Positions 1 through 64,000 of a DNA stretch of 64,000 nucleotides are shown here, one piece after another. The position numbers were made by a program, and so were the translations under genes. A model generated the notes under the pieces. The model did no database searches, was not told where the DNA came from, and worked only from the letters and a program-made list of their open reading frames with translations. The stretch spans positions 124,001-188,000 of the forward strand of contig JAULBX010001114.1 in assembly GCA_032358255.1 (NCBI GenBank). The letters run 5' to 3'. The first letter of the stretch is position 1, and each line of letters begins with the position of its first letter. The stretch comes from Heterotrichella gracilis (taxonomy: Eukaryota > Sar > Xanthophyceae > Tribonematales > Xanthonemataceae).

Positions 1-57
1 GCCCCCTATGTCCTACTAGAAATGATTCCATCGCCTGCGTGTTCCCGCCCCATGCAG

Positions 58-237
58 GTCTACTCCCGCCAGCTGTTCCTGGCCGTGCACCAGCAGGCAC
101 CGGAGGAGCTGGGACCCGTGTGGCAGGCTGTGGCGCGTGTGTTCCGGGAGATGGATGCCATGCTGGTCAACCTCATGTCGCTCAGGCTGCGGTGGCTGGG
201 CGGGCGGCAGCGGCAGCAGCAGCAGGCACAGCAGTGA
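58..237 (+). CDS. 3'-terminal exon of an unidentified gene
   Basis: The exon follows a consensus acceptor (CATGCAG ending at 57) and stays open to a TGA at 235-237, giving 59 residues beginning VYSRQLFLAVHQQ. The segment looks helical (runs such as LGPVWQAVARVFREMD) and ends in a glutamine-rich tail (RQRQQQQAQQ). The rest of the gene lies left of the window, so no family can be assigned. The acceptor and the open phase support a real exon; the function is unknown. Confidence 0.5.
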   Translation, partial: VYSRQLFLAVHQQAPEELGPVWQAVARVFREMDAMLVNLMSLRLRWLGGRQRQQQQAQQ

Positions 238-1514
238 TCTGGTGGCAATGTGGAGGATGTATTGAGCGTACCTTGGGGGTCAGGGGGGTAGTATAGTGCA
301 GATGGGGAGAGGGGAGGTGCAGCTGTCTCAGGGGGAAGGGGTGCTGCACTGGGGATGGATGGGATTGGCGGTTTTTGTGGGCGTGTATATACATATATGT
401 GGAGGGAACACAGGAGGGGAGGGAACTCAAGAGTGCAGACAAAAGAGGGCAGCGTTGTTTGGCAAGGTAGTAGTTCACAGAATTTTGTGGATTTTCCAGG
501 TCGGCAGGTAGCCAAAGTTACACCTGTAGCACTGCAACACAGGGGTAGAACACTGATAAAAAATGCCAAATGCCAAATGCCCGCTGTGGGGGGCCTGCAA
601 AGCCAACTTCATTGGGAGTGGGAAGAGCCCTTGGTACACTTTTTGTTGCTGAAATTTGGAGGTTGCCTCACTGCAGGTCCCACCCCGTCTATGGTTGGGA
701 GCTAGTCCTACGCTACCTAATCCTACACAATGGCGCTTGGACATGGCATGCCTTTTTTTGGCCACAAATTCTTTGTACTGCATTTACCTGTATAGCAGCC
801 TGTATTGTGTGGTTTACATCAAATCAGTGTCACCTATAGTTTGCAGATAGCCGTTTGGATAGGCTACACTTGAAGTTGGGATGGGCACCCAAAAGGCGCA
901 GAACAGATGTTATCAGCATGCCTGTTTTATGTTCGGATGTCCTGGGGTTGACCTGCCCCGCTGTTATAAAGTCCCATCATCACAGCAACCGCCTGCCAGG
1001 AACTGCTACCAGCGCTTGCAAATGTTGAGGTTGCCACACCCAGGTGGTGGCCCTGGTTGACATCACTGCCTGTGGACCAAGGGGTGGACAAGTGGAAGGG
1101 TCAAGGGGAGGAAATGGTGACTCCAATGGCCGGCGCAATCAAATTGAGGTTTCCAGCGCTACACACCATTACGAAAGTTGGATATTTTGCATCACATCGT
1201 TGCAAACCTGGCTGCTCAACACAGTCTGCTCGATTAATGACGCTTGCAGAGACTACAGGAACGTGTATGCGGCGGTTTAGACGTGAAGCAACCTGCTCCG
1301 TGCTTGCATGTTGCGTGTGGTAGGAAGTGGGACAGTGTTGCTGCTCAGCTTCACGGCCTAAGAGGCCTGTACTACGCCGCTTCTTATGTGAACCCCAGGC
1401 AGGCTTCAATCGCTGCCTTTCTTCCAGATCTGTCCTGCTGGGTCGTTGTTCGAGGCTGTTCGGGGGGGCTGATACTGCGCAGCTGCAGCTGATATGGTAG
1501 CCTGAGCGAGCGCT
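238..1514. other. intergenic stretch, no gene recognised
   Basis: This holds the 3' flank of the first gene and the 5' flank of the DnaJ-type gene. Several short open frames exist on both strands, but none shows a recognisable motif or a supported splice partner. No repeat or RNA gene was seen. Confidence 0.5.
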
Positions 1515-2550
1515 ATGGGTCTGCCAACCCTTGCAAACGCCCACCCTGATGGGCTGCTTGCGCCTGGGAGACTGCGCAGTGCTCAACCAAGCCAAGTCCA
1601 GCCGTTCAAGGCCAACCTGCGACAGCACAGGCACTGCAAATGCCATCGCATCTGCGTGGTGAGCCAGGGGACCCACAGCGCCTCAAGCACTCAGGGCGCA
1701 GAGGGGCAATCTCAGCAACTGGATGTCGCTGCGTACACGGCAGGTACGCTCAACTCTGTCTTCATCCTGCCTTCAGGTCTAATTTTATGGACTTTTTGGT
1801 TGTTGGGTCTGTGCATCGTCGGTGCCCCCAGTGGCTGACTGCTGAGTTTCCTGTAACTCCTCCCACAGAAGCTTCGGTAGCGCCAGCAGATGCGCCCCCT
1901 CGGACAGTCACCGGCGTGTATCAGCCTGCCTCCATCTCCCGGGTGTTGATCGGTGTCAACCCAACCAGAGTGGCGAGGAGTCTACCGCGATTGCGACCCA
2001 GCAATGGCCCTCTCTACCTGGTAAGTTTCCGCCTTTCATGGGGTAACGCTCACTGGGCATAACCTCCTCGATGGCTGTACCTTGACACCTTGACGAGGTT
2101 TTATTTGGCTGGCTTAAAGAATTTGTGCAACACTGGGTGCTTGCAAAAGCCTGTAAAAACCAGCAAGGCAATGTGGAAATCAGCAGAAATAAATGGTGAC
2201 TGATATCTTTTGTGCCCGTGCAGATTGTGCTTGCCTTCACTGTGGGAGCAGCAGCAGCAGCACAATACAGGGCGCGGACGATGCAGGCGGTCAAGGAGTG
2301 CACAGAATGCCGGGGGTTTGGCATCCAGCGCTGCAAACTCTGCAGTGGGAGGGGCAGCATCGGCTGGGAGGGCAAGTGGGCGCACTCTGAGCCATGCCCA
2401 GCCTGCTTGGGCAAGCGATATTGCAACTGCGAGGAGTGCGGTGGGCTGTATCACAGGTCACTGTTTCACCACGCTCGTGCCAAGCCTCAGTCACTGGTGG
2501 AGTCTCTGAACAACCCTGAGGAGTCCGGTTGGCAAAAGTTGATGGACTGA
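1515..2550 (+). CDS. plastid-type DnaJ zinc-finger (CxxCxGxG) protein, 235 aa
   Basis: Three exons, 1515-1743, 1869-2020 and 2224-2550, join in phase. An in-frame TGA at 1503-1505 makes 1515 the first possible ATG. The first 100 or so residues are rich in Ser, Arg and Ala and short of acids, like a chloroplast transit peptide. A short hydrophobic stretch (YLIVLAFTVGAAAAA) spans the exon 2/3 junction. The C-terminal half has four cysteine pairs, CTECRGFG, CKLCSGRG, CPACLGKR and CNCEECGG, the zinc-binding arrangement of DnaJ cysteine-rich domains, without a J domain. Plant proteins of this kind (BSD2, LQY1, PSA2 and relatives) act as thylakoid or stromal folding factors or thiol-disulphide chaperones. 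The family is clear; the exact orthologue is not. Plastid location is inferred from the N-terminus. Confidence 0.82.
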
Positions 2551-3612
2551 AGCAAGCGGGTGGTTACACCGGGACTGCGTTTTCACCACAGCACGTCAGC
2601 AGCAGATTGCAGCACGACAGCCAGCAGTTTTCGGCGTGCCTGTCTGGCGGAGCTGGGCGCCCTGCGGCATGCGGGCTCCTTAGCGAAGCCTGAAAGCCAG
2701 CAGTTTTTACAAGGGAAAACGCCTGGCATTTGGGCACAGGGTTTATGCTGGATTCGATTTTCACTGGAATTTTTGGGAGATATCTTGGGGAAGGTTTTTG
2801 GGCTTGCGGGGTGCGGAGTGTCCTTGGGGATGGGCAGGTGCTCCAGATTGTTTCCATGTAGGTTGCAGCATCGTTTGGCTAACTGGTTTTGGGTCGTGTT
2901 TGATACCGAGGTTGGGGGGAGTCACTTTTACTCCGTGTATAGTACTGGATTTTCTTAATTGCAATCAGAATTTGCCCTATCATTCTATCATTCTTACTTG
3001 TATCAGTGCACTTGTGGCAGGCTCAAGACCTGCTTTCGATATCAAGACGTGGAGCATGATGCCAGTCGGTTATCATTTGTTATGTGATATCACAAGCCAT
3101 CGAACATGTTTCACACTTCAATATGGGGTGGCGGCTTGTTGGTCGTCGTTCCTGTTGCTGAGAGGGTGCACTCAGACGTGGCTAGGTTATCTGTAGCCTA
3201 GTGTTGTGCTTTGCCACCTGGAGATAAGGTCTTACAGTAAAATCTATTTGTAACAATAATTCTATTTGTCACCAACGTGATGGTGGAAAACCCTACTGGA
3301 GTGTGGCCATGAAAAACTGCACCTTGCACAACTTGGAACACGCCACCACGACAAGGTCTGCAACGCAATACGGGGACTGCAAAATACAGCGGTAGAATCA
3401 TGTACACGCACTGGAAAATTACTCAGCTCTCAAGTGTTGGAACCAAGTAAACAAGCTTCAAATGCTTGGCAGTAATTGTGGTCCCACGTTGCCTGCAGCG
3501 CTATGTAGGTGCCGTGTGGAAAACCAAGCAAACGACTGGATATGATACAATCCTAAGGCTGCGCTTCCCAGCCCTAAAGAGAAAAGAATGTAGGGCAGTC
3601 CCTAGGGCTTCT
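2551..3612. other. convergent intergenic region between the DnaJ-type gene and MBF1
   Basis: It should hold the 3' untranslated parts of the two converging genes. No coding exon with supported splice sites, no RNA gene and no obvious repeat was seen. Confidence 0.5.
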
Positions 3613-4491
3613 TCAGGGCTTCTTCTTCAGCACAACCCCCAGTATCCTGCTCATCTTGCTGAGAATCTGCGGGCTTGGAATGGCCTTCCCGCTTTCATAT
3701 TCTTGTACTATCTGTGGCTTTTCGTTAATGGCCTGCAGGTGTAAGGTTAAGGTGTGAGTGACACAACAGCGTATCAGGGTTCTCAGCCGAAGAGCGATGA
3801 ATCAATTGCTGAACAGCGCTTGCACCAGGAAATTCACGTTGGTTTCCGCACCTGTCCCAGTTGAGCTTGCGTCATCTTCTTTGCAAGGCGTGCCTGCACT
3901 ATTTGCTTGGAGAGCGATGCTGATACTGTCTCATCTGCACAGAAACCAAGACAAGGTTGAGCCCAAAGGGTTGGCAATGAGCAGCCCTCCTCACTGTCCC
4001 CATGCCCTTCACCCGCATATGCATGCAGTTATGGGTGTGAAAAGCAAGGTGAGATCCATGCAGAACAGCGCCCCTCAGGCCTTAAGGGCGAAACTAGAAT
4101 ACTCACGGGCCAGGTTTTCCGAGTCAGCCTCCAACTTTGCCAGGTTCTTCGAAGGGGCATGGGCTGAGTTTTTGCCAGCGTTGTCTACGCAGGAACAGGG
4201 GTGGGGGTTAGCAACCTCTGCCTGCAGCTCCAAGAATGAAAGAGATCGAAGGCAACACCAAAGAAGACTTACATTTCTGCAGTGTATCCACAGACTCTCC
4301 CGCTCTCCTTGCCTGCAACCACAATCAAGACACAGCTGAGTATGTGGGGTTGGGCAGGTGTGGTTGGAGTCTCTTGGAGAAAGGAATACGCCAAAAGCAC
4401 ATACCGCGTTCACGACCTGGCTCGTTTGAGCCTGTCCTGCGGTGGGCTTCTTTTTCCTGATGACAACGTCGTTCCAGTCCTGTCCCTGCAT
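3613..4491 (-). CDS. MBF1: multiprotein-bridging factor 1 (MBF1), 135 aa
   Basis: Five exons on the minus strand: 4491-4405, 4312-4273, 4184-4107, 3934-3852, 3732-3613. They join in phase. The N-terminal MBF1 domain starts [19 protein letters not shown] and continues through [19 protein letters not shown] and [19 protein letters not shown]. The C-terminal Cro/C1-type helix-turn-helix shows [20 protein letters not shown] and [17 protein letters not shown], and the protein ends [11 protein letters not shown]1 bridges TBP and sequence-specific activators in the nucleus and is stress-linked in plants; in yeast and animals it also acts on collided ribosomes. Length matches the family (about 140 aa). 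The start is the ATG at 4491, but an acceptor-like ATGCAG lies right there, so a tiny upstream first exon cannot be excluded. Confidence 0.95.
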
Positions 4492-5239
4492 GATGTTGGC
4501 TGGCTCTCGACTGGTGATCTGGCAGCTGGGTTTGCAACGAGACAAGTAGCTATACGGCGCAATAAATGCTGCTGGAGGGTGGTAGGGTGGGAAGGCTTCG
4601 AAACAAGGTGTGCATGCGGGCTACAGACGGTGTTTTTGTGAAGTTGGTTTTGCGTGGCCTTGCTGGGCACCTGGTCGGTGGCTGCGGCCTGGCAGGTGGC
4701 GCCGCCTTCAAGGAACGTTCCAGAAAGCCAGAAATCCTGCAATAGACATAGCGCGATTACCCACTTCCCTTTATTTCACCACGTACGAGCCTCAGGGCGC
4801 CTGGCCTTTTAGTGAACGTTTTTGACACGGGGTGTTGCAACACGGCTTGCCAATCATGATGCATGCCATCAAATCCAAGTGCCGAACCGCTCAAGTGTTC
4901 AATGTAGTTGAAAGTAACAAGAAAGAGTTTTAAATTGCCGAGGCCACGAATGTTGTGGCACACATGCTCAGACACTTCGCAAGGTCAGGCACTCAGCCCT
5001 CAGCATGGTAACGCCTTTGGGAGCGGGGTAGTGTGAAGTTCAATCACATTAAAGAATTGCCTCCCTAATTACCAAGTCAGCAGCCATACAACAGTAGACA
5101 TAAACAAACGGCACACAGGAATATTATTTTTCACAAATTCAGCTGGTGGTGGCAACCTCGGCCGCAACAAACATATTTTCAGCGTCCCACCCTCAGCCCA
5201 CTGCGCCGGTCTGAAAGAGGCACTTGCCCTCGTCACAAT
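4492..5239. other. intergenic region upstream of MBF1
   Basis: This contains the MBF1 promoter and leader and the 3' flank of the KKEL gene. No supported exon or repeat was seen. Confidence 0.45.
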
Positions 5240-6645
5240 TCACAGCTCTTTCTTCGCTACACCCGTGAACCCACTGTCAGCAGCGGAGCTCCCAGCTGCT
5301 GGCCTGTAGTCGACCACTGGCGGCTGCCCCGGGGGTGCGGTTCCCGCAGGCATGGACTGGGACCCTGAGGCGTTTGCCACACCACTGGCCCCGCCTGAAA
5401 ACTTGGCCCCAGTGACAGCATGCACCACTTTCTTGCCATTGTGGACCATCCAGCGCGAGGCCTTGTACATCCTCTTGAAGAACTTGACGGCCCTGAGCCC
5501 CCTGGTGAACCACGCCATGGACATCTTGATGGGCCTGATGATGTAGTAGTAGAGCACCCAGCCAAAGACCTTGTTCAGCAACCAGTACCCAAACTGCGCT
5601 GCCTTGCCGCGGGGCTTGCGGGGGGGCTGTGGGCCAAAGCCAGCATCTGCATTGTCATAGCTGCCTGGCCCTGCAACGTTTGCGCTGTGGATCTGGGAGC
5701 CAGGGGCGGCACCCCCAGTGCCACGGCTGCCTGCCGCTGCAGGGTTTGCGCTGTGGATCTGTGCGCTCTGCCCAGGGTTACCATAGTTGCCTGGCCCTGT
5801 GATGTCGGCGCTGTGCACCTGCGCCATGGCGATGCGTGGGTGACGGTCGATAACCCTCCTGGACGGGAAAAGTTCTGCTGCTATGGTGCGGGTTTGGGTG
5901 CGGGGAACTGCTGCAGCTGCCTTGCTGCTGCTCAGGCGATGGAGGCAGCTGTCAGGTAGTCTAGGCCTGTATGGAGCCGGCAAAAGGGCTGAGGTGCTGT
6001 GTAGAACCTGTTGTTGAGCTTGGGCCCTCTGAAAGGAGGCCTTTGGAGGGGAGGGGAGGTGTGGGGCACGGTGGCACTGCAACTTCACCCGCTGAAGCTG
6101 CAAGCTTGCTGGTGGGAGTCCTGCAAGGAAATAACCATAAACCCACGTTAGTTACCCAGATTGGGACGTTGCATGCGCCACACTCTGGAAAGGCTGGTGC
6201 ATGCACTCAGGTTGTGGTTGCCTCTAGGGAACCTCACTAAAGAGGTTGGAGTAGCAGCACCTATTTTTTGGGTGGCATTGAGCTGCCTAGGCACAGCATA
6301 ATTTAGTAATCATTCCTTTACAACGTAAGTTAGTAAGCAAACTATTTGAGCTTGTGGCTAGCAAGTATCCTGTGGCTCTTTTGGGTCTCTGAAGACAAAG
6401 GAACTGACAGGGAGCCACTGTTCAGCAGCTGGTGCAACTAGCAGGTCAAGGCGGCACCTGCACCGTTGTGGGCCACCTCTTGCCTTGCGTGATGCTACGT
6501 GTTCGTCTAGCGACTGGGCAACCCCTGAAGTACCCAAACGCCAAGTATTTCAGAGGGTTTGACGAGGTAACCACCAAGCATGAGAGAGGGCCGTGAACCA
6601 AGACTTACTTGCAAGGGTTGTCAAGCAACTGCCATGCCGTGACAT
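5240..6645 (-). CDS. unknown protein with three short repeats and a KKEL end, 305 aa
   Basis: Two exons, 6645-6609 and 6120-5240, are joined by a strong GTAAGT donor and a TTGCAG acceptor in matching phase, starting MSRHGSCLTTLA. The first 115 residues are basic and rich in Ser, Ala and Gln, like an organelle presequence. Then come three copies of a repeat of about 20 residues: QVHSADITGPGNYGN, QIHSANPAAAGSRGT and QIHSANVAGPGSYDN. A basic aromatic segment follows (FGYWLLNKVFGWVLYYYIIR, then RGLRAVKFFKRMYKASRWMV) that could be one membrane or membrane-surface helix. The last four residues, KKEL, fit a dilysine KKXX signal but could be chance. No known family was recognised. The long open frame, good splice pair and amino-acid-level repeats make a real gene likely. 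Confidence 0.68.
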
Positions 6646-7198
6646 GCAACTCCGTACGCCTGCAAGTGCGGCGATACTGTCTAGTTATCTTCCTCTGTCT
6701 AGGGGTTTTGCCAACTATCACCCAGTGATACTCAGAGTCTGCTGTACGCGTTTGCAGCTAGGTCGAGTTCATGCCTATGAGTCAGCTGGGCGGCAGCGTC
6801 GCGCTACCTACTGCGCGAGGTTATAATTAGGGTCAAGGGCTGGAACCCTTGCAAGAACCCTTGCAAAGCCCTAAGGTAGCTAGCTGACCTATCAAAGCGT
6901 GTTAGAAGCGTTTACAGCTATGGGGATACGTATTGACGTGGTCGTGACCCTGCTACTTGAGCGCATGCATTGCAGGGTTACACTTAAAAGCACAGGTGCC
7001 CACCAGCTGAGGACCTGTCCAAAACACCCAGTAAACCCTCACAACACCACACTGGTCACTTGGGTGTGGAAAAAAGAGCTGAGCATTGTTCCCTGTACCT
7101 TGGCCATGCCTAGGGTACCACCTCTTAGCAAGGAGCATGGAGCTTGCCATGTGGGCAGCGCCACAGCCACCCCCTACCCACGCCAAACCAGCGCCACC
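6646..7198. other. intergenic region between PUS7 and the KKEL gene
   Basis: This is the 3' flank of PUS7 and the promoter side of the KKEL gene. No exon or RNA gene was recognised. Confidence 0.45.
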
Positions 7199-10100
7199 TC
7201 ATGCTTTGCCTGTGGCTGGCGCAGCCGCGTTGGCCGCTGCCTGCGTCATGGTGCGGTGGTGGGAGGTGGAGGTATCCTGCTTGGTCACCTCCCGAATCAG
7301 CATAGTGGCGTAGCAGGAGGGGGGCAGCCTGAACTGCAACTGGACGGCCAGCAAGGGGGCAGCACCACCCTCCCCACCTCCTGCGGCGCCCCCCGCCGCC
7401 CCCCGCCCCTCCTCCACCGGCCCATGGCCCGACAGTAGGTCCAGGTCTGTGGCCGCCAGGTTGGCGTTAGGGTTTGTGTAGGGTATGAGGGTGTGGCGCA
7501 TCTCCCGCGGCTTGTGCAGCACGTGGCGGTAGTCCCCCGGCAGCGCGGTGATGGAGAAATCCCGTACGCCATGTGGCGCGCTGTCGAGGGACACCGAGTC
7601 ACGTGTCGCCACGTCAGCATACACCTGCACCCACACGCAAAGCATGTGGCTATCACAGGGCTGCGGGCCTTGTCTCGGGTACCCAGGTAGGAGGGTGTGT
7701 CAGAGTGTCAGGTACCAGGTAGAAGGGTGTGTCAGAGTGTCAGGTATCAGGTGGGAGGGTGTCGGGGGTAGGAGGGCATCATTTGAGGCAATGCGCACAT
7801 GGGGCACTCATGTGCCAAAGATGGCGGTGTGGGATGGGGCTATGGCAAATGCGGTGTGGGCAGCATAGCATGCCGTGTGCATGGATGTCCGTGCTCCATG
7901 CACACACCCTGCGCCGCCACCGCTTGCCACGCACACCCACACGTGGGTTTGCATGCAACATCAAAGCGCAATGGAAGGAAATTGGCGCTTCACTGCCAAT
8001 GCAAGCACCCGGGCGGCACAAAAAGTGATATGATTTCACTCAATTCACTGCACCTGTGCGGCGTTCCACCCACCCACCTGTGCAGTTGCGTGCGAGGGGT
8101 AGATGGTCTTGCAGCCCGGCAGGGGGAGCACCACCTCCTCGATTCCATACACCCCTTGCTCCGCCTCCTCCCGGGTGACCACATGCACGCGGTTCAGCCG
8201 CTGCTGGCTGCGGCTCACCATCATGTCACCCTCCTCCTCCACCTCCTCCACCTCATCCTTCTCCTCCCCTTGCCCCTCCTCAGGTGCCACACCCGCCTGT
8301 GAATAGCACGGGCCGTCATTCAGCTTTAAATGTGGATAATCAAAAGAGTGGATATTGCACGATTACAATTAATTTCATGTCACCCTCCTTCTCCTCCTCC
8401 ATCCATGCACCCGTCCTCAGGAACGGCGCCAAACTGTGATCACTTGAACATGTTGATAAATTGGGAAACCGATAATCTGCCTAACATTGGTTTAAACACT
8501 ATTAACATTGCTCACTAAAATAACTGATTACTCCGTGGTTGTGGTGGGAGTGGGTCAACAGCGTCAACCAAGGACCACGCAAGAGCAACTTGGAAGGTCA
8601 TGACATTCCCAAACCTCACCTGTGCGGCGTCCTCCCCATCTCCAGCAACCCCCGCTAGCACCAGGTCGCCCTCCACCGCCGAAAGGTGGCCAAAGGTGGC
8701 AATCCGGTGGCTGGCAGCCGAGTTCCACAGGTAGCTCTGGTATGCATGCACGTACATCTGGCGCAGGTTCCTGGGGATGGCCAGCAGCGCGTTGCAGTAG
8801 TTGGTGGCGCCGCACCGCTGCAAACCCTGCGCAAGGGTTTTGGGATGTAGGCGGCGATAGGTGCATAAATCAGGCGAAGTGCACGCCGCGTACCATACCA
8901 CACGCAGTGGGTCCCAGCTTTACAAATCATTTGTTTTCCACCACACCACGTCACATTAAACTGATTGGCCCCCAGCACAAAGCAGGTGCGGAAGGCGTAC
9001 CCCAGGGACTTCGTTCACCCAGGGCTACGCAGCCACATTGCAAAGCAGCTACCTATTCCACCACGGATACAGGGACACCTGTACCTGCACATGGCCCTCC
9101 ACGTAAAAATGCAGACCCTGTTCACCGCATCCGCCTCTGCGCACCCACCTCCAGTACCGCCCTCTCCCCCACGCAGTGCCTGGGCATCGCCTTTAGCGCC
9201 CCCCTCACATCCCCCTTGGTCAGGTACAACTCCCTTGCCTCCTTACTTTCCACCTTCTCACCCTCCTTAGGGCACATGATGAGGGACACCGCCTCCTGCC
9301 ACCGACCACCAATCAGCGCAGCCCCCACCCTGGAAAAGAAACAGAAAAATTGCATTAAAACTATGAATTTCCAAAATCTAAAGATGGTGCCAGACGGTGG
9401 CCAGCCATTATTACCCTTTGCTGCTCATATTTTGTGCTTGAAGAATGCATTCTTGACATAATGTCTGCAGCATTGTTCAATTGAACTGACTGCACAGAAT
9501 GCACATAATCGATACATGTTGCATGCATTTGCCTTGCAAACACATCTGCCGCCCCAGAATCCGCACCTGCTAACCTGTGGGTGGCCATCGACCTAAATCC
9601 TACACCCTAAACCCTACACCCCGCCACCGCTCACCTGTGGGTGGCCACCGCCCCCGACCCAAAGCGCTGCAGGCCATAGTAATTGATAAACCCGCTCTCA
9701 CGCACCCCGGCCACAGCAGCAGCAATGACCTCGGGGGACGCGGGCTCCACCCCGCGCAGTATGATGCTGAACTCGTTCCCTTGCAGGTCGCCCAGCTGCA
9801 GCTGCTGTGAGGTGAAGGTGAATGATCCCAGGCGCATGCCGCGCAGCCGCCGGTTCAGGTCTGACAGGCGGGTGGGGGTCACCTGAGGAAGGGGGGCAAA
9901 TAATGATTGAATTTGTAGTTTAATTGTAATATAAATATACTTGATCAGATACGATGTGTTGAGTCACTGCCCATCGTAAAATTACTTTAGTTGACAATAC
10001 AAGATCCAGTGATTAATTTCAATAGTATGGGGGGATGTAAGAGGGTTTGGAGTCTTGCAATCATGGCTTGGACGGCAAACAATGTGCACGGCTGGATACC

Positions 10101-12391
10101 GATCCTCCAGAATGCATGCAACCAACTGCAGTGCCAAATTTGACGGATATTTGCATGGATAGCATTGAATAAGTTCGGGCATCCGCTGCTGCACCACACC
10201 TTGAAGAAGGTGATGTTTTGCGTGGTCACCGCGCGCTTGTCCTTGGTCCCCGCAACCGACACTGCATGCGGCGGGCAGTGGAGCAGGTGGGACAGGGTGC
10301 CCAGGGCAGCTTGGGTGTCCAGATTCTCCTTGAATAGCACACATTTCACGTATTTGTGGTGCCCCCCGGGCCACTCCCGGCTTGTGATCTGCCCCTGTGG
10401 CATGCCCTGCTCCCGCTTGCGCTTGTTGGCAGCCCGTCTCACCTGCAAAATTGAAACAACCAATGTGGTTCAGTTAATTCCTGGGTGTGGGGATTGTGAA
10501 TGGTACATCTGCGATTTTGCAGATTGTAAAGGTGTGAAAGCCAATACGCACTTGAGCAAAAGTGTTGTCCTTTGTGAGCACATGGCAGCGAGTTGTGCTG
10601 GACAGGAATGCATGGCGTGTGGCTACTGTCGGTAGATAAATCCCTCTGATAGTTGGAGCTGTAATCGTAACCGTACAAACATTTTTTTTCATATCGTGTT
10701 GAATTTCAATAGCCAACAAGATGTGTGTTAAACTACAAAATCTGTGTATTTTGTAGTCCAATACAACCTCAAGCCTATCCCCTAGCCTGCACCCACCACG
10801 CTCAGTCGGATGCACCCCACGGTTTGCCCCTCCTTGCCCTCCACAGGCACTTGCACCGTCTCGGACACCATTGGCGGCAACCCGTGGTCTTGCTTGAAGA
10901 ACATGTGCACAGCCTGCAGCGGTGGGGGATGAGCCTCAAAGGCTGGTTTGTGGCAATTGTAATGATGCATTGCAAGTCATGCAGTTTCAGGTGGAAGGCC
11001 GTGCTCAAACACACATGCGCACAGCCCACAGCGACAGGGGGCGAATGGGCCATAGGTGTGCACTAATTCAACGGGCATTAGAGGAAATGAGATGCCATGC
11101 AAGCAAGGGGAAGATGACTATCATGAACGGAACATCTTCACAGCCTGCAAGGATGGCCAGCCAGTGATTAAATCTGCGTCCATGAGTGCACATTGGAATA
11201 ACATATATGCATTCCAGCTTGAAAGCAGACTAGCAGGCAGCCCCTATACATGCGGCAATGTAATAGACTGCCCTAACCCCTAAATGTGGGACGCAGAGGA
11301 TCCACATGTGCGTTGAGGTGCATGGGGCCATGTGCATTGTGATGTAGAGGATCCATGTCACATGGACCATGTGTGCATTGTGGTGCATGGAGCCACACCG
11401 TTCTGCGCTCCTTGTCTGCATCGGGCGCCAGCACAACAAATTTGGGCGGTCTGGTGGCGCCAGACTCTGGTCCCTGGGTTGCGAGCACCTCCTCAAACGC
11501 AGCTCTTTGATCCAGGAATGCGGACAGCTTGTCGGCATTTTCCTGCCCAGCGACGCTGGCAAACTTGGCCAGTGCAGCTGCCAAGACTGCTGGGTCGTCC
11601 TTAAGGTTTTCCAGGGTTAGCGGAGGGCTTTGGGGTGCTGGTTCTGCTGCTGGCTGTGTGGTTTGCGCCTGCTCCTCCGCCTCCTTGCTGCCAGTGGCAA
11701 CCTCGGCTGGCGCGGCCGCCGCCTGCATATAATCAATCAGCGTATGCATAAACCATTTATTCTGGCGCCACAGTAGCTGCAGCAGTAAACCAACAGCCAC
11801 AAGCTGGAAGCTGCGCTGGCTGGCACTGTCTGTTGACGGAAAAAGGCGGATTTCGGGGTGCTGTGTTGGCTTACCTGTGGTATGGAGGTGCTGGTCAGGC
11901 GTGTGACATTGCCGTCCAAGTCGACCTCTCGCACGATAAAGTCGCTGTACCTGCAAGGGCAGTAGGGGATTATAACAGGTAACTGGTGCTAGCCTAAACA
12001 AGTGCTCAGCCCCCGACCCAGTGCTATCCCACATCAGTGATAAGCCTTAATCAATCCTAGACCCTAACCCAGTGCTCAACTCAGGTGCTAGCTCCAAAAC
12101 TAGTGCTAGCCCCAAACCTAGTGCGCTACCGCTGAAGGTATAGAGCTAGCCCCATATATGCATGCACATGGTAAACTGCTAAGGTTCTTACTCGTGACAG
12201 TATTGGTTCAACGGCCTTTTCAAAAGAACCTTATGATTGCTTAGTGATCAAGTACCCCGTGCAGTCGTGAGCAACACGCGACTGGCGACGTTCTGCTAGC
12301 CATGGCCCCACCTCTGCTTTAGCACGCCCGAGAACCCTTTGCAGGTATTAACGAACTGGGTAAGACCCACATCGGCTTCAGTAACAGCCAT
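7199..12391 (-). CDS. PUS7: TruD-family pseudouridine synthase PUS7, 706 aa
   Basis: Ten exons join in phase: 12391-12312, 11950-11875, 11722-11399, 10913-10797, 10442-10200, 9882-9635, 9329-9149, 8826-8620, 8296-8078, 7624-7199. The N-terminus MAVTEADVGLTQFVN, GFSGVLKQRYSDFIVREVDL is the PUS7 opening. The catalytic TruD core shows AGTKDKRAVTTQ (with the catalytic Asp), then GFINYYGLQRFGSGAVATHR, IPRNLRQMYVHAYQSYLWNS, VVLPLPGCKTIYP and finally LPPSCYATMLIREVTKQDTS. PUS7 makes pseudouridine in tRNAs (positions 13 and 35) and in some mRNAs. An Ala/Glu/Gln-rich insert lies in exon 3 and an acidic low-complexity stretch in exon 9. The last about 20 residues (TMTQAAANAAAPATGKA) are an alga-specific tail. 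The gene is divergent from DAD1. Confidence 0.96.
7684..7767. repeat. tandem repeat of about 32 bp, 2.7 copies, in the last PUS7 intron
   Basis: Copies begin near 7684, 7716 and 7748, each starting CAGGTAGGAGGGTGT or close to it; the first two continue GTCAGAGTGT. Purely intronic, with no sign of function. Confidence 0.8.
9571..9655. repeat. duplicated exon edge of PUS7 exon 6 around CCCTAAA motifs
   Basis: ACCTGTGGGTGGCCA at 9573-9587 recurs at 9633-9647. The second copy covers the 3' end and donor of PUS7 exon 6. Between the copies lies TAAATCCTACACCCTAAACC, a degenerate telomere-type tract. Confidence 0.75.
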
Positions 12392-12947
12392 AACCCTACT
12401 CCTGCGTGATAGCGTAGAAACGAAGCCGAGAACCGCTGGCAGCTAAATTACTGCACATGCCAGGCCATGTAGCCGCCACAGACGGCTTGCAAAGGAGGCG
12501 GTGGAAGCACTCCTGTGGTAGAGAGCCCACAGTAACGATACAACACAGCCCAAAGTGGGTGAGATGTGGCTTCTTCAGCGTTTGTCTTTGCCCTTCGCAC
12601 TCATGCCTGCGGCGGAAAGGCCGCTTTTAAAACCCCCGCCGGCCGTCCACAGTGTTTGGTCCCAAGATGATCATTTCGGTTTCTATAAGTAGGTTGAGCA
12701 AGTGCAACCGTTAAGCAGACACCCATCTATACATCTACGCAGACAGTGCTGTTCCATCTGTAGACACTGGAAGATCAAGTTGGCAATCGTCCTCCATCAC
12801 TTGCATGCATGCACCAACTGATGGCCTTGTGACCATTCAGCGTGCGCAAACACAGGCAGCAGTATCAGTTGTGCAAAAGAGCTGCAATCTCAGACTAAGA
12901 TCGAACTCAAAGAACACTATTCAAGGAAGGGCGGAATCTTGGCAGTC
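12392..12947. promoter_or_regulatory. divergent promoter region of PUS7 and DAD1
   Basis: A 556-bp gap separates the two start codons. A TATAAG sits in TTTCTATAAGTAGG near 12683, on the DAD1 side. No exon was found. Promoter role is inferred only from the head-to-head layout. Confidence 0.5.
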
Positions 12948-13662
12948 ATGGAATCGCTACAGCACATTTCCTCCGTGTTTGCCCAGCAGTACAGGAAGAC
13001 ACCAACGAAACTGAAGGTAGGTCACCAGTTTTGGCAGGTGGCATACCAGTGGGGTTGCATCCACTGGCTGCCTGGCAATATCTGGTTGGGCAAAGTTGCT
13101 ATGCGCTGTTGCAGCTCAATGACTTGGTTGCTCTTTGCCTGTCAACACACCAGTGGGCTCAAATCAACGTGTGCCAAACTGCAGGTGCTTGACTGCTTCC
13201 TAGTGTATGCACTGCTGACCACAGGCGTACAGGTAAGGTGTTTGATTACCGAGATATCAATGCATTGTCCACTGATGCCACAAACGTGTAAGCAACCTTG
13301 TTCTTGTGAATAACACCAATGCTTGTCGCAGTTTGCGTACATGATGCTGGTGGGTACTTTCCCATTCAACGCTTTCCTGTCGGGGTTCTTCTGCTCCCTT
13401 GGGTTCTTCATCCTAACAGGTAATTGCAAGCTCAATCGGTGCTCCTGCCACTTGCTAAGCAGGCAACCTTTGCCAGTTCAACCCTTGAACACACTGGACA
13501 AAGAGTTTAAGCGGTGTGCCTGCTTGCTCTGCAGTGTGCTTGAGGATGCAACTAGACCCAGCCAACAAGGAGTTCCAGGAGCTGGCTCCGGAGCGTGCCT
13601 TTGCAGACTACGTGCTGTGCTGTTTGCTGCTGTTCCTGGTGTCGTGGAACTTCATGGGGTAA
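12948..13662 (+). CDS. DAD1: oligosaccharyltransferase subunit DAD1/OST2, 110 aa
   Basis: Four exons, 12948-13016, 13185-13232, 13332-13419 and 13535-13662, join in phase. The protein starts MESLQHISSVFAQQYRKTPT, then KLKVLDCFLVYALLTTGVQF, then MLVGTFPFNAFLSGFFCSLG and ends FADYVLCCLLLFLVSWNFMG. These are the hallmark blocks of DAD1, with three membrane segments and the conserved PERAFADY before the last one. DAD1 is a small membrane subunit of the ER complex that transfers the preassembled glycan to Asn in nascent proteins. Length is within the usual 110-115 residues. An upstream in-frame TTG is ignored; the first ATG is at 12948. Confidence 0.97.
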
Positions 13663-14166
13663 AACAGAGGCCTTCCTACCGCAAATCAGTATGTTGAAGC
13701 AAAGGCGTGTATTGGCTTGCAAGCAGTTCAGCCATGGCAAATCAGCCTTGCTGGAGGACTCCTATCAGCGCAACACAGGCATACTTAGATGGAAAACATT
13801 CAGCATGCCAGGGGAAAATGCGGCATTTGTGTTTCAAGTGTGACATACGACAAAAGCACAATGGGGCATAAAAAAGCGTACAAAACATAGCCAGTTATCA
13901 TCATCAAAGTTTTTAGGTTGAGTTCCTATGGGTTCCTTCACACGGGTTCCTGTAAAGTTTGAATAGCGCGGTTAACAAAATTGGTACTGCAAGTCTGTTC
14001 CAAAGATCTGCCTGTAAACTGCATAATATCTAGCTCAGTAGCGTGTCAAATGATTGACCACCCTGCACGTACATTGTCAGTGGCACTCCCTGCTGGGCGT
14101 CCGCAAGAACCCTACTGGAACCACGGGGCCCCACTCCCACGTCGCGTTGCATCCATGTGCTTGCAC
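13663..14166. other. convergent intergenic region between DAD1 and polymerase theta
   Basis: This holds the 3' flanks of both genes. No exon, RNA gene or repeat was recognised. Confidence 0.5.
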
Positions 14167-29650
<15,484 letters not shown>

Positions 29651-30928
29651 TCTGCAGCAAGTGGCATGCAGGCTTCAAAAGCAGAAAAAAACATATCCGT
29701 GGACCTACCCAACCCTTTACGCCCCTGGGGCTTGGTTGTGACAACTGGGAGGTGACCGAACTCAAGGCAGGCGAAGTTTGCGGCCAAAATGATGGACGCG
29801 CCTTCCAGCTCTGTTTGGAGCAACAACCGCATCGTTTCACTGCGGGTGTTCTTCCAACTTGCAACTTGCTTCGACATATGCAACATGCTTCGACAAATGC
29901 ATGCATATAAATACCAAGTGAATGGCTGACAAAACGAACGGAGAAGTGCAACGTGATATCCAGCAGGCAACGCCAACCTCACATATAACGTACCTGTACG
30001 AGGAGCTTGCCTGCCGGCAACATATTATGCTCCTACCACGACGGTGTGAACGATGCGTTGACCGCCCTCAGGTTTTCCGAGAGGATGGTCGCAACAAGTG
30101 GTTGTGATAGGTTACTTCGGTCCTAAGTAAGGACCCTACTAGGAACACGGTGGTCAATCTTCGCAAAGTTCTGATACACAGCCGCTTCCCATCCAGATAA
30201 AAGACCCTGTGTCAGTTTGCCCTCACAGGACTACCCAGCACGCATAGCACAGCGTTGCATGGTTCATCAAAACGCACTGCTGCACCGTCTCTATTAATAT
30301 GTTTGCCTTCTTTGAACGCGGTTGCAGTCAGGTTGAAGTAATAGAACTTGAACTTCAAGTTGATCTATTCTGTCGAAAATAATTATAGTCTGGTTCAGAG
30401 GGTTAAATATCAGCTTTCCTCAATTCCTGCGCAGTTGTGCAAGCAACAGGATCAGAAAGCATGCGGTATCTGCCATGCATTTGTGTACATTGCTTAGAAG
30501 TAAATACAGGCTTGTATCCTGGCTTGTATCCAAAGGTTAACCCTCTCACGCCCACAAGCACAATTGTGTAGCATTGATAATGTGTGTGCCTCTACTAGAG
30601 GCTCTAGCTGTGCTTGTTTGTCTCGCTTGAACTCATATCATCTATCACTGACATTTCAGTATTCATAGGTTATTCGTCAGCTACTGGAGGGATAATGAGC
30701 ATGAACACTTATGTTAATTATTCGATATTAAGCCCACAAGCGCCACCCAAGTTCGTTCAGAAGTCCAAGCAAAGTAAATAGAAGGATACGGTATGTGTGT
30801 TGACTACAGACTTCTAGCTATGAACACTCACAATCGCGTTGCAGACCACCCTCAGCAGCCTAAGCACCCAGCACTGGCCCAGCTGTCCTAGTCTGAGAGA
30901 CACAGGCGTGCCAGCATGCCCTCAAAGT
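29651..30928. other. intergenic region 5' of POLQ
   Basis: The promoter and leader of POLQ are expected here. A 56-codon minus-strand open stretch with an ATG at 29877 and a donor-like GTAGGT at 29708 is present, but its phase does not fit the next POLQ exon. From 30120 to 30928 nothing was recognised apart from a 17-bp palindrome (AACTTGAACTTCAAGTT) near 30347. Confidence 0.45.
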
Positions 30929-32740
30929 TCAGCCCCGATTGCATATTAGTCGCTTATTGCCCCTGCATGCGGTGGAGCGTGACCACCCGCGCCGCGGCGG
31001 CGGTGGCGGTGGGCGTTTGGGGCACTTGGAGCGGATGCCGCACGCACAGGGCCCTTTGGTGCACAGCGAGACGCCCTCCTCGTCCGTGGAGGTAGTATCG
31101 CGCTCTTCTGCTGCTGGTGCAGGTGGAGGTGCTGGCGGGGGGTTGGGAGGCGGTGGGCGGTGCCGCACGCCGCCCGAGACCCGCCCGGCAAACCTGGGCA
31201 AGCCTTGCACCACCAGTGTGGAGAACGGTGGCTTGGAGACTGGGGCACGGGCGGCGGGTGGTGGGCGACGTTTGGGTGGGGGCTTCCGGCGGGGTGGGGG
31301 ACGGTGGGAGGATGACCTTGGCGGTGGCGAGCTGCGCCCAGCTACCAGGCCGCGGTTGATATCAATATGATGCTCATCAGTGCTGGGTGGTGGGGCTGTC
31401 CCATCTGAGGGGCCAACCTCTGGAGCGATCTGGAGTGTGGGTGGTGGTCGGTCCTTTGCATTCCCGGGAGGCAAAGGCGGTGGCAAGCTCAACCCCGGCG
31501 GCGCAGGTGGTGGCCTGGGAGGGGCGGACCTGCGCGGTGGCTCGGGCGGGGGGGATCTGACAAGGGGAGCAGCTGGCGGGCGAGGTGGGTAGGGCGGCGG
31601 CGGTGGGGGTGGTGGGAAGGGTGGGAGCGGCGGCGGGGCTGGTTCACCTGCAGGTTGGTGTGTGGCAGTCAGTGGTGCAGCTGCAGCATCTGCATGCTGG
31701 ATATTTACGTGGCCAACGTGGCCCATGTGGTGCAGCGCTGATGGCATCGCACACTGCTCCTTGATCTATTGGTATCATGCACCGGATGAGTTGACATATC
31801 TATACTTGACGAAGTCGCACCAGTGCTGTAGCAGGGCTCAATCCAGTTGAGGCCGTTGCCCTCGATGGGGTCGGTGGTTGCGTCCCACAGGCAAACCAGT
31901 TGTGTGCACCCGCCCTGCCATAGGTCCCACACCCAAAAGTGTGTCTGATTGCCCATGCGCACGCTGCTTGCGCGCCCCACATCGGACCAGCAGTCACGCT
32001 CTGAGTCGCAGAAGCACTGCAGCTGCCACCCGGACAGTGGGCTGTCTGACGCCTGCACAGGGTAGAGGGAAGAGGCTGGGAGAAACTGGTGAAGGCCAGG
32101 TTGGGACAAGTGGCAGTAACTTCAACACTGATGACCTCTTGGGGACAGGGCAAAGTTTGGATGCAGTGGGTACAGGGATGCAAGGAGGTCACAGGGCACT
32201 TGGGACACTAGTGCATGTGGGTGGGGGCTGGACGGCAAAAAGTTGTGGGTGCTGGTGGGTGGAGCCGTTCGTACCAGCTGCACCACAGCGGCAGGGTCCG
32301 CGTCCCGGCATAGGTTATTGGCATATGCCCACTGGGTGTTGGAAGTGAACACGTCGCCCTTGTTGTTCCAAACTGACAGCATGCAGGACACCCCGCTGGC
32401 AGACGTCCCTGCAAGGTTGGGGACTTTGACTACAAGCTGTGCAACAATAGACTAGTTTGTAGGGTAGCTGGGGTTAGCGTTGGTGTTGGCAGTAACAAGG
32501 TATGGAAGTGCTAGTACACAAAAGCATAGGCAGGCAGGCAGATACCAAAGCCAAGACCTGCTTCAGAGGGCTATGTCTATGACCGACGCAAGTTGTATAC
32601 GGGATAACCCTCAGCACCTCCTTCACACTTGGCATACCTGCCAGATTTTGGAGGCACCAAGCTGCAAGGATGAGCAACTTGAAGACGCACTTCAGCGCCA
32701 GCGGCTGTCCCGCAGTAGTCCACATGTTTTTGCTGGGCAT
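30929..32740 (-). CDS. secreted cysteine-containing, proline-rich glycoprotein (cell-wall type), 395 aa
   Basis: Four exons, 32740-32638, 32408-32275, 32052-31821 and 31647-30929, join in phase. The protein starts MPSKNMWTTAGQPLALKC and continues FKLLILAAWCLQNLAG, a signal peptide. A globular part of about 120 residues contains eight Cys and many Trp (VSCMLSVWNNKGDVF, GWQLQCFCDSERDCWSDVG, GGCTQLVCLWDATTD, NWIEPCYSTG). Then come about 170 residues dominated by PPP, PPPP and SPP blocks with Arg, typical of hydroxyproline-rich wall proteins, an acidic patch, a second Cys cluster (LCTKGPCACGIRSKC), another proline run and a basic end. The N-terminal domain was not matched to a known family; it lacks the usual pherophorin motifs I know. 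Extracellular location and O-glycosylation are inferred. Domain order, matched phases and the signal peptide support the model. Confidence 0.78.
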
Positions 32741-34162
32741 GGCTGTGACTGGCTCCTGTTTAGTCACTGCTGCAGCTGTGTGCGCTCCACAACGGTTGCA
32801 GGTTGGTGTGTGCTGTGACTAGCTCGCACACAGCCGTCAAGCTTGGCGAGTTTCTGACTTGCACCATCGCATCTTTACTACTCAAACTCGCTCGAGGGAT
32901 AGGACAAGGGCAGAATCGTTCGCCCGTGGCGTACAGAAAAAGCTGTCGGTCAGTCGTCCAACACCCATATGCTAGTGTCGGCGATAAAGGCCGACCTGCC
33001 AGGTGGCAGATTTGCATGCATGCATTCTAGATGGCAAGCCAGATGTAGGTGCATACCAATGACAGCAAACAGCCACGTTGAAGATGCTCATTTTACTACA
33101 ACATTCTCTGCAGTTCACGGCCTGGGGTTCCCTGAACAACAAGCCAGCCTGGGCATTGTGTGAATAGGTACATAGTCCACAACAAACCCCTATCTCGCAA
33201 CCAGTATCAGCCTGGTTTGAAATTGGTGCAGATGACAAAGACTGTGGGTTAAAGTTTGCAGACTACTGTGCGCCAATTCTTATTGCATTTTGCGATGCAG
33301 GAATCGCAATGTTCTACAATAAAATGCATGTTTTGCGGCTCAAGCAAACCCTAAACCATATTTGAAACGCGATTTATATTTTTTTTCTCGAAAAACGTGG
33401 CATGCTCAGCCAGAAATAGGATGTTCTACAGTAACTGTCACAGGGTCTTGTATGCCATTTGGCTACTTTTGTGATAGGTGGTTGGCATACAAATGTGATT
33501 CCGCTGTGGGCAAGTTGACGAGAGTTGCGACACCGATTGTGATGACAGAGGCGCGTATATGCTGCTCAGGTTGACGATGCAGCTCTGCCAGAGATCCTCC
33601 TTGAGCCAGCACTACCGTACCAAACAGGGTCCTTCTGCCCTACTGGAGTTGCACACCATCAATTGAGCAGATACATGTGCTTCACTGTGGTGCCCTTAGT
33701 GAGCCTCTGTATGACCTAGAAAGACTGCTGTCCAAGTCCAACATATCCAGCAGGTTTGCATACAGTGCCCCACTCATACTGTGTACCACAGTTGCAAGAA
33801 GGACTGGGGCTTGCGCCGAGCCTGCCACAGCTGGGACCATCAACAACTGCTCCCATCCAACCCACACTCCTGCAACGGCACTGCAGCCATTCCAGCTTTC
33901 CCGTGCTGACCCCGCTGAACGCCCAATGGCAGCCAATGCCCATCATACCGCTGCGCCGCTACGTGGCCCCCCTCCTCCCCTCCACACCGTGATTGCGCTC
34001 ACCCCCTGGTGCACAGCGCTGACCATGGCGTGCTCCTGCTTGGTGCTCTGCATCCCGAGCCTTGACCTCCCCATGAACCCCAAGGGTACTGCAGCTGCCA
34101 CATGCTGATGCCGCTGAACACCCCATTCGGTTGGCAGTGATGGGCGCCATGCCCTCCCCGCT
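32741..34162. other. intergenic region between NDC80 and the proline-rich gene
   Basis: The right part (about 33903-34100) carries a degraded copy of the last NDC80 exon region. The rest is AT-richer sequence with no supported exon. Confidence 0.5.
33903..34060 (-). pseudogene. degraded duplicate of the NDC80 terminal exon
   Basis: Sequence here parallels 34104-34230. Shared blocks include GTGATTGCGCT (33991 and 34170), GCGCTGACC with TGGCGTGC a few bases on (34016 and 34196), and TTGGTGCTCTGCA against TGATGGTGCTCTGCA. The right-hand copy is the last coding exon of NDC80. The left copy lies beyond the stop codon and has lost the frame. Confidence 0.7.
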
Positions 34163-37100
34163 TCACACAGTGATTGCGCTGACCTCCAGGTGCACCGCGC
34201 TGACCGTGGCGTGCACCCGCTTGATGGTGCTCTGCAGGTGCAGCTTGTGGTTGAGCACCAGCTCCAGCGCACTGGACACATCCTGCTGAAGAGTGCGCCG
34301 CTCAAGCTCAACGGTCCTGCATGCACACGCGGCACGTCAGGGGATTGGGGATGTAGTTGGGGGTTCACTTGGAGTGCACCCACAATCAGGCATGGCAGGG
34401 CCGCTGCACCCAGGTGATGCAGTGCGGCCTCGGCATGCATTGGCATGCGTCCCATCCAACACACATGAAGCAGGCCTGCGCACACATCCACAAAACGTAG
34501 ACCACAGCCAACCACACAAACCATCCCCAAGGGCAGCACTGGATTCTTCAGCATACCGTACATCAAACTTCCTCAGGCACCCTACCTACCCTTCTCAGCA
34601 TGGACCCCATATGCACACCATTGATACACACACCCTTTACACACACACGCATTCCCCACGCACCTTTGCAGCTCCTCGTACTCCCCCTGCAAGGCCCGTA
34701 GCCGCTGGTCGCTCTCCGCAATGGAGCTGGTGGCGGCGCTGCGCAGCTGGGACACGTCCCCCCGCAGCCTGTCTGCCTGGGCGGCGGTGGCGCGCACCTG
34801 CGCCTCAACCGCCTCCTTCTCAGCCTTGAAGGTGGCCTCCAGCTTGCGCACCTGTGGGGGGTGGGGTGGGGTGGGTGGCACGGCACGTTAGCCATGGCGG
34901 AGGTAGGAGGTGCATGATGTAGCGCAGATATGGATATGGGGCGTGGGCGCCATGGGATCAGGGGGCATGCCGATGCCATTGCATGTCCCACATGCAATGC
35001 GCTGCTGCAGCACCTAGCCATGCTACAATTAACACTGGGATACATGCAAAACACAATCAGCTGTTGTGGGTGCAGCAGGGGGCATGATTGACTATCTCCC
35101 ACCCTGGGATGACAGGACCAGCCGCCCCTCGGGTGAACATTATTATCATATAATGGGCCATTGCCAGGTGTGATGCACCTGGTAAGTGCAAACTTGAGAA
35201 GCGGATGGCAATTGGTTTTTATTATTGCTCTTGCCTCCTTTGGGGGAAAAGCTTCAACAGTTCTCTTTCAAATTTTATAGGGAAGTTGCGCGCTCACCTG
35301 CACCTCCAGCGCTGCATTCTCCTCCGTCCTCTCAGTCAGCAGCTCCAGCCCTGTGTCGTGGCGCTCCTGCAGGGACAGCAGCTCCTCCTGCAGCTCGCGC
35401 GCGCGGCTGGTATAGCCGTCGTGCAGCCGCTGGAGGGCGGGCTTCACCATGCCCTGCAGGGGGGAGGGCGGGGGAAGGGGGTGAATGATGGGGACATGCC
35501 ATGGTGGTGTGGGGGCAGTGGCATGGCTAGTGGGACGATGAAATGCCTCGGATGAATAGCCCTAGGTTCACGTAACCGCAATGAACCCTTACATGGAAAT
35601 TGAATAATGGTGCCTGGCAGGGGTTGGGCAAAGTAATGTGTGGCCATCCAACCCAGCCATTCCACATTCACGAATGACCATGATAATCATGCATCGACAT
35701 TGTGAGGTCCATGAACACCCTGCTGAAGATGCACATAACTGGCACACAAACTCACATGCACTCTGTTTGAGTTCACCCTAAACCCTAAGCTCACCTTGAG
35801 GTCCACGCTGAGCAGGTCTGAGGGCGCGGCTGCGGATCGGTCCACGCGCATCTCAAAGCTGAGGCCATGCGCGTTCTTGGCGGTGGCGGGGATGAGGTGC
35901 AGGCGGTCGGCCTTGGCGTGGTACTCCTGCAAGGGACAAGTGGGTCATATGGGGTCAGCATTTGGGATGGGTGCATGTGGCGTGTTGGCGTCAGCATGTG
36001 GGTGGGTGCGGGGCCATGCTTCATGCCGTGCTGCAGCTGCATGCCTCTTTGCACAACCATGGCAGAAAAGGAAAGCTCCAGTTGCGGCACTCAGCTCATG
36101 TGCTTGTACACAGGCAACGGATGAGGCTCAGCTCAAGCTGCTGGTGCCGTCCATCACATTGGGGTGAGATCCCATATGCTGTGTTTACTGACTTGGCAAG
36201 AGGGGAGACAGCCCCGTGCTGGCCCTGTGCGCCACACCCCACCACCGCCCACTGCATGCCAACACCTGCCGCCAACCCACCCCATCCCCCACCTGAATGA
36301 GCGTCTCCATCTGGTCCAGCCTGCGCTCCGCTGCCACCTCCTGCTCGTACACGCGCGCGCCCAGTAGCTCCCGCTGCTGCATGGCGCCGGACAGGATCTC
36401 CTGGTGCTTGCTCCTGCAGGGGATGGGTGGGGTGGGGGTGGGAGGGTACACAGGCACCACAAGCAGTGGTTGGGCTTATCAGGCAGAGGGCAGTGATTTG
36501 ATAGCTGCCATGCACAGGTGGAAGCATTCGGGGGAGAGGTTGATGGCTGCCATCCGCACACAGGAGCGGCGATTGGTGGTTGCCATGCACACTCGTGGGG
36601 CCCCTGACCCTCACTGGAAGACCTATTTTAGGGTTTTAGGCAGGCAGCACATGAGCCAAGAGTCCCAGACCCTTGCGTATATCAGGGGTATACTAATAAT
36701 ACTAACTAGTATTATTAGTATACCCCTGCGTATATGGAGCCCATGGGACACAGGCAGTGCATAGCAGATCAATGTACATTGCAAGATGCGGACATGTGTG
36801 ACTCACTTTTCCTGCAGCATGCGCAGCACGTCCTCCTTGTGCACCGTCTGTGTGGCCACCCGCACCCGCAGCTCCTCATTCTCCTGCAGCACAGCACATG
36901 CACACATCAGGGGAATGCGCATAGCCACATGAGCAGCACTTCAGCATGGGACTGATGCACGCAGGAGCTGGGATCGCGCATGGGCAGTGGGGATTCGGCA
37001 TGGGCAGCAGTTAAGCATGGGACTGATGCACGCAGAGCAGGGACTGAGGATGGTCACCCACCGCTTCCACTGCCTGCAGCGCTTCCAGCTTTGCCTTGAG

Positions 37101-38715
37101 GTCCGCCTGCCGCTCTTGCATCTTGCGCATCAGAGCCTGCTTGTGGCTCTGCACCACAGGCGGGGGCAGGGTGAGCATCAAGAGGAACTGGGCGGGAGAT
37201 TGCATCACGTGGTGTGGGTGCCGAGGATTCAGCACGTTCAAAATGGTCATAATATGGGAGTTCTATATTCATTACCCTTGAAATGGTTGCATGCGGGTGA
37301 TCAGTGCAGTGGTTTGGTAATGTGGGCTGAGGTGCCACATTGCACCAGGCATGCCAGGTTGTACATTCAGTGCCCTGCAGGCCCCAGGTGCCCCGGATCC
37401 ACCAACAGTAGCCACATGCCATGCAGTTTGTCTTCCATCGATAGAGGCCGCTGCCAAGCGTTAGCAATAGCCTATGTCGCTGTATGACTCCAGGTTTTCC
37501 AGCTCTATCCATATCCAACTTACAGTGCTTAGGGTTTAAGGGGGGAAACAAACCCCAAAGCCCATGCGCCCGTGCCTCACCTGCAGGTTCTCTGTGAGCT
37601 TGACCAGCTTGTCCTTGTCAGACAGGTACTCCTCCTGCTTGTGGCGGGCGCTGGCAAGGGGGGACACCTCGCTGCGCAGGGCCTCGATCTGGGCACGCAG
37701 CTGCTCGTTCTCCTGCAGCACGGCATGAAAGGCTGACTGCTGGTCCGGCTGCATTGTTGGAATGCATGTGACAAGCTACGCCAGTCACACACCATTGCGC
37801 TGGCGTGCCTTGAGTATGCATGCCACACGCCACGGTGGGTTTGGAGGGAGTGGGGGGTGGGGACAGAGTGAGGGAGTGGGTGTATCAAGGTGCACACCTG
37901 CTTAGAGCAGCAAGCTGTGACATTACGGTACATTCTAAAGGCTGGATGAGGTCTAGCCATGTGGATGGTCACCCTACCTCCCGTATGCTGTCAAACTCTG
38001 AGCGTATGTCGTCCGCGCGCGCTTGGAACTCCTGCCCCTTCTCCTCATCCACACTCTGCAGCGTGTAGTCATCTCCCGCCAGGTAGTACTTGTAGCACTG
38101 GGCCACGTAGTCGAAAAAATCCTCCTCCCCTTGGTGCCTGCCCTCAAAGTCGTTGGCCTTCACGGTTCCTGCCTTCTCACTGTAGTTGCACAGCTCAACC
38201 AGCCAGGTGAGTGCGGCCAGGAGGCCCGGGTAGGTGTGGGGGCTGCCCACCGCAAACAGCGCGCTCTTGCTGATCGGGAAGGGGTACTTGAGGCGCTTGA
38301 ACACCATGGGCACCTCGTCCTCGATCTTGCCAAAGTTCTTGCACATGTTGGGGTCGAACTGCTTGAACAGGAACAGGATGATGTTGGTGAAGTCCTTGCT
38401 GGTGGGGCTGGAGAGGACCTTGGGGGAGATGGCCTGGTCATAGCCATGGGTAGAGAGGTAGGTGATGATGGTGCGTATGCACTCCTGCTGGTAGCCCTTG
38501 TCGGTGATGGGGCGGGGGTCCTGCTTGACCCCTGCAGGCTTGCCATACACGCTGGACCGTCTGTCGACGCTGGGCGCGGGTTGGCCCCCTGCTGAGGCTT
38601 GGCCAGGGCCCTTCTTGCCTTGCTTGGTGTCCTTGGTGATCCGAGAGGGCCCCAGGGACAGCCTGCTGTTCACATGGGAGGGGCTGAGGCCCCCGAGGGT
38701 CTGCCGCCGGTGCAT
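34163..38715 (-). CDS. NDC80: kinetochore protein NDC80/HEC1, 606 aa
   Basis: Nine exons join in phase: 38715-37978, 37748-37581, 37148-37062, 36883-36807, 36413-36293, 35926-35795, 35453-35298, 34851-34664, 34316-34163. A basic, disordered tail (MHRRQTLGGLSPSHVNSRL) precedes the calponin-homology domain with DPRPITDKGYQQECIRTIIT, RLKYPFPISKSALFAVGSPH and LLAALTWLVELCNYSEKAG. From about residue 240 the protein is a long coiled coil (for example MQERQADLKAKLEALQ and RTVELERRTLQQDVSSALEL). NDC80 pairs with NUF2 and links kinetochores to spindle microtubules. Length agrees with the family. The basic tail is where Aurora B normally acts, but no site is claimed. Most introns are GT-AG; telomere-type CCCTAAACCCTAAG abuts the donor after 35795. 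Confidence 0.96.
36683..36728. mobile_element. 46-bp palindromic mini-element, CAGGGG ends, in an NDC80 intron
   Basis: Two perfect 21-bp arms (36684-36704 and 36707-36727) surround AC. With the outer C and G the element begins CAGGGGTATAC and ends GTATACCCCTG. CGTATAT flanks it on both sides (36676-36682 and 36729-36735), like a target-site duplication. CAGGG ends and a 7-8 bp duplication resemble hAT-type foldback MITEs. It is too small to move by itself. Confidence 0.65.
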
Positions 38716-40211
38716 CGAGGCTGACTGATATGGTTGAAGGCTGGTCGGTTGGGTTGGGTTGTTATTATTCCACTGCTTGCCTGCAGGAGCAGAGTTTAGT
38801 CAACTCCAAGCACGCACCGATGGTATGTTGCTTGAGTGTGTGCAGTATGTGCCCCCAGTGCTGCTCACCCCCCAGGTCCACTCCCCAGGTCCATCCTGTT
38901 ATATGTTTTCTTGGACAAGGGTGTTGGGTTGGTGGAAACACAGGCAGCGGCACTGGTAGGGCGCTACACGACGACGGCGCTAACACAATCAAACGTATTT
39001 CAGGGAAGCTTCAAGTGCAGCAAAGCGTGTCACATGGTGAAGAGTACAGTTGACTAGGGTGGAAAGAGCCCCCTTGTCTCATGCATGGCAGGTGAAGACA
39101 AGTGTGCCAGGTAGACGCGCCTAGAGCAGGTCCACGGCTCTGAAAGGGCCAGATCCTTGTAAAATCACCCCAACACACTCGTAGCTACAGTAAACTGCAG
39201 TCAAACAATTATACAAGGCGTACAAAAACCTTCCTGAGCCACTTTGCAAGTTCTAACTAGGAGACCGGCTTTAACCCTGCAACAGACAGTGGTGCTAACG
39301 TACCACTTACCAAGGGATCGTTTTCAACTCGTTTCCCCCATACATACGTAGAGTGACGGTGCGTACTGTAACGAAGGCCTGCACTTTGACCGTGTCACGG
39401 TTGGGTCCTCGCCAGGCCCAACGCACGGATCGGAATTCAAGCCAGAACCTGGAAACCACGATGGATGCAGAAAAAACCTTCAAGGAACTCCGGGTTCGCA
39501 CGTCAACCTGGCTAGAATAGGGAGGAGTTTTGCAGCATGGACGCTGAAGTTGTTGCGAAAACGTTCAAACTGGCACAGTCGAGGGGTGAGTCTTATGGAA
39601 AATGAGAACAGCAAACAACACGCCAGGCGGCCGAGTGAAAAGAATTTGGGCAGCCATCCTGTGAAAAGGACGAGCGTCCTTGCGGTTGCGAACAACACAA
39701 CGCTTGCTTCACAACAGCCCAACTGCCCGCTGTGTTTTTGCCTTCCTTTTCAGTGCCCAATACTTGCATACCGGGCATGCATGCATATGCGCATGCCTAG
39801 CTGCCCTCCCTGGGCCCACTGGCGACCTGCAACGGCTTAAGTAACTGGACCAATACCTTTGCGATATCGCAAAAGCCTTTATGTGAACTTGTGCAGCCGT
39901 GTATGGCTCTCTGACCTTTGCTTCAGTCGCACGCGACACTTCCACCACCTGCGCCCACCAGGCTCACGGTGACTGCAGTGTCTTTCTGTGGTCAGAGAGG
40001 GCACGCTCCGGTCAACTACCTTTTCCTCGGCCTCTGCAACCCTTTACAACTGCCACCTAACGGCGACCTACACCTACGGCAGTAGCATAGCAGCCAGGGA
40101 AGCACCAGCACTCCCCTGCCCTCATCAGACACCCACAACCAAACACCGCTTGGTTAGGGCCAGAGCTGTAGGGTAAGCACACGTATCCAGTTGTGCAGGC
40201 GAAGTGGAGGC
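38716..40211. promoter_or_regulatory. divergent region between NDC80 and PDCD2
   Basis: The two genes are head to head over about 1.5 kb. A possible orphan first exon on the plus strand begins ATGGACGCTGAAGTTGTTGC at 39538 and stops at a GTGAGT donor near 39588 (MDAEVVAKTFKLAQSRG), but its phase does not fit the first PDCD2 exon. Nothing else was recognised. Confidence 0.45.
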
Positions 40212-43200
40212 ATGTCATCTGACTCGGACCATGAAGAGGAGCTGGAGGTGAGTAGTGCACATACGCCACCTTCAAGAGCGTTGAGACCAACCCCATGGCC
40301 ACGCGTGCATGGCCGTTGTGTTCTTCAGTGTGTGCATGTATGGGTGTGTAACAGAATAGGTAGAGCCGGAGTAGTCACAGGAAAGAAGCCAGCTAGTGGG
40401 TTGTTCAGGCAGTGCACCTGGCGTGTTGTACAGCAGCTCACTTTGCTGCCGGGATACTCAAGGAGGTTGCCAGAAGTCAGCTGCACAATGCACAGCCATG
40501 CTGTTGGAAGCAACCGCGGCACTTTTCAGCCCATCTAAGCAGGTTGTTTTCCGTGCAGTGGATGCTAGGGTTTGTGGAGCCGCCGGAAAACCCCAGAGAT
40601 CTGCTGCGGCACCGATTCCCTTCCAAGGTTGGCGGACGACCGGTAAGCAGCGCTGATGGGCAGCTTGCATCAGCATGTACGCTGCCACGCATTATGTGGA
40701 CCACTGTCCACTCGTTACGAGACCCCTAAGAGCCCATACCCACACCCACACCTACACCCACACGCACAGGCATGGCTGGACCCTGTGAACATCCCCACCA
40801 AAGAGCAGCTGCAGTGCAAGGCCAGCGGCAGACAAATGCAGTTCCTGCTCCAGGTGAGGCATGAGATGGTGGGGGTTGGGAGGGGGGAGAGGGGGGGTGC
40901 CCCGCTTGGAACGTGTGGGGCATGTGCAAGCCGCGTGTGGCAGGGAGACCAGGGGGCTATTTTGCATGCAGCATGTGGGGTGTGTTTGGAGCATGGACCC
41001 CCATGTGGCATCGTCATGTGCATGGGGGTTGATGTGCGTGGGGGGTTTGTCTGCATGTGCGGCATGCGTGGGTCTTGGACCACTCACAGCAGCAAATGTC
41101 ATGTGTGTGTGCATTCCTCTGGGTGCACCCTGCTGCATGGCCATCATGCGCACGCCACAAGGTGTCAGCAACAGGGAAGCATTGCCATATACCCACCACA
41201 TGAATTGCACATCTAATAGTACATGCAACCCTGTAGAGCACCCCAGATTAGCTGCCAAGGTTATTTGCATGTCACTTACGTGTATATGGTATCTGGCCTA
41301 AGAGCACTGCCCACCGGCAGGTGTACGCGCCAGTGGACCGGTCGCCCGAGGCCTTCCACCGCGCCATCTTTTTGTTTGTGTCCCCCAAGGGGAGCAAGCT
41401 GGCTGAGCGGGGGGCGGTGCGCGCGTTCAGGTCGCAGCTGCCGCGAAGGAACGAGTTCTACCCGTATGACCCGCCCAAAAAGCAGGACAGGGTACCACCG
41501 CCCGTGCAGGTAGGGTCATAGTCAGGTTTTGCCTCTACCCAGGGTTGGGTTCTGTCTGGCTAGATTTTGGGTGGTGCACCACAGTACTTGCATGTCTGGC
41601 ACGGCACTAAGCAATAGTTTGCATTCATTCACATCACACGTGCATGTAAAAGGTCAAGTTACATGCGGCACGTTTTGTGCTCTCATAAATACAGGGGCAA
41701 ACATGAAGCATTGGTTTGGTTTGTGTAGGAGGCGCATGCTGCTCGGTTACTGGAGGTTGACCCCTGGCGGGTGGCGGCAGGGGAGGCGGTGCTGGCCACA
41801 GACCCTAGTGCACCCTTGCCAGGTGCGCCACACTGGGGGCAGGGCCCGCATTGGAGGGGGGTCCAGGGTACCAATGGTGTACATTATAGTGGCTCATGGG
41901 CAAATACTTGACCCAACAGTGGGCTACTCACGCTGGTCGAATATCTACCTGTTTCTTACCCAGAATATCTATCAATGCGCCATGCAATGGGTCGCAGAAT
42001 ACATGATGAGGGTTTGGAATCCATGCCCTGGGCCAAGGGCTAGTTGTGACGTGGCGTGTTTTGTGTGGGTGCTTCAGGTGTGGGTGTGCGCCTGTTCCCT
42101 GAGCAGGAGCTGGTGGTGGAGCCTGACGAGGAGGAGGAGGAGGAGGGGGAGGAGGCGGACGATGACGTGCGCAGGTGGGTGCGGGCGGGGGCTGTGTGCA
42201 TGGGGCAGGGTAGCTACACCCCGGGACAGCACGTGGTGTGAGGCAGTGTAGGTGGCCAGGGGACCAGCCCGCCTGCTCCGCCCACATCGTGCCTGTTGCA
42301 ATATCAAAATACCCCTCCATCCCCGCCCACATCCTGCCAATCGTAACATGAACACCCTTCCCCCCTGGGCCCTGCTGCAGGCTGCTCAAGGAGTATGAGG
42401 AAAGGAAAGCGGCAGGGGAGGACTTCTCCGAGGCCGACCTCTCCGCCGATGTGGAGACCGCCATTGACGAGCTGGTGTCGGCAGACAAGCGCCAGTTTGC
42501 GCACTTTGCCGCAAAGGTGGCTGCCGCGCCTGACCAGGTGCTGCGCTACTGCTTCCGGCCGGGCGCCGAGCCGCTGTGGCCTTCGGTGGATGTAGTGCCG
42601 CAGGCGGGGGACATCCCGCCCTGCGAGCAGTGTGGGGCGCCCCGCTGGTTTGAGTTCCAGGTGAGAGGGGGAGCATGGTTGACCCTTGTGTCGCCGTTCA
42701 ACCATGCATCGTCATTTGTATGGCGGGACTCTGGTTGATTCGTTTGGTTGCCCCTGGTGGAGCTGCTGCACCTAAAGTTGGTCTCGGGGTGGGATGAGGG
42801 GCTGGTGGATGCATGGTAAGCAATTGCCTTTGCATCTGGATGTGCAATGTGGGTGCAGGGGGCTTGCTCTCATCTGAACGCACTGGCAGGGCATGTATGT
42901 TGCATGTGCGCAGCAGCCCTACCTACCATGTGCATGCAGAGGGCATGGCGGGTATCACCCATAGTACGGAACAGTGTGCACCACGCCTGGGGCCGCATCT
43001 AGCCATAGCTCGCTGACAACGACTGCTGGTGTCATGTCGTCAACATTCTGTCACCATGCCGTCATCATCTGGATGCATGCAGCTCCAGCACGATGCATGG
43101 TTAGCCTATAAAAGGAAAGTTTGCTTTCTATTTTTTTTATTTTTTCCATTGCCAGCCTGGTGCAGCAGGATGACAGCCTCGATCGGTAACCAAGAGCCGC

Positions 43201-43418
43201 TCCCACATCCTTCAACTTTCCCTCGCCCCTGCACCCAGGTCCTCCCCCAGTTGCTTCACTACCTGGAGCTGGACAACGAGAGCCCCAGCGCCCCTGACTG
43301 GGGCACCATCGCAGTGTACACATGCAGCCGATCGTGTGGGCGGGGCCAGTGGGGGGCGGGCGGGCACCCGCAGGAGTCGGCGTACGTGGAGGAGTGCGTG
43401 TGGGTGCAGCCACCGTGA
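40212..43418 (+). CDS. PDCD2: PDCD2-family ribosomal-protein chaperone, 347 aa
   Basis: Eight exons join in phase: 40212-40247, 40559-40642, 40770-40853, 41321-41509, 41729-41822, 42078-42174, 42381-42660, 43239-43418. An acidic start (MSSDSDHEEELE) leads into LGFVEPPENPRDLLRHRFPS, KVGGRPAWLDPVNIP, FLLQVYAPVDRSPEAFHRAI and RSQLPRRNEFYPYDPP, the PDCD2 N-terminal core. A Glu-rich linker (DEEEEEEGEEADDD) is followed by the C-terminal domain: RYCFRPGAEPLWPS, PPCEQCGAPRWFEFQVLPQL, DWGTIAVYTCSRSC and the end EECVWVQPP. PDCD2 proteins escort ribosomal protein uS5 during 40S assembly. Oddly, the MYND zinc finger of PDCD2 is missing, and the N-terminal cysteine pairs are mostly replaced (LQCKASG, FVSPKGSK). 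The C-terminal CxxC is kept. Confidence 0.93.
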
Positions 43419-44352
43419 CCAAACGATTTGCGAATGCATGGTGCACCAGCCATGGCACGTGGATCTATTGCAATTGTGTGGACCAACAGATCTACAATCC
43501 ACTGATTCAGATGTGTATAGTAGGCTTTAAGGGGATGTACTGCAAACAATTGGACCCCTGAGTGCGCACCAAGTAAGATAGCATGTGCAGTTTTTTTTGG
43601 CGTCCATTCAAATGGTTCCAAATTAATTCAACTTGGTGCCACCAGCCTATTGAATTTGCGCCATGGCAATGTTGCATTTGGCAATGCGGGACAGTGGCGA
43701 TCGTTTACAAACAACAAACGCAGGTCGCCAACCAAGTCGCTGCATAAATGACTTTTACAGGAGCAGGCTACAATATGAACCATTACATCAGGTCATTGAT
43801 CAAGGCCCAGTGAATGAAGGGCTTCAAGGGTATAATGCCCTGAATTTAACGGATATGTGACCAGTCTGGAGGGACACGTTAAATGTTGCCATCGACCAAA
43901 CCCCTCAGGACAGGGCAATAAACTCCCAAAAAATTGGAAACAAACATAATACTTTTTAGCAAGAAAAGGAACACAACGCTTATTAGTCACAAGTTGTTAA
44001 ACAGCTTGGTAGTGCCCTACTAGGTTAAAACGTCCTCGATTTGTTCTCATTGTGCCCGCCCTCTGTGACACTTCACCAATACCCAGCGCCGCGGGCCCTA
44101 AGGCTAGCCGGTGGGTATCAGAACCTTAGCTAGTTCAACTCGTGCAGTTCTCTGCATGACAGTGGTACCGCACATGGCACCGGCCAGGTGCCAGTGGGAA
44201 AGCCAGAGAGTGGGGGTGAGCCATATTGGAAACACACAGATTAGCCATAAGCTGCCACGCAGGGTCCTAGTAGGGACCAGCAAGAATACCCGTGGATCCA
44301 GGTCATTTCCTGCATCAGCAACAACCCAAACACTCTTTTGCAGCGAAAGGCT
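43419..44352. other. convergent intergenic region between PDCD2 and EAF6
   Basis: Contains the 3' flanks of both genes. No supported exon, repeat or RNA gene was seen. Confidence 0.5.
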
Positions 44353-45162
44353 TCACTGTGTGGCCTGCTGCTCCAGCTGTGCTCCAGGTGTGCCGGTGAC
44401 AGAGGAGCGAGAAAACATGCGCTCCTCAGGCTTGACGGCGCCTCGCCTCCCACTGCTTGCAGTCCCGGACAGTAGATTGTCATACCCTGCACAGGTTCAA
44501 ACATGTACCTCTGGTCAAAGTGAAGGAACTTTTCGCGGGTAGTTGTTTGCATGCATGCATATGGCACATGCATGCATCAGTTGAAGTCAACGTGGCCCGT
44601 CAACGAGATCAGAAATAGCCAGTGCCAATGGACCCAGTCAGCATTTTATGTGCATGCAAGATACAGCCCGTGACGTGAACCAACGTAGCAAATGACAACA
44701 GCACTCGTAAGTGTGAACTGTGCGCGGTGTTTTGAACTACGGTTTTACGGTCCCTTGGCATGCTATAGCAGTGGCAAGCAAGCCAACGAACGCCAAACGG
44801 CGTAGACTCGTTCAACCCGTACCTATGAGCGCATTTCCAGCTGGGTTCACGGTTTCCAAATACGTCGTCTCCATTTCGTAAATCTGCGTTTGGCGAGTGG
44901 TGGTCAGATTCCAGCGCAGGTGCAGCAGAGCCCACTTTCAGACAGGGCAGAGGACACAGCGTACGAAACTCACCGTCTCCTCCAACTTCCTCAGATCCTC
45001 CGTCAGGCGTGCTTTCTTGGCTTCAACGTTGCCTGTTGACTTTTTGCGTTTGGGCTCGTCGGTTGCCCAGCTCTTGACTGCCCCAGTGACTTTCGGAGGC
45101 TTGGCTACGCCGTTGCTTACCGTCCCAACGCCCTTGACGTAGGCTTTCTTAGCCTTGGGCAT
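44353..45162 (-). CDS. EAF6: EAF6/MEAF6 subunit of histone acetyltransferase complexes, 127 aa
   Basis: Three exons, 45162-44974, 44883-44823 and 44486-44353, join in phase. A Lys-rich start (MPKAKKAYVKGVGTVSNG) leads to the helical core RLTEDLRKLEETIYEMETTY, then LETVNPAGNALIGYDNLLSG, and a tail with KPEERMFSRSSVTGTPG. This matches the EAF6 pattern: a leucine-type helix, (I/V)Y..E..YL, a GN.(I/L).G(W/Y)D turn and the terminal FS.SSVT motif. EAF6 is a small structural subunit of NuA4 and of MOZ/HBO1-type acetyltransferases in the nucleus. The middle exon codes for only about 20 residues. Typical Trp in the turn is Tyr here. The short length is normal for the family. Confidence 0.9.
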
Positions 45163-45736
45163 CGAAACTGGACTTTACTCCGTATGCATGCATATCCGCT
45201 GGTACATGCATGTGATGCCAGGCTGATGTGAAAAATGCTGGATCAACAAGGTGTAGGGTCACAAACGCACGGTGCATATGCGCTAGAGTTTTGTGGGCAC
45301 TTGTGCAACTGAAGTTGAAGCGCAGATAACTCCACAGCTTGAAAGATGGGGGTTTAAACTTCTGTCGTGAACTCAGCGTGACGCACCACCCACAGGACGG
45401 CCCACGTGGCAATAGGGTCATGGCATTGACATGCATGCGCATTGTCCAATGGCATTGCAAGGGAGTTCTCAAGTTGATCAGAAACGCAGGGCTCTTCTGA
45501 CATTTCTGAAGCTTTGGAAACTCTCAGGTGTATAGATGGAAAGTATCACAAGGCGGTGCACAACAATCGCCCTTCTGTGATATTTGAATTGTGGTCCTTC
45601 TGGACCAGCCCATGTTGTGTGTCTGGCACAGGTCCACCAGTTCACCCAAACCAAACCGCCAAAGAAGTATTACAAAAATGTATCAGTGAATACGCGCATT
45701 CCCACGCACAGCACACGTTTCCTTTCCCCACCCCCG
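45163..45736. other. intergenic region between ELP5 and EAF6
   Basis: EAF6 promoter and ELP5 3' flank. No exon or repeat was recognised. Confidence 0.45.
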
Positions 45737-48367
45737 TCAAATGTCCAGGTCATCGTCAGGGTCTTCATCAGAGTCGTACTCGTTGTCAGAGTCCCGCACA
45801 TACATGATGTGGCCCAGCCTGCCCTCCCCGTGACCCCCTGCCGCTGCGGGCAAATAGTCCTTGAAGTCCCCTGTCCCGTACATCCTCCCCTCCCCTCTGT
45901 GTTCATATGGCAGCACCACCTGGGACTTGGCCTCACGCTCCTGCAGCACAGCAGGTTTCAGGGTTTAGGGTTTTACACCCTAACTTGAGGTCCAGTGCCA
46001 CCATTTTGTGGCGTTATGTCACTTCGTCTTTCTGCAGTACTGAAGGGCTGATCCTATGGGGTTTACTCCGTTGGCACAACAAGGTAAGGAGGGATGGATC
46101 TAGTGGTCTTGATACTCACAACCGCTAGTTTGAACAATGCGGCTGCAAAAGCATTGTCAACACTGGTTGTGAATGCGCATCATGAAATATACTACATAGC
46201 ATAGGTACAATTGACCAAATGAAATGTACATGGGAAATCAAGGTAAGCGCACCCTGCTTTGGTCTTGCAAATAATCTTACTACCCTCGGCTACCATCACG
46301 CAACCATCAACCCTACCTGTTCAGTCAGTGTCAGCTTCATGCCCCCATGCATGGCCTTCATCAGGCTCTCCTCCACCCCGCTGCCACTGGAACTAGCCCG
46401 CTCAGGCCCCGCACCCACCGCCTCCACACCCACCGTGGCAGCGGGGGCGGTGGTGCTGCTGGTGCTGGTGCTGGCTGCCACCGCTGCATGCACCGACACC
46501 CCCTGTAGCGGCGGTGGGTACAGGTGGAGGGTGCCCGCGGGTGTGAGGTGGTACATGTGGGTCTCAACCTGCACACGCCCTGCACCAAAGGGGGTGGAAG
46601 CAGGTATTATGTGCCAGCTTTGGGGATGATGGGGTGTGCTTGGAGCACTAGGGGGCGCCAAAATTTAAAACTGCGATTGTGGCGCAAATGCCGCTTTTGC
46701 TGCCACATGCATCGGGCAGTGCACTGCATGCCACTCGGTGCATGCCACGCCACACCCAACGAGAAATGCGTGTGGGAGCTTGGCCGTGCCCCTAGACACA
46801 TTCAACCGTAGACACATTCACAGATAACGCTACACTAATAGTGACAAGATTTTCTTAATCCAATCATTTACCTTTTCGTCGCTTGGTCCGGCTTTCCACC
46901 CTGCCCTCCGGTGGGTGGCCCTCAGGGGAGCGCAACAAATCGGTCTCCAGCTGTGACACTGGCCGCAGGCGCACTATGGCTGATGCCAAGCTCTCAAGCG
47001 CAAACACCTCGTGGGCTGCGTGCAGATCCTGTCAAGCGTGCAGCGAGCCAGTTAACCACATGCCCATCAGTCAGGCACAAGACCCTTGATTGACATGCAC
47101 ATCACTGCGATTTGCAGCATTACATAGCTACAACATGCAAGGTTAAATAAACCAGAAATGAAGTTGGGATGACCGAGGACATCTGCGCGTGACCTCAGCC
47201 ACAAACTTAAAGCGCCAAGGACAGCAAAGGTGGTAGCATGTGGGGCCTCACCGTGTGCAGCAGCGCCACTATGCAAGCCACCTGGGGCTTGTGCCTGAGA
47301 TCGTGGATCATTGCCGCCACCTGCAGGGCAACGTCCACAGCACATTAGGAGCTGCACCCCCCGTATGCAAGCATCAGCACATGTTATGCAGGAGACAATG
47401 CCCGCTACTGGCATTTCAAGCGTGCCACATTTCGCATATGAATTGCACCCCAGTGGTTGCAAGGGGGGAGCGGGCAGCGCACAACTGGATGGTGCAGGAG
47501 TATGCCGTAGGTCCTCACAGTGGCCGCTGTGCACCTGCCCACCTTTGGTACTGTGTGGTGCTGCAGCAGGGCACTCAGGGAGTCCAGCACTACAGCCACG
47601 GAGGGTGGATCACCCCCCTCGCTGTGTGAGCTGCTGGCGCTGTGGTGCGAAGCTGACCTGGCGCAAGCTGACGCCAGGTCCTGCAGACCTGTTGTGCTGG
47701 CCCAGGAGAGGCTGCGCCCGTTGCTGCTGCAGGAGGGCAATAGGTGGTCGGCTGAATTGGCATGATTGGTGGCACTAAGGTGGCAATGAGCTGCCACACT
47801 GGGTGGGCATGCGTTGTAAGGCAGCCATAAAACATACCCAAATGCTATCATGTGGAAAGCATGGTGTTGGTGACGTATGAACAGAGCGGCTAAAGGCTTT
47901 TTTAGCAGTGCTTTGCGGGTGTGGTTCATCCAGGTTCACCGGTGCAGCAACGCACCCTTCCCACTGCAGAGGGTCGCTGAAACCGTCCACCACATTGAGA
48001 GTGTCTTGCGGGTGCTGTTTCTCGTAGCTTCCAGGGCTGCACTCTGTTGCCAACAGGTTGACATGGGTGAAGCTGGCTCTCCCTGTTTCCACACTCTGCA
48101 GCAGCTCGCCTCCTACCTGTAGGCGGGTAGGTGGGTTGTGTGTACTTGCAAGTACTTCATAGCTGCAGACCAGAATACTTTATTCTCTGAGTACTCAGCC
48201 TGGCGGCCAATGCACTGCAAGCTTGTCTGCTGGGCCAGTCTACTCACCCTCCGCAGCAGCTGTGGGCCGCCTACAACGTCAAGGCTGTCCTCCAGAATAA
48301 CCAGAGGGCAAGCTGCAAGTTCTTCCAACCTTCCTTCCCGAAGATGCCTTATAACCGCGTCTGCCAT
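45737..48367 (-). CDS. ELP5: Elongator complex subunit ELP5, 385 aa
   Basis: Seven exons join in phase: 48367-48248, 48116-47956, 47726-47543, 47320-47252, 47028-46872, 46579-46317, 45940-45737. It starts MADAVIRHLREGRLEELAAC and LVILEDSLDVVGGPQLLRR. It continues with a RecA-like fold, seen in VVDGFSDPLQW, VAVVLDSLSALLQHH and VAAMIHDLRHKPQVACIVAL. The end is diagnostic: RMYGTGDFKDYLP, HIMYVRDSDNEYDSDEDPDD and finally DLDI. ELP4-5-6 form a RecA-like ring of Elongator, needed for cm5U-type modification of the tRNA wobble uridine. A Ser/Thr/Ala-rich insert sits in exon 6. The exon 2/3 junction was chosen by phase (GTGCGT donor at 47955). Confidence 0.93.
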
Positions 48368-48515
48368 CGGCTGCTATCCGCTGCAGCAGGCCCCTATGGC
48401 GGTGGGTCACATGCATGCATGCATGAGTGGCTGAATTGGTTCTGTTGGGATGTCACACCTGAAGTGTCTGTGGTGCAACCTGCAGACCAAACCAACCAAA
48501 ACAACACTCTGGTAC
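48368..48515. promoter_or_regulatory. short divergent promoter of ELP5 and the CLC gene
   Basis: Only 148 bp separate the two preferred start codons (421 bp if CLC starts at 48789). The gap contains CATGCATGCATGCATG at 48412. A shared bidirectional promoter is inferred from layout. Confidence 0.5.
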
Positions 48516-51500
48516 ATGGTGGAGCTGGAAGACAGGGTGAAGAGCAGGTGAGCACGTACATCTCCATGAGAAAGGATTTTATTGGATTGTAACGGGGCGG
48601 CAAAGAATGCCCACTTCGCCTGCAGCTGCGAAAGTTCCATTCATCTGCCCACAAAGGAAGGAAGTCATACCCTGTTGCGATCTATAACAGGCAATGAACT
48701 TCCAAGGCTGTACTTGTCTTACATTCACTCCAGATAAGGTTACCACCTCCAATGACTTTCTTGCAGAGCTTTTGCAGCTGTGCCTTTTATGTTTAACAGG
48801 CAGAGCTCGCCCCTGTCTGTGCCCCTGCGGTTGCCTTTCCTAGAAGACCAGGAGAATACCATGTTGCCCGTCCCCAGCGATTCCCCACCGAGATATGAGC
48901 CTTTTGACGTGGACGCTGAGTTTCAGCAGAACGGTGAAACGGCCACCCACTACTACGATTCCGACGAGGATGACTATGTGTTGAGAAGGAACTCTGGAAC
49001 CTTGAGGTCCATATTCCAACGAGAACAGATCGAGAGCTCACGGGTCAACCACCAGTATTCACGGGACGAGCGGTCCAAGCTACGAGACACGGAGAGCATA
49101 GACTACCTCCCTCCAGCCAGCGTGGTATACAAGGAATGGCTTGTCAGGCAGCCGTTCAACGTGGTGTGGGACCGGTGGTTCATGATGGGGAGCATTGGCG
49201 TGACCACGGGGCTCATCGGCTACTGCTTGTACACAGTCATCGACATCCTGGCAGACGTGAAATACCACACCACCAGGAACCTGCTGGCCCAGTACAACCT
49301 GTTCCTGGCGTGGTTCTTCAACGTCTTCTACAGCCTGCTGCTGGTGTTTGTGTCCAGCTATCTGGTGGTGAACATCGCGCCAGCAGCCAGCGGGGCGGGG
49401 GTGGCGGAGGTGATGGCGTACTTGAATGGGTGCGCCATGCCCAAGGTGCGGGTGCATCCATAAGCAGTTGCGTAGTTACTTGCATTCCGCCAGAAAAAAA
49501 CAAAATGGCAGCTAGCCTTGCACCAGCATGCGCCCAGGCACTCTGACCTGGCATGTCTTGTACCATTAATGAAGGCATGGGGCAGGGGCATGTATGCATG
49601 CATATGGTCCACATGTTTCACCCACACCACCAGATTACCAGTTGCCGCTGTTGGTCCTGCAACTGCAACCGACAGCATTGACTGAAAGTCAGTGGGTGAT
49701 TTGTGGTTCAGATCTTCAACATCAGGACGCTGATTGTCAAGTTCTTCTCATGCGCCACCGCGGTGGCATCTGGCCTGCCCATAGGCCCTGAGGGGCCCAT
49801 GGTGCACATAGGAGCACTAATAGGTAAGAGTGCTCCCTGTAAATCTTTTCTATATGAGCACTTGAAGCAGTGCCATGTGACCCGCATGTCCAATATTTGC
49901 AAGCCAGCATTACAGCCTGGATAGCATCCAGACTTGCAAAATTCGCGTGAAGCAGTCATATCCTGGCAGTGCAATATATGCATCTGCCCATTTGTCTAGC
50001 TACAGCATGTTTGGTTCCGAACTGGGTCTATCTGTATTCCCGTGCAGGCGCTGCGTTGAGCCAAGGGCACTCCACGAGTATGGGCTGCGACACGGGGCTG
50101 TTCAAGCGGTTTCAAAACCCAAAGGACAAGCGTGATTTTGTGACAGCAGGTATGTAACCAAAACGGAGAACAGGGCGTCACAAACGAGGCATGTGCAGTG
50201 GCTTCAAAAGCATGGCGCCATACCAACCCATGCCACCACGCATCCACGCGCATGCCATCTAACACCACCACCAGTGGCACCACGCTTTCATGCGCATTGT
50301 CATCCCGCAGCCATCTCATGGATGTCATGCCCCGCGCAGGCTCGGCAGTGGGCGTGGCCACGGCGTTCGGGGCGCCGATCGGCGGCCTGCTATTTGCGTT
50401 GGAGGAGGTGGCATCCTTCTGGCAAACCACCCTGGGCTGGCACACCTTCTTTGCATGCATGCTGGCGGTGCTCACGCTGGACGTGTTTCGCTCAGCCGAA
50501 ACCGCGCTCACCCAGGGCCACTTTGGGCTCTTTGACGGCCACGCGTCCATCCTGTATGAGGTGGAGACCCAGCTTGCCATGCATGTGGCGTTCATCGTCC
50601 CGGCGGCGGTGATCGGGCTGCTGTGCGGCCTGCTGGCCATCGCTTTCACCAAGCTCAACATCGGCATCACCAAGCTCCGTGCGGAGACCATCAAGGGCAA
50701 CAAGCGCGCCAGCATCGCCGAGCCCTGCATCCTCATCGTGCTGTTTGTCACCTTGGGAATGCTGCTGCCGCTGTTCTTCCCCTGCACGCCCGCGCAGTGC
50801 TACGTGCAGGTGAGCCCGCTGCGGCCCATTACACTTGAGGAGGGTAAAGGGCATGCCACCCCCCACAGGGGTCCCCAGATGGCAAGGGGGAGGCTTTTCA
50901 TGAGAATAAGAATAACTGTGTACCCGCCCGCGGCGCATCATTTCTGACTCAGCTCTAAAATCCCGGGTTGTCCATTGGGGATGATTTCATGCCTGCCCTC
51001 ACTCCCCCTGCACATGAGCCTGGATTTGCACAGCACTTAATGGGACCTGGTGGCCCCCTTCCCCCCGACACTTGCAGATGTTACGCCGGACACCTACCCT
51101 TTAATCTGTTTGTGCAGGCTGGGGGCGACATGTCAGTCAAGTGCCAAACCGAGCACGCCACGCGGGTGGTTGAGCAGTCCATTGAGCTGTACACGTGCAA
51201 GATCAATGCCACCGAGAGCGAGGTGCCTGAGGGGCTGGACGTGGGCGACCAGCCCAATGTGAATCGCTCCTACAACGAGCTGGCAACGCTCATGTCGGTC
51301 ACAGGTGCGCGGCAGGGATTGGGGTTTAGGGTTTGGGGCGTACAACAAGGATTAGGGTTTAGGGTTCGGAGCATCTGACACTCATATATGTCAGGTGCAC
51401 ATGTAGCATGGACCATTGCAAGGAAGAGACATACTAAGTCAAATTGTGCACTGCGTCCTGGTCAATTTCAGGATGGGGATGGGTTGATTACACAAAGCAT

Positions 51501-53974
51501 GGACCATTGCTAGGGTTGTAGATTGCTTGGATAGTTCGTCAACAATCTGCTGCCATTGGGACCCAATTAGGGCAATACTGCGTGCGTTCCAGGATTGCAC
51601 CCACCCCCCAAACCCTGCCCCCACCCTCCCGCAGGCGAGGACACGATACGGCACCTTCTGTCGCGCGGCACGCACCGCGAGTTTGGCTACGGGGCGCTGG
51701 TGGCCATGCTGGTGTTTTACTTCCTGGGCGCTGCGTGGGCCGCGGGCAGCGCCATCAGCTCGGGGGTGTTTGTGCCCATGCTGCTCATCGGGGCGCTGGT
51801 GGGGCGGCTGGTGGGGGTGATGGCGGTGGACCTGGCGGCGTGGTCGGGGCACGGGTCGCCGGGGTGAGTGGGTGGGGAAATCATTATTGCATTGAATCAT
51901 TTAACTTTTATTTATTCTGGGTTGGGTGGGGGCGGGGTCCTCTACCAGATGCATTGCTTTGCCGTCTTTGATTAGGTGCTTGTATTCATATGCAATGTTC
52001 TCGAGCACTGCAGGGCTTTATTTTCAAGTATGCATGTACAATTGAGTGAGTTTTTTTTCACCTGTGTTATGAAGTGTGCAGTTGAGAAGTGAACCCTACA
52101 GTTTATTGACACTGCTCCACCCACCCCTTGCACCAACCCCACCCACCCCACTCCTGCAGCGCCCCCGCTGGCGTGTTTCTGCCCGACTCCTCCTCCTGGG
52201 CGTGGATAGACCCGGGGGCGTTTGCGCTGGTGGGTGCAGGCGCCTTCATGGGCGGTGTCACGCGCCTCACCATCAGCCTTGCGGTGATCAGCATGGAGAT
52301 CAGCAATGATGTGCGCATGCTGCTGCCGGTGCTGGTGAGTGTGTGTGGGGTTGTGTGCTGTGTGTGTGTGAGGGGCCCCGGGGGTGCATGGTGATGGTGC
52401 TGTGGTGGTGTTGGTGGTGGAAATGCTGCTGCCAGGCTGGTACACCAAGCGCTTCTACTGCATGACTGTGCAGTATGCCATGAGTCATGGCCCATGACCA
52501 CTGTGGTTCCCTGGGGGGCATTGCCGCTGCTGCCTCAACAAGCGCATATAACCAACCCCAACTAATGTTGCCATCCCCTCGCGGCAGGTGAGCATCATGG
52601 TAGCCAAGTGGGTAGCGGACGCCGCCACACATTCCCTGTACCACAGCCAGCTTGAGATCAAGTGCGTGCCATTCCTGTCCCGCCAGCCTGTCAGCAAGCA
52701 GTCGCTGGACCTGGTGGAGGTCAAGCACGTCATGCAGTGCCCGGTGGGTGGGGGGAGGGGGGGGATGTGTTGGGTGGGGGGGTAGAACGCCATGCAGTGT
52801 CTGGTGGGTGGGGGGGGTCTCCGGTGGGTGGTGGGAGGGTGAAGCGCACCGTGTATTAAGTGTTCAATGTTGTCGGGTAAGTGGATTGGGGCAGGTGGAG
52901 TAGGCAAGAATAACACAGTGACAGAGATTGTGACCTTCAAGGAGAAGATGCGGCTGGGCGATCAGTGCGCAGCGCTGGTTACACCCACTCGCCAGTAAAC
53001 CCTAAACCCTAATCATCATCCTTCACCCCGCCCACCAGGTTGTGCCCTTCAAGGAGAAGATGCGGCTGGGCGACCTGCGCGCAGCCCTGCAAGACACCTA
53101 CCATGTAGTAACCCTGAAATCCTAAACCCTAACCCTAAACCCTCCCCCGCACCTTCCAGGTTGTGACCTTCAAGGAGAAGATGCGGCTGGGCGACCTGCG
53201 CGCAGCGCTGCGCGACACGGGCCACAACGGCTTCCCGGTGGTGCGCCCCAGCCCTGTGGGAGACGTGTTTATGGGCCTGGTTGTGCGCGATCACCTCATG
53301 GTGCTGCTGCTAAGGGCGGCTGCGCTGGGCACCACGCACAACCTGCACGTGCCCTGGCAGGACCTCAACAGGCGGTTTGTGTCGGCGCCGGCGCTGCAGA
53401 TGCTCACAGGTGGGTGGCGAGTGTAGGGTGGAGGAGGTGGAGCATGAAGCCAATTGATTACAAGGGCTGTCGGGGGAGTAGGGTGTAAAGCTCGAGTCTG
53501 TGTGGCTGTTTATGGTGGATGAACCATGCCACGCCACAACCTGGCAGCCGTGCACGCCACCCATGCTGTATACACCTTGCTTGGCGTTGCACACTCCTTA
53601 ACCTGTAAATGCAGTTTCAGCCAAACTGCCTGACACCATCCCCTCCCTCGACCCCAGGCGCCCAGATGGCAATGCTTGAGGGGCGCATCTCCTCGCGCGA
53701 GGGCGAGGGCCTGTGGGACCAGGTCCTCGACCTGGCGCCCTACATCAACGCGAGCGCATTCGCGGTGGCGGAGTCCTTCTCCCTTGAGCGCGCCTACATG
53801 CTGTTTGTGACTGCGGGGCTGCGCCACATGGTTGTGGTGGACGAGCACAATCGGGTCAAGGGGATCATAACACGCAAGGACCTGCTGGGGTTCAAGCTGG
53901 ACGAGGCCACCCACAGGGCGCGGGGGCCGCGGATGCAGTACTCGACGGTGGCGGAGGGGATAGCGGTAGAATAG
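48516..53974 (+). CDS. CLC-type anion channel or anion/proton exchanger with CBS domains, about 891 aa
   Basis: Eleven exons join in phase: 48516-48547, 48800-49445, 49712-49823, 50048-50149, 50340-50809, 51118-51304, 51635-51863, 52160-52334, 52588-52743, 53160-53409, 53658-53974. An acidic N-terminus leads into the membrane domain: TGLIGYCLYTVIDILADVKY, then GAGVAEVMAYLNG, the gating motif GLPIGPEGPMVHIG, GAPIGGLLFALEEVASFW, SSGVFVPMLLIGALVGRLVG and DPGAFALVGAGAFMGGVTRL. Two C-terminal CBS domains follow (KMRLGDLRAALRDTGHNGFP; LRHMVVVDEHNRVKGIITRK). Both the gating Glu and the proton Glu (ALEE) are kept, which favours an exchanger, probably of an internal membrane as in the CLC-7 group. The anion-site Ser and Tyr are Ala and Phe. 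The first exon (MVELEDRVKSR) is chosen by phase; ATG 48789 is the alternative start. Confidence 0.94.
51316..51366. repeat. telomere-type TTTAGGG motifs just after a CLC donor
   Basis: GGGGTTTAGGGTTTGGGG and, 30 bp on, GGATTAGGGTTTAGGGTT lie within 60 bp of the donor after 51304. The two units are similar to each other. Confidence 0.8.
52926..53219 (+). repeat. three tandem copies of the 5' edge of CLC exon 10, separated by CCCTAAA motifs
   Basis: Copies of about 52-60 bp start at 52927, 53039 and 53160, all reading TTGTG(A/C)CCTTCAAGGAG and on to GCGGCTGGGCGA. The third is the exon used. AAACCCTAAACCCTAATC (52998) and AAACCCTAACCCTAAACCC (near 53124) lie between them. The second copy also has an acceptor (CCCACCAG) but meets no usable continuation. 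Confidence 0.9.
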
Positions 53975-55351
53975 AGGCGGTGGGGTTTTGGGTGGGTGGG
54001 ATGGGAGGAGGTGGGGGGGTGCGCCCGGGGTGGGGTCTGCTGACGAGGGGATGGCGTTAGTATAGAAGGAGGGGAGGGGTGGGGTACCATGTGGTTGTAG
54101 GCTGGTGCGGGGTCCACTAGTGGATGTTCATCATCATGGACTTTGGGTTTGCGCTATCCCCTGTGGGTGCTGCAGGGGCGTGGGAGGTGCCTGGGCCCAT
54201 GGGAGGACCTTGTGAGATGCACTGGTTTGCGTAAGGCCTGACCTGGGCAGTGCACCTATACCGCAATCTGTTGGGAATGTTTCCTTCTAATGAATCGATT
54301 TGTGTTTATTTTCTCGTGGTTTCATGCTGCCTGCCGCTGCAAGATGCGCTTGCCACTGCCCATGATGACATTGGTCAGCCTGCAAGCTGGTACTCCGTAT
54401 ATATTCGCATAGGGATTTTAAGTGTACAAAGTCTATATTGCAGACACTGTAGTTGTGCGGCGGAACCAGGCCATTATTGAGGAATGTTTTGCCTCCCTCT
54501 TTCTTGTCATACTGTGCACCTTCAAGCTTGTTTGTTGAACCTGTTACGAGGTTTATTTGTGCCTTCCGCTTTCTAGAATCGCAATTTGGTGCACTGCCGT
54601 GTGCATGAATTTCCACCATGATGGCCGGTCTTTGATTGAACAAATCACCAGAGCCTGGTCCCCAAGACACTGTGCGCACACACAGGGGTACCACCGGTGG
54701 TAATATTTTTTGTTCCATCATGATAGAACATGCATGAACAAACTTTTAAAGTCTTCAGCATGCCGTCATTGATAGAAGCAATGTAATTTACCAGGTCCTC
54801 TGCTTCTGAATTATTATATGCTCCGTCGCGGGGGCAAAGTGGAGAGCCCGGCCCCGGGGGCTGCTGCTAGCTGAGTCAGACAGTGTTAACAAGAAACTTT
54901 CAGAAAATATCTCTTTCAAAGAAAAAAAACAACATGGCCTGTAGCACACTAACTCCATCCAAAAATGTATTCAATTGAACTGGTAAAGCCAAAGCCTTAG
55001 GGCATAGTATGTCCTTAGGGCATATATGCCTTAGGGCGTATACCGTAAGGTCTCAAAACTTGGCACCTAGCTTCCATTGGCGTGCATTAAACGGCACAGC
55101 AACTGTTGTTGTTACAAGGTGATTCAGAGCGTGTGGGCAAAGTCGACATGAGCACAGTCACATGATGAGATTGAGTTCTGAGTTCTGATTATTCTGAACA
55201 TTCACGGAAACAAACCATCCTGCGATCACAATTATGCAAACGGTTGATGTGGTACGTTATTATATATACATTCAAAAAAGGAGCTTAGCAAAGCCATCAT
55301 TCCAGTCCAATAAAAAGAGGCAGTGCCTGGCCCAGCCCCCCGTATGCCTTG
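53975..55351. other. convergent intergenic region between CLC and the AlkB gene
   Basis: Contains the 3' flanks. A short repeat is present at 54994-55050. A 144-codon minus-strand frame at 54287-54721 has no recognisable motif. Confidence 0.5.
54994..55050. repeat. three imperfect copies of CCTTAGGGCATA
   Basis: GCCTTAGGGCATAGTATGTC, CCTTAGGGCATATATG and CCTTAGGGCGTATACC follow each other. AT-rich and non-coding. Confidence 0.7.
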
Positions 55352-56689
55352 CTACTGCCCTGGCCCTAGCCAGCCATGGGCCGCCACCCGCCGCATGGTG
55401 AGACCGATGCGCAACCCCCGCTGCACCACCGCCCCGCCACCCTCCCCCACCACATCCTCCCCCCGATAGGCAATGCCGTGCTGCCACTGCCAGCGGGCGG
55501 GGCCATGCAGCACCAGCAGGGACCCAGGGGTGAGCAAAATGCTGGACATTTTGCAGCGGGGTGCCCAGCCTTCTGATTGTGATGATCCCGCTCCAGCATG
55601 CGATGGACTGGGGTCGCCGGCTGGGGATTCCAATTCGAAGTCCATGACAAGCGGGGATCCCAGGCTGAGGACTGCCACCACCTCATCGAATTTCTCCAGG
55701 TCGGAGTGGAAGGCAAGGCCCTCCCCGGGGTGGTACAGGTTGACGATGATCTGGTCAAAATACCCTGGCTGGAACTGGGGTGGGCGCGGTGGCGGGGCGC
55801 ATTGCCCTGCAGGAGACCTGCCATCACATGCGTGACCATGCGGTTGTGAGGAGGCTGTGGCGTTGGTCACCACCGTGGAGCATTCCTGGTACGTGTTGTG
55901 TGGGACTTCCCCGTTCAAGCTGCTGGTTTGCCCTCCTTGTTGCACTTGCTGACGAGCCCCACTTCCTGCATGCTGATCCCCAGCTGCTGCATCGATGGTC
56001 CCAGTCAGCCCATGCCCTGTAGCTGACTCCCAGTGCCGATGTGCACAGCCATCCTCAGGGGAGGCGCTTGAGCACCCCCCCGGTAGGGTTTCCGACATGA
56101 GCTCCTCCATCCCAGCTAGGGTTTCCGTGATGCGCTCCTGAACCCCAGCTAGGGTTTCCATGATGCGCGCCTCGGCTGCAGCCACCACCGCCCTGCTCCA
56201 GTCCGGCAACGGGTGGCCAAAGTGCATGAACTGGTTCCTCCCCTGCACCCTCCCTGATCCTGATTCCCCCCCTTGGAACAGCTGGCGCACGAGGGTGGCA
56301 AAGCAGGCGTCGGCATCCAGGGGGAAGAGGAAATCGGGGAGGAAATGTAGGCCCCGAATGGACCGCGGGTCAACGCGCTCCCCTGCCTGTGCACCGCAGT
56401 CGCCCGCTCTGTCCTGCCCCTGCCCTGGAGGGTTTAGGGTTCCTGTGGCGCCTGGTGTCGCCCAGCTGGGGTGGGCGGCCTCGTGGAGTGAAACCCTAGG
56501 GTGGGGTTTGCTTCGCCCGGGCTGGTGGGCGTGGCTGGTGGGGCTGGGTGGCGCAAGGGGTGGGTGTGCTGTTGGAGGTGAGCGGGGAGGGGAGGAGGCT
56601 GTAGCTGGTGCTGCTGGTGGGCCCTCATCCTCGTCGCTGTCTGTGCCAAAGACTGCGCGCCACGTGGCGCGAGCGGGGCGGGGCGCCAT
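55352..56689 (-). CDS. AlkB-family 2-oxoglutarate/Fe(II) dioxygenase, 445 aa, intronless
   Basis: One open frame from ATG 56689. A disordered Pro/Ala-rich N-terminus leads to SIRGLHFLPDFLFPLDADAC and RNQFMHFGHPLPDWSRAVV. An insert of about 130 residues contains an 11-residue repeat (ETLAGVQERIT, ETLAGMEELMS, ETLPGG). The catalytic half has QIIVNLYHPGEGLAFHSDL, with the His-x-Asp iron ligands in FHSDL, then VVAVLSLGSPLVMDFELE, the distal His in RWQWQHGIAYR and the 2-oxoglutarate Arg motif RGLRIGLTMRRV. The LSLGSPLVMDF signature is closest to the ALKBH8 group, which hydroxylates the wobble side chain of tRNA, but no RRM or methyltransferase domain is present. Substrate is therefore open. It is the only complete multi-hundred-residue gene here without introns. 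Confidence 0.9.
   Translation of the reverse strand: MAPRPARATWRAVFGTDSDEDEGPPAAPATASSPPRSPPTAHPPLAPPSPTSHAHQPGRSKPHPRVSLHEAAHPSWATPGATGTLNPPGQGQDRAGDCGAQAGERVDPRSIRGLHFLPDFLFPLDADACFATLVRQLFQGGESGSGRVQGRNQFMHFGHPLPDWSRAVVAAAEARIMETLAGVQERITETLAGMEELMSETLPGGCSSASPEDGCAHRHWESATGHGLTGTIDAAAGDQHAGSGARQQVQQGGQTSSLNGEVPHNTYQECSTVVTNATASSQPHGHACDGRSPAGQCAPPPRPPQFQPGYFDQIIVNLYHPGEGLAFHSDLEKFDEVVAVLSLGSPLVMDFELESPAGDPSPSHAGAGSSQSEGWAPRCKMSSILLTPGSLLVLHGPARWQWQHGIAYRGEDVVGEGGGAVVQRGLRIGLTMRRVAAHGWLGPGQ
56084..56160. repeat. 33-bp coding repeat with TAGGGTTTCC, three copies, in the AlkB gene
   Basis: TAGGGTTTCC occurs at 56084, 56117 and 56150. On the coding strand each gives GGAAACCCTA, encoding ETL. 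Another telomere-like stretch, GGGTTTAGGGTTCC near 56430, encodes GTLNP. Confidence 0.85.
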
Positions 56690-57579
56690 GGCATGGGTGG
56701 GCAGCTGGTGCTGAATGCGCGCACTGTGACGGGTGCGTCGGCCAGCACAGGGGTCTGAAGGCTGCAGTGATGGGTGTGCAGGTCGTGTTGCTCCTGCTAG
56801 TGGGTGGTGGTGGCTGGTGGTGGCTGGTGGTGGGCTGTCTGGTGGGGGTGTGCCAGAGCTTGGTCCAGCACTGTACTGCAGTGTTGGCTAGATTAGTGTG
56901 CTGCTTGAGTTAGGAAACCACCGTCACGCCAATAGCACGGGATCAGCCTGAAGCAAACAAGTGAAGTGACCCCCTTCATGTTCAACCATCTTGCAATGTT
57001 GTGTTGCACTATCTACACACATGCAATAAGCCAATCACGGGTGTATTCGGCTGAATAACCACCAACGACTGCTTATAAACGCTCCTGTTGCAGAGCACAG
57101 CATACATACCAGTAAACGGTCGTGCAGGGGCGAGTACATGCATGCACCAAGTTGCCTTCAAGGGGAGGACACCACCTAGCCGAAAGCTCGGAACCATTCG
57201 TTGGCACATGTGCACATATTACACCGAATTGGTGTAGCTACACTACGCAAATTGAGCAGGACTGTGCTTCCAAAACCGCGTACTTTTGGGGTTAGAGCGA
57301 GCCGGCCAGGCAGTGTCTTGTAATGCCCACGTCGTTGTGCATGCGTTGCATGCATGCATATGCAATCGTCCAAGCTGTAAAGGTCATAGAAACAGCGTGT
57401 GCAGCCCTCTGTAACCAGCCATGGGGTTTAACATCTTCGGTCCAATTCGCATCCGCACAAGAAGGGGCACGGAGATAACCGCTTGCAATAGATTACCACA
57501 CCAGACATAATGCAGGCGTGGTACTGGCGCGTTTATCTTCCTGCCACTCACGGCCTATTCCGCATGGTCCTTGTTCCAC

Positions 57580-57665
57580 CGGCCCGGTTCGAACCCGCGA
57601 CAGCTGCCGTCCCAGGGCCGTGAAATTCAGCTGGAGGACTAAACCCTCGCTAGGCTACAGGTAGG
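57580..57665 (-). mobile_element. candidate tRNA-derived SINE or tRNA relic
   Basis: On the minus strand an A-box-like TAGCCTAGCGAGG (57657-57645) is followed about 50 bp later by a B box GGTTCGAACC (57595-57586). The arms that would form an acceptor stem do not pair, so this is not a working tRNA. A tRNA-related SINE head is the best guess; its end was not located. Confidence 0.35.
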
Positions 57666-57762
57666 TCCTTCTCCCCGTGGAGGTTCTCTCTTGGTTTGGT
57701 GGCCTATCTAGTGGAATGGTGTGTAAACGCACCCACATGGGGCAGCTGCATGTGTCTTGCGT

Positions 57763-57805
57763 CAGGGTTTGATATACCAACTAATAGTATATTAGTTTAC
57801 CCCTG
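57763..57805. mobile_element. 43-bp diverged palindromic mini-element, CAGGG ends
   Basis: It begins CAGGGTTTGATATACC and ends TTAGTTTACCCCTG, with a central palindrome (ACTAATA GTA TATTAGT). The last 14 bases match the element at 36683-36728 at 13 positions. CTTGC flanks both sides (57756 and 57806). Confidence 0.5.
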
Positions 57806-58224
57806 CTTGCAGTGCGTGCAAGGAGGTACCCGCGTGCCAGTTCAGTGCTGTGAATGTATACCAGGCCCAACCTCCTAGGCAGTACCAGCCCTGCATGCTG
57901 TTCTGCACAGGCTGTCTAGCACGACGAGTGCGTGAGAGCACTCCTGTGAATCCCTCTCTGCTACCCACCTCGCACTCTCCTTCAGTGTGTAGCTACTGTA
58001 CCTGCAGATCTGTATAACCAAGCAGGACCAACCTGGCCTCTGGTGACATAATGTCGCTGCAGCGAACACGCCATCCTTTGTTTTTTACTACCCATACCAG
58101 GGTAGTAACACAGCTTGTCACCTCTCCCTCTGCAGGGGTCCTCTAGGTGCCACCATACCCTACCCCACCCGAAGCACACCATAGCTCAGCCTTGAGGCAG
58201 TAGGCCCCTTGGCGGTGGTCCCCA

Positions 58225-58262
58225 CACAAGGGGAGCACAAGGGGAGCACAAGGGGAGCACAA
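58225..58262. repeat. 12-bp tandem repeat, three copies (AAGGGGAGCACA)
   Basis: Three exact units just upstream of the CHD-like start codon. Too short and regular to be anything but a simple tandem repeat. Confidence 0.85.
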
Positions 58263-58277
58263 CCACAGCAGCGGGCG

Positions 58278-61200
58278 ATGGAGGGGACGGATCCGCAAGC
58301 ACTGGCGGCAACCCCGCAGCCCTCCGCAATTGCACCTGACGCACAGGTAAATAGAGCAGAACCAGAAAACAGTGAAGAGCACGCCGCACCCCGTACAGGT
58401 CCTTGGCAAGTCCTGGGTGAAGCACAGGTAATAATTTAGGAGCCCATTAGTACTAGTCTTAAGGTCTGTACTCCGAGCAACTTGGTGGCAGCCCAAGGCC
58501 TCCAACCTGCGGGGAGAAGCCCTGGGGTTAGTTACTAACACTGGTGATGACTCCTCATTGGCTGCAAGCGCCTGTGTAGCTCTCCCTTCCTTCACACTCA
58601 CACATACAGCAGAATAATTATAATTAGAAGAACCTCCCTACCTTTACACAGGTTGCCGTGGCCCAGGAGGAGGTTTCGCCTGCCGCCAATGGGGAGGTGT
58701 CGCCTGTACCAGACCAGGAGGTTTCGCCTGCAGGGCAAGGGGAGGTTTCACCTGGAGGACAAGGGGGCAGATACCCCCCGGGGTATGGGCCACTGGGCAA
58801 GCTTCCCCAGAAGAGGAAGGCGCCAGGGGAAGGGGAGGATGGTGGGGAGGGGAATTTACCCACCCTCACCCCTCGCCAGGCAGCAGTGGCCCGCCTGTGT
58901 CACCAGCAAAGGTAGGTCGCACAATACCCTATCGGGAACCCTAGGGTACACAACAAAACAATGCAGGACAGGCAGCAATTCTGATTACTCTTTTTAGAAG
59001 TGAATGGTGTGCATGATTTGGCCTTCTGAAGTCTGCTCACATAGTAAATAAATAATATATATAACAAAAGTCAAGTCGCTCCAGTGCGCATGGCAGCCAC
59101 CACCCCTTGGCCATCCCTGGCTGAATTCTTACACCACAATTCCTTATGCAGGGTTGAGGGTCGGCGTCTTGCGCGCATGATACTCGAGGGGCAAAGGGCA
59201 TGCACACCCCCGCCTCCACCCACCCCACCCCCGCCACCCGAAACCACCATAATCCCCCCCGCATCACCCCATGCGGCGCAACCCCTAGGCCCACTCTGGA
59301 AGACCAAGGAGAGGGAAGCCCTAAAGAAGGGTTTGCTGGCGTACGGGGTCAACCGCTGGGACGTGGTACGTGGCCTCCATGCACGTGATCCAAGCATAGG
59401 ATGGTGCATGCAGGTGGCAGTGGGATCATGGATTTGCAACCAATCACATGGCATGCATGTGGTGGATGTGAATGCTGTACCCATGCATGGCCAGGTGATC
59501 ATCACCCCATGTAACCATGTACATCATTCCTGCCTTACAAACGTGCTCTTTTGCTCCCTGGCTTGAGGTGTAACCTAAACTCTAAACCCTGGACCTGCGC
59601 GCCGTCATCCCTACCGTCCCCGTTCTTTTTAATGTGGCCATCCCCCCCTCTTCCAGGTGGAGGCCTCCCTGTACCGCGCCTGCACGCGCTGCCAGCTGTC
59701 ACGCGATGACATCATCGCAGGAGGCAGGCACTTTTGCCAGTCGCTGCTGCCGTACGCCACGGGGGTGGATGCGGACACCTTTGCGCAGGTGGGGCATGTA
59801 GGCAAGGGTGTTACCCCACAGCCAGATTTTGCCACTTATGGGGCCAAAACTTTAAATTCCCCCAAAACCCCCCTTCCTCGTCATGTATGGTGTATTTGAG
59901 CACTGTTTTAGGGTTATGGCCCCCATGATATAGGGTACAGTACTTGTGGTGTGGATGCGGACACATTTGCGCAGGTGGGGCATGCGTGTAGGGTACGGTC
60001 GTCATGGTGTGGGTGTGGCATGTGGGTTATGGAAGTTGTCATCTGATTGCAGACGCGCGTCAAGATCGTGGTGGGTCTCAAGGGGTAGTATTATGATGAG
60101 GGTGGGTGTAGTATTATGATGAAGGTGGGTGGGTCTGAAGGGGTAGTTTTGTGATGAGGGTGGGGCCTGTGCAGGTGTATGTGGAGGGCTGCGCGGGGCA
60201 TGAAAATACTACCATCGTTGATCTCGCCCCACGCACCCGACATCAGGCGGAGGGCACCATTCCCTCCCCCTCCTTCATGTACCACATAATATCTCATATC
60301 CATATTTCGTATCTCCGTACCCCGCCACCATGACACCATGTTTGAATTGTGCCCTAAAGACATTACATCTTACCGCGGCATCTGTGAGGCTGCCACTTTT
60401 TGACGTTCCCTCATGGTATTCCCCCTCCCTCCCTTCCACAGGTGATTTCCGAGTGCGACACCGCCGCTGGCCCCAGCCCCCCCGCCCTGCCGGAGCTTGA
60501 TTGGCCCCGCATAGATGTGTGCGCACAGGGCTGGCTTAGGAGGCTGGCGCTGCTGCGCAAGGTGGACAAGATTTGCTGCGCTATGATGGCAAGCGAGGAG
60601 GTGGGGCGCAAACCCTAAATTCCAAACCCTAAACAAATGCTTCTGCGCAAGGTGGACAAGATTTGCTGCGCTATGATGGCAAGCGAGGAGGTGCGCCGGA
60701 AACCCTGAACCCCAAAGTCCAGACCCTACATTTAAACCAAAAAAATAAACCCAAACCCTAACCCCAAACCTCAAAGCCAAATGAGGGAAGAGGTGTGGGG
60801 CGGTGTTGGTGGTGGGGACACAAGGATCCTTCCCCTGACACCAAATGTTTGGGGCTAACCCCTTTTCAATCATAGTGCCTTGCATCCCCGGAATGGGACT
60901 CACATATATCCTGCGTGTGCATGCATATCAAAAGTGACATCTTTGTAAATATTCATTGGTTTCTTTATTTGCCTCCCAGGATTCCCAGAAGTGCTTCCAC
61001 GCCCTCGACACCATGCCCGACTCCTCACCCCCTGCCGCCTGGTGGAGCGCCTCTGCTGACGTGGCGCTCATGCTGGGTGTGTGGCGGCACGGGTTTGGGG
61101 ACTACGGGGATGTGCAGAGGGATCCCCAGATGGTGGCGGCGCGCCAGGCGGGGGTGGCGGGGGCAGGTGCGGGGATGGGAAATGTAGCTGGGGGGGGGGG

Positions 61201-64000
61201 GGATTGCAGTGTAAGAATATATTCTTGCTGTGAATATTGGTAGTAATATTGCAATTCCCTGGTGGGCTTGCCTTATTGTCACCACTGGCCATGGGGAATG
61301 GAGTGAAGAAGGGCGAGGAGATGTTTTCCCCACATGGACGTGTCATTTTGCATTTCACTTCCTTTCTTAACACAGGGAAAAAGGTGCTGCCACCGTTAGG
61401 GGGCGAAGCCCCACCTCCCCTTGCTGTTGATGCTGCAGTCTCCCCCTTGAGTCCCGCCAAGCAGCCACCAGGGAGGGACGACACCGCACATGCACAAGGG
61501 GAGGAAAGCGCCCAGCCAGGGGAGGATCACATGGACACCGAAGGGGAGGGGGATGTCAAGGAGGCGCAAACACATCACGGCAGTGGGGAGGATGCCTGGC
61601 CCTCGTCAGATGCCCTCACCAGGAGGTGCCCCGTCCATCAATCCACCCCTCAACCCCTTCATTTGTTCATGTTATTGCATGGTTGCGCATTGCTGGTTGA
61701 CAAGGTTGCTCCATGTGACATGCCACAAAGGCTTGCAATGCAGCACATCATACACGTCATATTGCGTGCATCCTGCATCGCGCATCAGTGGGGTTCCCAT
61801 ACACACGCTTTAGACCATTTGCACCCTCAGTCGCGGTTTCAAAACCCTTGCCAAAACCCTACCCCAACCCTGCAGGCTGAAGCGCATCGTGGAGCTGTGC
61901 TGGAAGCTGCTCAAGCTGTGCGGGCCCACCCCCCGCAAGCCCCCCGTCCCCCACATTGGCACACGGCTCAAAATGACCTCGGCACATGCGCAGAAATTCC
62001 AGGGGCCTGCGCCCCTGGTGAGGACCTCCAAGGGCCCCTCGGTGGCCCCCCAAAATCCCAGAAATGTGGTCCGAATTCGGCAGCCCAGCAAGAAGGAATT
62101 CCAGGAACTGCACAGGGCGCTGCTGGCGTATGGGATCCCCAGGGATGGAGCCAATCCCGAGGTGAGCGGCGTGGGGATTGGGGGATGGAAGGGCATGTGT
62201 AGGTCTTGCAGCAATGGATGCAGCTTTTCCCCCCAGCATATTGCTTGTGATGTGGAGAGCTGCGGCAGGTGCTCTGGTATTATGTTCAATCTCATCCATA
62301 GGCCGCAGGGAGTTCACAATGCAATTATTTTCAATTTCGTATGTAGGCCGCAGGGAGTTCACAATGGCCTAGCAATGCAAAGCTTGTGCCATGGCCCTAC
62401 TCCCTACCCCACACCCGCAGGGCGCCCCCCAGTGGCAGTGGCTGATCTCGCGTGCCCGCCTTGACCCCCGCCCCGACCACATTATTGGGGCAATGGTGGC
62501 GGCGCTGGTGGAGGAGGCGGAGGGCCTGGTCAGTGCAGGGGTGGAGGCGGCCAAGAAGCGCAAGGGGTTGGTAAACACAGAGGTAGGGGATCTGAATGCA
62601 GGGCTGAACCCAGAACCCTGAACAGGTCCCGGCCGTATCAACCGCAGCGGGGGAATTTAAGTGAAACATGGCCCTGCACTGCTTTCGGCAAGGTGGAGTT
62701 CTTTTGTTGGTTGGGGTGTATCTCTCAAGACAGAAGTTTGCTCATTTCTCTAATAAACAGCTGTCTCGTATACTGGGCAAAGGGCAAAACACACCCCCCT
62801 GCCCGCTCCCCAGGAGTCAACACCCGAGGCCCCGCCAGGCGAAGCAGTGCAGGGGTCCACAGGCGGGGGCGCCCTCCCCTTGCTTCGCCCCCCTGGCCTG
62901 CTGACAGCTGTCACCGCCGTGAGGCTCAAGGACAGGCTGGCGCTACTCGACTGCCTTCGCCAGGCGGTGGCGCTGCTGGATGTGGACTGGGAGCAGGTGC
63001 GCAACCCTAAGGAACCCTAATAGAACCCTCATGGAAACCCTAGTGAAACCCTACTGGAAATCGTAAAGCACAGGCTGCTACTGGACTGCTTGAAATCCTA
63101 GCAAACCCTAACAAAACCATAGATTAAGCGTAGTGGGTGCCAAGGTACTTGCCAGTGGTGGGGCTGGAGACCTATATCAAAGCACGTGTTGACAATTTTT
63201 AAAAACCCTAGGGCAACCTTATGCAACCCTAGAAAGCGGTAGGCAACCCTGGTGCAAATCTAGGCTGGGAACATGTTTGTGAGTGCGTGGTGCGATATGG
63301 CTGTGTGTGTGCAGGGCGGTGTTGACCCAGGCGCCAACGTGCAGCAGATGCCCATGTGGTGGACCGGGTGCCACGACAGGTGGGTGCAAGGGTGGGAGGG
63401 GGGTGATATGGGACATGGGATGGTGAGCAGCATTTTGGCCGGGGGCGCATGGCAACAAGGGGTCGCATGTGATTGAATGTGGGGTCACATGTGATTGATT
63501 GTGGGGTTGCATGTGGTTGAGAGGTGGTATGTAAGGGAGGAATGTGTGATCGAGGGGCGCATGCGATCGTTGAGTTGCATCAGGGATGTACCACTGGAAC
63601 GTGTAACATGGTAGTACAGTAAGTTAGTTAATATTCCCTTATGATTAGGAAGCTAGTTTGCCGCTGGTTGCATGTGGTCGAGGGACGCATGTGGTCTGGG
63701 GTTGCCTGTGACCCCGGGGACGCTGCGCAGGGATTTGGTGCGCGGCGTGCTGCGGCACGGTGTGGGTGCATGGGCGGCGGTGCAGTCAGACCCCAGGCTC
63801 TCATTCCTTGCCACAGCCCAGCAGGCAGCGCGGAACCAGGTGGAGGGGGGTGGGGAGGGGGGTGCAGATGGGGTTGCAGAGGGGCAGGAGGAGGGGGGCG
63901 TGGCGGAGTCGACGCCCCCCACCGGTGATGGCGAGGTGGAGGGGGAGGGGGAGGGGGTGGCGCCCATGGAGGTGGACGGTGGGGGTGGTGAGGGGGGCGC
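58278..64000 (+). CDS. CHD6-9-like SANT-type protein without a visible ATPase, partial (over 760 aa)
   Basis: Twelve exons join in phase and the last runs off the window: 58278-58427, 58652-58911, 59152-59365, 59657-59788, 60442-60600, 60980-61166, 61376-61625, 61876-62161, 62421-62570, 62814-62996, 63315-63379, 63731-64000. After a disordered start with four (E)EVSP units come two parallel modules. Module 1: KEREALKKGLLAYGVNRWDV, LRRLALLRKVDKI and WWSASADVALMLGVWRHGFG with DYGDVQRDP. Module 2: KKEFQELHRALLAYGIPRDG, LKDRLALLDCLRQAVALL and MWWTGCHDRDLVRGVLRHGV with GAWAAVQSDPRLSF. The WW..D..L..GV..HG..... .DP pattern is that of the C-terminal region of CHD6-9/Kismet remodellers. No chromodomain or Snf2 ATPase lies between the AlkB gene and this start. 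The start ATG 58278 is inferred. A nuclear, DNA- or nucleosome-binding role is inferred. Confidence 0.76.
58663..58775 (+). repeat. coding repeat, four units of the EVSP motif
   Basis: GAGGTTTCGCCTG and close variants recur at about 27-30 bp spacing in exon 2 of the CHD-like gene, giving QEEVSPAANGEVSPVPDQ, then EVSPAGQGEVSPGG. Confidence 0.85.
59765..59985 (+). repeat. duplicated 3' edge and donor of exon 4, CHD-like gene
   Basis: GTGGATGCGGACACCTTTGC with its donor GCAGGTGGGGCATG at 59765-59798 recurs at 59951-59984 with one or two changes, inside the following intron. Confidence 0.9.
60551..60705 (+). repeat. duplicated 3' edge and donor of exon 5, CHD-like gene, with CCCTAAA
   Basis: About 60 bp from CTGCGCAAGGTGGACAAGAT (60553) through GGCAAGCGAGGAGGTG recur at 60643-60702. 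AAACCCTAAATTCCAAACCC lies directly between the copies, and AAACCCTGAACCCC follows the second. Confidence 0.92.
63002..63250. repeat. dispersed AACCCTA motifs in an intron of the CHD-like gene
   Basis: About ten AACCCTA-like units (for example AACCCTAAGGAACCCTAATA at 63003) are spread over 250 bp after the donor at 62997. They are degenerate, not a pure array. Confidence 0.75.

Follow-up and report, generated by a model that had tools for sequence, protein, structure and literature searches.

Telomere-type tracts (TTTAGGG or CCCTAAA) in the Heterotrichella gracilis genome were associated chiefly with 5′ splice donors, and part of this pattern consisted of telomeric inserts flanked by duplications of their own target. 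Neither feature had been recognized in the original prediction, which was made from a single 64,000-nucleotide stretch of this genome (the window, i.e., the whole stretch of DNA analyzed) and speculatively ascribed duplicated exon edges beside telomeric motifs to a shared repair process. The link between exon copies and telomeric tracts held in the window and, with controls, beyond it; the break-repair step itself is inferred. The predicted excess of exon-border copies with telomeric motifs over controls was found in the window together with 70 further loci, and genome-wide counts showed an excess of telomeric motifs just past donor motifs.

Duplicated exon edges in three genes

Copies of exon edges with telomere-type tracts between them were present in PUS7, CLC, and a CHD-like gene, as had been claimed; the coordinates were re-measured as follows (slashes denote splice borders), and the copy predicted to be spliced in each gene was read off the reading frame.

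9561–9593, minus strand: PUS7 exon-end copy with splice donor, lying within the intron
9604–9616, minus strand: telomeric tract separating the PUS7 copies, TTTAGGG in gene sense, 18 nt past the donor
9621–9653, minus strand: PUS7 exon end with splice donor CACAG/GTGAGC, putative copy in use
52925–52977, plus strand: CLC exon-start copy 1, within the intron
52996–53012, plus strand: telomeric tract separating CLC copies 1 and 2, CCCTAAA in gene sense
53035–53097, plus strand: CLC exon-start copy 2, within the intron
53121–53143, plus strand: telomeric tract separating CLC copies 2 and 3
53156–53218, plus strand: CLC exon start (third copy) with acceptor CCAG/GTTGTG, running on into the exon
59762–59798, plus strand: CHD-like gene, segment with donor motif GCGCAG/GTGGGG, copy 1
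59948–59984, plus strand: CHD-like gene, GCGCAG/GTGGGG segment, copy 2, 186 bases downstream of copy 1
60549–60603, plus strand: CHD-like exon end with donor GAGGAG/GTGGGG, putative copy in use
60610–60634, plus strand: telomeric tract 9 nt past the CHD-like donor, CCCTAAA in gene sense
60639–60693, plus strand: CHD-like exon-end copy within the intron, followed by a degenerate telomeric stretch

The two minus-strand PUS7 copies were identical at 27 of 33 positions, and 9621–9653 was taken as the true exon end since inspection of the translation revealed an in-frame stop past its donor; this gene encoded a TruD domain (PUS7) above the Pfam cut-off (E 1.5e-15). The CBS match of the CLC gene was below the Pfam cut-off (22.0 bits vs. 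cut-off 24; E 0.0002), as was the CHD1 HTH domain match of the CHD-like gene (19.2 vs. cut-off 27). The CHD-like copies 60549–60603 and 60639–60693 were almost the same (54/55 identical). The donor segment pair at 59762–59984 constituted a second duplication upstream of the pair 60549–60693, and its spacer of 149 bases contained three telomeric heptamers.

Telomere repeat and telomerase of the genome

TTTAGGG was very likely the genome's own telomere repeat; six contigs began with arrays of seven perfect units, oriented as expected, and the inserts matched this contig-start repeat. Perfect telomeric 21-mers were counted 428 + 406 times genome-wide, compared to 0 for the reversed control, and the tracts ranged from perfect to degenerate. 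Telomerase_RBD (TERT RNA-binding domain) was encoded in two stretches on contig C626 (E 4.8e-13 and 8.0e-9). A single RuBisCO small-chain match was the one result relevant to a green-lineage placement.

Direct repeats and duplications around telomeric tracts

The sample combined the window with 70 further loci from this genome (L009–L078), chosen from the first 100 places in the genome-wide list of perfect telomeric 21-mers, which they contained or surrounded; 14 distinct tracts among those 100 places (one on C21 and the others from C48:118817 to C58) were left out. The selection inflated tract density in the 70 loci, while positions relative to donors were not selected for. Tracts near locus ends were dropped, giving 157 kept vs. 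165 counted with a slightly different motif list, and similar drops applied to the later tests; the tract listing and the flanking-repeat test each had 157 tracts, but these were different sets.

Across the window and the 70 loci, a direct repeat spanned 71/157 tracts vs. 286/6177 random positions, and in 22/157 vs. 8/6177 the repeats lay no more than 10 bases from either edge of the tract, with the random positions of both comparisons taken from the window and L009–L028 only; 86/157 tracts displayed no flanking repeat at score 18. Exact copies of at least 9 bases lay right at both tract edges in seven of 147 cases, compared to one of 2593 controls, and the edge copies at L074 and L055 were short (12 and 10 bases, respectively). 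Local duplications were likewise enriched in telomeric spacers: 82/124 had a telomeric heptamer in the spacer (vs. 23% of random spacers), and 60/124 had at least four (vs. 11.5%). The middle half of duplication lengths was 31–53 bases, and the median difference between the two copies was about 10%. In 15 simple cases, the junctions had only slightly more matching bases than controls (0.93 and 0.80 vs. 0.41 and 0.37).

Bias toward 5′ splice donors

Genome-wide, with overlapping matches inside one tract included in the pattern counts, AGGTGAG was followed by TTTAGGG within 0–30 nt 210 times vs. 39 times in the reverse order, and by CCCTAAA 128 times vs. 34; at a distance of 91–121 nt, donor-then-telomere matches fell to 63 (TTTAGGG orientation only). 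Among 20 words of the same composition, the telomeric word was the most donor-enriched in sense (4.6-fold).

The position of donors inside duplicated segments was biased in the same manner. The duplicated donor lay at most 12 nt from the intron-side end of the segment in 27/36 donor duplications (random, 30%), and the exon part was the longer one in 31/36 (random, 45%), whereas duplications without a telomeric spacer gave 5/21 and 11/21, respectively; duplications whose spacer contained a single telomeric heptamer were excluded from both groups. A conserved donor was about equally common in telomeric (40/86) and non-telomeric (21/48) duplications, and only its position differed. A codon-usage exon finder gave a weak model and was left unused.

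A smaller telomere peak was also present around acceptor-like motifs (up to 0.031 vs. 0.011). Acceptors were contained in 16/59 duplicated segments vs. 18% in controls, with no positional bias found. The CLC case involved an acceptor rather than a donor.

Proposed origin and alternatives

The basic unit is probably the scar of a staggered break across a 5′ splice site, healed by telomerase-type addition plus fill-in. Two nicks on opposite strands, about 25–80 bases apart, would leave the intervening segment on both ends; a few TTTAGGG units would be put on one 3′ end by telomerase or by a reaction templated on its RNA; and the second strands would then be filled in and the ends joined, giving the order segment–telomeric insert–segment. 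At the preferred breaks, one nick would fall in the upstream exon and one about 5–15 nt past the 5′ splice donor, so that exon end plus donor would be duplicated, the first copy staying in use and the second becoming a decoy in a lengthened intron. From then on, slippage, or unequal exchange from one insert to another, may have multiplied the unit into arrays at some loci. Of the two mechanisms originally suggested, namely end joining by polymerase theta and telomerase at breaks, telomerase-type addition fits better because the inserts are very likely the genome's own telomere repeat and lie in either orientation between two target copies. As for the donor bias, our guess is that transcription contributes to it, together with intron starts that are G-rich and prone to R-loops.

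In plants, adjacent nicks on opposite strands give rise to tandem duplications of the stretch that they bound. The process proposed here resembles these nick-pair duplications in that respect, and telomeric filler is not known from the plant cases.

A slippage or template-switching event at a pre-existing G-rich telomere-like intron start, with the tract as part of the duplicated unit, is a doubtful but substantial alternative. One or both outer flanks were telomeric in 21 of the 36 closely adjoining pairs, as would also be expected if a unit that already contained a tract had been duplicated; the unit included the tract in the multi-copy arrays of L016 (3387–3700), L011 (4976–5100), L036, and the CHD-like gene; and intron starts without telomere repeats were indeed G-rich (skew +0.43). 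However, neither outer flank was telomeric by score in the remaining 15/36 pairs, so the insert there sits between copies of a non-telomeric site, and the copies of several such pairs were 93–97% identical (33/34 in L027; 26/27 in both L057 and L039). Two of the 15 (L016 2862 and L034 1013) sat in telomere-rich arrays on inspection. Slippage would moreover leave unexplained the origin of perfect 21-mers at hundreds of sites and the tracts in CCCTAAA orientation at intron starts, where CCC was depleted.

Retention or spread of the motifs near donors for a function (splicing enhancers or telo-box-like binding sites), with duplications as a by-product of unstable repeats, is unlikely. Such a function would agree with the close placement (among 48 strict donors, which denote a motif rather than a proven splice site, with a tract at most 100 nt downstream, the tract lay within 20 nt in 29) and with Arabidopsis telo boxes, described in part of PMC3022908 as commoner in the first two introns; but both orientations were enriched, the tracts varied from perfect to degenerate, and the adjoining target duplication would need a separate explanation.

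It is very improbable that a mobile element (introner-like or LINE-like) inserted the telomeric sequence and left long target-site duplications, for example through a reverse transcriptase that copied telomeric RNA. Adjoining target duplications at many unrelated sites would be the expected trace of transposition, but on inspection the 31 listed inserts had only the telomere repeat in common, the rest being varied filler, on which ground an introner-type element was rejected, and the duplication lengths varied widely (middle half 31–53), unlike a fixed-size target duplication. An artifact of chance, low-complexity sequence, or misassembly can practically be dismissed. The window was rich in short tandem repeats (45 rows), but copies about 10% different at the median are not assembly echoes, and the pattern was not reproduced by shuffling, by reversing patterns or shifting positions, or with words of matched composition.

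Several results counted against the break-and-telomerase origin: the 86/157 tracts without a flanking repeat, the telomeric outer flanks in 21/36 pairs, the small size of the excess of matching bases at junctions, the similar frequency of conserved donors in telomeric and non-telomeric duplications, and the peak around acceptor-like motifs with the acceptor case of CLC. In addition, a simple joint decay of insert and copies would predict that tract purity correlates with copy identity, contrary to the lack of correlation observed (rho 0.07, p 0.62). No empty site was found among the nine cross matches of at least 120 bases in the all-against-all search of loci; the L068/L074 match, closest to a tract, ended short of it, and the CHD-like region was found once only in the genome, with no paralogue.

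In a broader and more tentative reading, H. gracilis may regularly undergo breaks at 5′ splice sites that are linked to transcription or splicing, with telomerase regularly healing them and thereby lengthening introns, planting decoy donors beside real ones, and supplying raw material for alternative splicing. If true, (i) this one genome, with candidate cases in the hundreds, would provide a natural record of break positions in genes, (ii) the cases would also record telomerase working away from chromosome ends, (iii) splice-site or R-loop boundaries would become testable as breakage sites, and (iv) a concrete route for intron growth and duplicate splice sites would be provided.

Comparison with known systems

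Telomeric insertion at breaks is already known, and the donor bias together with the high share of duplications was not found in the literature searched. No recognizable paper on telomere tracts at splice donors was among the matches listed in the open-licence literature, and the accessible parts of PMC8226300 and PMC6549138 did not treat this pattern.

According to portions of PMC2246262 and PMC7215372, mammalian interstitial telomeric sequences are short internal inserts of the own telomere repeat at double-strand breaks; a direct duplication flanks some of them and is ascribed to a staggered break, with telomerase proposed to act. The H. gracilis tracts were similar in having the own telomere repeat at internal sites and, at some of the loci, a duplicated target. 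In the mammalian accounts, as excerpted, duplications were rare (6/130 rodent and 4/25 primate loci in PMC2246262; 3/66 horse loci, plus two with deletion, addition, and duplication, in PMC7215372), and location was called probably random, whereas here a flanking repeat spanned 71/157 tracts with a donor bias; in those same excerpts, insertion was demonstrated by empty orthologues, whereas here we infer it.

Plant telo boxes, as partly described in PMC3022908, share the concentration of telomere motifs in transcribed 5′ regions, and free 3′ ends from transcription and R-loops have been proposed there as the telomerase substrate from which they originate. Telo boxes in that description are single motifs, mainly in 5′ UTRs and promoters, while many tracts here were several units long and located at intron starts with exon-end duplication.

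In the account given in part of PMC3296678, introns gained through tandem duplication or end joining likewise have a duplicated segment beside them, or direct repeats after break repair. Intron gain by tandem duplication was rejected for the introns of PUS7, CLC, and the CHD-like gene (these three only), which ended at separate borders on inspection of the translations and were thus lengthened rather than created.

Additional telomeric tracts in the window

Telomere-like motifs had also been placed close to splice sites at 16322, 35777, and 51316; the latter two had a donor motif upstream, while the tract at the first (16329–16359) had none and ended 11 nt ahead of a border after an acceptor-like CAG on the minus strand. 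Further donor-linked tracts were as follows.

35775–35788, minus strand: telomeric tract 6 nt past donor motif CTCAAG/GTGAGC, not among the listed flanked tracts
51322–51366, plus strand: two telomeric tracts, the first (51322–51334) 17 nt past donor motif CACAG/GTGCGC
63003–63053, plus strand: degenerate CCCTAA-type array 6 nt past donor motif GAGCAG/GTGCGC, with a weak flanking repeat (score 15)

Six of the 13 tract clusters in the window had a strict donor motif at most 30 nt upstream, compared to 0.7 for shifted positions, and none of 1000 position shifts reached six; one of the six, 53121, was on the other strand from the CLC gene, which leaves five credible. CCCTAAA occurred 18 times in the window vs. 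5.1 (sd 2.25) in shuffles.

Exon-border copies in the window genes

The window occupied bases 124001–188000 of contig C13 in a genome of 68.5 Mb and 903 contigs. The original prediction had claimed exon-edge copies for PUS7, CLC, and the CHD-like gene; all were present with telomere-type tracts between the copies, and a local-duplication search gave one additional donor copy:

9561–9593 and 9621–9653, minus strand: PUS7 copies (direct comparison)
between 52925 and 53218, plus strand: CLC copies, in three places (direct comparison)
60549–60603 and 60639–60693, plus strand: CHD-like copies (direct comparison)
59762–59798 and 59948–59984, plus strand: CHD-like additional donor copy (local-duplication search)

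In the window alone, five of nine local duplications had a telomeric spacer. As for the gene names, that of PUS7 was borne out by a TruD domain (Pfam), while the matches behind CLC (CBS) and CHD-like (CHD1 HTH) lay below the curated cut-off.

In translations inspected by eye for PUS7, CHD-like, and a DHAD gene (locus L032), the exon-proximal donor copy was continuous with the known protein, and its distal counterpart lay within the intron; in CLC, an acceptor case, the last copy was the in-frame exon start. A pre-existing intron thus seems to have been lengthened, leaving decoy splice sites, and no clear newly made intron was found among the translated loci.

Telomere repeat and telomerase

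CCCTAAA occurred 18 times in the window versus 5.1 expected. Three perfect tandem units gave 428+406 matches genome-wide and the reversed pattern none, while seven perfect units gave 45 overlapping matches on 11 contigs: (i) on six contigs, plus-strand matches lay <200 bases from the contig start in chromosome-end orientation and (ii) on the other five, the arrays had the opposite orientation. The arrays at contig starts make TTTAGGG very likely the true telomere repeat of this genome. A telomerase RNA-binding domain was encoded in two stretches ~430 bases apart on C626 (L079 and L080); a RuBisCO small-chain gene, consistent with a green alga, was located on C125.

Direct repeats flanking the tracts

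A total of 157 tracts, each of at least eight overlapping heptamers, were collected from 71 sources: the window and 70 loci of the same genome selected for perfect telomeric 21-mers (L009–L078), in which tract density was inflated. A tract-spanning direct repeat (score ≥18) was found at 71/157 tracts versus 286/6177 random positions, and in 22/157 versus 8/6177 neither copy was more than 10 bases from the tract. These 71 repeats had a median length of 41 bases (middle half 31–53) and a median identity of 0.90. Exact copies of at least 9 bases abutted 7/147 tracts versus 1/2593 random places; two of these seven (L074 and L055) were short, and some targets therefore fell below the reach of the main repeat test, which detected no duplication around 86/157 tracts. 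At L074 484–508, a three-unit tract missed by the main score lay between two exact 12-base copies.

The comparison was also made in the reverse direction, with 124 local duplications (spacer ≥5 bases) from the window and L009–L028: the spacer held a telomeric heptamer in 82 and at least four in 60, levels that random spacers drawn from these loci reached in 23% and 11.5% of cases, respectively. The remaining 42 spacers had no telomeric heptamer, so short tandem duplication was common here even without telomeric sequence.

Bias to 5′ splice donors

Genome-wide, with overlapping matches inside one tract scored separately, AGGTGAG was followed at 0–30 nt by TTTAGGGTTTA in 104+106 matches and preceded by it in 19+20; the counts for TAAACCCTAAA were 71+57 and, in reverse order, 18+16. 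At 91–121 nt past the donor, TTTAGGGTTTA gave 30+33 matches, several being second array units. Around 363 strict donors (5′ splice-site motifs) in the window and L009–L028, sense telomeric coverage peaked at 0.047 at 20–39 nt downstream, versus 0.011 overall and 0.005–0.017 in the 100 nt upstream. A strict donor lay within 30 nt upstream of 6/13 window tract clusters, one of them probably spurious, versus 0.7 when positions were shifted, and of 33/108 clusters in the window plus L009–L028 versus 7.8, with 0/1000 shifts reaching 33; only 5/108 clusters lay on the exon side. Among 20 same-letter words, the telomeric word ranked top for donor enrichment in the sense orientation (4.6-fold; next, 3.1) and joint first in antisense (1.5-fold), where most such words were depleted, so a plain preference for G-rich words does not explain the bias.

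In the duplicated segments, both copies retained a donor in 36/61 pairs, versus 34% for simulated copies of random segments; among these 36, the exon part was the longer one in 31 (random, 45%), and the intron part was ≤12 bases in 27 (random, 30%). In a second duplication set, found irrespective of telomere, the donor share was alike with and without a telomeric spacer (40/86 and 21/48), but the exon part was longer in 31/40 versus 11/21, and the intron part was ≤12 bases in 21/40 versus 5/21. The search of open-licence literature found no prior description of the strong donor bias and high share of exon-end duplication; telomeric insertion at breaks, occasionally with duplication, is already known.

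On the acceptor side, the excess in duplicated segments was slight (16/59 versus 18% of controls), with no positional bias, and a lesser telomere peak surrounded acceptor-like motifs (up to 0.031 versus 0.011 overall; window plus L009–L028). By eye, translated loci L035 and L010 look like further acceptor cases. A telomeric tract at window 16329–16359, possibly another such case, had no donor motif close by and ended 11 nt short of a minus-strand acceptor-like border.

Possible insertion between copies or multiplication of a unit

Among 36 closely abutting pairs, telomeric sequence occupied the outer flank on the left in 12, right in 14, both sides in 5, and neither in 15; by the same criterion, 3.9% of random 30-mers counted as telomeric. 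Some of the 15 simple cases had nearly identical copies (33/34, 26/27, 26/27, and 70/74), making it unlikely that an outer tract had decayed there. Two of the 15 (L016 2862 and L034 1013) resembled array parts by eye. The other pairs fit arrays in which the multiplied unit was exon end plus tract, and unit duplication could explain more than half of the closely abutting pairs; at least three copies each were present in L011 (bromodomain gene), L016 (CAF1-like), L036 (RCC1), and L034. Probably both processes occur, insertion with target duplication coming first and array growth afterwards. Junction microhomology was raised only slightly, and tract purity did not track copy identity.

Pattern matches disclosed donor-plus-telomere unit arrays at C228:54348–54652 (five overlapping matches in ~300 bases), C420:132363–139203, and C487:111412–111721, good material for studying array growth. 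Similar donor–telomere junctions were paired at C378:29777 and 35198 and at C886:120217 and 124812; these are perhaps duplicates from one insertion, and if so, they could date events.

Proposed mechanism

A staggered break would leave 3′ overhangs that start in the exon and extend slightly beyond the donor; telomerase would extend either 3′ end, followed by fill-in and joining, and extension at either end would yield the observed anatomy in both tract orientations. After donors, sense TTTAGGG outnumbered the other orientation (210 versus 128), an excess expected if the start of the intron supplied a G-rich 3′ end that primes better: the first 20 bases past 220 telomere-free donor motifs were 43% G (skew +0.43). 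One guess is that transcription places breaks near donors through the R-loops or G-rich structures that it produces; PMC3022908 puts forward a transcription and R-loop model for plant telo boxes, and PMC7215372 invokes staggered breaks to account for a handful of horse insertion sites with duplications. We consider staggered breakage with telomerase healing moderately probable and no higher, because no empty allele was found among the loci compared, 86/157 tracts showed no duplication at the score applied, microhomology was only slightly raised, tract purity did not follow copy identity, and more than half of the close pairs may be unit duplications.

Other observations

L009 and L018 shared several stretches of 75–87% identity in differing orders and orientations, as expected for a repeated element or gene family. 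A tandem repeat at window 56077–56173 had a 33-base unit in 2.9 copies and contained TAGGGTTT.
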